From: an uncultured Acidimicrobiales bacterium
Lineage (GTDB): Bacteria; Actinomycetota; Acidimicrobiia; Acidimicrobiales; Aldehydirespiratoraceae
Length of the DNA: 64,000 nt
Assembly (NCBI GenBank): GCA_958296055.1
Contig: CATQHS010000001.1
Coordinates: forward strand, 2,762,277 to 2,826,276
Direction: 5' to 3'
The notes below the pieces were generated by a model. That model was given only the letters and a program-made list of their open reading frames with translations. It ran no database searches and had not been told where the DNA came from. Positions 1 through 64,000 of the stretch are shown in pieces. The position numbers and the translations under genes are program-made. Every line of letters begins with the position of its first letter. The first letter of the stretch is position 1.

Positions 1-1
1 T

Positions 2-380
2 GATGCGTATGCCTTTGAGAACCATCTGAACGTGATCCATCGTTGTGGTAAGGGATTGCCGGAGTCGATGGCCAGAGGCGTGTCGGCTTTTCTGAACACG
101 ACCACCGTCGATGAGTTCTTCCGGCAGTTCAACGGTCACACCCAAGTCAACGCCACCGACCTCCGCAACCTCAGGTATCCGACCGTCAGGGAATTGGAGG
201 CGCTGGGGAAGGCAGCCAAGCCGGGCATTGATCAGAAACAACTCGACGACTTGGCCGACCGGTTCATTTTCCACGTTTCGCCCGTGACGGACCAGCGACA
301 GCGGACTCGTGCCGTGCTGGAGAGGGCTCGGGCTGCATACCCCCGAGCGGGAGGAGTGTGTGCTGGCGCTGCTCGATGAT
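2..380 (+). pseudogene. C-terminal fragment of an Eco57I/TaqI-like class I DNA methyltransferase (restriction-modification), frameshifted near the 3' end and truncated by the window edge
   Basis: Open frame to the left edge; motif SAFLNTTTVDEFFRQFNGHTQVNATDLRNLRYPT resembles the target-recognition/C-terminal part of Eco57I-like methylases; homologous-looking continuation (GLGLHTPEREECVLALLDDAG) is in another frame from ~309. Confidence 0.6.
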
Positions 381-490
381 GCTGGGCCAAGCCCGTTTCG
401 ATCTCTTGCGTTTCGCTCAAGAATTCTCGGCCCGAGAGGGTTGATCCGACGGCACGCGACGCCGGTGCCGGCCGGTAGGGTGGGGCACTC

Positions 491-799
491 ATGTACGCAG
501 TGGTGAAGACCGGCGGCAAGCAGTACCGCGTCGAGCAGGGCCAGCGGCTGGCGGTTGAGCGCGTCGGCGAGCCCGGTGCCGAGGTCGCCCTCGAGCCGGT
601 TTTGGTCGTAGACGGGGACGAGGTGCTGGCCACTCCCGCCGACTTGGCCGGGGCGGCCGTGAGGGCCCTGGTGATCGACGAGCACCGGGGGCCGAAGATC
701 AACGGGTTCACCTACAAGAGCAAGTCCAACCAGCGCCGACGCTGGGGCCATCGCCAGACGCTGGCCACCATCGAGATCACCGCTATCGAGAGGGGTTGA
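491..799 (+). CDS. rplU: 50S ribosomal protein L21
   Basis: MYAVVKTGGKQYRVEQGQ...GHRQTLATIEITAI is characteristic of L21. Confidence 0.97.
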   Translation: MYAVVKTGGKQYRVEQGQRLAVERVGEPGAEVALEPVLVVDGDEVLATPADLAGAAVRALVIDEHRGPKINGFTYKSKSNQRRRWGHRQTLATIEITAIERG

Positions 800-805
800 C
801 CGGCG

Positions 806-1057
806 ATGTCCAAGACCAAGGGCGGCGGCTCCACCCGCAACGGCCGCGACTCCAACGCCTCGCGGCTCGGGGTGAAGGTTTACGACGGCACCCGGGTGCT
901 GGCCGGCGCCATCATCGTCCGCCAGCGGGGAACCAAGTTCCATCCCGGCGAAAACGTGGGTCGGGGCGGCGACGACACGCTGTTCGCCACCGCCGAGGGC
1001 CGGGTGAAGTTCGGCCGCCGGCAGGGCCGCAAGCTCGTCGACGTGATCTCCGACTGA
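806..1057 (+). CDS. rpmA: 50S ribosomal protein L27
   Basis: [28 protein letters not shown]...[10 protein letters not shown]; adjacent to rplU. Confidence 0.97.
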
Positions 1058-1066
1058 GGGCCGAAT

Positions 1067-1153
1067 CTCACTGATCGGGCGGCCGCCGACCCGGCGGCAA
1101 ACCCCTCACTCCTCACTGATCGGCTGGCCGCCGACCCGGCGGCTAACCCCTCA
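1067..1153. repeat. Imperfect tandem duplication (period 45 bp, 2 copies), each copy with a GCCGCC-GACCC-GGCGGC hairpin, between convergent rpmA and dgt
   Basis: ctcactgatcggg/cNggccgccgacccggcggcNaacccctca occurs at 1067 and 1112; hairpins at 1082-1098 and 1127-1143. Confidence 0.85.
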
Positions 1154-2434
1154 GGTGTCGAGGTCCACGCCCCGGGGAACCCGGGCCGGGTCGTAGTCGA
1201 GCCACTGGCGGGCGGAGCGGACCGCGTAGCGGTCGGTCATGCCCGCCACCCACTCCACCGCGGCCCGGCGGATGCCTTCGCCGTCGCCGGCCCGCTCGAG
1301 GCGCAGGGCCGGGAGCCGGTCAGGGCGGGCGCAGAGGTGATCCACCAGGGCCCGGAGCATGTCGATGACGTGGGACGCTTGGCGACGCGAATTCGGCCGC
1401 AGGTAGATGTGCTTGTAGTTGAAGGCCCGGAAATCGGCCAGGGCCGCGGCTGGCTCGCCGGCCATGCCGATCAGGCCGGTGTGCTCGGTGGCGTCGATCA
1501 TGGCGTTGACGAAGGCGGCGAGTTGGGTTCGGCGCGACCGGCCGCAGATCTCGACCACCCGGTCCGGGAGCTGATCGGTCCGCACCACCTGGGCCTCCAC
1601 CGCGTCCTCGAAGTCATGGCAGACATAGGCGATGCGGTCGGCCCAGCTCACCACCTCCCCCTCCGGGGTGGCCGGCGCCGGCCGCGACCACGAGTGGTTG
1701 CGGATCCCGTCCAGCGTCTCGGCGCAGAGGTTGAGCGGTGCCATGGTCACCTCTGCGCCCCACACCGCGTGGTCGAAGCCACCCTCGAGGAAGGGGCTGA
1801 GCGCGTCTTCGCTGGCGTGCCCGCCCGGCCCGTGGCCGCAGTCGTGGCCCAGGGCTATGGCCTCGGTCAAAGCGACGTTGAGTCGGAGGGCCCGGGCCAC
1901 GCTGCGGGCCACCTGGGCCACCTCGAGGGCATGGGTGAGCCGGGTGCGTTGATGGTCCTCGGGGAAGACGAACACCTGGGTCTTGCCGGCCAGGCGCCGG
2001 AACGCGGCCGTGTGCAGGATCCGGTCCCGGTCTCTCTCGAAGCAGGTCCGGTTCGGGTCGGGCGCCTCCTCGACGGCCCGTCGACCTGCGCCGCTGGAGC
2101 GGGTCGCGCCCGAACGGAGCCCGATGGCCTCGAGTTCCTCGCGGTCGCGGCGCGACAGGACCGGTCCGGGCTCGACTCGGGCCCGGCTGTCGCGGTGGGC
2201 TACCTCGACCCCGCCCACCGTGGAGCTTCGCATGGTGGCGGCCCAGCCTCGCTCCCGGTCGGTGGGGTCCCCGGACGCGGCCCAGTCTTGCTCTTGGCCA
2301 GTCCAGTCTTGCTCTTGGCCAGTGGAGTCCCGGGGCGCGGCCCAATCTTGCTCCCGGTCGGTGGGGTCTCCGGGCGCGGCCCGGTCTTGCTCTTGGCTGG
2401 CCGATGCCTGCGGTGCTTGGAGTCGGGTCGGCAT
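1151..2434 (-). CDS. dgt: Deoxyguanosinetriphosphate triphosphohydrolase-like HD protein; the true start may be further downstream (MRSSTVGG...)
   Basis: [71 protein letters not shown]/dGTPase motifs. Confidence 0.92.
2245..2420 (-). repeat. In-frame degenerate repeats at the annotated dgt N-terminus ([18 protein letters not shown] units)
   Basis: Repeated gtcttgctcttggccagt / cccggggcgcggcccaatcttgctcccggtcggtgg units; translation [25 protein letters not shown]. Confidence 0.75.
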
Positions 2435-2513
2435 GAGGCCGAGTCTACGGTCCGGCGCCGACAGCTTAGATCGGGTGGCCGTCGGCCGGGCCCGGGGACT
2501 TTAGCCTGGCGGG

Positions 2514-3833
2514 GTGTCCAATTTCGTTGACGAGTGCAACCTCAACGTCCAAGCTGGCGACGGGGGAGCGGGGTGCGTGGCCTTCCGGCGCGAGGCCCAC
2601 GTGGCCCGGGGCGGGCCGGCCGGCGGCGACGGGGGCCGGGGCGGCGATGTCTGGCTGGTGGCCGACCGCGGCGTGGCTTCCCTGCTGTCGTTCCGGGACC
2701 ACCCCCATCGCCGGGCCGGCAACGGCCGCCACGGCCGGGGGAACAAGCGTCACGGGGCTCGGGGTGCCGACTTGGAGGTGCCGGTTCCGGTGGGGACCGT
2801 GGTGCTCGATCACGACACCGGCGAGCCGCTGGCCGACTTGTCCGGCTCCGGCGACCGCTGGCTGGCCGCCCGGGCGGGGGAGGGGGGCCGGGGCAACTCC
2901 CGGTTCTTGACCAACCGCCGCCGGGCCCCCGCCTTCGCCGAGCAGGGCGAGCGGGGGGAGTCCCGATGGCTGCGGCTGGAGCTGAAGCTGCTGGCCGACG
3001 CAGCCATCGTCGGGCTGCCCAACGTGGGCAAGTCCACCTTCATCAGCCGAGTGTCGGCGGCCAAGCCCAAGATCGCCGACTACCCGTTCACCACTTTGGA
3101 GCCGAATCTGGGCGTGGTCCGCACCGGCGACACCGAGATGGTCTTGGCCGACGTCCCCGGCCTGGTCTCGGGGGCCAGCGAGGGCAAAGGCCTCGGCCAC
3201 CGGTTCCTCCGCCACATCGAGCGGGCCCGGGTGCTGCTGGTGATGTTGGACTTGGCCCCCGGCGCGGCCCCGCCCCCGGCCGATCAGCAGGCGGTGCTGC
3301 TGGCCGAACTGGAGCGCTATCGGCCCGATCTCCTGGACCGCCCCCGGTTGGTGGTGGGTAGCCGGGCCGATCTGGCCACCGGAGTCGGCCGCGAGGAATC
3401 GTCGGCGGCCGAGCCGAGCGCCGGCGGCCGCGGGGAATCGCGGGCGGCCGAGGCCAACGCCGGAAACGGCTTCGAGGGTCTGAGGATTTCGTCGGTGACG
3501 GGCCTGGGAGTGGCCGAGGTCACGGGCGAGCTGGCCCGGATGGTGGCCGCGGCCCGGGCGGCCGAGCCCGCCGCGGCCGGCACGGTCGTCCACCGGCCGG
3601 CGGCGCCCGGGGTCGGCGTCACCCGGTCCCACGACGGATCATGGGTGGTGCACGGCCGCGCTGCGGCCCGGGCCGTGGCCCTCAGCGACCTGACCGATCC
3701 CGAGGCGCTGGCCTACGCCCAGGGCCGCCTCGACCGGCTCGGGGTGGACAAGGCCCTGGCCAAGGCCGGTGCCGTCTCGGGCGACGTCGTCCACATCGGC
3801 GACCTTGCCTTCACCTACGAGGAGGGACGGTGA
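2514..3833 (+). CDS. obgE: GTPase Obg/CgtA with C-terminal OCT domain
   Basis: FVDECNLNVQAGDGGAGCVAFRREAHVARGGPAGGDGGRGGDVW; G1 GLPNVGKSTF; GTG start. Confidence 0.96.
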   Translation: MSNFVDECNLNVQAGDGGAGCVAFRREAHVARGGPAGGDGGRGGDVWLVADRGVASLLSFRDHPHRRAGNGRHGRGNKRHGARGADLEVPVPVGTVVLDHDTGEPLADLSGSGDRWLAARAGEGGRGNSRFLTNRRRAPAFAEQGERGESRWLRLELKLLADAAIVGLPNVGKSTFISRVSAAKPKIADYPFTTLEPNLGVVRTGDTEMVLADVPGLVSGASEGKGLGHRFLRHIERARVLLVMLDLAPGAAPPPADQQAVLLAELERYRPDLLDRPRLVVGSRADLATGVGREESSAAEPSAGGRGESRAAEANAGNGFEGLRISSVTGLGVAEVTGELARMVAAARAAEPAAAGTVVHRPAAPGVGVTRSHDGSWVVHGRAAARAVALSDLTDPEALAYAQGRLDRLGVDKALAKAGAVSGDVVHIGDLAFTYEEGR

Positions 3834-3922
3834 CGGGATCGAGGAGAGCCGCCGACCGCGGCGAGGAGGGACGGTGACGGGATCGAGGAGGGCCGCCGAC
3901 TGCGGCGAGGAGGGACGGTGAC
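3818..3922 (+). repeat. 44-bp tandem repeat (2.4 copies) spanning the obgE stop / proB start junction; each copy carries SD+GTGA
   Basis: cgaggagggacggtgacgggatcgaggag(a/g)gccgccgac(c/t)gcgg at 3818, 3862, and partial at 3906; GTG codons at 3830, 3874, 3918. Confidence 0.93.
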
Positions 3923-5063
3923 CGACTCTGCCCGCATCGTGGTGGTCAAGATCGGCACTTCGTCGATCACCGACGAAGCCGGCGCCATCGACCCGGCGGT
4001 TGTGGCCAAGCTGTGCGGCCAAGTGGCCGAGCTGAGAGCCGAGGGCTGTCAGGTGGTGGTGGTGACCAGCGGAGCCATCGCCGCGGGCCTGCCCGAGCTG
4101 GGGTTCACCGGCCGGCGGCCGACCGACATGGCCACTCTCCAGGCGGTGTCCACCGTCGGCCAGATCGCGCTCATGGGCGTCTACAGCGAAGCCTTGGCCC
4201 GCCACGGCCTGGTGGCTGGCCAGGTGCTTCTGGTCCCCCTCGACTTCGTTCTCCGCTCCCAGTACGTCCACGCCATGAACACCCTGGGCAAGCTGTTGGA
4301 GTTGGGCGTGGTCCCGGTGGTCAACGAGAACGACGCCATCGCCGACGACGAGATCCGCTGGGGCGACAACGACCGGATCGCGGCTCTGGTGGCCAACCTG
4401 GTCCACGCCGACCTGCTGGTGCTGCTCACCGACACCGAGGGGGTGTTGACCGCCGATCCCCGCATTGACGCCGGGGCGTCGCTCATATCCGAGATCGCCG
4501 AGATCGATCACCTGCTCGAAGAGCGGGCCGGCGGGGCGGGCACGGCCCGGGGCAGCGGGGGCATGGCTTCCAAGCTCACCGCAGCCAGGGTCGCCTCTTG
4601 GTCGGGGGTGACGGCCGTGATCGCCAACGCCCGCCGAGACGGCGTGCTGGTCGATGCCGCCGCCGGAGTCGAAGGAGTGGGCACCGTGGTGCGGGCCCGG
4701 CCGAGCAAGCTGCCGGCCCGCAAGCTGTGGATTGGATTCGCCGTGGGATCCCAGGGCGAGGTGGTGGTCGACTCTGGGGCTCGGGCCGCCCTGGAGCGGG
4801 GCAAGTCGCTGCTGGCCATCGGGGTGACCGATGTCATAGGCGCTTTCTCGGCCGGAGCGCCGGTGGGAGTGCGAGAAGCGGGGGGGCCGGTGTTCGCCAA
4901 GGGCTTGGTCCGCCCCGGAAGCGACGAACTGCGGGGGTTGGCCGGCCGCCGCAGCGGCGAGATGGGCCCGGACCGGACCCACATCGTGATCCACGCCGAC
5001 GATTTGGCGGTGATGCCGGCCAAAGGGGCAGACCGGCCGGGTGTCCCGGGTCGCCGCATTTAG
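3918..5063 (+). CDS. proB: Glutamate 5-kinase (with PUA domain)
   Basis: RIVVVKIGTSSIT...VVVVTSGAIAAG...MASKLTAARVASWSGV; C-terminal PUA-like region. Confidence 0.95.
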   Translation: MTDSARIVVVKIGTSSITDEAGAIDPAVVAKLCGQVAELRAEGCQVVVVTSGAIAAGLPELGFTGRRPTDMATLQAVSTVGQIALMGVYSEALARHGLVAGQVLLVPLDFVLRSQYVHAMNTLGKLLELGVVPVVNENDAIADDEIRWGDNDRIAALVANLVHADLLVLLTDTEGVLTADPRIDAGASLISEIAEIDHLLEERAGGAGTARGSGGMASKLTAARVASWSGVTAVIANARRDGVLVDAAAGVEGVGTVVRARPSKLPARKLWIGFAVGSQGEVVVDSGARAALERGKSLLAIGVTDVIGAFSAGAPVGVREAGGPVFAKGLVRPGSDELRGLAGRRSGEMGPDRTHIVIHADDLAVMPAKGADRPGVPGRRI

Positions 5064-6745
5064 CCGGATACTGGTTCGCGGGGCGGGACTGTTCGATATA
5101 CCGCACCGTCTGGCATCTCGACTACCAGCTCCAAGTATTCGTATTGTGTCGCTATCTCCCTAAGGTTGCAACTTCCTCGATAGATTTCATCAAGAGTCTT
5201 ATCGTTATTTAAATAAAAATAAATTATGTATTCCCCACCTTCAACTTCCGCCTTTTTTTGGAACCATTGAGAGCAATTTGCTCCGAAATCATGGGGTAGA
5301 TAGCGCACTGGTGGTGGTATATCTGTCAAATGATATAGAACAGGTGATCTATTAGTACGGACTATTCTATCAGGAGGATTCACATTTAGGTAGTCAATTA
5401 TCGGAGAATTTGGCGTGTATCCGAAAATGGGTGGGTGATGCTTGGATTCTAGAACCATGATTGTTGTACTTACGTTCCATTGCATGGCGCGGTACGAATA
5501 AACTACACAGCTAGAAATTATGAAGAAAATGAGAGCAAATCTAAGCAATCTTCCATCCTTACCTCTGCTCAAATATTTGGCAAATAGAACACTTCCTAGA
5601 ACACTTCCTATAATTATGATTGGTATATATACAGGTGAAAGATATCGGTAGTCAATGGGTTGGTTAGCTACCCTCGATACAGTTATGATGAGGGAGATAA
5701 TGTACACGAGTACGAACACAATGAAGGGAAGAATATGGAACCTGTTTATGCTAGATGGCCTTCTTGGAGTCGGATTTGCTTGAAGTTTGTTATAAGTAAT
5801 TATCGATACCACAAGTAGGATAGTTATCAATACTATAAGTAGGAATAGTCCAGTCATCGTCCACAGGTAATATCGTACCCGAGCGGGTGGTGGTACACTT
5901 CCATAAAGTGGAGAACAGAACCATTCACACAACGCATCAACCGTATCTCGTAGGGAATTATATAGAGACTGCGGTGATTCCCAAGATCTATCTCCTGTAT
6001 ACGACCCTCTGGACGAGCGATTGTAAATCAAGAGACCTGCAAGGGGTAGTGAGGATATTATTCCATGGATAGTTGCATGTCGCAATCTCTTGATAAAGGG
6101 AACATTTTGATTGATTAGTAATAGGATAACGGCGGTTATGATTACTGTGAAACCTATATACCGGGTTATAGGAGCGAGAGCGGTAAAGAACACTGAGAGT
6201 GCAAAAGTTCTTCTGGTTTTTTCTTGCATGAACGCGCCAATCTGCATTAGGGCAAGGAGCGTAAACAAGATAAAAGAGATTTCACTTAAAGCGTGTGATG
6301 CAAGATGATTGAGGGCATAGGAAGTTGTTACTATCACTGTTGATCCGACCACCAATAATCTGGATTTTATGTAGCGACTCAAGCAGTGTCCGGTCAGTAA
6401 AATGATTAACCCTAAGAATAGGATATTCAAAATCCGGCTGGCCGAATAAATGTCGATGCCTAATGAGTGAATAAACGCTAAAAGCAATGGATAAAGAGGT
6501 GGATATAATACCAAATTTGTCTGGCTGTAATCACGAATCCCTTTCCCTTCGGCTATACTTTCAGCAGTAGATAAATAAGCCATAGCATCCCCTCCAACGA
6601 TCAGACCATAGTTGGAGGAACGGATTAGAAGATGCGCGGCACCAAGGAAGGCCACAAAGGCAATAACCAATGATAAAGATCTGTCGGTTCGTGAATTGAA
6701 CTCGCCGGATATGACCGCACGGCCTGCATTCATCACGAGTCCCAA
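5060..6745 (-). CDS. Multi-pass membrane protein, GT39/ArnT-like glycosyltransferase family (copy 1)
   Basis: 561 aa, many hydrophobic segments, N-terminal LIRSSNYGLIVGGDAMAYLSTAESIAEGKGIRDY...NLVLYPPLYPLLLAF; near-duplicate of 7952-9607; AT-rich composition. Confidence 0.75.
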   Translation of the reverse strand: MGLVMNAGRAVISGEFNSRTDRSLSLVIAFVAFLGAAHLLIRSSNYGLIVGGDAMAYLSTAESIAEGKGIRDYSQTNLVLYPPLYPLLLAFIHSLGIDIYSASRILNILFLGLIILLTGHCLSRYIKSRLLVVGSTVIVTTSYALNHLASHALSEISFILFTLLALMQIGAFMQEKTRRTFALSVFFTALAPITRYIGFTVIITAVILLLINQNVPFIKRLRHATIHGIISSLPLAGLLIYNRSSRGSYTGDRSWESPQSLYNSLRDTVDALCEWFCSPLYGSVPPPARVRYYLWTMTGLFLLIVLITILLVVSIITYNKLQANPTPRRPSSINRFHILPFIVFVLVYIISLIITVSRVANQPIDYRYLSPVYIPIIIIGSVLGSVLFAKYLSRGKDGRLLRFALIFFIISSCVVYSYRAMQWNVSTTIMVLESKHHPPIFGYTPNSPIIDYLNVNPPDRIVRTNRSPVLYHLTDIPPPVRYLPHDFGANCSQWFQKKAEVEGGEYIIYFYLNNDKTLDEIYRGSCNLREIATQYEYLELVVEMPDGAVYRTVPPREPVSG

Positions 6746-6951
6746 CCACGTCCCATCGGCACCGAGGGCAGTGTCCCGCTAAGTGGTGGGGTTTGGGGTT
6801 GGTCCTCGGTTATGCACCGACTGTGAGTTCTGCGGTTGCGATGGTATCGGACGGGTGCCTGAGTTGGCATGGAGTCCTCGGAGAGGTGGCGCCGGTCGGT
6901 TGCTTGCCATTGGTCGTGTGCGTTGGCGAGTATAGCTCCGACGAGGCGCAC
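6733..6951 (-). pseudogene. C-terminal remnant of an IS256/Mutator-family transposase
   Basis: MRLVGAILANAHDQWQATDRRHLSEDSM resembles the IS256 transposase C-terminus. Confidence 0.6.
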
Positions 6952-6974
6952 GGCGTTGTCTTGGGGTTGAGGGT

Positions 6975-7310
6975 TTGGGCGGGGTCCCCCGGTGGGGTGA
7001 GCCCCCCGAGTGGGACCGCTGGATCGCCTGGGGCGAAGCGGGCCTGTTGGACCGGTCCAGCCGGCCCCAGAGCTGTCCCTGGCGCACGCCCGACGCGAAG
7101 CGGTCAGAGGTCATTGAGCTGCGGCTGCGCCGCCGCTGGGGCGCGGACCGCATCGCGCATGAGACCGGCCTGGCCGCCTCCACCGTGCAGAACATTTTCA
7201 ACCGGGCCGCCTTGATGCCGGCGACCGGGCCCGACAGCCCCGCCCGCCGGTGCGGCGCTACAACCTCCCCGAATACCACACTTAGGTGTTCTGGGCATAG
7301 AGGTTGGTAG
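6975..7310 (+). pseudogene. N-terminal remnant of an IS481-like transposase (HTH region)
   Basis: GEAGLLDRSSRPQSCPWRTPDAKRSEVIELRLRRRWGADRIAHETGLAASTVQNIFNRA. Confidence 0.65.
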
Positions 7311-7324
7311 CAGCGTGATGGGGT

Positions 7325-7376
7325 GAGCCTCCTGTGCGAGTGTGGTGGTGTTACAACCCACGAGCACAGGAGGCTC
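7325..7376. repeat. Perfect 13-bp inverted repeat GAGCCTCCTGTGC...GCACAGGAGGCTC just upstream of the IS481-like transposase start
   Basis: Arms 7325-7337 and 7364-7376, loop 26 nt; tgttacaaccca inside resembles an IS481 end. Confidence 0.8.
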
Positions 7377-7377
7377 G

Positions 7378-7954
7378 ATGTCGCACGCTAATGCATGTTT
7401 GACTCCCGCGGGGCGGCGGCTGCTGCTGGTCCAGCGGGTGGCTGCGGGGGAGCCCCAGGCGGAGGTGGCCCGCCAGATGAAGCTGTCGCGGGGCACGGTC
7501 GCGAAGTGGTGGCGGCGCTGGCAGGAGTGCGGCGATTGCGGGCTGGCGGACCGCAGCTCGCGGCCGCGCCGATCTCCTCGGCGCACCGACGCCCGCACCG
7601 AGGAGCGGATCTGCCGGCTGCGGCGCAGGACCGCCCGACCGGGCGGGTGATCCGCCACTATGAGAGATCGGTGCCGGGGGAGCTGGTGCACCTCGACATC
7701 AAGAAAGTGGCGAAGATCCCGCCCGGGGGCGGCTGGAGGGTACACGGCCGCCAAAGCCCCCAGGCGCCGCGCCCGAGGCTCGGGGTACACCTATCTGCAC
7801 GTCGCCGTCGACGACTACTCCCGGGTCGCCTCCGAAACCGACCGCCGCATCCGCCTCAACGCTGGATCCACGACTACAACTGCCACCGACACCACACCGC
7901 AGTCGGCGGCCCGCCCGCATCACGCGCTAACAACCTCACGCGAACTGACATCTA
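7378..7954 (+). pseudogene. Internally deleted and frameshifted IS481-family transposase
   Basis: MSHANACLTPAGRRLLLVQRVAAGEPQAEVARQMKLSRGTVAKWWRRW...GLADRSSRP; then RVIRHYERSVPGELVHLDIKKV, SGYTYLHVAVDDYSRVA and RWIHDYNCHRHHTAVGGPPASRANNLT in different frames. Confidence 0.8.
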
Positions 7955-9607
7955 GTGGTGGACCAATACCGGTTCGCGAGGCGGGGCTGTTCGATATACC
8001 GCACCGTCCGACATCTCGACTACCAACTCCAAGTATTCGTACTGTGTCGCTATCTTCCTAAAGTCGCAACTTCCTCGGTATATTCCCTCGGAAGTCTTAT
8101 CGTTAGTCAATAAAACGATGTACTCTTCGCCTTCAACTTCTGCCCTTTTTTGGAACCATTGAGAGCAATTTGCTCCGAAATCATGGGGTAGATAGTGCAC
8201 TGGTGGTGGTATATCTGTCAAATGATATAGAACAGGTGATCTATTAGTATGCACTATGCTATCAGGAGGATTCACATTTAGGTAGTCAATTATCGGAGAA
8301 TTTGGCGTGTATCCAAAAATGGGAGGGTGATACTTGGATTCTAGAGCCGTAACTGTTGTCTTTATGTTCCATTGCACGGCGCGGTACGAATAAACTACAC
8401 AGCTAGAAATTATAAGGACAATGAGGGCAAATTTAACATATAGTCCATCCCTATCTCTGCTCGAATATTTGATAAATAGAACACTTCCTAGAACACTTCC
8501 GATAATTATGATTGGTACATATACAGGTGTAAGGTATCGGTAGTTAAGGTGAGTTGCCGCCTTCGGCACAGTTATGAGGAGGGAGATAGTGTATACGAGT
8601 ATGAACACAATGAAGGGAAGGATATGGAACAGGTTTGTGCTAGGTGACTTTTGACCTTCTTGGAATCGGATTGTTTGAAGTTTGTTATAAATAATTATCG
8701 ATATTACAAGTAGGAATAGTCCAGCCATCGTCCACAGGTAGTATCGTACCCAAGCGGGCGGTGGTACGCTTGCGTAAAGTGGAAGGTAGAACCATATATA
8801 CAACGCATCAATCATATCTCGTAGGGAACTATATAGAGACTGCCCTGTCGCCCAGTATCTGTCTCCTGTATACGACCCTGTAACCGAGCGATTGTAAATC
8901 AAGAGGCCTGCAAGCGGTAGTGAGGATATTATTCCATGGATAGTCGCATGTCGCAATCTCTTGATAAAGGGAACACTTTGATTGATTAGTAATAGGATAA
9001 CGGCGGTAATGATTACTGTGAAACCTACATGCCGGGTTATAGGAGCGAGAGCGGTAAAGAACACTGAGAGTGCAAAAGTTTTTCTGGTTCTTTTTTGCAT
9101 GAACGCGTTGATCTGCATTAGGGCAAGGAGCGTAAACAAGATAAAAGAGGTTTCACTTAAGGCTTGTGATGCAACATTATTGAGGGCATAGGAAGTTGTT
9201 ACTATCACTGTTGTTCCTACCACAAGTAATCTGGATTTTGTGTAGCGACTCAAGCAGTGTCCGGTCAGTAAAATGATTAACCCTAAGAATAGAATGTTCA
9301 AAATCCGGCTGGCCGAATAAATGTCGATGCCTAATGAGTGAATAAACGCTAAAAGCAATGGATAAAAAGGTGCATATAATACCAAATTTGACTGGCTGTA
9401 ATCACGAATCCCTTTCCCTTCGGCTATACTTTCAGCAGTAGATAAATAAGCCATAGCATCCCCTCCAACGATCAGACCATAGTTGGAGGAACGGATTAGA
9501 AGATGCGCGGCACCAAGGAAGGCCACAAAGGCAATAACCAATGACAAGGACCTGTCGGTTCGTGAATTGAACTCGCCGGATGTGACCGCGCGGCCTGCAT
9601 TCATCAC
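7952..9607 (-). CDS. Multi-pass membrane protein, GT39/ArnT-like glycosyltransferase family (copy 2)
   Basis: 551 aa; almost collinear with copy 1 at 5060-6745. Confidence 0.75.
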   Translation of the reverse strand: MMNAGRAVTSGEFNSRTDRSLSLVIAFVAFLGAAHLLIRSSNYGLIVGGDAMAYLSTAESIAEGKGIRDYSQSNLVLYAPFYPLLLAFIHSLGIDIYSASRILNILFLGLIILLTGHCLSRYTKSRLLVVGTTVIVTTSYALNNVASQALSETSFILFTLLALMQINAFMQKRTRKTFALSVFFTALAPITRHVGFTVIITAVILLLINQSVPFIKRLRHATIHGIISSLPLAGLLIYNRSVTGSYTGDRYWATGQSLYSSLRDMIDALYIWFYLPLYASVPPPAWVRYYLWTMAGLFLLVISIIIYNKLQTIRFQEGQKSPSTNLFHILPFIVFILVYTISLLITVPKAATHLNYRYLTPVYVPIIIIGSVLGSVLFIKYSSRDRDGLYVKFALIVLIISSCVVYSYRAVQWNIKTTVTALESKYHPPIFGYTPNSPIIDYLNVNPPDSIVHTNRSPVLYHLTDIPPPVHYLPHDFGANCSQWFQKRAEVEGEEYIVLLTNDKTSEGIYRGSCDFRKIATQYEYLELVVEMSDGAVYRTAPPREPVLVHH

Positions 9608-9676
9608 AAGTCCCAGTCACGCCCCATCGGCATCGAGCCTACGTCGTCGCGACCGTCTCGGCTAACGTTCGGCTTC

Positions 9677-10768
9677 GTGGCCTGGTGGTTGTGGGTGTTG
9701 GCGGTCTTGGTCGTCCCTGCTGGCGCTGGTCACCGCCCACGACCTCATCCAGAAGAAGCACGCGGTGTTGCGAAACTTCCCGATCATCGGGCATCTACGC
9801 TACCTGCTGGAATCCTTCGGCCCCGAGCTACGCCAGTACATCGTCAGCGACAACGACGAGGAGCGCGGCCCTTCAACCGCAACCGCCGCCGGTGGGTTTA
9901 CGCCACGGCCAAGAACGAGAACCCCTATTTCGGGTTCGGCTCCGACAACCGCCTCGATGTCGAGGGCTATTTGTTCTTCCGCCACGCCGGCTTCCCGACC
10001 GGCGCCGAGCCCGCCTCGGACCTGGCCTGCGCCAAGGTGATGGGCGCCTGGCGGAACCGGCCCGGCGCCTTCCGCCCCTCATCGATCGTCAACATCTCCG
10101 GGATGTCCTACGGGTCGCTGTCGGGTCCGGCCATCGAGGCTCTGAACCGGGGGTCGGCCCTGGCAAGCTGCCTTCACAACACCGGGGAGGGCGGCATCAG
10201 CTCGCACCACCGCTGCGGCGGGGATCTGGTGTTCCAGATCGGCACCGGCTACTTCGGCGCCGGGCCGCTCACCTTCACCGACCACGTGGCCCTGCCCTTC
10301 CAGGCCGGCTTCGCTGAGGTGTACCAGACTTTCGTAGCGGCCGGGCTGCACCGAGACGTCGTGTTCGCCGGGTCGGGCAAGCTCGGGTTCGCCCCCGAGG
10401 CCATGGCGGCCATGGTCATGGGCGTCGATCTGCTCAACGTCGGCCGGGAGGCCATGATGGCCGTCGGTTGCCTCCAGGCTCAGCGCTGCCACACCGGCCA
10501 CTGCCCTACTGGAGTGGCCACCCAGAGCCGGTGGCTGGCCCGGGGCCTGGATCCGAAGGACAAGTCGGTGCGGCTGGCCAACTACGTGGCCGGCCTGCGA
10601 GCCGAGCTGTCCCGGCTGGCTCAGGCCATGGGCTCGGCCCATCCGTCCCTGGTCGACCCGAGCGGGGTGGAAGTGAGGAGCGCCGACGGCCGGTTGGAGC
10701 CGCTGCTCAAGGCCGTGGGCTACGGGCCCGAGGCCTGGGACGCCCGCCGCCCCCGGGCGACTTTGTAG
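9677..10768 (+). pseudogene. Decayed FMN-binding glutamate-synthase-domain (GltB-like) protein with frameshifts and a missing central block
   Basis: LRNFPIIGHLRYLLESFGPELRQYIVSDNDEER in one frame (9765-), PFNRNRRRWVYATAKNENPYFGFGSDN... in another; CGGDLVFQIGTGYFG joined directly to AGPLTFTDHVALPF. Confidence 0.8.
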
Positions 10769-10769
10769 C

Positions 10770-13745
10770 TCAGGCGCCGGACTCGGGTTCGGGGGCACCG
10801 CCGCCCGCGTTAGCCGGCGGGGCGAGTTGCTCGAGGATCTGCTCGATCAGGGCGTCGATCGAAGCCGAGGTCTCGGCCTGCTGCCCCTGGAGTTCTTGCA
10901 ACCGGGCGATGAGGTCGGCCACGTCGCCTGAGCCCTCACCGGCGCCCGGCAGTTCCGGCCCCGGCTCCGGCGAGGGCTCATCACCGGGGTCGGGGGCCTC
11001 TCCGGCGCCGCTGTCGGTCGAGGAGGCGAGGTCGGCGATGGGGGGCAGGATGATGTCGCTGAAGTCCTGGTTGGGATACAGCGCCTCCAGCGCCTCTTCG
11101 AAGGTGTCGGCCAGGGCGGTGCGGTCGCCCACGGCCACGATCACCCCGGCTAGCAGCGGGATCTGGGTGCCCTGGGCCCTTACGTACAGGGGGCGCACGT
11201 ACAGCATTGAATCGTCCACCGGCAGCAGCAAAAGGTCCCCGAAGTCGACCGAGGAGCCCTGGTCGTTGAGCAGGGTGAGCCGGGCGCTGATATCGGGGTT
11301 GGTGGAGATGTTCGAGGCCACGATGGCCGGGCCGGGGGCCAACAGGTTGGACATCTCGTAGGACACCAGCCTCGAGGACCCGTCCGGGCGGGTCTCGGCC
11401 ACCATGAAGGCGGTCAGCTCCTTGCGGCTGTCGTCGTCGGACACCGGCACGAAGGAGCGCAGCGTCACGTACGAGACTTCGTCCTCGCCCGGCAACTGGA
11501 TGAGCGAGTAGTAGGCCGACACCCGCCGCTCCCGGCTGGTGATGACCCCGCTCTCGTCCACCAGCGTCTCGGCGGTGCCTCCCGCGGCGACGCTGCTGCC
11601 CGGGTCCTGGGCCACCGCCCACTTCTCGGTGCCGATGATCAGCGCCTCCGGCTCCGTCACCTGGTAGGAGGCCCACATGTTGGTCTGCATAGTGAACAGG
11701 TCGTGCGGGTACCGGATGTGGTCGCGCAGCCCGGCCGGCATGGTCTCGAAGTCCTCGAAGAGGTCGGGGAAGGCGCCCCGCCAGGCCTCGATGATCGGGT
11801 CCCGCCCCGGCATCACGTACAGGGTCACGTCGCCGTCGTAGGAGTCGACCACGGCCTTGACCGAGTTGCGGATGTAGTTGGCCCCCGCCGCCTGCAGGTC
11901 GGCCCCGTCCTCCAGCCCCCTGGTGTCGGCCCTCTGGGAGTACGGGTAGCCGCCGGTGGTGGTGTAGGCGTCGACTATGTAGTGGATGCGGCTGTCGAAC
12001 ACCACCGGGTACACGTCGGAGTCCAACTCCAGGAACGGGATCACCGCAGACACCCGCTCCCGCACGTCTCGCATGTAGATGATGCTGGTCTCGTCGCCCA
12101 CGAAGTTGGAGATCAGCGGGTCGAGCTCGGCGAAGCGCAGCGCGAACGCGGCCCGCCGCAAGAACGAGCCCATGGCCACGCCGCCGTCTCCGTCGTACCG
12201 GAAGCTGACGTCTTGGCCGTTGCCGTCGACGTAGTCCACCTCGTCTCGGGTGGCGCCCACCAGCGCATAGCCCGAGATGTTCTCGCCCACGTAGATCTGG
12301 GGCTCGGCCAGCTCGATGCCCAGCCGGGGATCCACGTCCACGGGCAGGCCCGCGGTGACGAACTCGGGGCTGCCCCTCACGTCGGTGAGGTTGGCCTGGG
12401 CCATGGCCAGCCCGTAGCCGTGGGTGATGGCCACGTGCTGGCGCTCCCAGGAGCTCAGCTCGCTGAGGTTCAGCTCCCGGGCGGCCAGCACCACCTGGGT
12501 CAGCTCGCCGTCTATCTCGTAGCGGTCCACGTCGAGCACCTTCGAGAACTGGTAGAAGTCGCGTTCGCCCTGGTCCTTCTCGAACGTGTCGGTGAGGGTG
12601 GACGGGTCGAGGATCCGGGCGTTGCGGATGGTGGGCTCGGCGGCCCGGAGCTGGGCGGGGTCCAAGTTCTTGCGGTAGTTGAACTCCTCGAGGGCCACGT
12701 CTTCGCCCGGCGTCAGCGAGTAGGCGGACCTGGTGGCCTCGATGTTGCGGATCGTGTACTCGGCTTCCCGAGCCGTCTCGTTGGGATCAACCCGGAACCG
12801 CTGCACGAAGGCCGGGTACATGCCGCCTACCACGACGGCCACGAAGGCCCACAGCCCCACGGCCAGCACCGGCAGCACCCAGCCCCGGCGCCGGAGGTTC
12901 ACCACCAGCAGCACGACGGCGAACAACGAGATGAGCAGCAGCAGCCTCAGAGCCGGGAGCCGGGCGTTCACGTCGGTGTAGAGGGCGCCGTCGACCACGC
13001 CCGAACTCGACACGGTGAGCTCGTAGCGGGCCAGCCAGTAGTCGGCCGCCTTGATGAGGGCGAGCATGGCCAGGATGGCCGAGAGGTGCACCTTCACCTG
13101 CGGGGTGACCCGCTCCGCCCCCCGGACCGGGGTCTGGAAGCGGATGCCGCCGTTCACGTAATGGGCGGCGGCGACCAGGAAAAAGACGACGACGAAGGCG
13201 GCGAAGGCCCAGCCCACGACGAAGGACAGGAACGGGAGCTGGAAGGCGTAGAAGCCGATGTCGGTGTCGAACAGCGGGTCGGAGACGCCGAATTCCTTGC
13301 GGTTGATGAACAGCAGCCATTTCTCCCACTGGCTGGACACGCCGGCGGAGACCATGAAGGTGAACAGCAGCGACACGACGGTGCGCACCAGAAGGGTTCG
13401 GCCCCTCACCGCCGCGTGGTAGCGGCTCAGCATCTCCTCTTCGGGCCCGGGGGGCCTGGACCGCGGGGCCAGCCGGTCGGCGATCAGCAGGTTGACCCAC
13501 AACAGCGCGAATATGGCGGCGCCGAATATCAGGACCAGCGCGATCTTGGCCACCAGCACCCGCCCCCACACGTCGGTGCGTTCCAGCGAGTCGAACCACA
13601 GGTAGTCGGTGTAGAAGCGGGCGATGCCCCGCAGGGAGAAGGCCAGCACCACCAGCCCGGCGAACACGGCTATGGCGATGATCCGACCGCGGCGCCCGAA
13701 CCGGCTCCCTCCCCCTCGGGGCATGGCGGTGACCGGTCGCGCCAT
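10770..13745 (-). CDS. UPF0182 family membrane protein
   Basis: ~1000 aa, N-terminal TM helices, long extracellular domain (LWFDSLERTDVWGRVLVAKIAL; VRYPHDLFTMQTNMWASYQV-type region), acidic C-terminal tail. Confidence 0.9.
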   Translation of the reverse strand: MARPVTAMPRGGGSRFGRRGRIIAIAVFAGLVVLAFSLRGIARFYTDYLWFDSLERTDVWGRVLVAKIALVLIFGAAIFALLWVNLLIADRLAPRSRPPGPEEEMLSRYHAAVRGRTLLVRTVVSLLFTFMVSAGVSSQWEKWLLFINRKEFGVSDPLFDTDIGFYAFQLPFLSFVVGWAFAAFVVVFFLVAAAHYVNGGIRFQTPVRGAERVTPQVKVHLSAILAMLALIKAADYWLARYELTVSSSGVVDGALYTDVNARLPALRLLLLISLFAVVLLVVNLRRRGWVLPVLAVGLWAFVAVVVGGMYPAFVQRFRVDPNETAREAEYTIRNIEATRSAYSLTPGEDVALEEFNYRKNLDPAQLRAAEPTIRNARILDPSTLTDTFEKDQGERDFYQFSKVLDVDRYEIDGELTQVVLAARELNLSELSSWERQHVAITHGYGLAMAQANLTDVRGSPEFVTAGLPVDVDPRLGIELAEPQIYVGENISGYALVGATRDEVDYVDGNGQDVSFRYDGDGGVAMGSFLRRAAFALRFAELDPLISNFVGDETSIIYMRDVRERVSAVIPFLELDSDVYPVVFDSRIHYIVDAYTTTGGYPYSQRADTRGLEDGADLQAAGANYIRNSVKAVVDSYDGDVTLYVMPGRDPIIEAWRGAFPDLFEDFETMPAGLRDHIRYPHDLFTMQTNMWASYQVTEPEALIIGTEKWAVAQDPGSSVAAGGTAETLVDESGVITSRERRVSAYYSLIQLPGEDEVSYVTLRSFVPVSDDDSRKELTAFMVAETRPDGSSRLVSYEMSNLLAPGPAIVASNISTNPDISARLTLLNDQGSSVDFGDLLLLPVDDSMLYVRPLYVRAQGTQIPLLAGVIVAVGDRTALADTFEEALEALYPNQDFSDIILPPIADLASSTDSGAGEAPDPGDEPSPEPGPELPGAGEGSGDVADLIARLQELQGQQAETSASIDALIEQILEQLAPPANAGGGAPEPESGA

Positions 13746-15187
13746 CAGCCCGCGGCCGGGCTCCGGCCTCGGTCGGCGGCGGCCAGGCACTCTTCGGCGG
13801 CCAGGGGAGCCAGCCGGGTCCGGGACTCCCGGTAAACGGCCCGGGCGATCTCGCTCAGCTCGTCGGCGTCGTCGGTGCGGTTTAAGGCCTCCCGCAGCCG
13901 GTTCCGCATGGGCGCGACCAGGCTCTTCTCAATGGCGGCGACGGCCGCGCCCACGTCCAGCTCGTTCGTCTTCACGCCGATGTCGGAGGCATAGTCCTCG
14001 AGGCACCCCGGCGCCAAGTCGGCGAAGGCGGCGGCGGCCCCTTCGTCGGCCAGCAGCTCGGTCAGGGCCGGGGTCCCGACTCGCCGGAGGGCGTCGAGCA
14101 GCTCGCCCTGCTCGTCCACGACCCTCTGCTTGAGGGCCCGGGCGATCTCGCCCTCGGCGACCGACCGGGCCGCTGCGGACGGGCCGTCCCCCTCCGGCTC
14201 CGGCTCGTTTTGGGGCTCGTCTTGGCCGCCGCCGGTCGGGTCGTCGCCTTCGACCGGCGCCGAGCCGTTGCCGCGGTCGTCGCTGGTCGGTTGGGCGCGG
14301 TCGCTGCCGGTCGGTTCGGCGCGCGCCGGCGCGGCCTCGGCGGCGGGGGCCGACCGCAGCCGGGCGAAAATGTCGTTGACGCCGATCGGCTCGTCGTGGT
14401 CGAGACCGAAGGGATCTTCGGCCTCGGCGCTCGCCTCGTCTTCGGCCTCCACGTCGTATAAGACGGCGCCGCCGACGGCGTCTGACCGTTCGGATGTCTC
14501 AGCCTGCGGGCGGATCTCCGACAAGGCGCCCTCGATGTCGGCAACCTCGGCCTCCACCTGTTCCGGGGTCGGCTCGGGTCCGGTCAAGAGCAGACCGACC
14601 CGTTCCGCGGCGGCTTGGGCTTCGGGCACGGACTGAACCAGTCGCGCCGCCGAGTCGTCGATCTCCCGGCGGAGCGCAGCCAAAGACTCCAGCAGCCGGT
14701 CGCCCGCGGCCCGCAGTTGTTCCAGCTCGACTCGATAGGACTGGCGCTTGCGGACCAGATCGCCCAGGATCTGTTTGCGCACCGATCGGGCCTCGGCCAC
14801 GATGTTGCGGCCCTGGACCCGGCTCTCATCCACGATCTGGGCGCTGTCGGCCCGGGCCTGCTCGAGTATTCGCCTTCGTTCCTCCTCGGCCCGGGCGGCC
14901 CGCTCCTCGGCCGCCACCCGAGCGGCTTCGAGCACCCGCACCGTTTCCTGCCCCAACGCCTCGGCAACCCGCTCGGTCTCCAGTTCGGGCTGGGGGGCGG
15001 CCTCCAGTTCGTCGGCCAGCTCGTTGGCCCGGTTCCTCTGAGCGTCGACCCGGGCCCGCAACCGGCGGATCTCGGCGGCGGCCTGCCGTAGGACGGTGGC
15101 CACCGAGACCCGGTCGAAGCCGCGCCGCACCACCGGCAGGGTGGCGGCCTCCAGCCGGTTCAGGTCGAGTTGGTCGCCTCCGTTCAT
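13745..15187 (-). CDS. DivIVA-like / coiled-coil cell-division-associated protein
   Basis: VRRGFDRVSVATVLRQAAAEIRRLRARVD followed by a long coiled coil; start proposed at MNGGDQLDLNRLEAA. Confidence 0.65.
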   Translation of the reverse strand: MNGGDQLDLNRLEAATLPVVRRGFDRVSVATVLRQAAAEIRRLRARVDAQRNRANELADELEAAPQPELETERVAEALGQETVRVLEAARVAAEERAARAEEERRRILEQARADSAQIVDESRVQGRNIVAEARSVRKQILGDLVRKRQSYRVELEQLRAAGDRLLESLAALRREIDDSAARLVQSVPEAQAAAERVGLLLTGPEPTPEQVEAEVADIEGALSEIRPQAETSERSDAVGGAVLYDVEAEDEASAEAEDPFGLDHDEPIGVNDIFARLRSAPAAEAAPARAEPTGSDRAQPTSDDRGNGSAPVEGDDPTGGGQDEPQNEPEPEGDGPSAAARSVAEGEIARALKQRVVDEQGELLDALRRVGTPALTELLADEGAAAAFADLAPGCLEDYASDIGVKTNELDVGAAVAAIEKSLVAPMRNRLREALNRTDDADELSEIARAVYRESRTRLAPLAAEECLAAADRGRSPAAG

Positions 15188-15206
15188 TGAGCCCAATGCT
15201 ACCCGG

Positions 15207-16343
15207 TCACGGCGACAGCCCCGGTTCGACTGCATCTCCGCCGTAGGCGACCAGGGCGGCCAGGGCCTCGGCCAGCGACGCCACCCCCACCACCGCCGTG
15301 TCACCGGCGCCTGCCACCGCCTCGGGTACGGACCAGGACGGGACTATGAACAGGTCGGCGCCGGCCCGGTTGGCCGCCGCCGCCTTCTGGAGGATCCCGC
15401 CCACCGAGCCCACCGAGCCGTCGACGGCGATGGTGCCCGTCACCGCCACCGTGCCGCCGCCGGTGAGTTCGCCGGGAGTCAGGGCGTCGATTATGGCCAG
15501 GGTGAAGGCGAGACCGGCCGAGGGTCCGCTGAACGCACCCGACTCGATGTCGACGTCGAAGGGGAGCGGCCTGCGAACCAGGCGTTCCCTCACCCCGCGT
15601 ATGCCTATGAAGCCGCCGTCGCCGTCGGGGTGGGCGCCCAGGGTGATGGGCACGTCGCGCCGCTGGGCCGTTCCGTCCACCTCGACGGTGAGGATGGCGG
15701 CGGTGCCGGGCTCGCGACCGGCCAGCAGATCCTGCAGCGAGTTCAGGGAGGTGATGGGGATGCCGTCCACCGCCACTATCACCCAGCCGGAGTCGAGCGT
15801 CCCGTCGGCGGGCGCCCCCTCGACGGTGGAGTCGAAGCTCAGGCCGGTGGCGTCGAACATTTCGATCCCCAGGTGGTCGAGGGCCACCAGCACCGCGGTG
15901 TCGACCGACGCGGCCATGAGGTCGAGGTTGTACTCCCGCTGCTCCTTGGAGGTGCGATCCCCGAAGACGGACTCCCGGGTGTGCAGCTCGATGCCCTCGC
16001 TCAGCCACGACTGGACCCACTCGGCGACGGTGAGCTCGTCGTCGATAGACACGGTGGTGAACAGGATCGTGCCCGCCGGCTCGAAGAACTCGAGCCCGGA
16101 GATCTTCAACCGGTCGATGGTGGTGTTGGCGCCCCCGGGCTTGAAGGCCACCGCCCCGTCGTCGACGATCATGTGTCCCGGTATCGCTCGGCCCACCCAT
16201 TGGGCCGGCACCAATAGAACCGCGGCGACGGCCGTCGCCGCCGCGGCCAGCGACCACAGCACCGGGTACAGGCGGCGCCGACGGCGCCACCTAGACGGCG
16301 GGGGGGCCGGTAGCGTGTCGGCTGTCGTGTCGGGTTCGCTCAT
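15207..16343 (-). CDS. YlbL-like secreted PDZ-Lon (S16) protease
   Basis: PDZ region (GDGGFIGIRG... / ILTVEVDGTAQRRDVPI) followed by GPSAGLAFTLAIIDALTPGELTGGGTVAVTGTIAVDGSVGSVGGILQKAAAANRAGADLFIVP. Confidence 0.9.
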   Translation of the reverse strand: MSEPDTTADTLPAPPPSRWRRRRRLYPVLWSLAAAATAVAAVLLVPAQWVGRAIPGHMIVDDGAVAFKPGGANTTIDRLKISGLEFFEPAGTILFTTVSIDDELTVAEWVQSWLSEGIELHTRESVFGDRTSKEQREYNLDLMAASVDTAVLVALDHLGIEMFDATGLSFDSTVEGAPADGTLDSGWVIVAVDGIPITSLNSLQDLLAGREPGTAAILTVEVDGTAQRRDVPITLGAHPDGDGGFIGIRGVRERLVRRPLPFDVDIESGAFSGPSAGLAFTLAIIDALTPGELTGGGTVAVTGTIAVDGSVGSVGGILQKAAAANRAGADLFIVPSWSVPEAVAGAGDTAVVGVASLAEALAALVAYGGDAVEPGLSP

Positions 16344-16379
16344 CGCCTTCGAGGCATTCGAGATCGCGCTCCGGTCGCC

Positions 16380-16727
16380 GTGGACCCTTTAGCCTGCCAC
16401 GACCCCGATGCCGATCGGCGCCTCCCGCCCGAGCCGCCGCCACCGCCCGAGACCCCTTCCGAGCGCCGCCCTCCGCCGGCGGGGACGCGGTCGACCCAGG
16501 CGGTTCGCCGGTTCGGCGTGATCAATGTTTTGAGGTTTTTCGGCTTGGCCCGGCGAGGCGTTCCCCGCCCGGTAGTCGGCCCCAAGGCCTTCGTGCGCTG
16601 GTGGCAGCGCCTGGGGGCCGCGGCGGTGCTGACAGCGATCGTCGCTGGCTTGGGCATAGCCTTGGCCGCCGTCGTCGGGGTGGTCGTTCTGGGGGCCGGG
16701 TTCCTGCTCGAGCAGGCCATCAGCTAA
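16380..16727 (+). CDS. Small proline-rich single-TM protein
   Basis: Pro-rich N-terminus, C-terminal hydrophobic helix AAAVLTAIVAGLGIALAAVVGVVVLGAGFLL. Confidence 0.5.
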   Translation: MDPLACHDPDADRRLPPEPPPPPETPSERRPPPAGTRSTQAVRRFGVINVLRFFGLARRGVPRPVVGPKAFVRWWQRLGAAAVLTAIVAGLGIALAAVVGVVVLGAGFLLEQAIS

Positions 16728-16740
16728 GGCCCGGTGGGCG

Positions 16741-17532
16741 ATGCCGGGCATGAGCCCGAGTTCGGGCTCGACCGTCTCCGGGGGCTCGGATGGTGGTGAC
16801 GCATTCGAGATCCACCCCGAACAGCGCCGACCGGATCCGATCCGGCGCCGACGGGTCGCGGCCATGGCCGGACATCGGGGCGATGACGCCGTGGCCCGCT
16901 CCTATCGGGACGACCCCGACCCCAAAGTGCGGGAGGCGGCCCTGAGGGCCCTGGACCAGACCGGATCGGCGGGGCGGGACGAGCTGGAGCGGGCCTTGGC
17001 CGACGAGCATCCCGCCGTGCGCATGGCCGCCTTGGAGTTGGCCGCGGGCCGCCCCGAAGTGCCCGCCGGCTCGGTGGCGGCCGGGCTGGAGGACCCAGAC
17101 CCCCGAGTGGTCGAGATTGCGGCCTGGGCTTGCGGCGAGTTCGGCTTCGACCCGGACGGCGCCGACCTCTCCGGCGTGATCTCGGCGCTGTCCTCTGTGG
17201 CCGCCGACCACGACGACGCCCTGTGCCGCGAGTCGGCGGTGGCCGCTCTCGGCTCGCTGGCCCATCCGTCGGGCCTGCCCGCCATCCTGGCCGGCCTCGA
17301 CGACAAGCCGGCGGTGCGGCGCCGGGCGGTGATCGCCCTGGCTCCCTTCGACGGACTCGAAGTCGACGCCGCCTTGGATCGGGCCCGCTCCGACCGCGAC
17401 CGCCAAGTGCGCGAGGCCGCCGAAGAGCTGCTGGGCCTCGGCCCGGCGCCGGGCAGTCGTGCTCTGGCCGCCGGGCGTTCCGGCCCGGCTCAGGGCCGCT
17501 GGCCCATGAACATGGCCCGCACCGAATCGTAG
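16741..17532 (+). CDS. HEAT-repeat domain protein
   Basis: Repeated DPDPKVREAALRALDQ / EDPDPRVVEIAAWACGEFG / RDRQVREAAEELLGLG. Confidence 0.7.
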   Translation: MPGMSPSSGSTVSGGSDGGDAFEIHPEQRRPDPIRRRRVAAMAGHRGDDAVARSYRDDPDPKVREAALRALDQTGSAGRDELERALADEHPAVRMAALELAAGRPEVPAGSVAAGLEDPDPRVVEIAAWACGEFGFDPDGADLSGVISALSSVAADHDDALCRESAVAALGSLAHPSGLPAILAGLDDKPAVRRRAVIALAPFDGLEVDAALDRARSDRDRQVREAAEELLGLGPAPGSRALAAGRSGPAQGRWPMNMARTES

Positions 17533-18494
17533 GACTCGATACAGCGGCCCGCGCCGAGCACCACCGTCTCCAGCGGGGCCGGGACCGAGTGAACCGGGAT
17601 CTTCGTCTCCTTGTGAATGCGGATGTCCATGCCCCGCAGCATGCTCCCCCCGCCGACGATGTGGATGCCCTCCACTATGAGGTCCTGGGCCAGCTCGGGA
17701 GGCGCCTGGGCCAGGCAACTGATCACCGATTCGACCATGGCGGTGACCGGCTCGTCGATGGCGCCGCGCATCTCCTCCTCGGTGAGAATCAGGGTCTTGG
17801 GCAACCCCGACATCAGCTCCCGCCCCCGTACCTCGGCCCGGATCTCGTTCTCGGCCGGCGCCGCCGAACCGAGCACCTTCTTGGCCTCTTCGGCGGTGCG
17901 CTCGCCGATGGCGATCCCGTACTCGCGCCGCACATAGCCCTGGACGGCGGCGTCGATGTCGAACGACCCGACCCGGATGGTCTCCAGCGCCACTACGCCG
18001 CCCATGCTCAGCAGGGCCGTCTCGGTGGTTCCCCCGCCGATGTCGGTGACCATCGACCCGCGGGGTTCGTTGATGGGCATGTCGGCGCCGATGGCCGCGG
18101 CCAGCGGCTGCTCGATGAGCTGAGCGTCGGACGCTCCGGCCCTCCGGGCCGCCTCGGTCACTGCCCGGCGCTCCACCGCGGTGATGGCCGAAGGCACGCA
18201 GATCACCACCCTGGGCCGGTTGAGGCGGCTCACCCCGACTCGCTGAAGCAGCAGCCGGATCATGCGCTGGGTCACGTCGAAATCGGTGATGGCCCCCTTG
18301 CGCAGCGGGCGCACCGCGCCGACGTGGCTAGGTGTCCGCCCGATCATGCGCCAGGCCTCGTGCCCCACGGCCAGCACTTCGTTGGTCTTGGTGTTCAGGG
18401 CGATCACCGAGGGCTCGTTCAGCACGATGCCCTCCCCGCGGGCGTACACCAGGGTGTTGGCCGTGCCGAGATCGATGGCCAGATCGCGGGACAG
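17490..18494 (-). CDS. mreB: Rod-shape-determining protein MreB; probable CTG start at 18494
   Basis: DLAIDLGTANTLVYARGEGIVLNEPSVIALN...TDIGGGTTETALLSMGGVV; in-frame TGA directly upstream leaves only CTG as a start for the conserved N-terminus. Confidence 0.9.
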   Translation of the reverse strand: MSRDLAIDLGTANTLVYARGEGIVLNEPSVIALNTKTNEVLAVGHEAWRMIGRTPSHVGAVRPLRKGAITDFDVTQRMIRLLLQRVGVSRLNRPRVVICVPSAITAVERRAVTEAARRAGASDAQLIEQPLAAAIGADMPINEPRGSMVTDIGGGTTETALLSMGGVVALETIRVGSFDIDAAVQGYVRREYGIAIGERTAEEAKKVLGSAAPAENEIRAEVRGRELMSGLPKTLILTEEEMRGAIDEPVTAMVESVISCLAQAPPELAQDLIVEGIHIVGGGSMLRGMDIRIHKETKIPVHSVPAPLETVVLGAGRCIESYDSVRAMFMGQRP

Positions 18495-18497
18495 CGG

Positions 18498-18704
18498 TCA
18501 GTGCTCCTCGTCGGCCAGCGGGACCAGCGCGGCGATGCCGCTGGGCGGTTCGGTGGGCCTGCCGTTGACCGGGGCGATGGCCTCCAGTTGCTCCCAGTAG
18601 CCGGGCTCCCGCCGCCGGGGGAAGCGGTGGACGACCCAAACCAGAAGCGACCCCGCTCCGGCCATGGCCAAGGCCAAGGCCAGAAAGATCACGGCGGTGC
18701 TCAC
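18498..18704 (-). CDS. Small membrane protein (68 aa)
   Basis: VSTAVIFLALALAMAGAGSLLVWVVHRFPRRREPGYWEQL; GTG start; between moaE and mreB. Confidence 0.55.
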   Translation of the reverse strand: MSTAVIFLALALAMAGAGSLLVWVVHRFPRRREPGYWEQLEAIAPVNGRPTEPPSGIAALVPLADEEH

Positions 18705-19225
18705 GGCCGCTTCCCGGCGTCGGCCGCGCCCGCCGGGGCGAGGGGCGGGCCAGCGACGACTTCTCCGGGCTCGGCGAGATGCTGGGCCTCCAGCCCCCAG
18801 CTCTCCCCGCCGGCCCAGCGTTCCCGCTTCCAGATCGGCACGGTGGCCTTGAGGGCGTATATCCCGTAGCGGGCGGCCTCGAAGGCGTTGTCGCGGTGGG
18901 GCGAGGAGACGGCCACCACCACGGCCGCCTCGCCCACGGCCACGTCGCCGACCCGGTGCAGCATGGCCACGCGGCCCAAGTCGGTCCAGCGGGCCCTCAT
19001 CTCGTCGGCGATGGCGGCTAGGCGACCGACGGCGTGCTCCTCGTAGGCCTCGTAGGTGAGCAGGTCCACTCGGGGCCGTCCCGGAGCGTGGTCCCGGGCG
19101 GTGCCGCTGAAAACCACGACTGCCCCACAGGACGGCGACACCGCCCAGGCCCCGGCTTCGGCTACCGGGAGCGGATCGTCCGACAGGCCGAGCCACGCGT
19201 CGCCAGCCGTGGGGGGTTGCAGCAC
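18701..19225 (-). CDS. moaE: Molybdopterin synthase catalytic subunit MoaE
   Basis: CGAVVVFSGTARDH...LTYEAYEEHAVGRLAAIADEMRARW...RVAMLHRVGDVAVGEAAVVVAVSSPHRDNAFEAARYGIYALKATVPIWKRE. Confidence 0.92.
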   Translation of the reverse strand: MLQPPTAGDAWLGLSDDPLPVAEAGAWAVSPSCGAVVVFSGTARDHAPGRPRVDLLTYEAYEEHAVGRLAAIADEMRARWTDLGRVAMLHRVGDVAVGEAAVVVAVSSPHRDNAFEAARYGIYALKATVPIWKRERWAGGESWGLEAQHLAEPGEVVAGPPLAPAGAADAGKRP

Positions 19226-19291
19226 GCCTCCCAGCGTACCGGCGCCGCGCCCGCGGTCAGGGAGCGGCCGGATGGTCGAGGCGGCGGGCGG

Positions 19292-20911
19292 TCAAAGGCG
19301 GTCGGATCGGCGAAGGACCAGGAACCAGGACAGCGGCAGCGAGAGCAGGACCAGGACGGCGGCCATGATCCCGGCCTCGGCCACGAAGGCGTCTCGGAAG
19401 GAGTCGAAGGTTCGGGTGGTCAGGGTGGAGAACCCCAGGGGCGAGATGAGCAGGCTGATGGGCAGTTCCTTCATCACCGACAAGAGCACCAGGCCGGTTG
19501 CCGCCAGCAGCCCCGGCCCCATGATCGGCAGGTCGACGGTGGCGAACCGGCGGGCCGGGCCGGCCTTCAAGGTGCGGGCCGCGTCGTGCAGCCAGGTCGG
19601 CACCGACTGCACCGCCACCACGGTGACGCCCATGGCCAGGGACCCGAAGCGCACGACGTAGGCGAACACCAGCAGGGCCATGGTGTTGTTCAGCGCGCCG
19701 AAGAAGTCGGACCTCAGGGTCCAGAACAGCATGGACAGGGCGATGAGCATCCCGGGCAGGGCGAAGGTGCTGATGACCACGGCATGGGCCCCGGTCCCGG
19801 TCCGGGACCGGTAGCGGCCCACCAGGTAGGCGACGGGCAGCACCGCGGCCACGGCCACGACGGCGGCAACCGCGCTGGTGCTCGCCGTGTTCCACGCGGC
19901 GGCGGCCACGTCGCCGGCGCCAATGGTCAGCGGCCTGCCGCCCCTGGCTATGCGCATAAGCCCCTCGACGGACCAGTCCAGCATGGCGGCCAAAGGCGCC
20001 CCCACCCCGAATCCGGCCGCGGCGGCCACAAAGCCGAGGGCCGGGATCCGCAGTCGGCCGAGCGGGTAGGTGATCGGGTGGCCGACCACCTTGGAGTCGG
20101 TGCTGCCCCGGTCGCGGGAGAACAGCCGCTCAGCCGCCACCACCCCGGCGGCCAGCACCAGCAGCAGCAGGCTCAGGGCCAGGGCGACCGGCGGGTTGGC
20201 CAGGTGATAGGTGTCGATGGCCCGGGTCAGGGTGTCGTAGCGCATGAGCTGCACGGCCCCGAAGTCGCTGACCGTGTAGAGGAAGACCAGCAGGGTGCCC
20301 GCCCCCACCGCGGTCATCATCTGCGGCAGGCAGATCCGCCTGAAGGCCTGCCAGACCGTGTTGCCTAGCAGTCTGGCGCTCTCCTCTAAGGCGCCGGGGA
20401 GTTGGCGCAGGCGGGCTGCCACTGGCATGTACACGTAGGGATAGGTGAACAGGGTGAGCACCAGCCAGGCCCCGAAGAAACCCCTCAGCTCCGGGGTCCG
20501 CCCCAGCCCGAGGCCGGAGAGGAGGTCGCTGGCCAGCCCGCCCGGGTTGAAGGTCCGGATGAAGGCCGCGGCCCCTATGAAGGTGGGCAGCACTAGCGGC
20601 ACCGGCAGCACCACCCGCCAGAACCGCCGGCCCGGCAGATCGGTTCGGGCGGTCAGCCACGCCAGGGTCGTCCCCATCACCGACGCGGCCAGCGACACCC
20701 CGACGGCCAGGCGCAGGGTGCGGCCGAGCGGGCCCAGGGTGCGGGGGGAGAAGAGCAGGCCCAGCGGGTCGGCCTCCTCGGTGAAGTTGCGCCACACCAG
20801 GTAGGCGCCGGGGAAGGCGAAGCAGAAGGCGACGACCACCCCGGCGGCCCGGAGCCAGAGCGGGGCGGCGCCGGGCCGGGCCCGCCGCCGGGCCTCAACG
20901 GGCAGCGTCAC
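19292..20911 (-). CDS. Fe3+-type ABC transporter permease (FbpB/ThiP-like, two permease units)
   Basis: 539 aa, two sets of TM helices, EESARLLGNTVWQAFRRICLPQ and HDAARTLKAGPARRFATVDLPIM EAA-loop motifs. Confidence 0.88.
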   Translation of the reverse strand: MTLPVEARRRARPGAAPLWLRAAGVVVAFCFAFPGAYLVWRNFTEEADPLGLLFSPRTLGPLGRTLRLAVGVSLAASVMGTTLAWLTARTDLPGRRFWRVVLPVPLVLPTFIGAAAFIRTFNPGGLASDLLSGLGLGRTPELRGFFGAWLVLTLFTYPYVYMPVAARLRQLPGALEESARLLGNTVWQAFRRICLPQMMTAVGAGTLLVFLYTVSDFGAVQLMRYDTLTRAIDTYHLANPPVALALSLLLLVLAAGVVAAERLFSRDRGSTDSKVVGHPITYPLGRLRIPALGFVAAAAGFGVGAPLAAMLDWSVEGLMRIARGGRPLTIGAGDVAAAAWNTASTSAVAAVVAVAAVLPVAYLVGRYRSRTGTGAHAVVISTFALPGMLIALSMLFWTLRSDFFGALNNTMALLVFAYVVRFGSLAMGVTVVAVQSVPTWLHDAARTLKAGPARRFATVDLPIMGPGLLAATGLVLLSVMKELPISLLISPLGFSTLTTRTFDSFRDAFVAEAGIMAAVLVLLSLPLSWFLVLRRSDRL

Positions 20912-20926
20912 CGGCCGAAGGGATCT

Positions 20927-21973
20927 TCAGGCGGCCGGAAAGGCCCGGGCCCGGCCCCGGGCGACCGAGAACTCGATCCCCACCCGCTGACCCCGGCCCA
21001 CGCCCGGATCGGGCCCGGTCCTGACCTTGAGGATTCCGCCATTGAGGGCGACGAAGACCATGGCGTCGTGGCCGTAGAACTCGATCAGCTCGACCGTGCC
21101 GGCGTTGCCCGGCACCATGGCCAGATCCTCGGGCCGCACCAGCACGTCCACCGGGCCCGCTTTCGCCCCGGTCACCGGCACGGTCCCGATGAGGGTGGCG
21201 GCCACCCCGGCGGCGGCCCGGCCCGGCAGCAGGCTGCCCTCGCCCACGAACTGCGCCACCCACCGGTCGGCCGGCCGGGCGTACAGGCCGTGAGGGGTGT
21301 CCACTTGGACGATGCGGCCCTCGGCCATCACCGCCACCCGGTCGCCCACCACAAAGGCGGCCTCCTGGTCGTGGGTGACGAAAACCGAGGTGATCCCCAG
21401 CTTCACCAACAGGCGGTGCATGTCGGTGCGGATCTCGACCCGCAGCGCCGTGTCGAGGCTGGAGAAGGGCTCGTCGAGCAGCAGCACCTGGGGCCGGGGG
21501 GCCAGGGCCCGGGCCAGGGCCACCCGCTGGCGCTCGCCGCCCGACAGGGTGCCGGGCATCCGATCCTCCATTCCGCTCAGCCCCACCATGGCCAGGGTCT
21601 CGGCCACCCGCTCGCCGCCGCGCCCGTTGCGGTTCAGCCCGTAGGAGACGTTGGCCGCCACCGTCATGTGGGGGAACAGGGCCCAGTCCTGGAAGACCAT
21701 GCCCACCCGGCGCCGCTCGGGCGGGATCCAGGCGTCGGGCCCGGTCACTTCGACGGACCCCAGCCTGATCGCGCCCCGCTCGGGCCGCTCCAGCCCGGCG
21801 ATGGCCCGCAGCAGCGTCGTCTTGCCGCACCCGCTGGGGCCCAGGAGCGCCAGCGACTCGCCGGGGGCGACCTCCAGCCCGAGGCCGTCCAAGACCGGCC
21901 CGGCCCCGTAGGAGCAGCGCAAGCCCTCGATCAGGACTGAAACCGGGCCATTGCCGCTACTCGCTCCAGACAT
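20927..21973 (-). CDS. ABC transporter ATP-binding protein (FbpC-like) with TOBE domain; track start at 21994 is an alternative
   Basis: LLGPSGCGKTTLLRAIAGLERP; LSGGERQRVALARALAPRPQVLLLDEPFSSLD. Confidence 0.92.
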   Translation of the reverse strand: MSGASSGNGPVSVLIEGLRCSYGAGPVLDGLGLEVAPGESLALLGPSGCGKTTLLRAIAGLERPERGAIRLGSVEVTGPDAWIPPERRRVGMVFQDWALFPHMTVAANVSYGLNRNGRGGERVAETLAMVGLSGMEDRMPGTLSGGERQRVALARALAPRPQVLLLDEPFSSLDTALRVEIRTDMHRLLVKLGITSVFVTHDQEAAFVVGDRVAVMAEGRIVQVDTPHGLYARPADRWVAQFVGEGSLLPGRAAAGVAATLIGTVPVTGAKAGPVDVLVRPEDLAMVPGNAGTVELIEFYGHDAMVFVALNGGILKVRTGPDPGVGRGQRVGIEFSVARGRARAFPAA

Positions 21974-21979
21974 GGCGTG

Positions 21980-21994
21980 GAAGGCTAGCCTCAC
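21980..21994. promoter_or_regulatory. Putative DtxR/IdeR-like operator half (AGGCTAGCC) at the ABC ATPase start
   Basis: GTGAGGCTAGCCTTCC on the minus strand, similar to the DtxR-family box TTAGGTTAGSCTAACCTAA. Confidence 0.4.
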
Positions 21995-22058
21995 ACCGGC
22001 TGGAAAGGCGGCCCGCGTCGAAGCCGACGGCTTCGGGTTGTGACTGGTCCCGGCGGGG

Positions 22059-22078
22059 AGACGGCGCCGGCGCCGTCT
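22059..22078. repeat. Perfect 20-bp palindrome AGACGGCGCCGGCGCCGTCT between the DtxR-like gene and the ABC genes (possible terminator or structured site)
   Basis: Read directly; flanked by another small hairpin CGAAGCC-GAC-GGCTTCG at 22019-22035. Confidence 0.7.
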
Positions 22079-22083
22079 GCGGC

Positions 22084-22767
22084 TTAGGGCTGATTCCCGG
22101 CGGATACGAGGATGCGGGCGGCGGCGAAGGCGCCGATGCCGGTGACGCTGTCGCCCATGGAGACCGTGGTGGTGCCGTCGGGGGCGACGGATACCACTAC
22201 CCCGGGCCGGCCCGGCATCACCCCGGCCTCTTCCAGGAAGTCGAGCTGGCCGGGCTGGAACTCCAGCTCCTCGGGAATGCGCTCCACGGTGAAGGTCCCC
22301 TCGACGCCGACCTGCACCAGCGGCCGCACGCCGGGCGGCTGGGTGTAGTCGGTGCCGGGTATGGGGTTGCCGTGGGGGCAGGTGTTGGGGTCGCCGAGGA
22401 GCTGCATCATCGCCGCCTCGACCACGGGGGAGATGACGTGCTCCCAGCGCCCGGCCTCGTGGTGGGCATCGGCCCAGCTCAGATGCAGGATGTCGGTGAG
22501 GAAGCGCTCGGCCAGCCGGTGCCGGCGCACCACGGTGGTGGCCAGCACGCTGCCGTTGTCGGTGAGGGTGATGTGGGACCGGTTGTCCACGTCCACCAGC
22601 CCGGCCGATTGCATGCGCCGGATCATCTCCGACACCGCCGGCCGCGACACCTCGAGCCGCTCGGCGATGCGGGCCTGGATGACCTCCACCCCGTCCTCGG
22701 CCAACTCGTAGACGGTCTCGCTGTACTCCTCGAAGCCCGGGTGGTACTCGGGAGTGTCATAGGCCAC
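22084..22767 (-). CDS. DtxR/MntR-family metal-dependent transcriptional regulator
   Basis: EEYSETVYELAEDGVEVIQARIAERLEVSRPAVSEMIRRMQSAGLVDVDNRSHITLTDNG...HRLAERFLTDILHLSWADAHHEAGRWEHVIS. Confidence 0.93.
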   Translation of the reverse strand: MAYDTPEYHPGFEEYSETVYELAEDGVEVIQARIAERLEVSRPAVSEMIRRMQSAGLVDVDNRSHITLTDNGSVLATTVVRRHRLAERFLTDILHLSWADAHHEAGRWEHVISPVVEAAMMQLLGDPNTCPHGNPIPGTDYTQPPGVRPLVQVGVEGTFTVERIPEELEFQPGQLDFLEEAGVMPGRPGVVVSVAPDGTTTVSMGDSVTGIGAFAAARILVSAGNQP

Positions 22768-22771
22768 GGGG

Positions 22772-22786
22772 TCAGGCTAACCCCTC
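22772..22786. promoter_or_regulatory. Putative DtxR-like operator (AGGCTAACC) at the dtxR-like gene start
   Basis: gtcAGGCTAACCcct immediately upstream of the start codon. Confidence 0.4.
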
Positions 22787-22862
22787 GGCGGAGCGGGCGC
22801 GGTCGGGAATGAAGAGGCGGGTCGCCGGGCCGGATGCGGCCTCGGTGCGGTAGAAACCACCG

Positions 22863-24404
22863 ATGCGGATGGTGCGGCCCAGCACCGGCGACGTCGTCGC
22901 CGGGGTGTCGGTGGCGATGGTGGCCATCCCCCAGTCCCTGGCCTACGCCGAGCTGGCCGGCCTCCCCTCGGTGTACGGGCTCTACGCACTGGCTCTCCCG
23001 GCTCTGGCCGCCGCGGCCTTCGCGTCATCGCCGTACCTGCAGACCGGCCCGGTGGCGCTGACCTCGCTGCTGACCTTCGGGGCCTTGTCGACCCTGGCCG
23101 AGCCCGGCGAACCCGACTACATCGCCAGAGCGGCGCTGCTGGCCCTGCTGGTCGGCGCCTTCCGGGTGGTGCTGGGGCTGGTTCGCCTGGGCCGGGCGGC
23201 CTATCTGCTGTCCGAGCCGGTGCTGACCGGCTTCACCGCGGGCGCGGCCGTGCTGATCGTGGCCTCGCAGCTTCCCAAGGTGTTTGATGCCGCCGTCGGG
23301 GATCGGGGCGTGGTGGCCGGAGCGGCCGCGGCCCTGTCCCATCCCTCCGAGTGGAGTTGGTCCGCAGTCGGGTTCGCGGCTGGTGCCGCGGCGGTGATCT
23401 TGGCTGCTCCGAGGCTTCACCGGCTGTTCCCGGGCGTGCTGGCCGCGGTGGTGGCCGGGGTGGCGGTCAGCGCCGCGGCGGGCTATTCGGGGTCCACCGT
23501 CGGCAGGCTGGAAGGCGGGTTCATCCCCCTCGGGATCGCCTTCGAGTGGTCCTCGGCGGCCGATCTGCTGGTGCCGGCCGCGGTCATCGCCTTGGTCGGG
23601 TTCGCCGAGCCGGCGTCCATCGCCCGGACCCTGGCCCGCACCGACCGGCTGGCCTGGAACGCCGACCGGGAGATGATCGGCCAGGGGGTGGCCAACCTGG
23701 CCGCCGGGGTGTCGGGCGCCTTCCCGGTGGGGGGCTCCTTCTCCCGTAGCTCGCTGAACCGGCTGGCCGGGGCGGCCAGCGCCTGGTCCGGGGCGGTGAC
23801 CGGCGCTTCCGTGCTGGTCGCCCTGCCGCTGTTGCCGCTGATAGCCGACCTGCCCCGGGCCATTCTGGGCGCCATCGTCATCTCGGCGGTGGTGAGGCTG
23901 GTGGACATCCGCCGGCTGTGGAAGATCGCGGTCCAGTCGCCGGCCCAGGCTCTGGTGGGGGCGGGCACGCTGGCGGCCACCCTGGCCCTGGCCCCCAGGG
24001 TCGAGCGGGGTGTGATGGTCGGCATCGGCCTGGCCGTGGCCGTTCACCTCTACCGGGAGCTGAACGTCACCGTGGACGGCGAGCGGGCGGGCGACACCCT
24101 GACCGTGTCGCCCAGGGGGGTGCTGTGGTTCGCCACCGTCCCCCAGATCGACCGGCTCATCCGCACCGAGCTGGCCGGCCATCCCGACTTGGCCGCCGTC
24201 ACCGTGCATCTGGGCGGAGTGGGGCGCCTCGACTACTCCGGGGCCCTCGCCTTGAGCCGGATCCTGGCCGAGCTGGCCGCCGCCGGGGTGGCCGTCGCCG
24301 TCACCGGCGTCCCGCCCGGAGCGGCCCGGGCGGTGCGGGCCCACCTGTCCGCTTACGAGGGCCCCGACCCCGGAGCCGTCAGCCCATCCACTGGCCCCCG
24401 TTGA
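22863..24404 (+). CDS. SulP-family anion transporter with STAS domain
   Basis: DVVAGVSVAMVAIPQSLAYAELAGLPSVYGLYALALPALAAAAFASSPYLQTGPVALTSLL; C-terminal STAS. Confidence 0.93.
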   Translation: MRMVRPSTGDVVAGVSVAMVAIPQSLAYAELAGLPSVYGLYALALPALAAAAFASSPYLQTGPVALTSLLTFGALSTLAEPGEPDYIARAALLALLVGAFRVVLGLVRLGRAAYLLSEPVLTGFTAGAAVLIVASQLPKVFDAAVGDRGVVAGAAAALSHPSEWSWSAVGFAAGAAAVILAAPRLHRLFPGVLAAVVAGVAVSAAAGYSGSTVGRLEGGFIPLGIAFEWSSAADLLVPAAVIALVGFAEPASIARTLARTDRLAWNADREMIGQGVANLAAGVSGAFPVGGSFSRSSLNRLAGAASAWSGAVTGASVLVALPLLPLIADLPRAILGAIVISAVVRLVDIRRLWKIAVQSPAQALVGAGTLAATLALAPRVERGVMVGIGLAVAVHLYRELNVTVDGERAGDTLTVSPRGVLWFATVPQIDRLIRTELAGHPDLAAVTVHLGGVGRLDYSGALALSRILAELAAAGVAVAVTGVPPGAARAVRAHLSAYEGPDPGAVSPSTGPR

Positions 24405-25104
24405 CGTCGATGGTGGCGCCGGTGAGGTAGCCGGTGCGGGGCCCGCACAGGAAATGGACGATGGCGGCCAGATCGGCCGCGTCGCCGGGGCCGCCGCCGG
24501 GGAGCATGCCCAGGATCCGCTCTCTCAGGTCCGGGTCCAAAGCGGCCCACATCGGAGTGTCGTGGGGCCCGGGCGCCACCGCGTTCACCTGGATGTTGTC
24601 TGAGGCGTGCTCGCGGGCCAAGAAGCGGCTGAGGGTGACCAGGCCGCCCTTGGAGGCCGCGTAGGCCGGGCCCGACAGGGCCGACCCCCCGAAGCGGGCG
24701 TTGACCGAGGCCACGTTCACGATCTTGCCGCCCCCGGCCCGGCGCATGCCGGCCACGGCCTGGCGGGCACACAGGTAGGCGCCGGTGAGGTTGACGTCGA
24801 TGATCCGCCGCCAGGTGTCCGGGTCCTCTTGTTCGATCCCGCCCGCCCCGGTGATGCCCGCGTTGTTCACCAGCACGGTCGGGTCGCCGCGGGTCCGGCG
24901 GACGGCGGCGAAGGCGGCTTCCACCGCCTCGTCGTCGGCCACGTCGCAAGCCAGTATCTCCCCGGCGCCGCTGGCCGCGCCGGGGGCCGAGTCGAGGCCC
25001 ACGACGGTGTCGCCCTCGGCGGCGAAGCGCTCCATCACCGCCGATCCGATGGCCCCGGCCGCCCCGGTCACCACCACCACCCGGCTCACGGGCGCCGGCC
25101 TCAA
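24379..25104 (-). CDS. SDR-family oxidoreductase
   Basis: VVVTGAAGAIGSAVMERFAAEGDTVVGLD...NNAGITGAG...YAASKGGLVTLSRFLA. Confidence 0.9.
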   Translation of the reverse strand: MRPAPVSRVVVVTGAAGAIGSAVMERFAAEGDTVVGLDSAPGAASGAGEILACDVADDEAVEAAFAAVRRTRGDPTVLVNNAGITGAGGIEQEDPDTWRRIIDVNLTGAYLCARQAVAGMRRAGGGKIVNVASVNARFGGSALSGPAYAASKGGLVTLSRFLAREHASDNIQVNAVAPGPHDTPMWAALDPDLRERILGMLPGGGPGDAADLAAIVHFLCGPRTGYLTGATIDVNGGQWMG

Positions 25105-25174
25105 GCCCTCAGGCCGGGCTGGCGGCCGTTGGCTTCAGGCCCTTGGTCCGCCTCGGCGGGGATGGCGGTCGGGC

Positions 25175-26104
25175 TCACGGCTGGTCGAGGACCCGGGGGG
25201 CGTCGGGGTCGGTGATCCACTCGGTCCAAGACCCGTCGTAAACGGCCACGTCGTCCTGCCCGGCTATGGCGTAGGCCAAGGCCGTCCCGCAGGCGCCCAC
25301 CCCGCCCCGGCAGTAGGCGATGGTGGGCTCGCCCACCGCCCCGCCGGCCGCAGCGATCCGGGAGCGGGCCTCGTCGGGGTGGGACCAGACGCCGCCGGGC
25401 CCGATCATCTCGATGCCGGGCAGGGCGATGCTGCCGGGGATGGCCCCGCCGTCGGCGGCCCGGGCCGCGGCCATGCGCCCGTCCGCCAGCCGGATGTCGG
25501 TGGCGAGGGCGGCCATCACGTCCTGCTTGGTGGCGTAGAGGCGGTTGTCGCGGCGGGGGGTGAAACGGGCCGGGGCCGGGGCTCCGGCGTCGTCGTCTAA
25601 GGGCCGGCCCTCGGCCGCCCACTTGGCGATGCCGCCGTCGAGCACGGCCGCCGCGGTGTGGCCGTACACCCGCAGGGCCCACCACAGCCGGGCGGCCACC
25701 GTCACGTGCTGGTCGTCGTAGGCGACCACGAAGGTTTCGTCGCCAATGCCCCGGGCCGACATGGCGGCGGCGAAGCGCTCGGGCCCGGCCAGCATCCATA
25801 GGTCGGGCCGGTCCGGGTCGGCGATGTCGGTGTCCCAGCGCAGGTGGACGGCGCCGGGGATGTGGGCCCTCGCGTACTCGTCGTCGCCGTTGCGCAGATC
25901 GAAGGGCCGCAGGTACCAGCGGCAGTCGACGACCCGCACGTTCGGGTGGCCGAGGCGATCGGCCAGCCAGTCGGTGGACACGACCGGTCCGGTTTCGGCG
26001 CCGGTCGGGAGGCCCGGGTCCATGCTCGCCGGTGGTTCGGTTTCGGCGCCTTCCCGGAGGCCCGGGTCCGTGCTCGCCGGTGGTTCGGTTTCCATGCCCG
26101 CCAT
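25175..26104 (-). CDS. Sulfurtransferase (thiosulfate/3-mercaptopyruvate, tandem rhodanese)
   Basis: VSTDWLADRLGHPNVRVVDCRWYLRP...HIPGAVHLRWDTD...AYCRGGVGACGTALAYAIAGQDDVAVYDGSWTEW. Confidence 0.9.
   Translation of the reverse strand: MAGMETEPPASTDPGLREGAETEPPASMDPGLPTGAETGPVVSTDWLADRLGHPNVRVVDCRWYLRPFDLRNGDDEYARAHIPGAVHLRWDTDIADPDRPDLWMLAGPERFAAAMSARGIGDETFVVAYDDQHVTVAARLWWALRVYGHTAAAVLDGGIAKWAAEGRPLDDDAGAPAPARFTPRRDNRLYATKQDVMAALATDIRLADGRMAAARAADGGAIPGSIALPGIEMIGPGGVWSHPDEARSRIAAAGGAVGEPTIAYCRGGVGACGTALAYAIAGQDDVAVYDGSWTEWITDPDAPRVLDQP
26000..26099 (-). repeat. 48-bp in-frame tandem repeat at the sulfurtransferase N-terminus (16-aa unit ETEPPAS(T/M)DPGL...GA)
   Basis: METEPPASTDPGLREGAETEPPASMDPGLPTGAETGPVVSTDWLAD. 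Confidence 0.85.
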
Positions 26105-26130
26105 CTTGCCAGCCCGTCTTGGTCGGACGC

Positions 26131-27147
26131 TCAGGGGGTCAGGATGCGGGGCCGGACCTGCTCGGCCAGCAGCCTCACCCCTTCGTTGCGGTCCGGGCCG
26201 AACGTGTACCAGGCCAGGGGCAGGTCCAGCCCGGCGCCGGCGAAGACCGAGAGCCGCCCGATCACGTCGTCGACGGTTCCGGCCGCCGCGAACACGTCTA
26301 TGAGGCTTTCGCTGACCGCGGCCGCGCCCCGGTCGTCGCCACCTTCGGCCACCGCCGCCCGCACCGCGGCCACCGCCTCGGGGTCGGCGCCGGCGGAGTC
26401 CACCACCACTCCCTCCACCCGGGCCAGGTAGTAGGCCAGCACCGGCCTAACGGCCCGCCGGGCCGCGGCCCGGTCGGGGCCCACGCTGGTGAGCACGTTG
26501 GCGCTCACCAGCAGGTCGCCCGGGTCCCGGCCCGCGGCGGCCGCGGCCTCGTCCAAGACGTTCCGAGCCCAGCGGGTGTAGCCGGGGCTGGTGATGGCCC
26601 CGAGCTGGACCCCGTCGGCGTGCCGCCCCGACTCGGCGATCATCCGGGCGTTGACCGCGCCCACGTCCACCGGCGCCGGCGCCGCCGGGGGCCGATCGAG
26701 CCGCAGGTCGGGGGAGGCCTTGAACGACCTCGGCGCAAAGCCGAGATCCCGGCCGGCGGTCAGGTTGCGCACGGCCCGGACGGCCTCGACGGTGTTGGTC
26801 AAAGGCCACCACCCCTCCGGCGCCATCTCGAACCGGCGAACCGTCCACTCGGCCGCCCCCAGCCCGAACCGGAGCCGGCCCGGGCCGATGTCAGCCAGGG
26901 TGGCCGCTTCCAGGGCCAGCAGGACCGGGTGGCGGAACACCGGGTTGGCGATGCCGATCCGCACCGTGATCTCCGAGGTGGCGGCCAGGGCGGCCGCGGC
27001 CAGCGAGGTGACCGACTGGAAGAGCCGGCTCTCCGGCAGCGACACCTCGTCGAACCCGAGCCGCTCGGCCTCGGCGACGACGGCTAGCGTGTCGGCTGCC
27101 GGATCTTCGTTGGACAGTGACAGGCCGAAGCCCCTGAATCCGGTCAT
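26131..27147 (-). CDS. LLM-class F420-dependent oxidoreductase
   Basis: luciferase-like TIM barrel: AAALAATSEITVRIGIANPVFRHPVLLALEAATLADIGPGRLRFGLGAAEW. Confidence 0.85.
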   Translation of the reverse strand: MTGFRGFGLSLSNEDPAADTLAVVAEAERLGFDEVSLPESRLFQSVTSLAAAALAATSEITVRIGIANPVFRHPVLLALEAATLADIGPGRLRFGLGAAEWTVRRFEMAPEGWWPLTNTVEAVRAVRNLTAGRDLGFAPRSFKASPDLRLDRPPAAPAPVDVGAVNARMIAESGRHADGVQLGAITSPGYTRWARNVLDEAAAAAGRDPGDLLVSANVLTSVGPDRAAARRAVRPVLAYYLARVEGVVVDSAGADPEAVAAVRAAVAEGGDDRGAAAVSESLIDVFAAAGTVDDVIGRLSVFAGAGLDLPLAWYTFGPDRNEGVRLLAEQVRPRILTP

Positions 27148-27212
27148 GGTCTCACCCGATCATGCTCGATTGGACGGGGGATGGGTTTGGATTGATGAAC
27201 TGGAGGAGCGAG

Positions 27213-27836
27213 ATGTGGATCTCCACGATCCCATACGACGAGGCGTCGGGCGAGCTGAGAGCCCACTACGACCGCCAGGCCCGGGCCCTGGGCGAGCCCA
27301 CCGAGATGACTCTGGCCGGGTCACTGCACCCTGATCTGGTCGGGGCCCGGCTCGATCTCTACGCCGCCACCGAGCGGTGTCCGTCGCGGCTCACCGCCCA
27401 CCAGCGCAACCTCATCAGCTTCGTCACCTCGGCCATCAATCAGACCGGCTACTGCATGAGCCAGGTGACGGTCAAGCTGCGCCAGACCGGCCTCGGCGAC
27501 GACGAGATCGCGGCCCTGGCCTCCGACCCTGCCGGGATCGAGCTGGACGGGCCCGACGCGGCCGCCGTCGTCTATGCGGCCAAGCTGACCCGGGACCCGG
27601 GGTCGATCACCGAGTCCGACATCGACGATCTCCGGGCCGCGGGCTTCGACGACTTGGACATAGTCGACATCAACTCCCAGTGTGCCCACCTCAACTACGT
27701 GAACCGGGTGGTCATGGGGTTGGGCATCCACACCATCGTCGACCCCGACTTCCCGGCCTACGGCGCCATACCCGACCCGCCTGCCCGCGACCGGGGCTCT
27801 GCCGCCCGGCCGACGGCCGTCACCGGCGCGGGCTGA
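27213..27836 (+). CDS. Peroxidase-related / carboxymuconolactone decarboxylase-like (AhpD-type) protein
   Basis: MWISTIPYDEASGELRAHYDRQAR...LTAHQRNLISFVTSAINQTGYCMSQVTVKLRQTG; 'active-site' region with single Cys. Confidence 0.75.
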   Translation: MWISTIPYDEASGELRAHYDRQARALGEPTEMTLAGSLHPDLVGARLDLYAATERCPSRLTAHQRNLISFVTSAINQTGYCMSQVTVKLRQTGLGDDEIAALASDPAGIELDGPDAAAVVYAAKLTRDPGSITESDIDDLRAAGFDDLDIVDINSQCAHLNYVNRVVMGLGIHTIVDPDFPAYGAIPDPPARDRGSAARPTAVTGAG

Positions 27837-27854
27837 GAAAGGTAGAGTCGGGTC

Positions 27855-28220
27855 GTGGGCGAGTTCAGGGTCATCTTCGCGGCCGCTGACTACGACGCCA
27901 CCGTCGGGTTCTTCACCGAGGTGATGGGCTTGGAGGTGGAGCGGTCCTTCGGGGAGATCTTCAAAGGAGCGATCCTGCTGGCCGCCGACGGCCGCATCGA
28001 GGTGATCGAGGCCGGCTCGGGGTGGGACGAGCCCGGAGTGACCGGGGTCACGGTGTCGTGGCAGATCGACGACGCCGACGCCGAGCATGCCCGGCTGACC
28101 TCCGCCGGCGCTTCCATCGTGCGACCCCCGGAGCTGCAGCCCTGGGGCCACAAGAGCCTCGAGGTGGCCGGCCCCGACGGGCTGAGAATCATCCTGTTCG
28201 AGGTGACCTCGCCCCAGTAG
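27855..28220 (+). CDS. VOC-family (glyoxalase-like) protein
   Basis: DYDATVGFFTEVMGLEVERSFGE...AGASIVRPPELQPWGHKSLEVAGPDGLRIILFE. Confidence 0.88.
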   Translation: MGEFRVIFAAADYDATVGFFTEVMGLEVERSFGEIFKGAILLAADGRIEVIEAGSGWDEPGVTGVTVSWQIDDADAEHARLTSAGASIVRPPELQPWGHKSLEVAGPDGLRIILFEVTSPQ

Positions 28221-28251
28221 CCCCGCCGCCCCGGCCCCGATGGGGTCGGAG

Positions 28252-28336
28252 TCAGGCCCGGTTGGCTCGGGGGCCTGTCAGACCGGTTGGCCCAGGGCCG
28301 GGGGCCTGTCAGACCGTCAGGTCCGGTTGGCTCGGG
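28252..28336. repeat. Imperfect direct repeats copying the 3' end of the downstream-strand ABC permease gene
   Basis: gggggcctgtcagacc at 28269 and 28300; (c)cggttggc at three positions. Confidence 0.7.
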
Positions 28337-29180
28337 CGAAGCGCCGGTTGGCCAGGTAGCCGAAGACCACGCTGATCCCTATGGCCCAGCCTATGGACAA
28401 CAGCAGGTCCCGGCCCGGGCTGTAGCCGTTGTACAGGGCTCGGGAGGCGTTGGTGGCGGCCGTGAACGGGTTTATGTCGGCGAACCACCGCAGCGGCGTC
28501 GGGAACGTGGACGGGTCGACGAAGGTGGACGACACGAACGTGATCGGGAACATCCACACGAACCCGGCCGAGTTGACCGTCTCCACCGAGCTGACCGACA
28601 GGCCGATCAGGGCCATGATCCAACTGAAGGCATAGCCGAACCCCAGCAGCAGGGCGCTGGCCGCCACCGCGGCCGGAATCGAGCCCTCGAACCGGAACCC
28701 GACGAAGAACCCCACCAGCAGCATGACCGCGAACGTGACCGTGTTGCGCACCAAGTCCGAGACGGTGCGGCCGATCAGCACCGCGGACTGGCTCATGGGC
28801 AGCGAGCGCAGCCGCTCGATCAGGCCCTTCTGCATGTCCTCGGCCACCCCGGCCCCGGTGAAGCCGGAGCCGAACAGCACGGTCTGGGCGAATATCCCCG
28901 GCAGCAGGTACTGCTGGTAGGTGGCGAAGCCGGGGATTTCGATGGAGCCGCCGAACACGTAGACGAACAGCAGCACGAACATCACCGGCTGGACTAGGGC
29001 GAAGATCATCAGGTCGGGGCTGCGGGGCACCACCCGAAGGTTGCGCGTCGCCTCGGTCCAGGTGTCTCGCAGCACCCACTTGAGCCCTCGGGGCGCGTCC
29101 CACCCCGCCGCCGGAGCAGTGCGGTCGATTTCGGCGGCCGTCGTGGTCGGGGCTGGCCCGGGCGCTTCGACGGGGGTCAC
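28317..29180 (-). CDS. ABC-2 type permease (DrrB-like)
   Basis: GGSIEIPGFATYQQYLLPGIFAQTVLFGSGFTGAGVAEDMQKGLIERLRSLPMSQSAVLIGRTVSDL; GTG start overlapping the ATPase stop. Confidence 0.92.
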   Translation of the reverse strand: MTPVEAPGPAPTTTAAEIDRTAPAAGWDAPRGLKWVLRDTWTEATRNLRVVPRSPDLMIFALVQPVMFVLLFVYVFGGSIEIPGFATYQQYLLPGIFAQTVLFGSGFTGAGVAEDMQKGLIERLRSLPMSQSAVLIGRTVSDLVRNTVTFAVMLLVGFFVGFRFEGSIPAAVAASALLLGFGYAFSWIMALIGLSVSSVETVNSAGFVWMFPITFVSSTFVDPSTFPTPLRWFADINPFTAATNASRALYNGYSPGRDLLLSIGWAIGISVVFGYLANRRFARANRT

Positions 29181-30151
29181 GGCCGGGCCGGCTCGGGGGC
29201 CTGGTCTTGGGCTTCGTCGGCCCGATGGCCGGTGAGGTTCAAGAAGACATCGTCGAGGGTGGGCCGCCTCATGGCCACATCGTCGATGGCGATGCCGGCT
29301 GCGTCCATGGCCCGCACCACCTCGGGCACGAGCTGGGCCCCGTCGGTGACCGGCAGCGTCACCACCCGGCCCTGGCGCCGGACCCGGCAGCCCTCGGCGC
29401 ACAGCGGCCACAGAGCCTCCACCGCGCCGTCGGCGTCGGCCGGGTCTCGCACCTCGATCTCGATCCGGCTGCCCCCCATGCGCTGCTTGAGCTCGTCGGG
29501 GCCGCCCTCGGCGATCACCGAGCCCCGGTTGATCACCGCGATGCGGTCGGCCAGCCGGTCGGCCTCCTCCAGGTTCTGAGTGGTCAGCAGGGTGGTGGTG
29601 CCTTCGGCGACCAGATCGGCGATCAAGTCCCACATGGCCAGCCGGCTACGGGGGTCCAGTCCGGTGGTGGGCTCGTCCAAGAACAGCACCGACGGCCGGG
29701 CCACCAGGCTCATGGCGATGTCGAGGCGGCGGCGCATCCCGCCCGAATAGCCCTTGACGACGCGGTCGCCGGCGTCGGCCAGATCGAACTGGTCGAGCAA
29801 CTCTCCGGCCCGCTGCCGGGACATCCGGGGCCCGAGGTGGTGGAGGCGGCCCACGTAGTCGAGGTTCTCCCGGCCGGTCAGGCGCTCGTCCACCGCCGCG
29901 TCTTGGCCGGTGAGCCCGATGCGGGCCCGAACCCGGTGCGGCTCGGCCACCACGTCGATCCCGTCCACGAAGGCCCGACCCCCATCGGGGCGGAGCAGCG
30001 TGGTCAGGATCCTCACCGCGGTGGTCTTGCCCGCCCCGTTGGGCCCGAGCACGCCCAGCACGGTGGCCTCGGCGATGACGAGGTCTAGGCCGCGCAGTGC
30101 CTCCACGTCTTTGAAGCGCTTGGCCAGCCCGATGGTCTCCACTGCCGCCAC
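29177..30151 (-). CDS. DrrA-like ABC transporter ATP-binding protein
   Basis: LGPNGAGKTTAVRILTTLLRPDGGRAFVDG; YSGGMRRRLDIAMSLVARPSVLFLDEPTTGLD. Confidence 0.95.
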   Translation of the reverse strand: MAAVETIGLAKRFKDVEALRGLDLVIAEATVLGVLGPNGAGKTTAVRILTTLLRPDGGRAFVDGIDVVAEPHRVRARIGLTGQDAAVDERLTGRENLDYVGRLHHLGPRMSRQRAGELLDQFDLADAGDRVVKGYSGGMRRRLDIAMSLVARPSVLFLDEPTTGLDPRSRLAMWDLIADLVAEGTTTLLTTQNLEEADRLADRIAVINRGSVIAEGGPDELKQRMGGSRIEIEVRDPADADGAVEALWPLCAEGCRVRRQGRVVTLPVTDGAQLVPEVVRAMDAAGIAIDDVAMRRPTLDDVFLNLTGHRADEAQDQAPEPARP

Positions 30152-30190
30152 CGGCTCACGCTACCGGTGCCGGTGTGCGGGCGGCCGGGG

Positions 30191-31114
30191 TCAGGTGGCG
30201 GTCAGGATCTCGGCGCCGCGGCGGATGTGGTCGGCGCTGGAGGCCTCGTCGTTCATGGGCAGCATGAACAGGTCGAAATGGGCCCGATGGGCGCCGATGG
30301 CCGCGGCGATCTCGTCGGGGGTGCCCGCCACCCCGTAGAGGTCGACCATGGCCTCGGGGAGCAGCGCCGCAGCTTCGTCGAGGCGGCCCTCAAGCATCAG
30401 GCCCCTCACCTGATCGGCGGTGGCGTCGTCGAGCCCGAAGGCCGCCCGGATGTCGGGGGGCGCGTCCACCGACATGTAGGAGAAGTGGCGCAGCACCCGG
30501 CGGCGCTCGACGGCGTCGTAGGCCAGGTAGGCCGACCAGGCGATCCGGGCCGAGCCCCGCGACCGCACCTGGGCCGCCGTGGCGGGCAGATCGGCCAGGG
30601 GCTTGGCCGACAGGATGATCCAGTCGGCCTGCTCGGCGGCCAAGCGCTGGACCCGCGGCCCCCGCCCGGCCACCGCCACCGGCACCTCGCCGTTGAACCA
30701 TCCCAGGCTGACTCCGTCGACGGTCTCACCGGCCAGCAGGCGGCGGTTGTGCTCCAGCGTCTCTCGCAGAGCGGTGTAGGGCTTGGAGGCGTCCACCCCG
30801 AGGGGGTCGACCACCCGGCTGCCGCCCACCCCCAGCCCGTGGACGACCCGGCCCGGGGCCAGCTCGGCCAGGGTGGCGATGGCCGCGGCGGTGGCCACCG
30901 GGTGGCGGCTGAACGGGTTGGTGATGGCCGGCCCCACGGTGAGGCCGGTGGCCTCGGCGATGGCGGTCAACGCCACGTACACGTCGCGCTCGGTGCCCTC
31001 GTCGGCCACGAAGCAGGTGGTAGCCCCCAGCGACTGGGCCAGCCTGGCCAACTCCACCAGCCGGCGCACCGGCTGGGTCGGCTCGAACCAGACCCCCCAC
31101 TCGACCGGGCCCAC
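30191..31114 (-). CDS. LLM-class F420-dependent oxidoreductase
   Basis: GPVEWGVWFEPTQPVRRLVELARLAQSLGATTCFVADEGTERDVYVALTAIAEATGLTVGPAITNPFSRHPVATAAAIATL. Confidence 0.85.
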   Translation of the reverse strand: MGPVEWGVWFEPTQPVRRLVELARLAQSLGATTCFVADEGTERDVYVALTAIAEATGLTVGPAITNPFSRHPVATAAAIATLAELAPGRVVHGLGVGGSRVVDPLGVDASKPYTALRETLEHNRRLLAGETVDGVSLGWFNGEVPVAVAGRGPRVQRLAAEQADWIILSAKPLADLPATAAQVRSRGSARIAWSAYLAYDAVERRRVLRHFSYMSVDAPPDIRAAFGLDDATADQVRGLMLEGRLDEAAALLPEAMVDLYGVAGTPDEIAAAIGAHRAHFDLFMLPMNDEASSADHIRRGAEILTAT

Positions 31115-31117
31115 CGC

Positions 31118-31933
31118 TCAGGCCCCTTGAGCGTCGGGCCCGGGGGGTCTGGCCCCAAAGTCGCCGGCCCCGAAGTCGAAGGCGGCGATCTCGGCCATCT
31201 GCTCGCCCAGCAGCCCCACCGCCGCCTCGAAGAGCCGCTCGCCCTCCGCGGCGCTGGCCCCGGTGGGGTCGCCGATGTGGCCGTGGGGCCCGAAGTCGTC
31301 GGACAGCCACCCGAAGGAGACCGTCCCCCCGAACCGGGCGTGGCGGTTGGCGGCCAGGCCGCTGGGCACGGCCCGCACCGCCCGGTCCAGGCGGACCAGG
31401 TGGGGGCGCAGGTGCATGAACACCGACGTCTCCTCGTGTCCGCCGTGGATGCCCATGCCCTCCTCGGCTTCGGGCGAGGCGCCGCCGTGGTCGGGGGGCA
31501 CGAACGGGTGGACCAGAAAGGTCATCAGGCCGTGCCGGAGCCGGATGTCCCGGCAGGCCACGTTGAGCAGGGCCGAGTTGCCGCCGTGGCCGTTGAGGAA
31601 CACCAGCCGCCGGGCCCGGGTGGTGGCCACCGAGCGGGCGATGTCGTCGAGCACGGCCAGCAGGGTGGGCGCCGACAGCCACAGCGTCCCCGGCGACCAG
31701 GCGTGCTCGTTGGACTTCGACACCGACAGGGTGGGCAGCAGCCACAGGTCGCAGGCGTCGCCGTGGTCGGCGACCAGCCGGGCCGCGGCCTCGTGGGCGA
31801 TGACATGGTCCACCGACAGGGGCAGGTGGGGGCCGTGCTGTTCCACCGCGCCGATGGGCTGGACGATCACCGCCGATTCGGTGATCCGCTCGCCCACCTC
31901 GGGCCCGCTGAGATCCTCCAGTCGCCTGCTCAT
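31118..31933 (-). CDS. Creatininase family protein
   Basis: VIVQPIGAVEQHGPHLPLSVDHVIAHEAA...RRLVFLNGHGGNSALLNVACRD. Confidence 0.9.
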   Translation of the reverse strand: MSRRLEDLSGPEVGERITESAVIVQPIGAVEQHGPHLPLSVDHVIAHEAAARLVADHGDACDLWLLPTLSVSKSNEHAWSPGTLWLSAPTLLAVLDDIARSVATTRARRLVFLNGHGGNSALLNVACRDIRLRHGLMTFLVHPFVPPDHGGASPEAEEGMGIHGGHEETSVFMHLRPHLVRLDRAVRAVPSGLAANRHARFGGTVSFGWLSDDFGPHGHIGDPTGASAAEGERLFEAAVGLLGEQMAEIAAFDFGAGDFGARPPGPDAQGA

Positions 31934-32060
31934 AGCCGGATCGAGCGCCCTAGAACGGGCTCAAAGAGGTGCCTGCTCATAGCCGGATCGAGCGCCCTAG
32001 AACGGGCTCAGAGAGGTGCCTGCTCACGGCCGGATCGAGCGCCCTAGAACGGGCTCAGGC
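31924..32060 (-). repeat. 47-bp tandem repeat (3 copies) spanning the DinB-like gene 3' end and creatininase start
   Basis: gcctgctcatagccggatcgagcgccctagaacgggctcaaagaggt at 31924, 31971, 32018. Confidence 0.95.
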
Positions 32061-32610
32061 CCATCCGGTTGCGTATGGACATCAGCTCGCCCAGATGGTT
32101 GAAGCCGTGCCCCACTGCCGGCCATTTGAGGAACCAGGCCGCGCTCTGGCCCTCCCACATGCCGTAGAGCCAGTCGAAGCGGTCCTCGGGGGCGCCCGCG
32201 GCTCGCAGCGCCGGGGCGGGGTCGGGGGCCTCATCCAGGTCTGGCAGCCCGTCGGCGTCCAGCCAGGCCGCGGTGGCCTCGATTACCTCGAGGGCGTAGA
32301 CCCCCACCGCCTCGGGGTCCAGCACGTCCACCAACTCGGTGTCCTCGGCTTCGGCCAAGCCTCGCCACAAGTTTTCGTCGATGCCGATGCGGCCCGCCCA
32401 GCGCTCCACCACCTCGCCGCCGCCCCGGAGCACGCCGTTGACGGCCACGTCGTGGTGGCGGGCCAGGTGCCACAGGATGTAGGTGGGGGCGATCCCGCCC
32501 CCGTCTACCCGCTCGGAGCGGCGTTCGGGGGGCATCAAGCTCAGCACCCCCCGGTCGATCCGGTTCCGCAGCGACCGCAGGTCGTCAGTGACCCAAGCCC
32601 TCAGATCCAT
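32044..32610 (-). CDS. DinB-superfamily protein
   Basis: GIAPTYILWHLARHHDVAVNGVLRGGGEVVERW...HGFNHLGELMSIRNRMGLSPF. Confidence 0.7.
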   Translation of the reverse strand: MDLRAWVTDDLRSLRNRIDRGVLSLMPPERRSERVDGGGIAPTYILWHLARHHDVAVNGVLRGGGEVVERWAGRIGIDENLWRGLAEAEDTELVDVLDPEAVGVYALEVIEATAAWLDADGLPDLDEAPDPAPALRAAGAPEDRFDWLYGMWEGQSAAWFLKWPAVGHGFNHLGELMSIRNRMGLSPF

Positions 32611-32701
32611 GCTTCCATAGTAGGGTCAGGCCCGTTAGAGAGAACAAACCCTGTGAGGGTGAGCGGTTCGCTTATTTGCCGAGTCATGACCTTGAACCGC
32701 C

Positions 32702-32732
32702 GAGCCGCTGGTTGCGGATGCGTCAGCGGCTC
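32702..32732. other. 9-bp perfect stem hairpin GAGCCGCTG-13 nt-CAGCGGCTC in the unannotated 32611-32825 gap
   Basis: Read directly; no T-tract follows on either strand. Confidence 0.6.
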
Positions 32733-32825
32733 ACGTCGATTGTCGCCAATACGTATCCGCTCAGAGCGCTGCGTCGCTGTAGAGCGCGGAGGCGTCGCCG
32801 TAAGGCTGGCGAGGCGGGCCTGTAG

Positions 32826-34097
32826 TCAGTTGGCGCTGGCTCGCAGGGAGTCGACGGGCTCGAACAGGGAGGCCCGCAGCGCCGGGTAGAGGCCGGCCAG
32901 CAGCCCCACCGCCGCCCCCAGCAGGGGAGCGGCCACCGGGATGGCCGGGTTGAGCACCGGCGTCCAGGTGCGGGCGGCCGACACCGCCACCACGGTCAGC
33001 ACCCCCAGCGAGGTGCCCACCATCCCACCGAACAGCCCCACCCCGGTCGACTCCAGCAGGAACTGGTAGGCGATGTGGCGCCGCCCCGCCCCCAGTGCCC
33101 TCCTGAGCCCGATCTCGCTCACCCGCTCCAGCACCGAGACCAGCGTCACGTTGGCGATGCCGATGCCGCCCACCAGCAGCGACACGCCCCCCAGGATCAA
33201 GAACAGGGCGTTGACGTTCTCTTGGACCTCGGCCCGCAGGTCCTCGGCTTCGGGAGGGGCCTGCACCCGCACCGTGGACGGGTCGTCGGGGGCCACCGCG
33301 ATCGGCCCCTGGGCCGCGATCAGCGATGCCGCCCCCACCTCGGTGCGGATCTGGACGGTGGAGGGCGACTTCAGCTTGTAGATCTCGCGGGCCGTCCCCT
33401 CGGGCACGATGATGGCGCTGAGCAGCTCGGGCTGGCGCTCCACCTGGGCCAGGATGCCCACCACCACGAAGCTCACGTCCCCCACGAACACCACCGGCTG
33501 CTGGTCCACCCTGGTGATGTTGAGCCGCTGGGCGGCCGCCGATCCCAGCACCGCCACCCGGTCGGCTCGCTCAGAGTGCCCGTGGTCGTACCACCGACCG
33601 GTGGTCAGCTTGCCCCGCGACGCCGGGTAGATCCCCGGGGAGGCGGCGATCATCGGGATCTGGAACTCGGTCTGGCCCAGCGGGTCGATGATGGGAACCG
33701 AGCGGACCAGGGCGTTGCCCAAACCCACGTCGGCCATCGACCCGGCCGCCACCACCCCGTTGAGGCGGGTCAGCCGCTGCTCGGAGTCCCACGGCAGCGC
33801 GATCCGGGTGTTGGCCCCGGAGAACCCCTGATCGGTGGTGAGCACCACCGAGGTGGCCGACAGCTCGTCGAAGGTGGAGACGATCTGGTTCCCGGCCGTG
33901 TTCGCCACCCCCAGGGTGGCCACCAAGGCGGCGATGCCCAGCACCGCCCCCAGGGCGGTGAGCAGTGAGCGCCCCGGACGGGCGAACAGCCCGGCCAGGG
34001 ACTCCGTCACCAAGTCGAGAACCCGGAACCGAGAGCGGGGGATGCGGCTCATGGCCGCGGATCTCTTGCCCCGCGCCCGGCGGGCCCGGCGCTTCAT
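32826..34097 (-). CDS. MacB-like ABC transporter permease (FtsX domain)
   Basis: SLLTALGAVLGIAALVATLGVANTAGNQIVSTFDELSATSV...GGIGIANVTLVSVLERVSEIGLRRALGAGRRHIAYQFLLES. Confidence 0.92.
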   Translation of the reverse strand: MKRRARRARGKRSAAMSRIPRSRFRVLDLVTESLAGLFARPGRSLLTALGAVLGIAALVATLGVANTAGNQIVSTFDELSATSVVLTTDQGFSGANTRIALPWDSEQRLTRLNGVVAAGSMADVGLGNALVRSVPIIDPLGQTEFQIPMIAASPGIYPASRGKLTTGRWYDHGHSERADRVAVLGSAAAQRLNITRVDQQPVVFVGDVSFVVVGILAQVERQPELLSAIIVPEGTAREIYKLKSPSTVQIRTEVGAASLIAAQGPIAVAPDDPSTVRVQAPPEAEDLRAEVQENVNALFLILGGVSLLVGGIGIANVTLVSVLERVSEIGLRRALGAGRRHIAYQFLLESTGVGLFGGMVGTSLGVLTVVAVSAARTWTPVLNPAIPVAAPLLGAAVGLLAGLYPALRASLFEPVDSLRASAN

Positions 34098-34129
34098 GTC
34101 CGGCGCCTCATGGCCGCGTGTCCCCTCAC
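34094..34129 (-). other. Mini-ORF VRGHAAMRRRT* linking the ATPase stop (GTGA) to the permease start (ATGA)
   Basis: GTG 34129 overlaps the ATPase TGA; TGA 34094-34096 overlaps permease ATG 34097; ATGAGGCGCCGGAC/ATGAAGCGCCGGG repeat, period 14. Confidence 0.6.
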
Positions 34130-34812
34130 GCCCGCGTGTCCTGGGTCACGCGCCCGTCGTGCATGGCGATGGTCCGCTCGGCCCGGCTGCTCACCATCTG
34201 GTCGTGGGTCACCACCACGATGGTCAGCCCGTCGGAGCGCAGCTCCTCGAAGAGTTCCAGGATGGACCGGCTGGTGGTGCTGTCCAGGCTGCCGGTGGGC
34301 TCGTCGCACAACAGGATCGGGGGCCGGGTGACTATGGCCCGGGCGATGGCCACCCGCTGGCGCTCCCCCCCCGAGAGCCGGGAGGGCAGGAAGCCGGCCC
34401 GGTCGGACAGGCCCACCCGCTCCAGCGCGCCGGCGGCCCGGGCCTTGCGGTCGGACCGGGGGACGCTCCCGTACAGCATCGACAGGACCACGTTCTCCAG
34501 CACGGTGCGATGGGTGAGGAGGTGAAAGGCCTGGAACACGAAGCCGATGCGGTGGGCCCGCAGGCCGGTTCGCTCCCCCTCGGAGAGCCGGCCCACGTCG
34601 CGGCCCTCGAACCGGTAGGTGCCCGACGTGTGCCTGTCCAGCAGGGCGGTGATGTTGAGAAGGGTCGACTTGCCGCTCCCCGACGGCCCCATTATCGACA
34701 GGTAGTCCCCGCGGTCGATGGCCAGATCGGCCTCCCGCAGGGCGTTCACCTCCACCTCCCCGGAGCGGAAGGTGCGCCCCACCCCCTCCAGCCGGATCAG
34801 GGGCTCGCTCAC
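34126..34812 (-). CDS. MacB/LolD-like ABC transporter ATP-binding protein
   Basis: IMGPSGSGKSTLLNITALLDRHTSGTYRFEGRDV; LSGGERQRVAIARAIVTRPPILLCDEPTGSLDS. Confidence 0.95.
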   Translation of the reverse strand: MSEPLIRLEGVGRTFRSGEVEVNALREADLAIDRGDYLSIMGPSGSGKSTLLNITALLDRHTSGTYRFEGRDVGRLSEGERTGLRAHRIGFVFQAFHLLTHRTVLENVVLSMLYGSVPRSDRKARAAGALERVGLSDRAGFLPSRLSGGERQRVAIARAIVTRPPILLCDEPTGSLDSTTSRSILELFEELRSDGLTIVVVTHDQMVSSRAERTIAMHDGRVTQDTRA

Positions 34813-34875
34813 CCGGCGCCGCTTCCGCCGTCGCGGGGCCTGCGACCGGTTCGGCCGCCGGGGTCGCGGCCCGGC

Positions 34876-36741
34876 TCACTCACCCGACGCCACCCCCACC
34901 ACCACTAGGTCTCCGGCGGAGATCTCCCCGTCCAGCGGGGTGACCTCCACCACCCCCTGGGCGGCCAGACCGGGCTCCACCTCCACGAACCGGGCCGTGC
35001 CGTCGGGCCGGGCGATCTCTATCCGGGTGGCGCCGTCGGCGGTGGCCGACAGGGCCGCGGCCGGCACCGCCCACACCTCGCCCTCGGTTCCCCCCACCGG
35101 GATGACGACCCGGACGTTGGACCCGATCAGCTCGTCGGGGATCTCCTCGTCGGCGACGATCTCCATGTAGTGGCGGTCGCTGGACACGCCCCGGGTTCCG
35201 GCCCGGTCCTCCAGGAGGCGGATCGTGCCCGGTATCGGATCGGTCAGGGCCGGGTCCTCGATCATGGCCTCTCCGCCCTGCTTGACCAAGCTGATGTCGC
35301 GAACCGGCACCGACCCCCGCACGGCCAGGTCGGACCCGGTGACGGTCATGAAGCCGCCGCTCACCAGCGATCCCTGCTCGGCGGTTAGGGCGTCCACCCT
35401 CACCGGCATCCGGCGCAGGAAGATGATCTCGCCGGCCGGCAGCCAGGTTCCGGTTTCAGCCTCCAAGTCGGCCAGCGCCTTGGCCGCGTCGGCCAGCTCG
35501 GTCTCGGCGTCTTGCACCTGGCGCTCCTTGTCGGCGATGTCGGGCGGCGCCAGCAGCCTGGCCAGGGCCTCTTGGGCGTCGAGCAGCCCGTTGCGGGCGG
35601 TTCGCCGGGTCTTCTCCGAAGGGTTCATCAGCTCGTCCAGGGCCTCTTGGGCGTTCAGCAGCCCGTTGTGGGCCTGCCGCAATTCGGTTGCCGCCGCCGT
35701 CGGCCGCTGATCCAGGGCCTCTTGCGCGTCGGCGATGGCCTTCTCAGCCCCGTTCAGCTCGATCCGGGCACCGTCGACGGCTAGGCGCAGAGCGTTCAGA
35801 TCCGCCGGGGTGGGAATGGCGCCGGTAACCGGATGAACCCCTGTCTGGGCGCTCCTCCAGTTCTGCTCGGCTTGGGCGTAGGCCTGGGCGGCCCGCTCTC
35901 GGGCTCGCTGGGCGGTCGTCACCGCCTCCTCGGCGGCGGCGTCTTCGTCGGCGATCTTGGTCCGGGTCGCCTGCAGGCTCTCGGTGGCCGCGGTCACCGC
36001 ATCGCGGGCCCGGCGAATGTCGCCGACGGGCGGGTCGAGCAGTTCGTCCAGGGACTGTTGGGCGTCGGTCACCGCCGCCCGAGCCCCGCGAACCGCGGCT
36101 TGGCCGGGGTTTCTGGCCTCCCGCAGGGCTTTGCGGGCTGCGGTCAGGGCGTCGGTGGCGGTCCTGATCCGGGTCTGGGCCGTCCGCAGCGCCGTCTTCT
36201 CCTGTTCGCTGATGCCGTTGGCCTGGTAGCCGTTGTCCTGGTACCAGGCCCTCACCGCCTCGCCGGTGTCGTCGTCCCATTTCTGATCCGGCGCCCCGGC
36301 TAAGAACCCCAGCCGGGCCAAGGCCTGCTCGACTTGGAGGACGTCGGGGCCTTGGGTGCCGGGGCGCATGTCCCGGAACACGGGGATGTCGCCGACCAGC
36401 AGGAACACCGGCCGCCCGGCGATCTCGATGGCCGCTGAGCCCTCCTGTAGATCCTCGCCTCTTTTGGGCGCGGCCGTTACCACCAGCACGTCCGGCCTGC
36501 CTCCCAGGGCGCCGCCCAACGACAAGGTGGCGGGGTCGTCGTAGCCGACGTCGGCCCGGGTTATCACGTTGGCCGACAGCTCTTTGCGCTCTACCTCCAC
36601 GGTGATGAGGGAGGGATCCGGGGGATCGGCCTCAGCCGCGATCTGGGCGGGCGAGCGGATGCCCCGCCCGAACCACCATCCCACCCCGGCCGACACCCCG
36701 ACCAGCAGGACCACCGCCGCCACCGCCAGGCCGCGTTTCAT
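34876..36741 (-). CDS. Efflux periplasmic-adaptor-like protein (HlyD/MacA type with peptidoglycan-binding-like segment and long coiled coil)
   Basis: N-terminal TM, GPDVLQVEQALARLGFLAGAPDQKWDDDTGEAVRAWYQDNGYQANG, coiled coil, adjacent to macB-like genes. Confidence 0.8.
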   Translation of the reverse strand: MKRGLAVAAVVLLVGVSAGVGWWFGRGIRSPAQIAAEADPPDPSLITVEVERKELSANVITRADVGYDDPATLSLGGALGGRPDVLVVTAAPKRGEDLQEGSAAIEIAGRPVFLLVGDIPVFRDMRPGTQGPDVLQVEQALARLGFLAGAPDQKWDDDTGEAVRAWYQDNGYQANGISEQEKTALRTAQTRIRTATDALTAARKALREARNPGQAAVRGARAAVTDAQQSLDELLDPPVGDIRRARDAVTAATESLQATRTKIADEDAAAEEAVTTAQRARERAAQAYAQAEQNWRSAQTGVHPVTGAIPTPADLNALRLAVDGARIELNGAEKAIADAQEALDQRPTAAATELRQAHNGLLNAQEALDELMNPSEKTRRTARNGLLDAQEALARLLAPPDIADKERQVQDAETELADAAKALADLEAETGTWLPAGEIIFLRRMPVRVDALTAEQGSLVSGGFMTVTGSDLAVRGSVPVRDISLVKQGGEAMIEDPALTDPIPGTIRLLEDRAGTRGVSSDRHYMEIVADEEIPDELIGSNVRVVIPVGGTEGEVWAVPAAALSATADGATRIEIARPDGTARFVEVEPGLAAQGVVEVTPLDGEISAGDLVVVGVASGE

Positions 36742-36858
36742 GCCCGGTCCTCGGGCGGCTCTGGCGGTGCGCGCCTCATCGCCGGTGTCCCAGCGGCTCT
36801 GGCGGTGCGCGCCTCATCGCCGGTGTCCCAGCGGCTCTGGGGGTGGTACGCGCCTCAT
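36738..36858 (-). repeat. ~38-bp tandem repeat (3 copies) upstream of the adaptor gene, encoding three chained mini-ORFs MRRVPPPEPLGHRR*, MRRAPPEPLGHRR*, MRRAPPEPPEDRA*
   Basis: ATG codons at 36858, 36817, 36779 then gene ATG at 36741; each TGA forms ATGA with the next start. Confidence 0.9.
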
Positions 36859-36874
36859 CGAAGTCTCTGCCCGG

Positions 36875-37969
36875 TCAGCTCGGGTCCAGCGCTGTTCGGG
36901 CCTGCTCCAGGGCGTCCCGGTTGTCGCTGATGAACTGCGACTCCAACTCCTGGGTGATCTCCTGCTGAATCTCCCGCTGCTTCTCGCTGCACTCGTAGTT
37001 GGCGACGGCCAGATCCCTCTCCTCCTGCTGAAGGGCGGCCAGCGCCTCTTGGTCCACATCCTGGCGGACTTCGCGGGTGAACTGGTCGTAGTAGTCGCCT
37101 ATGGCCTCGGCGCTCTGGGTCTCGAAGAAGATCTCGATCTGCTCGTCCGTCCATCCCTCGAAGGGGTCTCTGACCCCCGCCCCCAGCTCGTTGTACCGGG
37201 TGCTGATCTCGTCGAGGCCTCGGTCCCATAGCTCGTCGACGGTCTGGAAGTCGTAGCCCCGGTCGGCCATGCAGGCCGTCCAGCCCTGGGCCGCTTCCAC
37301 CACCCGCGGATCGGATTCCACCCGCTGTTGCAGCTCAGTGAACAGGGGCTCGAGTTCCCGGAACACCTCGTCGACCTCGCCGTAGACCTCCCGGTTCGCC
37401 TCTCCCATGCACCCCCGGCCCCAGAGATCTTCGTCGGTCGGCTCGGACTCGGGATCGGAGAGATCCGAACCGAACTCGAGATCGGTGGGCTCGCCGAACA
37501 GGGCCTCCTGGTAGGCGCTGGATTCGGAGTCCGACAGCGCCTCCCTGATGGCCTGGTTGGGATCCACCCATTGCTCCAGGGCTGATCCCGACCCCACCGC
37601 GACCCCAGCGACGCCCTCGGCGCCATTGTTGACCAACTCCGCGGCGGTGCTGATGCCGAACCCCTGCTCCCGGGCGTACTCCTCTTCGTCGAAGACGAAA
37701 TCCTGGGCGCTGATGGGCACGACCGCCGGGACGTACTCGAAGCCCTGGTTGACCATGCAGGCCGCCACCGACTCTTGTTGGCGCATGTTCAGCCGGGCGG
37801 AGTTGGCCGCGGCTGCATCCGGGTCGTTGGGGTCGAACCCCAAGAATGCGGCCACCGAGTTGGCTTCCCCGTCGGCCTCCTCCGAGTCGGCGCCTTCGGA
37901 CTGCGAGGAGCCCCCGCAGGCCGCGACGGCCATCACCGTCGCCGAGACCATCAGAATCAGCCGTCTCAT
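36875..37969 (-). CDS. Predicted lipoprotein of unknown function
   Basis: MRRLILMVSATVMAVAACGGSSQSEG lipobox; acidic/Gln-rich body. Confidence 0.75.
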   Translation of the reverse strand: MRRLILMVSATVMAVAACGGSSQSEGADSEEADGEANSVAAFLGFDPNDPDAAAANSARLNMRQQESVAACMVNQGFEYVPAVVPISAQDFVFDEEEYAREQGFGISTAAELVNNGAEGVAGVAVGSGSALEQWVDPNQAIREALSDSESSAYQEALFGEPTDLEFGSDLSDPESEPTDEDLWGRGCMGEANREVYGEVDEVFRELEPLFTELQQRVESDPRVVEAAQGWTACMADRGYDFQTVDELWDRGLDEISTRYNELGAGVRDPFEGWTDEQIEIFFETQSAEAIGDYYDQFTREVRQDVDQEALAALQQEERDLAVANYECSEKQREIQQEITQELESQFISDNRDALEQARTALDPS

Positions 37970-38003
37970 CGTCCACCCCTTCGCTGCCCGCCGGTGCGAG
38001 CGT

Positions 38004-39420
38004 CTAGCCCCATGTCACGATCGCCTCCCCGGACAGCTCGGCCGGGCCGTCGTGGACGCCGTTGCGGTTCCGGTCCCAGAAGACCTTCACCTCGTCCACT
38101 ATCGAACCGATTTGAACGCCGCCCGAGTTCGGCCCGACGTAAGAGAAGTCAGCCCTCCTGGTCCCGGACGCCGGCGCGGCGGCGGTGTATACCACCACCC
38201 CGTCCCTGGTCACGGTCATAATCAGAAGCTGGTTGCCGAGTCGAGAGCCCCTAAGCCTGGCCGTAACCAGCGCGGTCTTGCCGAACTGGATAAGCCCTTC
38301 GGGGGCCTTCACTTCGATCTGAGTGGGCGGGGCCTGCCAGCGAATCTGGGCCGACACCTCGTTGCGCACTCGGACGGCGTCGAAGACCTCCCCTTCGCCT
38401 CCCGTCCAGGCGTACACGGCGTCTATAGCCCATACGGGCGAGTGGGCCAGCCCCACCACCACCCGGCCCGACGAGTCGGTGCGGGGATCGGCATGGTCGA
38501 TTTGGCAGTTGACGGAGGTGCCGGCGTCTATGCCGTTGACCTGGGCCCCCGCGTCTAGCAAGCACCCGCTGGGGTCGCTTCCGGCTAGGACTACGAACAC
38601 GTCCACCAGCAGCCCCGGATAGGGATCGCCGTTGGGCTTGGAAGCGGCGACGACGGCGGTGGTCGAGCCTCCGGCCAACAGCCAGTCGGCGCCCATTTCG
38701 ATGGTCAGCCTGACCGGTGAGGCGTTGCCGTGCTGCAGCGACCGGGCCAGGAAGAGGGCCATGTCGGAGCGGGTGACCTCGATTCGGGGACCGAACCGGT
38801 CGTCGGCGATTCCGGGCATTATCCGAAGCGCGGCCAGTTGTCCGGCGGCCCGGGCCGACTCGGAGCCCGGGTCTCCCAGATCGGCGAAGGCGGTCCCGGT
38901 TTCTCCGAGCGGCACCTGCGCCTTGGCCAGCATCCGGTGTATGAACAGCGCTATCTGCCCCCGGGAGACGGTCCGGTCCGGGTCGAATGTCTGGGCGGAC
39001 GAGCCTTTGGTGATTCCCAGTTCGTACAGGCGGGCGATGGCGGTGCGGGCCTCGGCGTCCAGCGAAGCGGTGTCGGTGAAGGGGGAGGACGGGTTCTCCG
39101 GCAACCCCAGGCCGAGGGCCCCGGCCGTCCGCACCAAGAACCGGGCCATCTGGGTGCGGGTGACCGGCTCGGCGGGCGAGAAGGTGGTGGCGGTGGTGCC
39201 GCGGCTCACTCCGTAATGGAAGATGCAGTCGATGGCTCCTCTCGCCTCCTCGCTGAGGGAGGAGACGTCGGCGAAAGGCGAGGCCTCGATGGAGTCCGGA
39301 CAGCCCAGAGGCGACGCCTGAGCGCCGCCGTCTTGAGCCAGGGCCGGGGCCGAGCTGACGAACACGGACGCTGCGCTCAAAACCGCGGCAACCAGCCCGC
39401 ACCCGGCCCTCTTGGTCATG
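38004..39420 (-). CDS. Secreted S-layer homology (SLH) domain protein
   Basis: Signal peptide MTKRAGCGLVAAVLSAASVFVSSAPALA; repeated FADVSSLSEEARGAIDCIFHYGVSRGTTATTFSPAEPVTRTQMARFLVRT / FTDTASLDAEARTAIARLYELGITKGSSAQTFDPDRTVSRGQIALFIHRML. Confidence 0.9.
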
Positions 39421-39514
39421 CCCCAGGATACAGCCGAGGTCCGTAAATCCTGGGTAAAGGCGGCGGAACGGCGGCGCCCGGCCGCTCCGGTCCGGCTCAC
39501 GGACGGGGGTCCGG

Positions 39515-39901
39515 TCAGCGGGCCGCCACCACCGCTATCTCCATCTTCCAGGCCGGCTGGGCCAGGGCGGCCACCATCACCAGGGTGGACGCGGCCCGAT
39601 GACCGGCCAGGAACCGGTCCCGCTCGGCCATCACCGGCGCGGTGTCCTGGCCGGACACCACGTAGGTGACCACCGACACGATGTCGTCGGGGGCCATCTG
39701 CGCCTCCGCCAGCATGGCCGCGATGTTGTCCCACACCGCTCGGGCCTGGGCGCCCATGCCGTCGGGAACCGAGCCGTCGGGCCGGGTCGGGACCACGCCG
39801 GAGGTGTGCAGCCACTTGGAGGCGCCCTCCACGGCCACCGCGTGGGCGTAGTCGGCCGCGGGCGGGGCAATCGAGGCCGGTTCGATCCGCCGGGCGGGCA
39901 T
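39515..39901 (-). CDS. RidA/YjgF-like protein
   Basis: YAHAVAVEGASKWLHTSGVVPTRPDGSVPDGMGAQARAVWDNIAAMLAEAQMAPDDIVSVVTYVV. Confidence 0.88.
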   Translation of the reverse strand: MPARRIEPASIAPPAADYAHAVAVEGASKWLHTSGVVPTRPDGSVPDGMGAQARAVWDNIAAMLAEAQMAPDDIVSVVTYVVSGQDTAPVMAERDRFLAGHRAASTLVMVAALAQPAWKMEIAVVAAR

Positions 39902-39993
39902 GGCCGGATCGTAGACCCGACGGGGGCCATGGCACCGGCGGGGCGGCGCCCGGTGCGGCGGCGGGCCCGCCCGGGTCGTAGACTCGGCTCTTC

Positions 39994-41028
39994 ATGGCGC
40001 AGCGGATGGGCCTGTACTTCCAGGACAAGCACGACATCGGCTACGAGCTGGAGATGGCCAAGTACGCGGAGGCCAAGGGCTTCAGCGAAATCTGGCAGGC
40101 CGACACTCGCCTGGCCCGGGACTGCGTGGTGATGATGACCGCCCTGCTGGCCGCCACCAGCCGAATCCGGATCGGCAGCGGGGTGCTGCCCCTCTACACC
40201 CGCAACCCGGCGGTGATCGCCGCCACCTGGAGCACCATGTGGGAGCTGGGCGGGCTCACCCCGGAGGGCCAGAGCCGGGTGATGCTGGGGCTCGGGGCTT
40301 GGTGGGAGCCGATCGCCAGCCGAGTCTCCGCCGGCCGCCGCCGCCCCCTGACCGCCATGCGCGAGAACGTCGAGGCCATAAAGGCCCTGTTCACCATGGA
40401 GGAGGTCAGCTACGAGGGCGAGATCGTCCGCCTGGATCGGGTCCGCCTCGACATCGCCTACGGCGACCCGTCCCCCCGGGCCATCCCCGTCTACGTCGGC
40501 GCCACCGGGCCCAAGATGCTGGACCTGACCGGAGAGATCGCCGACGGGGTGGTGCTCAACTACGTGGTGTCCACCGACTACATCCGCGGCGCCGTGGCCC
40601 AGGTCTCGGCCGGCGCCGTCCGGGCTGGCCGGGACCCCGGCGCCATCGACCGGCCCGAGCTGCTGGTGTGCTCGCTGTCCGACGACGACCCCGACGAGGC
40701 CATGCTGGCCGGAAAGTCGCTGGTGGCCTACTACCTCGGCACCGAGCCCCACCTGATGGAGGCCTCCGGCGCCGATCCCGACCTCATCGAGCGGGTCAAG
40801 CAGGTGGTGGGCTGGCCCGCCACCGAAGCCGACTACCGCAAGGCCGCCTCCCTGATCGGCGGCGGCTTCGTGAGGGAGCTGATGGCGGTGGGCACCTCGG
40901 CCCAGTGCCGGGACAAGGTGGCCGAGTACATCGACGCCGGGGTCACCTGCCCGCTGCTGTACCCGATCATGGACGACATGAAGCCGGTGATCGACGCCTT
41001 CGCGGGCTGGACCGCCGGCGTCCAGTGA
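39994..41028 (+). CDS. LLM-class F420-dependent oxidoreductase
   Basis: [78 protein letters not shown]. Confidence 0.88.
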
Positions 41029-41098
41029 TCAGGCGGCCGATGGGCGGGGCTCACCGGCGCGGCCGGGCGCCGGATCGGCCGGGCCGTAAGCGGATCAG

Positions 41099-42472
41099 GT
41101 GGCCGGGTCCGGGCTGCTGATCCACGGCGGGGCCGTGGTCACCGTCGACGATGAGGGGGCCGTCCACGATCCGGGCTGGGTGTACGCCGAGGGCAACCGG
41201 ATAGCCGAGGTCGGTTCCGGGTCGGCCCCGGCCGCCCGCCGCCGGGGGGCCGACCGGGTCATCGACGCCACTGGAGCCGCGGTCATGCCCGGCATGGTCA
41301 ACGCCCACACCCACCTGTTCCAGGGCTTCTTCCGAGGCCTGGCCGACGACCGGGCGCTGCTGGACTGGCTGCGCGACTGCATCTGGCCCGGAGCGGTCCA
41401 CCTCGACGGCCCTACCGCTTACCTGGCCGCCCTGGCCGGGCTGATCGAGAACCTTCGCACCGGGGCCACCACCGTCATCGACCACCAGTACGTCCACGTC
41501 GACTCCACCATCGACGACGCCGTGTGCTCCGCCGCCGACGAGCTCGGGGTGCGCTTCCTGCTGGCCCGCGGCTGGGCCGACCGCAACTACCCCGAGCCCC
41601 TGATGGAGACGGCGGAGGTCGCCGTCGAGCGGGCTCGGGCCGTCCGCGGCCGCTGGGACGGCCGCGACGACGACCGCATGCGGGTCGAGTTGGCCCCCCT
41701 CATTCCCTGGGGCTGTTCCGACGAGGCCATGCGGGCCACGGTGGCCGAGGCCCGGAGCTGGGGCCGGGGCACTCACATTCACTGCGCCGAGACCGCGGTG
41801 GAGGTGGAGATGAGCCTGGAGGAGCGGGGAATGCGGCACGTGCCGTGGCTGGAGTCGCTGGGCGTCCTCGGCTCCGACGTCCAGCTTGCCCACAGCGTGT
41901 GGCTCGACGAAGGCGAGCTGGACCTGATCGCCGAGTCGGGCTCGGTGGTGGTCCACTGCCCGGTGTCGAACATGTACCTGGCCTCAGGGGTGGCCCCCGT
42001 GATCGAGATGAGGCGGAGAGGCATCGCCGTGGCCCTGGCCAGCGACGGCCCGGGCAGCAACAACCGCCAGGACATGTTCGAGGTGATGAAGGCGACGGCG
42101 CTGCTCCAGAAGGTCCATCATCTCGACGCCACGGTGCTCGAACCGGCCGAGGTGTTGCACATGGCCTGCCGGGGCGGGGCCGCCGCCTTCGGCCTGCCCG
42201 GCGCCTTCGGGGCCATTGCCGTCGGGCAGCGGGCCGACCTGGTGGTGGTGGATCTGCGGTCGCCGTTCGTGATGCCGGTACACCGGGTGCCGAGCGCTCT
42301 GGTGTACAACGCCACCCCCCGCGACGTCCGGGACGTGATCGTCGACGGCCGGGTCCTCATCGGAGATGGCGAGCTGATCGGGGTGGACGAGCCCGGCGTG
42401 CTGGCCCGGGCCGAGGCCGCGGCCCGGAAGCTGTTCGAGCGGGCCGAGATCCCCACCCGCCTCCGCGGCTGA
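41099..42472 (+). CDS. Amidohydrolase (TrzN/AtzB/SsnA-like metal-dependent hydrolase)
   Basis: VMPGMVNAHTHLFQGFFRGLADDRALLDWLRDCIWP...HCPVSNMYLASGVAPVIEMRRRGIAVALASDGPGSNNRQDMFEVMK. Confidence 0.9.
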   Translation: MAGSGLLIHGGAVVTVDDEGAVHDPGWVYAEGNRIAEVGSGSAPAARRRGADRVIDATGAAVMPGMVNAHTHLFQGFFRGLADDRALLDWLRDCIWPGAVHLDGPTAYLAALAGLIENLRTGATTVIDHQYVHVDSTIDDAVCSAADELGVRFLLARGWADRNYPEPLMETAEVAVERARAVRGRWDGRDDDRMRVELAPLIPWGCSDEAMRATVAEARSWGRGTHIHCAETAVEVEMSLEERGMRHVPWLESLGVLGSDVQLAHSVWLDEGELDLIAESGSVVVHCPVSNMYLASGVAPVIEMRRRGIAVALASDGPGSNNRQDMFEVMKATALLQKVHHLDATVLEPAEVLHMACRGGAAAFGLPGAFGAIAVGQRADLVVVDLRSPFVMPVHRVPSALVYNATPRDVRDVIVDGRVLIGDGELIGVDEPGVLARAEAAARKLFERAEIPTRLRG

Positions 42473-42520
42473 ATCGCTATCCGTCGACCTCGGCTCGGGA
42501 TGGCGAGGTCACCGGGGCGG

Positions 42521-43426
42521 TCACTCCGACGGTTGATGGACCAAAAGACCGGCGCCGATGGCGCCGGCGTCGTTGCCCAGCCGAGCCTGCAGGAGGGCGG
42601 GCGCGGCTGGGCGCCGCCGGGTGAGATGGCTGAACTGACGGGCCAGCGCCTCGGTGTAGGGGCCTCGGCTGGAACCGAGCCCACCGCCGATGACCACCGC
42701 GGCCGGATCGACTAGGAGCACGAGGTCGGCCAGGGCTCGGGCGACGATCTCTCCGGCCCGGGTCCTGATGTCCCGGGTCCTGATGTCATCGCCCGTCCCG
42801 CCGGCCGCCACCTGCTCCAGGGCCAGGCCCGACGCTTGCTGCTCGACGGCCGCCGCCTGCTCCAGGGCCAGGCCCGACGCTTGCTGCTCGACGGTCGCCG
42901 GGGCGTCGGGCCGTATGACGAGGCGCCGGTCGACGGGCATCTCGCCCAGGGCGATCGCCTCTCCCCGGTGCCCCGGCCAGATTCGTCCGTCGACCACCAG
43001 GGTGTGCGAGATGCCCGTCCCGATGGAGGCGAATACGAAGCTCCCGAAGCGGCGGCCGTGGCCGAGCCGGTGCTCGGCCCGGGCCGCGCACCGGACGTCG
43101 GAGTCGATCACGATCGGCATCCCCGAGCGCGTCGTCGCGGGCAGGTCGGCGTCGGGGGCGAGAACGAGCCGGCTGGCGATCCGGCCGTCGGGAGTGACGT
43201 ACTCGGGCACGCCGATGCCCGCGCCCCGCAACTCGAGGCCGGCCTGAGCGGCCCGGGCCTCCAGGCGCTCCAACAGGGCCATCGTCTCCGCGGCGCCGGG
43301 GTCGACGCCGTGGGGGCCGCGGGGCGACGGGACCGTCTCCCGGTACAACACGGCACCGGATTCGGCGACTACGGCGCCGCCGATCTTCGTGCCTCCGACG
43401 TCGATCCCGATGGCGGCCCGGTTCAT
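42521..43426 (-). CDS. ROK-family sugar kinase/regulator-like protein
   Basis: MNRAAIGIDVGGTKIGGAVVAESGAVLYRETVPSP...VIDSDVRCAARAEHRLGHGRRFGSFVFASIGTGISHTLVVDGRIWPG. Confidence 0.88.
   Translation of the reverse strand: MNRAAIGIDVGGTKIGGAVVAESGAVLYRETVPSPRGPHGVDPGAAETMALLERLEARAAQAGLELRGAGIGVPEYVTPDGRIASRLVLAPDADLPATTRSGMPIVIDSDVRCAARAEHRLGHGRRFGSFVFASIGTGISHTLVVDGRIWPGHRGEAIALGEMPVDRRLVIRPDAPATVEQQASGLALEQAAAVEQQASGLALEQVAAGGTGDDIRTRDIRTRAGEIVARALADLVLLVDPAAVVIGGGLGSSRGPYTEALARQFSHLTRRRPAAPALLQARLGNDAGAIGAGLLVHQPSE
42775..42900 (-). repeat. In-frame 45-bp internal duplication in the ROK gene (EQQASGLALEQ(A/V)AA twice) plus 15-bp duplication (IRTRD/IRTR)
   Basis: ctgctccagggccaggcccgacgcttgctgctcgacgg at 42812 and 42857; cccgggtcctgatgt duplicated. 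Confidence 0.9.
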
Positions 43427-44289
43427 CCCGGCGGCGCGTCCGCCGTCCAGCCCGGGCCGACGCCGGTGAGCCAGACCGCCTCGGCGTCGCCGCTGGACAG
43501 GTGGGAGTGGGGGGTGCCCGGAGGCAGGACGGCGGCGTCGCCGGGCTTGAGATACAGGCAGTTGGCGTCGAGGCCGGCAGGGGTTCTGATGGTTAGTTCT
43601 CCGGCCAGCAGAAGCACGAAAGTCTCGCCGGGATCTGCCCGTTGATCCGAGGCCGCCCCGGCCCGCAGATGGCCGCGGAACACGGTGAGATGCTCCGTGG
43701 CCGCGAAGAAGCCCGCCTCGATCTCGCCCAAGAAGCCCCAGGCCAGATCGCTTTCTCGAACCGGGGTGATGCGCCGGCCCGGCGCCAGCTTGCCGGCATC
43801 GACCGGCCATGAGCCCAGCAGCCGCCGGTCCAGGGTCAGCGTCTCCTCCAGGTAGGGCTGGGTCCTGGCGTACTGGCTGGAGGCGCCGGTCGCCGGAGTG
43901 GGCGAGAAGAACTCGAGCACTCGCACCCCCCGGTCTCCGCCGGCCCGGCCGTGGTGCCAGGTGTCCCGTCTGAAGAACGCGGCCTCCCCGGGCTCGACGC
44001 GCTGCGTCTCCCCGGTGGAGGGGTCGCTCAGCATGAGCACGCCGTCGAGCACGTACAGCAGCTCGTCGGCGGCGAAGACGGTCGGGTTGTCCGGGGAGTG
44101 TCCGAACCGGCCCCCCGGCGGGAGGGCGAACTCCAAGACGTGCAGCATCTCCGAGGACAGGTACAGCCGATCTATCACGGGCCCGGAGACGGAGTCCCCC
44201 CAGATGTGGCGGGTGCGGTCCGATGCCGGTATGGCGGTGGGGCGGTCGTAGACGGGCCGCGGGGTGGGCCGCCGGGGGGGCTGGGTCAT
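43423..44289 (-). CDS. Bicupin-like protein
   Basis: LEFALPPGGRFGHSPDNPTVFAADELLYVLDGVLMLSDPSTGETQRVEPGEAAFFRRDTWHHG and a second cupin GETFVLLLAGELTIRTPAGLDANCLYLKPGDAAVLPPGTPHSHLS. Confidence 0.85.
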   Translation of the reverse strand: MTQPPRRPTPRPVYDRPTAIPASDRTRHIWGDSVSGPVIDRLYLSSEMLHVLEFALPPGGRFGHSPDNPTVFAADELLYVLDGVLMLSDPSTGETQRVEPGEAAFFRRDTWHHGRAGGDRGVRVLEFFSPTPATGASSQYARTQPYLEETLTLDRRLLGSWPVDAGKLAPGRRITPVRESDLAWGFLGEIEAGFFAATEHLTVFRGHLRAGAASDQRADPGETFVLLLAGELTIRTPAGLDANCLYLKPGDAAVLPPGTPHSHLSSGDAEAVWLTGVGPGWTADAPPG

Positions 44290-44335
44290 GGCGGCGGCCT
44301 CCGGTCGGCGGCGATCCAACGAATGGCGGCGGAGA

Positions 44336-45094
44336 TCACTGGCGGTAAAGGGTGGCGCGGAAGGTGTAGGCGTCGCCGCGGTAGGCGAGGCGGGCCATCA
44401 GCAGCCGTTCGCCGTTGCCTCCGTAGGTGAGTTCGCGGGCGATCATCACCGGCGACCCGATCTTGATCCCGAGCAGTTCGGATGTCGCCTGGTCGGCGGC
44501 GTCGGAGTGCACCGCGTAGTCGGACCGGACCGGGGTGACGCCGCAAACGCCCTCCATCGCTTCGTAGAGCGATCGGTCGTTGAGATCTACCGTCTCCATG
44601 CCCGGGACCCGGTCCGCCACCAGATGGCTTAAATCGGTGCACACCGGCATGCCGTCGAGGGTGCGGAGCCGGTTCACCTCGAGGATCTTGGTGCCGGGCG
44701 CGGCCTGCAGCTCGTCCTGCTCGGTCAGGGTGGCGGGTCGGATCGTCCGGGAGAGAACCCGAGCGCCGGGGCGCAAGCCGCGCCGCCGGGCGATCTCGGT
44801 GAAGCTGACCAAGGTGTTGGGAGGGTCGCTGATCTGGGCCTCGGCGACGAACCAGCCCCGTTTGGGGCTCGGATGGACCAGCCCGGCGTCGGCCAGCGCG
44901 GCCAGCACGTGGCGGAGCGTGGATCGGCTGATGCCCAGCCGTTTGGCTAGATCCCGCTCGGACGGGAGCTTGCTCCCCGGAGCGAGCACCCGGTCGCCTA
45001 CGGCTTCCTCGAGGATCCGGTAGGCCTGCAGGGCCGAGGACTGCGGCGCGCTCGGATCGACGACCCGCACATCCAGAGTTGGCACGGGGATCAT
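44336..45094 (-). CDS. GntR-family (HutC/UTRA) transcriptional regulator
   Basis: LQAYRILEEAVGDRVLAPGSKLPSERDLAKRLGISRSTLRHVLAALADAGLVHPSPKRGWFVAE. Confidence 0.93.
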   Translation of the reverse strand: MIPVPTLDVRVVDPSAPQSSALQAYRILEEAVGDRVLAPGSKLPSERDLAKRLGISRSTLRHVLAALADAGLVHPSPKRGWFVAEAQISDPPNTLVSFTEIARRRGLRPGARVLSRTIRPATLTEQDELQAAPGTKILEVNRLRTLDGMPVCTDLSHLVADRVPGMETVDLNDRSLYEAMEGVCGVTPVRSDYAVHSDAADQATSELLGIKIGSPVMIARELTYGGNGERLLMARLAYRGDAYTFRATLYRQ

Positions 45095-45136
45095 CGTGCC
45101 ACAGCCGATTGCCAGGATGGAGGATTACTCTGTCGT

Positions 45137-45158
45137 CTGGTATGGTATTGAATACCAG
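45137..45158. promoter_or_regulatory. Putative GntR/HutC operator: CTGGTATGGTATTGAATACCAG (nested inverted repeats)
   Basis: GGTATT-G-AATACC (45144-45156) within CTGGTAT...ATACCAG in the divergent gntR/ABC intergenic region. Confidence 0.65.
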
Positions 45159-45237
45159 TTTGCTGGCAAAAAGGGCGATTTTCGTCACGGGCGTGGCGGC
45201 GCGTCGCCGCGGAAACCACCTGTAGGAGGGATGGACC

Positions 45238-46650
45238 ATGAGATGGACAACGGGCAAGAGCAAGGGGCTGCTCATCGGTCGGTTATTGGCCGTGGCGTTG
45301 GCCTTCACGCTGGTCGCCGCGGCCTGTGGCGGTGACGACTCGGACGACGAGCCGGCCGTGGCCGACTCGACCGGCGGTGACACCCCGGCCGAAACGACGG
45401 CGCCGCCGCCGACGACTTCTGAAGGCATACAGACCGACGGCTTCGAGTCCCTGGGCGAGGTGACCCTGGAGGTTCTGGCCGAGTCGGGTGACGAGGCGAC
45501 GCTGGAGCGGGCCACGGAGCTGTTCAGCCAGCGCTATCCCAACGTCAGCTTCAACGTCACGCTGCGGGCCTTCGACGACTACATGCAGATCGCGCCGGGG
45601 ATCATCCAAAGCGACGACCCGCCCGACTTGGCCCACGGGAACCAGGGCTACACGATCGACGGGCTCCTGGTCTCGGCCGGGCTGATCATCCCGCTCGACG
45701 ATTACGCCGAGGTCTACGGATGGGAAGAGGCCTTCGGCTCGGGGACGCTGGATCAGTACCGGTTCAACGACGAGGGCACCGACTTCGGCAAAGGCCGGCT
45801 GTGGGGGATCTCCGCGGTGGCCGAGTTCGTGGGCGTCTACTACAACAAGGAGAAGCTGGCCGCCATCGGCGGTGAGCTCCCCGACACGTTCGAGGAGTTC
45901 GAGGCGCTGCTGGCCTTGGCCGCCGACGCCGGCGAGCTGCCCATCCAGCTCGGCAACGGCGAAGGCTGGCCCGCGCTGCACGTCTACGGCATGGTCCAGG
46001 CCGCCTATCGGCCCGCGTCGGAGATCCGCGACTGGGTGTTCGGAGAGCCCGGCTCGACCGTGCTGACTGACACGGAAAGGCAGGCCGCCAACACGTTCGT
46101 CGCCTGGAAGGACGCGGGCTACTTCACCGAGGGCGTCAACGGGGTCGGCTGGGACGACTCGGTGGCGCAGTTCATCAACGGCGAGGGAGTGTTCCTGATC
46201 GGCGGCAACTGGAACACGGCCGTGCTCGAAGAGGGCATGGGCGACAACGTCGGCTATTTCGCCATGCCGGTCGGGCCCAGCGGCATCGTCGGCGGCACCG
46301 CGGCCTTGGCCCTGCCCTGGCACATCACCGCCAAAGCCGAGCACCCCGATCTGGCCGCCGCGTTCATCGCCCTGATGATGAGCGAGGACTTCGCGGCCGA
46401 GTTGGCCGCGGTGGGCCGGGTCCCGGCCCGGGAGTCGAGCGTCACCCCGAGCGGCCTGCTGGCCGACGTGGCGGCCGGGGCGGCCGCAGTCATCGCCGAT
46501 GAGGGGGTCACCCTCTACGCCGACTGGACCACCGACACGATGTTCAACACCCTCACCGCCAAGACCCAGGAGCTTCTGGGCGGGCAGATCACCGGGGAAC
46601 AGTTCCTCGAGGATGTCCAGGCCGATTGGGAAGCCTTCTTTGCCGGATGA
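45238..46650 (+). CDS. Sugar ABC transporter substrate-binding lipoprotein
   Basis: Lipoprotein signal ...VAAACGGDDSDDE; ATELFSQRYPNVSFNVTLRAFDDYMQIAPGIIQSDDPPDLAHGNQGY. Confidence 0.93.
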   Translation: MRWTTGKSKGLLIGRLLAVALAFTLVAAACGGDDSDDEPAVADSTGGDTPAETTAPPPTTSEGIQTDGFESLGEVTLEVLAESGDEATLERATELFSQRYPNVSFNVTLRAFDDYMQIAPGIIQSDDPPDLAHGNQGYTIDGLLVSAGLIIPLDDYAEVYGWEEAFGSGTLDQYRFNDEGTDFGKGRLWGISAVAEFVGVYYNKEKLAAIGGELPDTFEEFEALLALAADAGELPIQLGNGEGWPALHVYGMVQAAYRPASEIRDWVFGEPGSTVLTDTERQAANTFVAWKDAGYFTEGVNGVGWDDSVAQFINGEGVFLIGGNWNTAVLEEGMGDNVGYFAMPVGPSGIVGGTAALALPWHITAKAEHPDLAAAFIALMMSEDFAAELAAVGRVPARESSVTPSGLLADVAAGAAAVIADEGVTLYADWTTDTMFNTLTAKTQELLGGQITGEQFLEDVQADWEAFFAG

Positions 46651-47587
46651 GGCCTCTATAGCCTTGCCAGCCTTGCCGAAGGCGCGCCGCCCCCAACGCA
46701 GGGGGCGGCGCGCCTTCGGTGGCTCGCAGCCGATCGCCTTCCTGTACCTGCTGCCGGCGTTCGCCTTCTTCATAGCTTTCGGGGTGATCCCCCTCGGGCA
46801 GGCCGCGTTTCTGTCCTTCTATGAGTGGAACGGGATCACCGACCGCTCGTTCACCGGGTTCGACAACTATCTGACCGTTTTCACCGATCCGAAGATCCGC
46901 GGGGCTCTGTGGAACTCGGCGATTCTGATCGTGTTCTACGCATTCCTGCCCATATCGGTGGCCCTCGTCGTGGTGGGGCTCATGGTTCGGGTCCGGATCC
47001 GGGGCCAGGCTGTCTATCGGGCCGTCCTGTTCCTGCCCACAATTCTGCCGTTGACCGTCGTGGCCGTGACTTGGCGGTGGATCTACGCGCCGGACGGCCC
47101 GCTCAACCGGGCCTTCGACGCCGTTGGGCTGGACGGCTTCAGCCGGGCGTGGCTGGGCGACTTCACCTTCGCGCTGCCCGCCCTGGGCCTAGTGGGGACA
47201 TGGGTCACCTTCGGGCTCGTGTTCGTGTTGTTCATAGCCGGGGTCCAGAAGATCTCGACCGAGCAGTATGAAGCGGCCCGGATCGACGGCGCCGGCGTGG
47301 TGCGCGAGTTCTTCGCGGTCACTCTTCCGTCGCTTCGCCGCGAGATCACCGTGGCGCTGGTTCTCACCATAACGGCCGCTCTGCGCAACTTCGATGTGGT
47401 GTTCGTGACCACGCGCGGCGGCCCGGGCACCAACACCGAAGTGCCGTCGATGTTTATATTCCGCTCCGTATTCCAGACCCGGACTGTCGGCCTGGGTGCG
47501 GCGATCGGGGTTGTCCTAATGTTGGAGTTGCTGATCGTGAACATGGCAGTGCTCTGGTACCGGCGCAGGGGGGAGGTTGAGAGTTGA
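46640..47587 (+). CDS. Sugar ABC transporter permease (MalF-type), probable TTG start
   Basis: PIAFLYLLPAFAFFIAFGVIPLGQAAFLSFYEWNG...EQYEAARIDGAGVVREFFAVTLPSLRREI. Confidence 0.9.
   Translation: MPDEASIALPALPKARRPQRRGRRAFGGSQPIAFLYLLPAFAFFIAFGVIPLGQAAFLSFYEWNGITDRSFTGFDNYLTVFTDPKIRGALWNSAILIVFYAFLPISVALVVVGLMVRVRIRGQAVYRAVLFLPTILPLTVVAVTWRWIYAPDGPLNRAFDAVGLDGFSRAWLGDFTFALPALGLVGTWVTFGLVFVLFIAGVQKISTEQYEAARIDGAGVVREFFAVTLPSLRREITVALVLTITAALRNFDVVFVTTRGGPGTNTEVPSMFIFRSVFQTRTVGLGAAIGVVLMLELLIVNMAVLWYRRRGEVES
46676..46719. other. 19-bp perfect inverted repeat with 6-nt loop between the substrate-binding and permease genes
   Basis: CCGAAGGCGCGCCGCCCCC-AACGCA-GGGGGCGGCGCGCCTTCGG read directly. 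Confidence 0.95.
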
Positions 47588-48414
47588 TCGAGAGCCGGGT
47601 TGAGAAGCGCACTATTTATGTGGTTCTTCTTGGGGCTAGTTTTATTGCCATCTATCCACTGGTGTCTATCGTACTGTTAGCGCTTAATGAGCCGGGTAAC
47701 CGCATCAGTGGATTTACTATTCCTGAATCTATCACGCTAGAAAATTTTTATACCGCCTGGGAAAAAGGAGGGTTTAGCCAAGCGCTCAGATCCAGCGCGA
47801 TCATAGCCGTTACCGTTGTCGCTGCTAGTGTGGCCTTCTCAGTGTTGGCCGGATATGCCTTCGCCACTATGCGTTTTCCGTTCAAGAATACTCTGTTTGT
47901 AGTGCTTGTGGCTGGGCTGATGTTGCCCTATGAAGCGCTCATCATTCCCTTGTTCTTCGGGTTTCGTGACTGGGGGCTTATTGATACCCGGTGGGCTACC
48001 ATACTTCCCCAGATCGGGTTTAGCGTCTCATTCGGCACGTTCTGGATGAGAGCCACCTTCGAGTCTCTGGTTGGATCTACAGTCGAGGCGGCCCGGCTAG
48101 ACGGCGCCAACAGTTGGGACATCTTGCAAAAAGTACTGCTTCCCCTAGCCCGGCCGGCCATGCTGTCCCTCGCCGCTCTGCTGTTTCTCTTCACTTGGAA
48201 CGATTTCCTGCTGGCTCTCGTTCTGATTCCCCAGAATGAATCGGCTCAGACCGCGCCGCTGGCCTTGTCGTTTTTTGCCGGTCAGCGGCGGGGCGGCGAC
48301 CCTTCGGTCATCGCCGCGGCCGCCTTGTTAGTAGCCCTTCCGGTGCTCGTCATGTACGTGATCCTCCAACGTCGGTTCATTCGGGGCATTGCCGTCGGAG
48401 CCGAGAAAGGATGA
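47584..48414 (+). CDS. Sugar ABC transporter permease (MalG-type)
   Basis: SVAFSVLAGYAFATMRFPFKNTLFVVLVAGLMLPYEALIIPLFFGFRDWGLIDTRWATILPQ...VEAARLDGANSWDILQKVLLPLARPA. Confidence 0.93.
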   Translation: MIESRVEKRTIYVVLLGASFIAIYPLVSIVLLALNEPGNRISGFTIPESITLENFYTAWEKGGFSQALRSSAIIAVTVVAASVAFSVLAGYAFATMRFPFKNTLFVVLVAGLMLPYEALIIPLFFGFRDWGLIDTRWATILPQIGFSVSFGTFWMRATFESLVGSTVEAARLDGANSWDILQKVLLPLARPAMLSLAALLFLFTWNDFLLALVLIPQNESAQTAPLALSFFAGQRRGGDPSVIAAAALLVALPVLVMYVILQRRFIRGIAVGAEKG

Positions 48415-49274
48415 GTGGAGGGGCGAAGATGGGCGCGGTTGTCAGCCGTCGCTTCGGGTCGCCGGCCGAGCTGGGCGCCGCCGCGGCCGAGATGATCGCG
48501 GCCGGGATCGCTCAAAGCGCCTCAGAGGGCCGGCTTTACCTGCTGGGCTGTCCCGGAGGGCGCACGCCCAAGCCGATCTACGACGCCTTGGGCGAGCGGT
48601 GCGCGGCGGCCGGGATCGACTGCTCGCATGTGGTCATCGTCATGATGGACGACTACCTGGACTCCGGCGCCCCCACTCCCGAGCCGGTCAGCGCTAGCGC
48701 CCACTACTCGTGTCGGCGCTTCGCCGAGCGTCAGATTCGACAGGTTGTGAACCAGGGCCTGCCCGACCCCAAACAAATCCCCCCGGAATCGGTCTGGTTC
48801 CCGGATGCGGCCGACCCGGCCGGCTACGACGAGCGCATCGAAGCCGCGGGAGGGGTGGACCTGTTCATCGTGGCCAGCGGCTCCTCCGACGGCCACGTCG
48901 CCTTCTGCGGGCCGGGCGCCGACCTCGACGGTGCGACGGCCGTCGTCGATCTGGCGCCGTCCACCCGGTCCGACAACCTGCTCACCTTCCCAGAGTTCTC
49001 CGGTGTGGACGAAGTCCCCGCCCGGGGGGTCTCGGTGGGTCTGGGAACCATCCGCCGGCATTCCCGCTCGGTTCTGATGGTGCTGCACGGGCGGGACAAG
49101 GCCGAGTCGGTCAGGCGCCTTGAAGCCTCGTCGCGGTACGACCCGGCCTGGCCCGCCACCTTCGTCCACGAGTGCCCGAACGCCCAGATCTGGTCGGACG
49201 AGCACGCCCGCGTCGGTGCCCGCCGCCGCGATCCGGTGCCCGTGAGCGAAGGGACGGGAGCAAGAGAGCGGTGA
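48411..49274 (+). CDS. Glucosamine-6-phosphate isomerase / 6-phosphogluconolactonase family protein (NagB-like)
   Basis: LYLLGCPGGRTPKPIYDALGERCAAAGIDCSHVVIVMMDDYL...LFIVASGSSDGHVAFCGPGADLDGATAVVDLAPSTRSDNLLTFPEF...VSVGLGTIRRHSRSVLMVLHGRDKAESVRRL. Confidence 0.85.
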   Translation: MSGGAKMGAVVSRRFGSPAELGAAAAEMIAAGIAQSASEGRLYLLGCPGGRTPKPIYDALGERCAAAGIDCSHVVIVMMDDYLDSGAPTPEPVSASAHYSCRRFAERQIRQVVNQGLPDPKQIPPESVWFPDAADPAGYDERIEAAGGVDLFIVASGSSDGHVAFCGPGADLDGATAVVDLAPSTRSDNLLTFPEFSGVDEVPARGVSVGLGTIRRHSRSVLMVLHGRDKAESVRRLEASSRYDPAWPATFVHECPNAQIWSDEHARVGARRRDPVPVSEGTGARER

Positions 49275-50428
49275 GCAAGAGAGCCGGGGGCGAAGAGCCG
49301 CGGTCGAAAGTCCGGCTCGGCGTGATCGGCTTGGGCAGCGTCTTCGAGCCCTACGCCGCCCTTGTCCGCGATCTGATGCACGAGGGCCGGGTCGAGTTGG
49401 CCGCGACCTGCGATGTCGCCTCGGACCGGGCCGCTCGGGTCCGCCGCTTCCTCGGCCAGGACGCCCCGTTCTCCACCGATTATCGCGACGTGGTCGAACG
49501 AGACGACGTCGACGCCGTGCTGGTGCTGACGGCCATGCCGAGTCATGGAGAGATCGCCGCGGCCGCGCTCGACGCGGGCAAGCACGTGCTGGTCGAGAAG
49601 CCGATGTCCATCCATCTCGAAGAGGCCGCCGAACTGGTGGCCAAGGCCGCCGCGGCCGGCTCGCCTCTGCTCGTCTGCGCCCCCCACGTGGTTCTCAGCC
49701 CCACCTACCGGGCGCTTTGGAAGCGGATCGTCGACGACGCCGAGATCGGGACGATCCTCACCGCCAGGGCCAGATACGGCTGGTCGGGGCCGACTTGGGG
49801 GCGCTGGTACTACGAGACCGGGGGCGGGCCTCTGTTCGACCTCGGCGTGTACAACATCACCTCGCTGACCGGGTTGATGGGATCCGTGCTGCGGGTCGCC
49901 GCCTTGGCCGGCACCGCCGTCGCCGAGCGCCAAGTGGACGGCGAGGTCATCGAGGTTCAGAACTTCGACAACTACCAGGTTCTCCTCGATTTCGGTGAGG
50001 GCCGGCTCGCCGCCGTCACCACCGGCTTCACCATGTCGGATTACCGCTCGCCCGCCTTCGAGCTGTACGGCGATCTCGGGGTGGCCCAGATGCTGGGCGA
50101 CGACTGGGCTCCGCAGGGGTACGAGATGTCCCTGGCCGACACGGCGGGCTGGACCATTTACGGAGAGGCCGACGCGGCCTGGCCTTGGACCGCCGGGCTG
50201 CGCCACCTCGTCGACTGCCTGATCGACGGCGACGACCTGCTGATCCGGCCCGAACACGCCTACCACTGCCTGGAGATCATGGTGGCCGCCGAGGCCGCGG
50301 CGGCCACCGGCGAGGCTCAGACGATCTCCAGCCGAATCGACCCGCTGCCCTATGACCCGGACTCCATATACGTCCAGCGCAGCGGCAAGCTGGACCACGA
50401 CCACCGCATCCGCCGCCACCGCGACTAA
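49271..50428 (+). CDS. Gfo/Idh/MocA-family oxidoreductase
   Basis: VRLGVIGLGSVFEPYAALVRDL...AALDAGKHVLVEKPMSIHLEEAAELV. Confidence 0.92.
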   Translation: MSKRAGGEEPRSKVRLGVIGLGSVFEPYAALVRDLMHEGRVELAATCDVASDRAARVRRFLGQDAPFSTDYRDVVERDDVDAVLVLTAMPSHGEIAAAALDAGKHVLVEKPMSIHLEEAAELVAKAAAAGSPLLVCAPHVVLSPTYRALWKRIVDDAEIGTILTARARYGWSGPTWGRWYYETGGGPLFDLGVYNITSLTGLMGSVLRVAALAGTAVAERQVDGEVIEVQNFDNYQVLLDFGEGRLAAVTTGFTMSDYRSPAFELYGDLGVAQMLGDDWAPQGYEMSLADTAGWTIYGEADAAWPWTAGLRHLVDCLIDGDDLLIRPEHAYHCLEIMVAAEAAAATGEAQTISSRIDPLPYDPDSIYVQRSGKLDHDHRIRRHRD

Positions 50429-50474
50429 AAGCGACGAGAATGCAACTGCCGGGGTGCCGGAAGCTTCGGCGGCG

Positions 50475-51452
50475 TCAATCTTCGGCGGCGTCGAAGGCTT
50501 CGAGCGAGCGGTGAAGCGCCTCTGGATCGGATGGCTGGCCGACGGCGTCCATGGCGGCCATGACCGCTCCGATGACCGGCGGTCGAGTGGTCCTCGATGC
50601 CGCCGCTCCGGGAAGCTCGGCCATGACCGCGTTCTCCAGGATCATCGTCGGGTGGCGGAACAGGCCGCCCCCCATGACCACCGGCGTGTCATCGAGGCTG
50701 AGGCCGATCTGTTGGGCCGACACTCGGCCCTGCCCCCCCAGGGACCGACCGGCGCCGGCGACGATGGCGGTGGCCACGCCGTCGCCGCCGTCGGCTTCGT
50801 CCAGCAGGGCCGGGCTCATGCGCACCAGCTCCGGCCGTCCCGATCCGTCTTGGCGGGTGAAGCGGTGAAGCAGTTCGATCGGGTCGTCCGCGCCGAAGAT
50901 CTCCAGGGCCCGAGCGGTGAGGGAGGTCGGGGGTCCGAGCCCGAGATGGTCCCGGTAGACGGCGTTCAGCGCCGATTGGCTCAAGGCGACGGCGCCCACC
51001 GGGTCGGGCCAGAAACCGAGGTGGAAGTAGACGCCGTCGCGTCGGCGGGCCCCCACCGCGTTGCCGGTGCCGCAGATGATGGCGACGCCCTCCCAGTCGG
51101 GGCCGCCGAGGCGAAGCCCGCCGATTGAGTCGTTCACGACTACGGGCCGAAACCGGAAGGAGAAGCTCGTCTCCAGGTGGACCCGGAGGCGGTCGTAGTC
51201 CTCGGGCCAGTCGGCGCCGGCCAGGCTGAACACGCCGGCGGAAAGCCGGTCGCTCCCGCAGCCCGCCCGCTCGAGCGCTCGCCGGATGGTCCGGGCCAAC
51301 TCGGCGCAGGCCGCTTCCGCCGATTCGCAGCCGTAGATGTCGGTGCAGCCTCCCCGGCTCACGCCGACCACTCGGCCGCTCGTGTCGGCCACCACCGCCA
51401 CCGTCTTGGTGTTGCCGCCGTCGACTCCTATGACATACCGGTCGCCGGTCAC
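50475..51452 (-). CDS. BadF/BadG/BcrA-type ATPase, N-acetylglucosamine-kinase-like
   Basis: YVIGVDGGNTKTVAVVADTSGRVVGVSRGGCTDIYG...AIICGTGNAVGARRRDG. Confidence 0.88.
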   Translation of the reverse strand: MTGDRYVIGVDGGNTKTVAVVADTSGRVVGVSRGGCTDIYGCESAEAACAELARTIRRALERAGCGSDRLSAGVFSLAGADWPEDYDRLRVHLETSFSFRFRPVVVNDSIGGLRLGGPDWEGVAIICGTGNAVGARRRDGVYFHLGFWPDPVGAVALSQSALNAVYRDHLGLGPPTSLTARALEIFGADDPIELLHRFTRQDGSGRPELVRMSPALLDEADGGDGVATAIVAGAGRSLGGQGRVSAQQIGLSLDDTPVVMGGGLFRHPTMILENAVMAELPGAAASRTTRPPVIGAVMAAMDAVGQPSDPEALHRSLEAFDAAED

Positions 51453-51570
51453 CGGCGATCAGCCGCCGAATCGTCTCTATGGGGCAAGGCCATGGGCATC
51501 GGCTATTCTAGCCGGCGGTAGGCTTGAGCAGCCGAAACGTCTGGCGAGATTGAGTTCTGGGGAGCGGCCC

Positions 51571-52872
51571 ATGGCACGAATCAAGTTGGCCTATGTGGGG
51601 GGAGGCTCCACCAGAGCAGCCGGGACCATGGCCAGCCTCGCCCATCAGGGCCACAACTTCGACGGGTCGGAGATAGTTCTCATAGATCTCGACGAGCAAC
51701 GCCTGGACTTGGTGCAGCAGATAGCTCGGCGCATGATGTCGGCCCGGGGGCTCGACATCGACGTCACGGCCACCACCGATCGCCTAGCCGGGCTCGACGG
51801 GTGCGACGCCGTTCTCACCAGCTTTCGCCCGGGGGGATTCGAGGCCCGGGTGCTCGACGAGCGTATTCCCTTGTCATACGGCGTGATAGGACAGGAAACC
51901 CAGGGCCCAGGCGGGTTCTTCATGGCCCTGCGGTCCATAACCGCCATGAAATCTATTCTTGAAGATATAAAGAAGGCGTGCACTGACGCGGTCGTGTTCA
52001 ACTACACCAACCCGGTGAACATAGTCTCACAGGCCGTATCGGACCACACCGAAACGGCGATCATCTCGCTGTGCGAGGGTCCCATCGTCTACCCGAGAAT
52101 GCTGGCCGAGGCGGCGGGTCTGGATCCAGACAAGCTGGATGTGACCAGCGTCGGACTGAACCACGGGTCGTGGTCGGTTCACCACGAATACGATGGACAG
52201 CCGCTGCCGCCCATGCTGCGTGACATATGGACGGATCGGGCCGACGATCCCGAACTGACCGGCCAGACAAGGCGCATGCTCCATCTGGCCGCAGCCATGG
52301 GATCAGTGCCGAGCGGGTACTTTCAATACTATTACTTCGAGCAGGAAATCCTTCAGGAATATCGGAACAAGCCCACCACCCGAGCCGAAGACATACTGGC
52401 GGAAGTTCCCATGTACTGGGCCCATTACGAGGAGCAGGCCCGAAGCGGCGACCCTCAGCTCGACCCGGCTCGGTCGCGCGGGGGGATCCACGAGTTGGAG
52501 CTGGCCTTGGACTGCATGGCCGCGGTCTACAACGACCGAGGCGAGACGATGCCGGTCAACGTGGCCAACAACGGCTCGGTGAAGGGCTTCCCCGACTCGC
52601 TGGTGGTGGAGACGGTGGGCCGCTGCGACGCCGACGGCGTGCACTCGGTCCCGCTGCCCGATCTGCCCGCCCACCTGTGCGGCTTGGTCGAATCGCTTGC
52701 GTACTACCAGCAGGCCGCGGCCGACGCGGCCTGGAACGGCACCGACCGGGAGGCGACGCAGGCTCTGGCCTCCCACCCGTTGGTCCGGTCGATCTCGGTG
52801 GCCGAGAAGCTGTACGCCGACATGGCCCGCGCCCATCGCAACCACCTGCCCGACCGGCTCGTCCCGGCGTAA
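51571..52872 (+). CDS. Glycoside hydrolase family 4 (6-phospho-glycosidase / alpha-galactosidase-like)
   Basis: RIKLAYVGGGSTRAAGTMASL...DAVLTSFRPGGFEARVLDERIPLSYGVIGQETQGPGGFFMALRSI...NYTNPVNIVSQAV...GLNHGSW. Confidence 0.93.
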   Translation: MARIKLAYVGGGSTRAAGTMASLAHQGHNFDGSEIVLIDLDEQRLDLVQQIARRMMSARGLDIDVTATTDRLAGLDGCDAVLTSFRPGGFEARVLDERIPLSYGVIGQETQGPGGFFMALRSITAMKSILEDIKKACTDAVVFNYTNPVNIVSQAVSDHTETAIISLCEGPIVYPRMLAEAAGLDPDKLDVTSVGLNHGSWSVHHEYDGQPLPPMLRDIWTDRADDPELTGQTRRMLHLAAAMGSVPSGYFQYYYFEQEILQEYRNKPTTRAEDILAEVPMYWAHYEEQARSGDPQLDPARSRGGIHELELALDCMAAVYNDRGETMPVNVANNGSVKGFPDSLVVETVGRCDADGVHSVPLPDLPAHLCGLVESLAYYQQAAADAAWNGTDREATQALASHPLVRSISVAEKLYADMARAHRNHLPDRLVPA

Positions 52873-52959
52873 TTCCCCTATCCCGTATCCCGGAAATCCC
52901 CTGTCCCGGCGGGCCCCGACCGGGGCTCGTGCCGCGTTATCCGCGATAGCGTCAATGGG

Positions 52960-53712
52960 ATGCCCCTGATGGCCGCCTACCACCGACCGTCGACCATCGG
53001 TGCCGCCCTTGAGCTGTTGGCCGCGCCTGATCGGGTGGCCCTGGCCGGCGGCACCCTGCTCAACGCCGACCGGGCCCCCAGCCGACTGGAGGCCGTGGAT
53101 CTGCAGGCGCTGGGCCTGAACCGGATCGAAACCGTGGGCGGGGGGGTCCGGATCGGGGCCATGGCCACCCTCGGCGAGATGTCTGAGTCCCCGGCGGTGC
53201 CGGACCGGCTGCGGGCCGTGGCTCGGGCCGAGGCCCCTTCCACGCTGCGCACCCTGGCCACCGTGGGCGGGCTGGTGGCCCGCCGCCGGCCCGACAGCCT
53301 GCTGCTGGCCGCCCTGCTGGCCCACCGGGGCCGGGTCGCCTTGGCCGGTCCCGATGGCGAAAACGAAGAGGATCTGGCCCGAGTTCTGGGCGAAGGGGTG
53401 CCGGCCGGGACGCTGATCACCGCGGCAACCATCGACCCGACCGGCGCGGTGGCGGTGGCCGCCACCGGCCGGACCCCGGCGGACGTGCCCATCGTGGCCG
53501 CCTACGGGCGCCGGGCCGACGGCGCGGTGGCGGTGGCCCTCACCGGCGTGGCCCCGGTTCCGGTCTTGGCCGACGGGTCCGATCCGACCGCGGGGCTGGT
53601 GCCCGAAGGCGACTTCCGGGGCTCGGCCGAGTACCGACTGGAGCTGGCCCGGGTCCTCACCCGGCGAGTGACCGAAGAGCTGGCCGCCGCCGGCGACGAG
53701 GGGGAGCGGTAA
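52960..53712 (+). CDS. Molybdopterin dehydrogenase FAD-binding subunit (CoxM/XdhB-like)
   Basis: AAYHRPSTIGAALELLAAPDRVALAGGTLLNADR...VRIGAMATLGEMSES...LRTLATVGGLVA. Confidence 0.85.
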   Translation: MPLMAAYHRPSTIGAALELLAAPDRVALAGGTLLNADRAPSRLEAVDLQALGLNRIETVGGGVRIGAMATLGEMSESPAVPDRLRAVARAEAPSTLRTLATVGGLVARRRPDSLLLAALLAHRGRVALAGPDGENEEDLARVLGEGVPAGTLITAATIDPTGAVAVAATGRTPADVPIVAAYGRRADGAVAVALTGVAPVPVLADGSDPTAGLVPEGDFRGSAEYRLELARVLTRRVTEELAAAGDEGER

Positions 53713-53784
53713 TGGAGACCGAGTCCGCCGACGGGGAGGAGCGGTGATGGAGACCGAGTCCGCCGACGAGGGGGAGCGGTGATG
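53702..53784 (+). repeat. 35-bp tandem repeat (3 copies) across the FAD-subunit stop / Mo-subunit start; mini-ORFs METESADGEER* and METESADEGER*
   Basis: ATG at 53712, 53747 and gene start 53782; stops TAA 53710, TGA 53745, TGA 53780 overlap each next ATG (TAATG/TGATG). Confidence 0.95.
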
Positions 53785-56706
53785 GAGATCGCCTTTGAGC
53801 TCAACGGCGCGCCGGCCGTAGTCGAGGCTGCGCCCCACGAGTCGCTGCGGGCGGTGCTGCGGCGCCTGGGCATGTTCTCGGTTCACTACGGGTCCGACAG
53901 CGGCGAGACCGGCGCGGCGGCTGTGCTCTTCGACGGCAAGCTGGCCAGCGCCGACGTCATCAGCGCGGCCCAGGCCGACGGCCACGCCGTCACCACCGTC
54001 GAGGCGCTCAACGTCTCGCCCGAACTGGACCCGATCCAGGCCGCTTTCGCGGCCGTCGGGGCCTTCCAGTCGGGATATTCGGCCGGGGCCATGATCCTGG
54101 GGGCCAAGGCGCTGCTGGAGGCCGACCCAGACCCGTCCGAGGCCGCCATCCGCGACATGCTCTCGGGCATCCTCGACCGGGAGACCGCCTACGCCAAGCC
54201 GGTCGAGGCGGTGAAGCGGGCCGCGGCCGTGCTCCGAGGCGACCGGCCCGAGCCCTTCGGCCCGCTGGTCCTGGAGCCGATGACCGACGGCGTCCGCCCG
54301 ACGGCCGTCTCGCCCGACGACGAGCCGCCGGCCGGGCCGGCCTCGGTGCCCCGGCTGGTCCCGTCCCGGGAGGTTCCCGACATGGCCGTGGTCGGCCGGC
54401 CCGAGGTGAAGGTGGACGCCGTCCGCCTGGCCAAGGGCAACCCGGCCTTCACCGACGACATCGAACCCCGGGGGATGTTGTACGCCAAGGTGCTGCGCAG
54501 CCCCCACGCCCACGCCCGCATCACCCGCATCGACGACTCGAAGGCCCGGGGGATGCCCGGGGTTAGGGCCGTCCTGCACCACGGCAACACCCCCAGGGTG
54601 AAGTACGCCTCGGGGGGCCAGAGTTGGCCCAACCCCCACCCCTACGACCAGGTGAGCTTCGACGACAAGGTCCGCCACGTCGGGGACCGGGTGGCCGCGG
54701 TGGCCGCCGACACCGTCGAGATCGCCGCCGAGGCCGTCCGCCTCATCGAGGTGGACTACGAGGTGCTCCCGGCCGTCTTCGACGAGCGCGAGGCCATGGC
54801 CCCCGGCGCGCCGGTGATCCACGACGAGGACGACACCCACCACATCTGCGACCCCGAGCGCAACCTCGTCCACCACATCACCGCTCGGCGGGGCGACCTA
54901 GAAAGCGCTTTCGCCACCGCCCCCCATGCCTTCGAGCAGACCTTCAGGGTCCACCAGGTCCAGCAGTGCCCGATCGAGCCCCACATCTCGGTGGCCTGGC
55001 TCGACTCCGACGAGCGGATGGTGGTGCGGACCGCCACCCAGGTGCCCTTCCACACCCGGCGGATGCTGGCCCCCCTCATCGGCATGGACATCAAGGACAT
55101 ACGGGTGATAAAGCCCCGCATCGGCGGCGGTTTCGGGGCCAAGCAGGAGATGCTCATAGAGGACATCGTCGCCCACCTGGCCATCGCCACCCGCCGACCG
55201 GTCCGGCTTGAGCTCGACCGGGCCGAGGAGTTCTACGCCAGCCGCACCCGCCACCCCCAGACCATCACCTTCCGCACCGCGGTTGACCATGACGGCAAGC
55301 TGTTGGCCCAGGACATGTACGTGCTGGGCAACACCGGCCCCTACGGGACCCACGGCTTCACCGTCCAGATCGTCTCGGGGCTGCGGGGCCTGTCCTCCTA
55401 CAACGCCTCGGCCAAGCGGTTCACCTGCGACGTGGTCTACACCAACATCCCGGTTCCGGGCGCCTACCGGGGCTACGGCGGCCCCCAGGGCGAGTTCGCC
55501 CTCGAGGCCCACATGGAGGACGTCGCTCGGGCCCTCGGCGCCGACGTCATCGACTTCAAGCGGCTCAACTGGGTGAAGGTCGGCGACGAGATGGACATCG
55601 CCCCCCATCTGGGCGAGCGGGCCCCGGCCGAGGGCGAACTCGACGAGTACCCCAAGATCATGTCGTCGGGCATCGAGGAGTGCATGGCCCAGGGGCTGCG
55701 CGAGAGCGGCTGGCACCGCCGGAACGACCCGGCCTGGAAGCGGCCCGCCGACCGGCCCCACATCCGCCGAGGGATCGGCTTCGCCTTCGCCATGCACGGC
55801 ACCGCCATCCCGTTCCTGGACATGGGGGGGTGCTCGATCAAGCTCAACGACGACGGCTCCTTCAACATGCTCATCGGCGCCACCGATCTGGGCACCGGCG
55901 CCGACACCGTCATCGGGCAGATCGCGGCCGAGGTGCTGGGGGTGCCGCTGGACGACATCAAGGTGTACTCCAGCGACACCGACGTGACCCCCTTCGACAC
56001 CGGGGCCTATGCCTCGTCCACCACCTACATCTCCGGCACGGCCGCGCTGCGGGCGGCCGAGGCGGTCCGCAAGCGGCTCAAGGAGCGGGCGGCCATGCTG
56101 CTGGAGATAGACGAACCCTGCACCATCGAGCTGCGGAACCGGCGGGCCCACGCCCCCGACGGCCGCTCGGTGAGCTTGGAAGAGATCGCCTTGGACTCGC
56201 TGCACATGCAGGAGCACGAGCAGATCATGGGCACGGCCTCGCACGTCTCGCCCGACTGCCCGCCGCCGTTCGGAGCCCAGTTGGCCGAGGTCGAGGTGGA
56301 CGTCGAGACCGGCCAGGTCACGGTCACCAAGCTGGTGATGGCCGTCGACTGCGGCGTGGCCATCAACCCCATCACCGCCAGCGGCCAGGTCGAGGGCGGC
56401 ATGACCCAGGCCCTGGGCTACGCCCACTGCGAGGAGATGGTGCTCGACGACGAGGGGCGGATGGTCAACCCGTCCTTCGGCCCCTACAAGATCTACCGGG
56501 CCGACGAGATGCCCGAGACGGTCGTGTACCTGGTGCAGACCATGGAGGACAGCGGCCCGTTCGGGGCCAAGGCCGTGGCCGAGATCCCCAAGGACGGGGT
56601 GGCCCCCGCCGTCCGCAACGCCATCCTCGACGCCACCGGGGTGGCCATCAACGACCTGCCCTTCACCCCCGAACGGGTGTGGAGGGCCCTTCGGGCCCAC
56701 GCCTGA
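53782..56706 (+). CDS. Xanthine dehydrogenase-family molybdopterin-binding subunit with fused N-terminal ferredoxin-like region lacking all Fe-S cysteines
   Basis: C-terminal RIGGGFGAKQEMLIED..., GQVEGGMTQALGYA, FGAKAVAEIPKDGVAPAVRNAI; N-terminal FQSGYSAGAMILGAKALLEADPDPSEAAIRDMLSGILDRETAY aligns with the canonical QCGYCTPGMI...LSGNLCRCTGY. Confidence 0.93.
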   Translation: MEIAFELNGAPAVVEAAPHESLRAVLRRLGMFSVHYGSDSGETGAAAVLFDGKLASADVISAAQADGHAVTTVEALNVSPELDPIQAAFAAVGAFQSGYSAGAMILGAKALLEADPDPSEAAIRDMLSGILDRETAYAKPVEAVKRAAAVLRGDRPEPFGPLVLEPMTDGVRPTAVSPDDEPPAGPASVPRLVPSREVPDMAVVGRPEVKVDAVRLAKGNPAFTDDIEPRGMLYAKVLRSPHAHARITRIDDSKARGMPGVRAVLHHGNTPRVKYASGGQSWPNPHPYDQVSFDDKVRHVGDRVAAVAADTVEIAAEAVRLIEVDYEVLPAVFDEREAMAPGAPVIHDEDDTHHICDPERNLVHHITARRGDLESAFATAPHAFEQTFRVHQVQQCPIEPHISVAWLDSDERMVVRTATQVPFHTRRMLAPLIGMDIKDIRVIKPRIGGGFGAKQEMLIEDIVAHLAIATRRPVRLELDRAEEFYASRTRHPQTITFRTAVDHDGKLLAQDMYVLGNTGPYGTHGFTVQIVSGLRGLSSYNASAKRFTCDVVYTNIPVPGAYRGYGGPQGEFALEAHMEDVARALGADVIDFKRLNWVKVGDEMDIAPHLGERAPAEGELDEYPKIMSSGIEECMAQGLRESGWHRRNDPAWKRPADRPHIRRGIGFAFAMHGTAIPFLDMGGCSIKLNDDGSFNMLIGATDLGTGADTVIGQIAAEVLGVPLDDIKVYSSDTDVTPFDTGAYASSTTYISGTAALRAAEAVRKRLKERAAMLLEIDEPCTIELRNRRAHAPDGRSVSLEEIALDSLHMQEHEQIMGTASHVSPDCPPPFGAQLAEVEVDVETGQVTVTKLVMAVDCGVAINPITASGQVEGGMTQALGYAHCEEMVLDDEGRMVNPSFGPYKIYRADEMPETVVYLVQTMEDSGPFGAKAVAEIPKDGVAPAVRNAILDATGVAINDLPFTPERVWRALRAHA

Positions 56707-56709
56707 GCC

Positions 56710-58032
56710 GTGGCCGGAGGCCTCATCGTCGCCGCGGACTGGGTGATCGCCTCCGCCTTCGAAGACCCTCGGCCCGACTGCGCCGTGCGGGTGGCAGACG
56801 GCCGCATCGACGAGGTGGGCCCGGCCGCCGAGCTGCGGTCTCGCCACCCCGACGATGACTTCGCCGACGGGTCGGGATGCGTGTGCCTGCCCGGGTTCGT
56901 CAACGCCCACGTCCACCTCTACGGGGTGCTGGCCCACGGCATCCCCGCCGACGAGGCCCCCGGCGGGTTCTGGAGCTTTCTCGACGACTACTGGTGGCCC
57001 AAGGTCGAGAACGCCCTCGACCACGACATGATCGCGGCGGCGGCCGACTGGGTGTGCGTCGAGCTGCTCGCCTCGGGCACCACCAGCTTCTTCGACGTCT
57101 TGGAGGCCCCCAACGCCTTGCCCGAGGCTCTGCTGGTGGAGAAGGAGGCAATCGACCGGCGGGGGCCGAGGGCGGTGCTGAGCTTCGAGGCCACCGAGCG
57201 GATGGGACCCGCCGGCGCCCAGGACGGCCTGGCTGAGAACGTGAGGCTCATCGAAGCCGCCCGGGCCGACCGGTCGAGCCTGGTCTCGGGGGCCATGTGC
57301 TATCATACCACCTTCACCTGCCCGGCGCCGCTGATCCTTCAGGCCTTCGAGCTGGCCGAGCACCACGACGTGTTCTGCCACGCCCACGTCAACGAGGGGA
57401 CCCACGAGCCCGAGTGGTGCCTGCGCCACCACGGCCTGCGGACGCTCGAGTTCTACCGGTCGCTGGGGGTGGCCTCGCCCCGGTTCCAGGCCAGCCAGTG
57501 CGTCCAGCTCTCCGAGCCCGAGATCGACGTCATCGCCGACTCCGGCATCCGGGTGTCGCACATGCCCTTGGCCAACTGCGAGGTGGGAGGCGGGATCGCC
57601 CCCGTGCCCGAGCTGATTGACCGGGGCGTGACAGTGGGGCTGGGCTCCGACGGCTACGTCAACGACATGTTCGCGGTCATGCGGGGGGCGTTCCTGCTGC
57701 ACCGGGCCCGGACGCTGGACCCCGGGGCGCTGCCCGCCGCCGACGTGGTGCACATGGCCACCGAGGGAGCGGCTCAGACCCTCGGCCTCGCCGGAGTGGG
57801 CCGGCTCGAACCGGGCTGGCACGCCGACCTGCAGCTCGTAGAGGCCCGGTTCCCGACCCCGGTGCGGGCCCACAATCTGGCCGAGCAGCTCGTGCAGTGG
57901 GGCGAGGGCTCCTGGGTGCGGGACGTGATGGTGGCCGGCCGCTGGCTGGTGGCCGGCGGCGAGGCGCGCGGCGCCGACCGCGACCGGCTGCGGGCCCGCT
58001 GCCGCGAGCAGGCCGCCCGCCTGTGGAAATGA
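56710..58032 (+). CDS. SsnA/TrzN-like amidohydrolase (putative aminohydrolase)
   Basis: CLPGFVNAHVHLYGVLAHGIPADEAPGGFWSFLDDYWWPKVENALDHDMI...MPLANCEVGGGIAPVPELIDRGVTVGLGSDGYVNDMFAVMRGAFLLHRA. Confidence 0.9.
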   Translation: MAGGLIVAADWVIASAFEDPRPDCAVRVADGRIDEVGPAAELRSRHPDDDFADGSGCVCLPGFVNAHVHLYGVLAHGIPADEAPGGFWSFLDDYWWPKVENALDHDMIAAAADWVCVELLASGTTSFFDVLEAPNALPEALLVEKEAIDRRGPRAVLSFEATERMGPAGAQDGLAENVRLIEAARADRSSLVSGAMCYHTTFTCPAPLILQAFELAEHHDVFCHAHVNEGTHEPEWCLRHHGLRTLEFYRSLGVASPRFQASQCVQLSEPEIDVIADSGIRVSHMPLANCEVGGGIAPVPELIDRGVTVGLGSDGYVNDMFAVMRGAFLLHRARTLDPGALPAADVVHMATEGAAQTLGLAGVGRLEPGWHADLQLVEARFPTPVRAHNLAEQLVQWGEGSWVRDVMVAGRWLVAGGEARGADRDRLRARCREQAARLWK

Positions 58033-58835
58033 CGGATCTCGACCCTGGGTCCTTGGAGGGCCTTGAGGGCGTGGGCGCGGATCTGATCCGGGAGCTGGCC
58101 GACGAGGTGGCCAGGGGGGTGGCCGTGGCCAGCGCCGTCGTCGTCGACACCGCCCGCTCGGTGCCCCGCCGGCCCGGGGCCCGGATGCTGGTGTTCCGCG
58201 ACGGCCGCATCCGGGGCACCGTCGGCGGCGGAGAGATGGAGGCCCGGGTGGCCGCCGAGGCCGTCGAGTCCCTGGCCGACGGCCGGCCTCGTATGCTCTC
58301 ATACCGGCTCGTCCAGCCCGACAAGGGCGATCCCGGCGTCTGCGGGGGGGACGTCTCGATCTTCGTGGAGCCCCACATGCCCCGACCGACCCTGCTCATC
58401 GTCGGATACGGCCACGTCGGCCGGGCCGTGGCCCGCCTGGCGAGCTGGCTCGACTTCCGGGTGTTGGCCTGGGACGACCGCGACGGGCTCGAGGCCGGCG
58501 ACGAGGGGGCGGACGAGTTCTTCACCGGCCCGGTGGCCGACTTGGTGACCGAGCGTTCCCTCGACGCCGACACCTCGGTGGTGCTGGTCACCCGCAACGT
58601 GGACCTCGACCTGGTCGCTCTGACTGTCCTGCTGCCCACCGGCGCCGGCTACATCGGGGTGATGGGAAGCGACCGCCGCTGGAACACGGTCCGGTCCCGG
58701 CTCGAAGACCGGGGCGCGGACCCGGCCGACCTCGACCGGGTGAACGCGCCGATCGGCATCGAGATCGGAGCCGAGACACCCGCGGAGATCGCGGTGAGCA
58801 TCATGGCCCAGGTGATCGCTCATCGCCGGGGATGA
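58029..58835 (+). CDS. XdhC-family molybdenum-hydroxylase accessory protein
   Basis: VASAVVVDTARSVPRRPGARMLVFRDGRIRGTVGGGEMEARV...LIVGYGHVGRAVARLA...GYIGVMGSDRRW...APIGIEIGAETPAEIAVSIMAQVIAHRRG; ATGA overlap with the upstream stop. Confidence 0.92.
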   Translation: MTDLDPGSLEGLEGVGADLIRELADEVARGVAVASAVVVDTARSVPRRPGARMLVFRDGRIRGTVGGGEMEARVAAEAVESLADGRPRMLSYRLVQPDKGDPGVCGGDVSIFVEPHMPRPTLLIVGYGHVGRAVARLASWLDFRVLAWDDRDGLEAGDEGADEFFTGPVADLVTERSLDADTSVVLVTRNVDLDLVALTVLLPTGAGYIGVMGSDRRWNTVRSRLEDRGADPADLDRVNAPIGIEIGAETPAEIAVSIMAQVIAHRRG

Positions 58836-58910
58836 ACGGAGCCCGGGGACCGTTGGGGATCGGGATCCGAAGGCGGATGATCGACCATCGCCTTCTCTGA
58901 ACCCCTCTGC

Positions 58911-59690
58911 GTGTTGCGGGGCGGGGGCGACCTCGCCACCGGGGTGGCCTGGCGGCTGACCCGGGCCAACTGGCCCGTGATCGTGCTCGAGCTGCCCCGG
59001 CCCCTGACGGTGCGCCGGACCGTGGCCCTGTCCGCTGCGGTCGCCGAGGGCGAGGCGGTGGTACAGGGTCTGCGCGGGGTTCGGGCCGCCTCGCCCGGCG
59101 AGGCCATGGCCGTGGCCGCCACCGGCGCGGTGGCCGTGCTCGTCTCCCCCGAGCTGGCCCCGGTCGGTGCCGATGTGGTGGTGGACGCCCGGCTGGCCAA
59201 GCGCAACCTCGACACCGCCATCGACGACGCCGACCTGGTGGTGGCGTTGGGCCCGGGCTTCACGGCCGGGGTCGACTGCCATGCCGTGGTCGAGACCATG
59301 CGGGGCCACGACTTGGGCCGGGTCGTCTGGGCCGGCTCGGCCGCGGCCGACACCGGCACGCCCGGACCGGTGGGCGGCCGTAGCGCCGAGCGGGTGCTGC
59401 GGGCGCCCGAGGCCGGGGCGGTGGCCTGGAACGCGGCCATCGGCGACCGGGTCGCCGAGGGCCAACGTCTGGGGACCGTGGCCGGCGAGGCCGTGACCGC
59501 CCCCTTCGACGGGGTTCTCAGAGGCGCCATCGCGCCCGGCGCCGAGGTGCGGGCCGGGCTGAAAATCGGCGACGTCGACCCCCGTCCCGATCCGGCCGCC
59601 TGCCATCGGATTTCCGACAAGGCGCTGGCCGTGGGTGGGGGAGTGCTGGAAGCGGTTCTGGCCTGGCGTTCGGGCCGGGCCGGCCCCTGA
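58911..59690 (+). CDS. EF2563/YqeB-family selenium-dependent molybdenum hydroxylase system protein
   Basis: LRGGGDLATGVAWRLTRANWPVIVLELPRPLTVRRTVALSAAVAEGEAVVQGLRGVRA. Confidence 0.85.
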   Translation: MLRGGGDLATGVAWRLTRANWPVIVLELPRPLTVRRTVALSAAVAEGEAVVQGLRGVRAASPGEAMAVAATGAVAVLVSPELAPVGADVVVDARLAKRNLDTAIDDADLVVALGPGFTAGVDCHAVVETMRGHDLGRVVWAGSAAADTGTPGPVGGRSAERVLRAPEAGAVAWNAAIGDRVAEGQRLGTVAGEAVTAPFDGVLRGAIAPGAEVRAGLKIGDVDPRPDPAACHRISDKALAVGGGVLEAVLAWRSGRAGP

Positions 59691-59755
59691 CTGGTTTCGC
59701 TGCACTGGTTTCGCTGTTGCCGTGTTCCCTCGTCTGACTGAGTAGATTTCCGGTC

Positions 59756-60733
59756 GTGGTCCGGGGGGCCTTCAACCTCATTCCCACCGAGCCGGTCCAG
59801 CGGATGGTCTCGCTGGCCCGTCGGGGCGAGGAACTCGGATACGAGCGGTGCTGGGTCTACGACGAGGGCCTCGCCGCCCGGGACGTCTACGTGACCCTGG
59901 CCGCCATCGCCACCGCCACCGTCGCCGTGGAGATAGGCCCGGGCATTACCAACCCCTACACCCGCCACGCCGGGGCCACCGCCGCCGCCATCGCCTCGCT
60001 TGACGAGCTGTCGGGAGGCCGGGCCTTCCTGGGCATCGGGGCCGGGGGCAGCCTGACGCTGGACCCCCTGGGGATCCAGCGGGACCGGCCGCGGGCCGCG
60101 GTGGCCGAGACCATCGACGCCTGCCGACGGCTGCTGGAGGGCGAGACGGTAGACGCCGACGGCCGCTGCGTCCGGCTGCGGCGGGCCGCGCTGTCCTGGC
60201 GGCCGGGTCGGACCGACACCGGGATCTGGCTGGCCGGCCGGGGTCCGAGGATGCTGGAGCTGGGCGGCGCCGCCTGCGACGGGGTGATGCTCGACTTCGT
60301 GCACAAGCCCGGCCTGGCCGAGGCGGTGGACCGCATCCGGTCGGCGGGCCGGGCGGCGGGCCGGTCCCCGCAGATCGCCTACTCGACCATGATCGTCACC
60401 AGCGAGCGGGTCATGGCCGCCACCAAGCCGCACATGACCTACCGGCTGGTGGACTCGCCCCCCGAGGTGCGGGCCGCCATAGGGCTGACCGACGAGGCGA
60501 CCGGACGGATCCGGGCCGCCATGGGCTCAGGCCTGGAGGCCGCGGCCGAGCTGGTTGAAGACGAGTGGGTGCATCCCTTCGTGGTGGCCGGGACCGTGTC
60601 GGAGTGCGCGGCCGAACTGGCCTCGCTCATCGACGAGCACGGCATCGACGAGTTTGTGGTGCCGGTGCTCGACGACGCCGGCGCCGAAGAACTGCTGGCC
60701 ACCGCGGCCGAGGTGCTCGCTCTGGGCGCCTGA
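59756..60733 (+). CDS. LLM-class F420-dependent oxidoreductase
   Basis: ARRGEELGYERCWVYDEGLAARDVYVTLAAIATATVAVEIGPGITNPYTRHAGATAAAIASLDELSGGRAFLGIGAGGSLTLDPLGI. Confidence 0.88.
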   Translation: MVRGAFNLIPTEPVQRMVSLARRGEELGYERCWVYDEGLAARDVYVTLAAIATATVAVEIGPGITNPYTRHAGATAAAIASLDELSGGRAFLGIGAGGSLTLDPLGIQRDRPRAAVAETIDACRRLLEGETVDADGRCVRLRRAALSWRPGRTDTGIWLAGRGPRMLELGGAACDGVMLDFVHKPGLAEAVDRIRSAGRAAGRSPQIAYSTMIVTSERVMAATKPHMTYRLVDSPPEVRAAIGLTDEATGRIRAAMGSGLEAAAELVEDEWVHPFVVAGTVSECAAELASLIDEHGIDEFVVPVLDDAGAEELLATAAEVLALGA

Positions 60734-60928
60734 CCGGAGGCTCGGCCCCGATTCGGGGTTGATCTGGCCCCACCCCCGCTCTAGGGTTGACCCGAACTGT
60801 TCGGGCCCGCTGCGGGCACCCGGAACTCCGGCGATGGTTGAGCCGGGGCTCCACCGCCGTCTTCCCCTCTCATCGTCTTCCCCCTTTTCGACTTCCCCCT
60901 TTCGATTCAACGTGAAGGGAAGCTGACG

Positions 60929-61582
60929 GTGATCATCTGGTGTTGGTCGGTAAAAGGCGGGGTTGGAACATCGGTGGTGGCGGCGGCCATCGCCTTGCGG
61001 TTGGCCCACGACGGGCGCGACACCACTCTGGTCGATCTGGAGGGCGACCAGCCTGAGCTGCTGGGCCTAGTCAAGGGGGCGGCGCCGTCTGAGCCCGGGA
61101 TCGGCGACTGGATCGCGGCCGGCGAGGGAGTGCCCGCCGACGCCATCGGCCGACTGCTCGAAGAGGTGACCCGGGGGCTGAGGCTGTTGCGGGCCGGGTC
61201 GGTGTCGCCGGACGGGGCCGACCCGGCCCGGCTGATGCTGGCCTTCGACATGCTGGCCCGGACCGGTCCGGTGGTGGTGGACGCCGGTCTGGACCCGGGC
61301 CGGGTCCGGGCCGGGCTCGGTGAGCAGCACCGATCGGTGTGCGTGCTGCGGTCTTGCTTCTTGGCCGTGAGCCGGGCCCAGCGGGAGGCCGACTCCATCG
61401 ACCACGTGGTCTTGGTCACCGAGCCGGGCCGGTCTCTGCGCTCCAGCGACGTCGCCGCCGCGGTCGGCGCCACCCGGGTGGACCGCATCGCCTGGGACCC
61501 CCGGGTGGCCCGGACCATTGACGCTGGCACCATCGTCGGGGTCCTGCCCATGCCGCTGCGGCGTTTCGAGCTGCCGGTATGA
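60929..61582 (+). CDS. CpaE/TadZ-like MinD/ParA-type ATPase of a Tad pilus locus
   Basis: IIWCWSVKGGVGTSVVAAAIALRLAHDGRDTTLVDLEGDQPELLGL deviant Walker A; upstream of tadA. Confidence 0.8.
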   Translation: MIIWCWSVKGGVGTSVVAAAIALRLAHDGRDTTLVDLEGDQPELLGLVKGAAPSEPGIGDWIAAGEGVPADAIGRLLEEVTRGLRLLRAGSVSPDGADPARLMLAFDMLARTGPVVVDAGLDPGRVRAGLGEQHRSVCVLRSCFLAVSRAQREADSIDHVVLVTEPGRSLRSSDVAAAVGATRVDRIAWDPRVARTIDAGTIVGVLPMPLRRFELPV

Positions 61583-62739
61583 GAGCGCCCGCCGGGCTGA
61601 TCGACGCGGTACACCGCCGGGTGCTCGACACCGGCGGCCGGATGCCCCCCAATCCGGCGGAGGTGGCCGGAATCGTCCGAGTTCTAGATCCTCTGGCCCG
61701 GCCCGAGGCCGTCGACGACGCGGTGGCCCGGGTGGTGGCTCGGGTGGAGGGGCTGGGCCCGATAGAGCCTCTGCTGGCCGACCCGTCGGTGAGCGAGGTG
61801 ATGATCAACGGCCCGGGGCCGGTCTGGGTCGAGCGGAGCGGGGTGCTGGCCCGCAGCGGTGTCAGCATGGACCGGACCGCGGTCGACCTGCTGATCGAGC
61901 GAATCGTGGGGCCGCTGGGCCGGCGGGTCGACCAGCGCGCCCCCTGCGTCGACGGACGGCTCGGCGACGGCTCCCGGGTTCACGTGGCGGTGCCCCCGGT
62001 GGCGGTGGACGGCCCCTACGTGACCATTCGTCGTTTTGTGGTGGCCGACGTGGCCTTGGAGATGTTCGCCGGCGAGGCGGTGGTGGCGCTGCTCGACGAG
62101 CTGATCTCCGCGGGGGCCAACGTGATGGTGACCGGGGGGACCGGCGCGGGCAAGACGACTCTGCTGAACGCCCTGGCCGGGCGCATCGACGGCGGTCGGC
62201 GGATCGTCACCATCGAGGACGCGGCCGAGCTCAGGCTCGACCATCCCCACGTCGTACGTCTCGAAGCCCGGCCCGAGTCCCGGGAGGGCGGGGGCGACGT
62301 GACCATCAGGGACTTGGTCCGCAACGCCCTGAGGATGCGTCCCGACCGGCTGGTGGTGGGGGAGGTGAGGGGAGCGGAGGCGCTTGACCTGCTCCATGCC
62401 CTCAACACCGGTCACGCCGGCTGCCTCTCCACCATCCACGCCAACGGGCCCGTCGACGGGCTGCGCCGGCTGACCACGCTGGCCGCGGCCGCAGCCGAAC
62501 GCCTTCCGGTGGACGCGGTCAAAGATCACGTGCGGGCGGCCATGGACGCGGTGGTGCACGTGGGGCGAGCCGCCGGTGGCGAGCGCCGGATTGTCGAGGT
62601 GGCCGAGGTGGTCTCCGGCGACCGGGTGCGCAAGCTGGCCGACGGGACCGCCGTGGTCGGCACCCTTTCCCGGCCCCGCCGGATCGCCGGCGACTTCGAT
62701 GACGGGACAGAGCCTCTGATGGCAGGGCAGGGCCGATGA
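61579..62739 (+). CDS. tadA: Tad/CpaF-type secretion ATPase
   Basis: VSEVMINGPGPVWVERSGVL...VMVTGGTGAGKTTLLNALAGRIDGGRRIVTIEDAAELRLDHPHVVRLEARP...LRMRPDRLVVGEVRGAEALDLLHALNTGHAGCLSTIHANGP. Confidence 0.95.
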   Translation: MRAPAGLIDAVHRRVLDTGGRMPPNPAEVAGIVRVLDPLARPEAVDDAVARVVARVEGLGPIEPLLADPSVSEVMINGPGPVWVERSGVLARSGVSMDRTAVDLLIERIVGPLGRRVDQRAPCVDGRLGDGSRVHVAVPPVAVDGPYVTIRRFVVADVALEMFAGEAVVALLDELISAGANVMVTGGTGAGKTTLLNALAGRIDGGRRIVTIEDAAELRLDHPHVVRLEARPESREGGGDVTIRDLVRNALRMRPDRLVVGEVRGAEALDLLHALNTGHAGCLSTIHANGPVDGLRRLTTLAAAAAERLPVDAVKDHVRAAMDAVVHVGRAAGGERRIVEVAEVVSGDRVRKLADGTAVVGTLSRPRRIAGDFDDGTEPLMAGQGR

Positions 62740-62757
62740 CGGGGCAGGGCCGATGAC
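62719..62757 (+). repeat. 17-bp tandem repeat across the tadA stop / tadB start; mini-ORF MTGQGR*
   Basis: atggcagggcagggccg-atgacggggcagggccg-atgacggcg; ATGs at 62719, 62736, 62753. Confidence 0.9.
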
Positions 62758-63445
62758 GGCGTTAATGGCGGCGGTGTTCGCCTTTGTGGCCGTGGCCTGG
62801 CCCCGTCCGCCGCCCCGGGGCCGTTCCCGCCCCCGGCCGCGGTCGGCCGTCGCCGTTGCCGCCGTCCGGGCCCGCCTGCGGAAGTGGTCCGGATCCGGCG
62901 ACCACGCCACCGTGGTGGCCGAGATGCTGGAGCTGACGGCCCGGGCCCTGCGGGCCGGGGCGTCTCTTCCGGTTGCCTTGGAGACGGTCTCAGCCGAACT
63001 CCCCGATGCCGGTCTGGCCCCGGTGACTCGCCGGATCGCCGGGGGACTGAGCGTGGCCGAGGCTCTGGACGGCTGGGCCGCCGGCGCGACCGGCAGCCGG
63101 GTGGCCGCCGCCCGCCGGATCGCGGTCGCCCTTCTCGTTCTCGGGCACGGGTCGGGTGCGGCCATGGCCGCCGGTCTCGATCGGGCCGCGGCGTCCATCC
63201 ATCAGCGTCGGGCCTGGCACGACGAGATCCGGGCCCTCACCGCCCAGACCCGGGCTTCGGGGCTGTTGGTGGCGCTGGCCCCGGCCGCCTTCGGCGCGGT
63301 CGTGGCTCTGGTCGACGGCGATGCTCTGCGAGTGCTGGTGGCCACTCCCCTGGGATGGCTTTCGCTGCTGGCCGGCCTGGGGTTGGAGGCTCTCGGGGTG
63401 TGGTGGATGACCCGGCTGGCCCGGGGGGTGTCGGCGTGGGCTTGA
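62753..63445 (+). CDS. tadB: TadB-like type II secretion F family protein
   Basis: VAEMLELTARALRAGASLPVALETVSAEL...AWHDEIRALTAQTRASGLLVALAPAAFGAVVAL. Confidence 0.85.
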   Translation: MTALMAAVFAFVAVAWPRPPPRGRSRPRPRSAVAVAAVRARLRKWSGSGDHATVVAEMLELTARALRAGASLPVALETVSAELPDAGLAPVTRRIAGGLSVAEALDGWAAGATGSRVAAARRIAVALLVLGHGSGAAMAAGLDRAAASIHQRRAWHDEIRALTAQTRASGLLVALAPAAFGAVVALVDGDALRVLVATPLGWLSLLAGLGLEALGVWWMTRLARGVSAWA

Positions 63446-63503
63446 GCATCGGGTCCGGGCTGGGGGTGTGGGCGTGGGCTTGAGCATCGGGTCCGGGCTG
63501 GCC
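63434..63503 (+). repeat. 38-bp tandem duplication across the tadB stop / tadC start; mini-ORF VGLSIGSGLGVWAWA*
   Basis: gtgggcttgagcatcgggtccgggctgg at 63436 and 63474. Confidence 0.93.
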
Positions 63504-64000
63504 GCGGTGTTGGCGGCGGTGGCGGTGGGGCTTCCGCCCGCCCGGACGGGCCGGATCCGCGATCGCCTGCACCGGTCTGATCCCTCCTCGCCGGGCGCCC
63601 GCCGACGCCGGTCTCGGGCTGGCCGGCCTTTGCAGCCCCACCCGCGGCTGGCCCCGGTCGCGGCCCTGGGCCGGTGCCTGACCGGAGGCGAGTCTCCCGA
63701 CGAGATGCTGGTCGGCGGGGCCGCGCTGGGGTTGCCCGCGGCGGCGGCCGTGGCCGGACCAGTCCCGGCTCTGGCCGGCTTGGCCGTTGTGGCCGCCCTG
63801 GCCCGGCTGCGGGTCCGCCGCCGCCGGGGAGACCACGATCGTCGAGTCGAGCTCGGGCTGCCCGAGGTCGTCGATCTCTTGAGCCTGATCGTGGGGGCGG
63901 GACAGCCGACCGCGGCGGCTCTGGCCGCCATCGGCCCCCGTTCCCCTGAGCCGTTCCGGTCGGAGCTGGCCGACGCGGTGCGGCGCTTCTCGGCCGGCGA
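63474..64000 (+). CDS. tadC: TadC-like type II secretion F family protein (partial, runs off the window)
   Basis: VELGLPEVVDLLSLIVGAGQPTAAALAAIGPRSPEPFRSELADAVRRF open to the right edge. Confidence 0.85.
   Translation, partial: MGLSIGSGLAAVLAAVAVGLPPARTGRIRDRLHRSDPSSPGARRRRSRAGRPLQPHPRLAPVAALGRCLTGGESPDEMLVGGAALGLPAAAAVAGPVPALAGLAVVAALARLRVRRRRGDHDRRVELGLPEVVDLLSLIVGAGQPTAAALAAIGPRSPEPFRSELADAVRRFSAG

Follow-up and report, generated by a model that had tools for sequence, protein, structure and literature searches.

Why should short tandem repeats at several gene junctions of one Acidimicrobiales genome copy the start/stop region between two genes, and why at spacings that keep a particular frame? 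The preliminary description of the window (the whole stretch of 64,000 nucleotides that was analysed) listed seven same-strand junctions of this kind, claimed that the distance between successive start codons is always 2 mod 3, and put forward either selection for translational coupling or a tunable copy-number element as the reason. Tandem arrays were delimited by TRF, gene identities were taken from Pfam domain matches and the starts and stops of all seven junctions were recomputed base by base. Our analysis confirmed the seven-array observation as real: all seven are present and every start spacing listed was correct.

The anatomy can be read directly at the junction of obgE (2514..3833, plus strand, GTP1_OBG 2e-56) and proB (3918..5063, plus strand, AA_kinase 1e-43 and PUA). 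It carries a 44-bp array of 2.4 copies (3818..3922, plus strand) with two mini-ORFs of 15 aa on the same strand, the first of which (3830..3877) overlaps the obgE stop with its start (GTGA) and the next start with its stop, while the stop of the second (3874..3921) overlaps the start of proB, again as GTGA. Starts at 3830, 3874 and 3918 give spacings of 44 and 44. A comparable arrangement lies between the plus-strand genes for a FAD-binding subunit (52960-53712) and a Mo subunit (53779-56706), where a 35-bp array of 2.8 copies (53690..53788, plus strand) has ATG copies at 53712, 53747 and 53782 (spacing 35, 35). Its first plus-strand mini-ORF (53712..53747) is entered through TAATG behind the FAD-binding subunit, and the stop of the second (53744..53782) overlaps the Mo-subunit start. 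Two further plus-strand junctions belong to the tad genes: tadA (61579-62739, T2SSE) is joined to tadB (start 62753, T2SSF) by a mini-ORF of 6 aa (62736..62756) with starts at 62736 and 62753 (spacing 17), and the tadB-tadC junction bears a 38-bp array (63424..63501) with a mini-ORF of 15 aa (63436..63483) that overlaps tadC by 10 nt, the tadC start lying at 63474 (a spacing of 38 from 63436).

The other three junctions lie on the minus strand. Upstream of a creatininase gene (Creatininase, 3e-64), a 47-bp array of 2.9 copies (31924..32058) contains two mini-ORFs of 16 aa, one (31977..32027) whose stop overlaps the next start (ATGA) and one (31930..31980) that terminates on a stop overlapping the start of the creatininase gene at 31933; starts at 32027, 31980 and 31933 are spaced by 47 and 47, and 16 nt separate the upstream TAG from the first mini-ORF start, so that there is no overlap at this end. 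Between an ABC ATPase (34126-34812), which adjoins on the upstream side, and a MacB/FtsX permease downstream (32826-34097) lies a mini-ORF of 11 aa (34094..34129) with a nested start at 34111. The starts at 34129, 34111 and 34097 are spaced by 18 and then 14, and the first of these spacings, which had been omitted from the earlier list, is 0 mod 3 and represents the nested in-frame start. Finally, a 38-bp array with a first step of 41 bp (36755..36860) precedes a gene with a PG_binding_1 domain (34876-36741). Three mini-ORFs of 14, 13 and 13 aa (36814..36858, 36776..36817 and 36738..36779) have starts that lead from 36858 over 36817 and 36779 to 36741 (spacing 41, 38, 38); the first begins 16 nt past the upstream TGA without overlap, and the third ends on a stop that overlaps the start of the PG_binding_1 gene.

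The frame test was extended to 2.86 of the 3.32 Mb of the same Acidimicrobiales (Actinomycetota) genome, comprising 1,667 co-directional junctions, with gene starts predicted by our own caller and not taken from curated annotation. The claim of a constant 2 mod 3 holds for the listed window spacings but not genome-wide, where the periods of strong, indel-free junction arrays are distributed 34/11/35 over 0/1/2 mod 3, 0 mod 3 being equally common. Inside genes the distribution is 88/1/0, and for convergent and divergent gaps together it is 11/6/6. A fixed period was rejected as the rule and replaced by the frame relation of the duplicated start to the next stop, which holds in almost all cases. 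The period class tracks the ancestral geometry, a stop at +1 or -2 going with L=2, at +5, +8 or -4 with L=1 and at -3, -6 or -9 with L=0. Arrays of period 1 or 0 mod 3 relay too, either where the ancestral overlap requires that period or in two steps, and the "early" L=1 cases are mostly such two-step relays. This frame-relay rule includes the 2 mod 3 period as one special case; the invariant is an unbroken stop-start chain.

Counted genome-wide, duplications that carry the downstream start produced a relay in 72 cases and an in-frame N-terminal extension in 15 (9 + 6), with a single case out of frame; an early stop and a lost start account for two cases each. A random-duplication null built on the genome's own overlapping junctions gives 0.36 for relay, 0.31 for extension and 0.30 for out of frame. 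The one-third expectation used earlier is too low, because the tail of gene 1 shares codon-phased microhomology with the head of gene 2, and this alone yields approximately 50% relay; at -4 overlaps it favours 2 mod 3 unaided (about 0.46-0.54), and microhomology pairs at non-duplicated -4 junctions (k=5-6) show displacements of about 0.25/0.22/0.50 mod 3. Part of the relay excess is therefore expected without selection. Slippage between these codon-phased microhomologies might even account for the whole pattern as a mutational bias, without any selection for coupling, since about half of all neutral duplications would relay. We consider this unlikely, as the microhomology-weighted null (relay 0.51-0.59, extension 0.22-0.25) predicts 18-22% out of frame, but only 1 in 90 was observed (P for at most one = 8e-9 to 3e-7), and a bias of this kind leaves unexplained both the two-step relays among the L=1 arrays and the excess of the relay frame after repeat similarity has been lost, which is described below. 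The junction pattern does exceed chance, though not for the reason originally given.

Strict NTGA/TGATG chains running from stop1 to start2 are present at 158 of 1,118 gapped junctions, and their number falls to 55.6 or 37.0 if the gap is shifted by deletion or insertion of one base. These one-base shifts replaced a dinucleotide shuffle of the gap, which was dropped (119.6 expected vs 154 seen) and is uninformative because it preserves gap length and both NTGA ends. Where both ends are NTGA, the gap mod 3 (0/1/2) is 38/125/44, and the preference persists at junctions of this type with no detectable self-duplication (14/67/26, p = 6e-10). If only start2 is NTGA the distribution is flat (68/67/53). 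If only stop1 is NTGA there is an excess at 2 mod 3 (48/52/89), for which we rejected a relay reading; these gaps are in frame with gene 2 and are read as starts called too far downstream. Freedom from internal stops is not clearly higher in the relay frame than in the other two frames of the gaps (0.82 vs 0.76 and 0.79).

Given that the sequence may have been assembled from a metagenome and that the starts come from our own caller, the relays might be suspected to be artefacts of assembly or gene calling. This is scarcely credible, as the window arrays were verified base by base, the effect is seen in a single gap frame and only when both ends are NTGA, misplaced starts fall into the separate stop1-only class, and the majority of the approximately 150 junctions with relay mini-ORFs have no tandem array.

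The single-copy state is seen directly in relatives: among about 50 of them, 25 have a plain -4 NTGA overlap at obgE-proB, as do nearly all members of the same family. A duplication is present at 22% of gapped junctions in the studied genome vs 3.4% in relatives. Loss of NucS mismatch repair was rejected as the cause of this repeat-richness and Ku was rejected as a special feature, both being present as in most relatives. The class Acidimicrobiia shows a weaker relay set, with 11 chains at 183 gapped junctions vs approximately 3 expected.

The second proposal of the preliminary description, under which selection acts on the copy number of a tunable element and thereby adjusts the stoichiometry of the downstream protein, found no support and seems very improbable to us. 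Arrays with 2 to 6 start copies do occur, one example being C1:1978809-1978982 with five 35-nt steps, which like those at C1:926541 and C1:1549076 is a perfect array, and at the rnc-fpg1 junction of M. tuberculosis the repeat length tracks the downstream mRNA level (PMC2734929). However, 113 of 154 relays have one mini-ORF only, and the share of 160-nt windows with a duplication is about 13% around starts at co-directional junctions vs 13-15% in convergent or divergent intergenic DNA, so that no special targeting is needed. Selected enrichment at junctions was rejected on this ground, and the enrichment of arrays over other non-coding DNA that characterizes a tunable VNTR expression element is absent here. 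As a separate observation, many arrays have the form M-u-M, in which a core of 15-35 nt around the start is duplicated and the spacer is unlike; this may reflect divergence with homogenised cores or a different duplication mechanism.

The best explanation, and in our opinion a probable one, is a duplication-prone lineage whose duplications are filtered by selection for translational coupling. Local tandem duplication, with units of about 14-80 bp, would be frequent in this lineage, and where it hits the overlapping stop and start of co-transcribed genes it would push the downstream start away from the upstream stop. Published coupling is most efficient near -4 to +3 and generally declines by +30 to +40 nt (PMC12548453). 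A duplication would be kept only if ribosomes ending gene 1 still get to gene 2, either because translation from the duplicated start proceeds in the frame of gene 2 and extends the N-terminus of its product, or because that start opens a mini-ORF whose stop overlaps the next start, permitting stepwise termination and reinitiation into gene 2. The latter would alter neither protein; it is the commonest outcome, and should need a period of 2 mod 3 at the usual -4 or -1 overlaps, 1 mod 3 at -8 or -11 overlaps and 0 mod 3 at abutting stop-start pairs. Copies may afterwards expand, contract and diverge with the relay frame retained. The earlier interpretation is thus partly supported, its coupling-selection component being well supported by the near absence of out-of-frame outcomes, by the sensitivity of the chains to one-base shifts and by the persistence of the relay frame without residual repeat similarity. 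The frame statistics suggest that translation of the downstream gene depends on that of the upstream one. It is quite possible, if still a tentative proposition, that ribosomes cross several tiny ORFs serially, going through as many as five or six rounds of termination and reinitiation while staying on the message, and that more than 100 such relays have been fixed.

If this reading is true, the genome represents a natural saturation experiment. Translational coupling is usually tested in a few constructs, whereas a duplication-prone genome would have tried insertions of approximately 14-80 nt at many operon junctions, and the survivors would reveal which stop-start relations the cell requires, suggesting that selection for coupling acts at operon junctions in general. 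This offers a frame-based, genome-wide gauge of the strength of that selection and a testable prediction of multi-step reinitiation. For annotation, translated-looking mini-ORFs in such gaps are probably conduits and not genes.

Among known systems, coupling by overlapping stop and start is described with NTGA at -4 and with -1 and -8 spacing (PMC12548453), and every relay step has one of these geometries; the relays differ in interposing one to five extra mini-ORFs between genes, genome-wide. As in bicistronic designs and uORF ribosome delivery (PMC12548453), a short ORF would hand the ribosome to the next start, but the relays are natural, intergenic and born from duplication. At ETR-F/VNTR3239 in the rnc-fpg1 region of M. 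tuberculosis, a tandem array arose in one lineage where relatives have a junction of just a few bp, as in the relay arrays, and its copy number correlates with downstream mRNA; that array, however, has composite 55/79-bp units at a single locus, and a start-stop relay is not described there (PMC2734929). The statement that no family of this kind had been described does not hold, since the account of mycobacterial MIRUs (Supply et al. 1997) in PMC12548453 presents them as repeats that consist of mini-ORFs with coupling at -4 spacing, and mentions tandem copies and an insertion thought to affect expression minimally. The architecture is alike, with a mini-ORF overlapping the flanking genes by -4 at both ends, in gene-sense orientation between co-directional genes (the latter by construction of our junction set) and in tandem copies, and a mobile family inserting at NTGA sites with its own coupled mini-ORF might be imagined. 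We regard such a family as extremely unlikely, as relay gaps resemble each other no more than controls do (8 hits vs 6.5 for control gaps and 21 for reversed sequence, E 1e-3), and a dispersed MIRU-like family was rejected because this cross-locus comparison found no common sequence, each unit resembling its own junction only. In that same account MIRUs form one dispersed, apparently mobile family, whereas the relay units are duplicated local junctions. On this description mycobacterial MIRUs are the closest known kind, the relay units being locus-specific, and filtered duplication would explain in a simple way how MIRU-like mini-ORF arrays specific to a locus arise, with no need for a mobile element.

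The source genome, placed in Acidimicrobiales (Actinomycetota) by its ObgE similarity, comprises 3.3 Mb in three contigs, with the window (G+C 69.6%) located at C1:2762277-2826276, C1 being the contig that carries it. Genome-wide tests drew on C1:1-2,760,000 and C1:2,762,277-2,866,276, for which an in-house codon-model dynamic-programming caller gave 2,314 genes and 1,667 co-directional junctions. The seven junction arrays of the preliminary description are all present in the window and their start spacings, each recomputed, match those claimed. Two details were corrected: the ABC ATPase-permease junction contains an additional 18-nt step, which is in frame, and in the creatininase and 36.8-kb relays (mini-ORFs between neighbouring genes, each stop overlapping the next start) the first start lies 16 nt past the upstream stop. 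The downstream starts are likely 31933 for creatininase, 62753 for tadB and 63474 for tadC. Pfam matches at the window junctions comprise ObgE, ProB, ABC ATPase, MacB/FtsX permease and creatininase as well as the FAD and Mo subunits and the T2SSE and T2SSF proteins; for DinB and lipoprotein, Pfam gave no match, so that these two names are unconfirmed.

The spacing had been described as always 2 mod 3. Genome-wide this is not a rule, because strong indel-free arrays at co-directional junctions split 34/11/35 for periods of 0/1/2 mod 3, the scarce class being 1 mod 3; the corresponding counts are 88/1/0 within genes and 11/6/6 in convergent and divergent gaps. The 2 mod 3 period is a special case of a broader pattern. 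In detail, the best self-duplication was sought in every gapped junction (score cut-off of at least 14, shuffle maximum 11) and was found in 245 of 1,113. In 86 duplications the copied stretch includes the downstream start; translation was traced from each copied start, and direct relays were obtained in 52 cases with a period (L) of 2 mod 3, in 9 with L=1 and in 3 with L=0. Every class fits its own stop/start geometry: L=2 relays have the stop at +1 or -2, i.e. the -4 and -1 overlaps, L=1 relays at +5, +8 or -4 (GTGGCTGA being one example) and L=0 relays at -3. When two-step chains and extensions called at the first copy are also counted, there are 72 relays, 15 in-frame extensions (about one fifth as frequent), one out-of-frame case, two early stops and two lost starts. 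In the genome-wide list many junction duplications are not clean unit copies: a core of 15-35 nt that spans the start is near-perfect, whereas the flanking spacer is unlike (M-u-M).

Random duplication laid on the genome's own overlapping junctions predicts relay, extension and out-of-frame fractions of 0.36, 0.31 and 0.30. This null is over-generous to selection, because slippage uses microhomology, which is codon-phased across the end of gene 1 (upstream) and the start of gene 2 (downstream): 46–54% of 4-6-mer pairs at the genome's own -4 junctions, and 62–68% in Acidimicrobiia relatives (k=5-6), lie at 2 mod 3. Weighted by microhomology, the predictions become 0.51–0.59, 0.22–0.25 and 0.18–0.22, so that the case built on an expectation of one third was overstated. 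A filter on frame is nevertheless left, since only 1/90 cases was out of frame (P = 8e-9 to 3e-7 under the weighted null).

Relays also extend beyond the arrays. For gaps of 8-200 nt, in which the relay frame corresponds to a gap of 1 mod 3, junctions with NTGA at both the upstream stop and the downstream start gave 38/125/44 for gaps of 0/1/2 mod 3, whereas those with NTGA at the downstream start only were flat (68/67/53); the excess persists without detectable self-duplication (14/67/26, p = 6e-10). Strict NTGA/TGATG chains from stop to start were found in 158 of 1,118 gapped junctions, dropping to 55.6 or 37.0 when one base was removed from or added to the gap. Of the chains listed (154 in all), a single mini-ORF is present in 113 and two to five in 41; 114 have no TRF array. 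In imperfect copies, TGA positions are mismatched in 3/180 cases, compared with 10% in flanks, which is modest evidence as TGA is partly constrained anyway as stop/start. One relay gap, C1:2224749-2224826, has 84–88% matches at no fewer than three other genome sites, hinting at a dispersed element inside a relay.

It had also been proposed that copy number tunes the downstream protein. Scored in fixed 160-nt windows, duplication density was 2.0% at mid-gene sites, 13–15% at convergent/divergent intergenic midpoints and about 13% at co-directional junction starts. As the last is no higher than in other intergenic DNA, co-directional junctions are not duplication targets, positive selection is not needed and the tuning idea is unsupported. 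The overall pattern combines a high tandem-duplication background with filtering on frame; the genome has NucS as well as Ku, so neither accounts for the high rate. In addition, the window contains two copies (5060-6745 and 7952-9607, both on the minus strand; proteins 81% identical) of a low-G+C (~40%) gene for a membrane protein that weakly matches PMT glycosyltransferase. A third copy, at a distance of 80 kb (C1:2682217-2684077), carries the proB 3' end along; the gene was probably acquired, then duplicated together with its neighbour. Both window copies contain the 12-bp unit TAGAACACTTCC in tandem (5585-5610, 8477-8500), and window 7260-7834 holds a dispersed repeat (~350 + 220 bp), of which the genome has some ten copies or more, 84–95% identical.

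At obgE-proB, 25 of ~50 relatives, among them almost every member of the same family, have a single -4 NTGA overlap, and no comparable array was seen in the relatives. Junction duplications occur in 6/177 gapped junctions of Acidimicrobiia relatives and 13/297 of other Actinomycetota, compared with 245/1,113 here. The window's obgE-proB array is therefore derived, having expanded from an overlapping junction. Relay chains are in excess in Acidimicrobiia (11/183 vs 2.4–3.6 under a one-base-shift null), with no clear excess in other Actinomycetota (6/331 vs 1.9–4.2). The -4 overlaps make up 13.6% of co-directional junctions here and 21% at Acidimicrobiia loci, a sample biased to one locus; fewer overlaps would be expected if duplication opened some.

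Coupling peaks at spacings of about -4 to +3 nt and is in most cases weak past 30-40 nt, -4, -1 and -8 being common geometries (PMC12548453). Because of this weakness, gene 2 would usually lose its coupling when 35-50 nt are inserted at a -4 junction with no mini-ORF to span the gap; where there is one, ribosomes would presumably cross the relay by stepwise termination-reinitiation, and in-frame extension would be the other solution to an opened junction. The original observation is real and broader than stated: the single out-of-frame case and the loss of chains upon one-base shifts support its reading as selection that preserves translational coupling, which is probably right; the period rule does not stand as a general one.

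The mycobacterial interspersed repetitive units (MIRUs), with units of 77 and 53 bp, are both likewise 2 mod 3. In the passage on them in PMC12548453, citing Supply 1997, MIRUs are short repeats, each with an ORF that couples at a -4 spacing to the gene that follows, and their insertion has probably little effect on expression. The relays described here work alike but do not belong to the MIRU family, because units of different loci resemble each other no more than controls do. The rnc-fpg1 junction spans a few bp in other mycobacteria, but in M. tuberculosis it has turned into a tandem array, with a correlation between array length and the mRNA downstream (PMC2734929).
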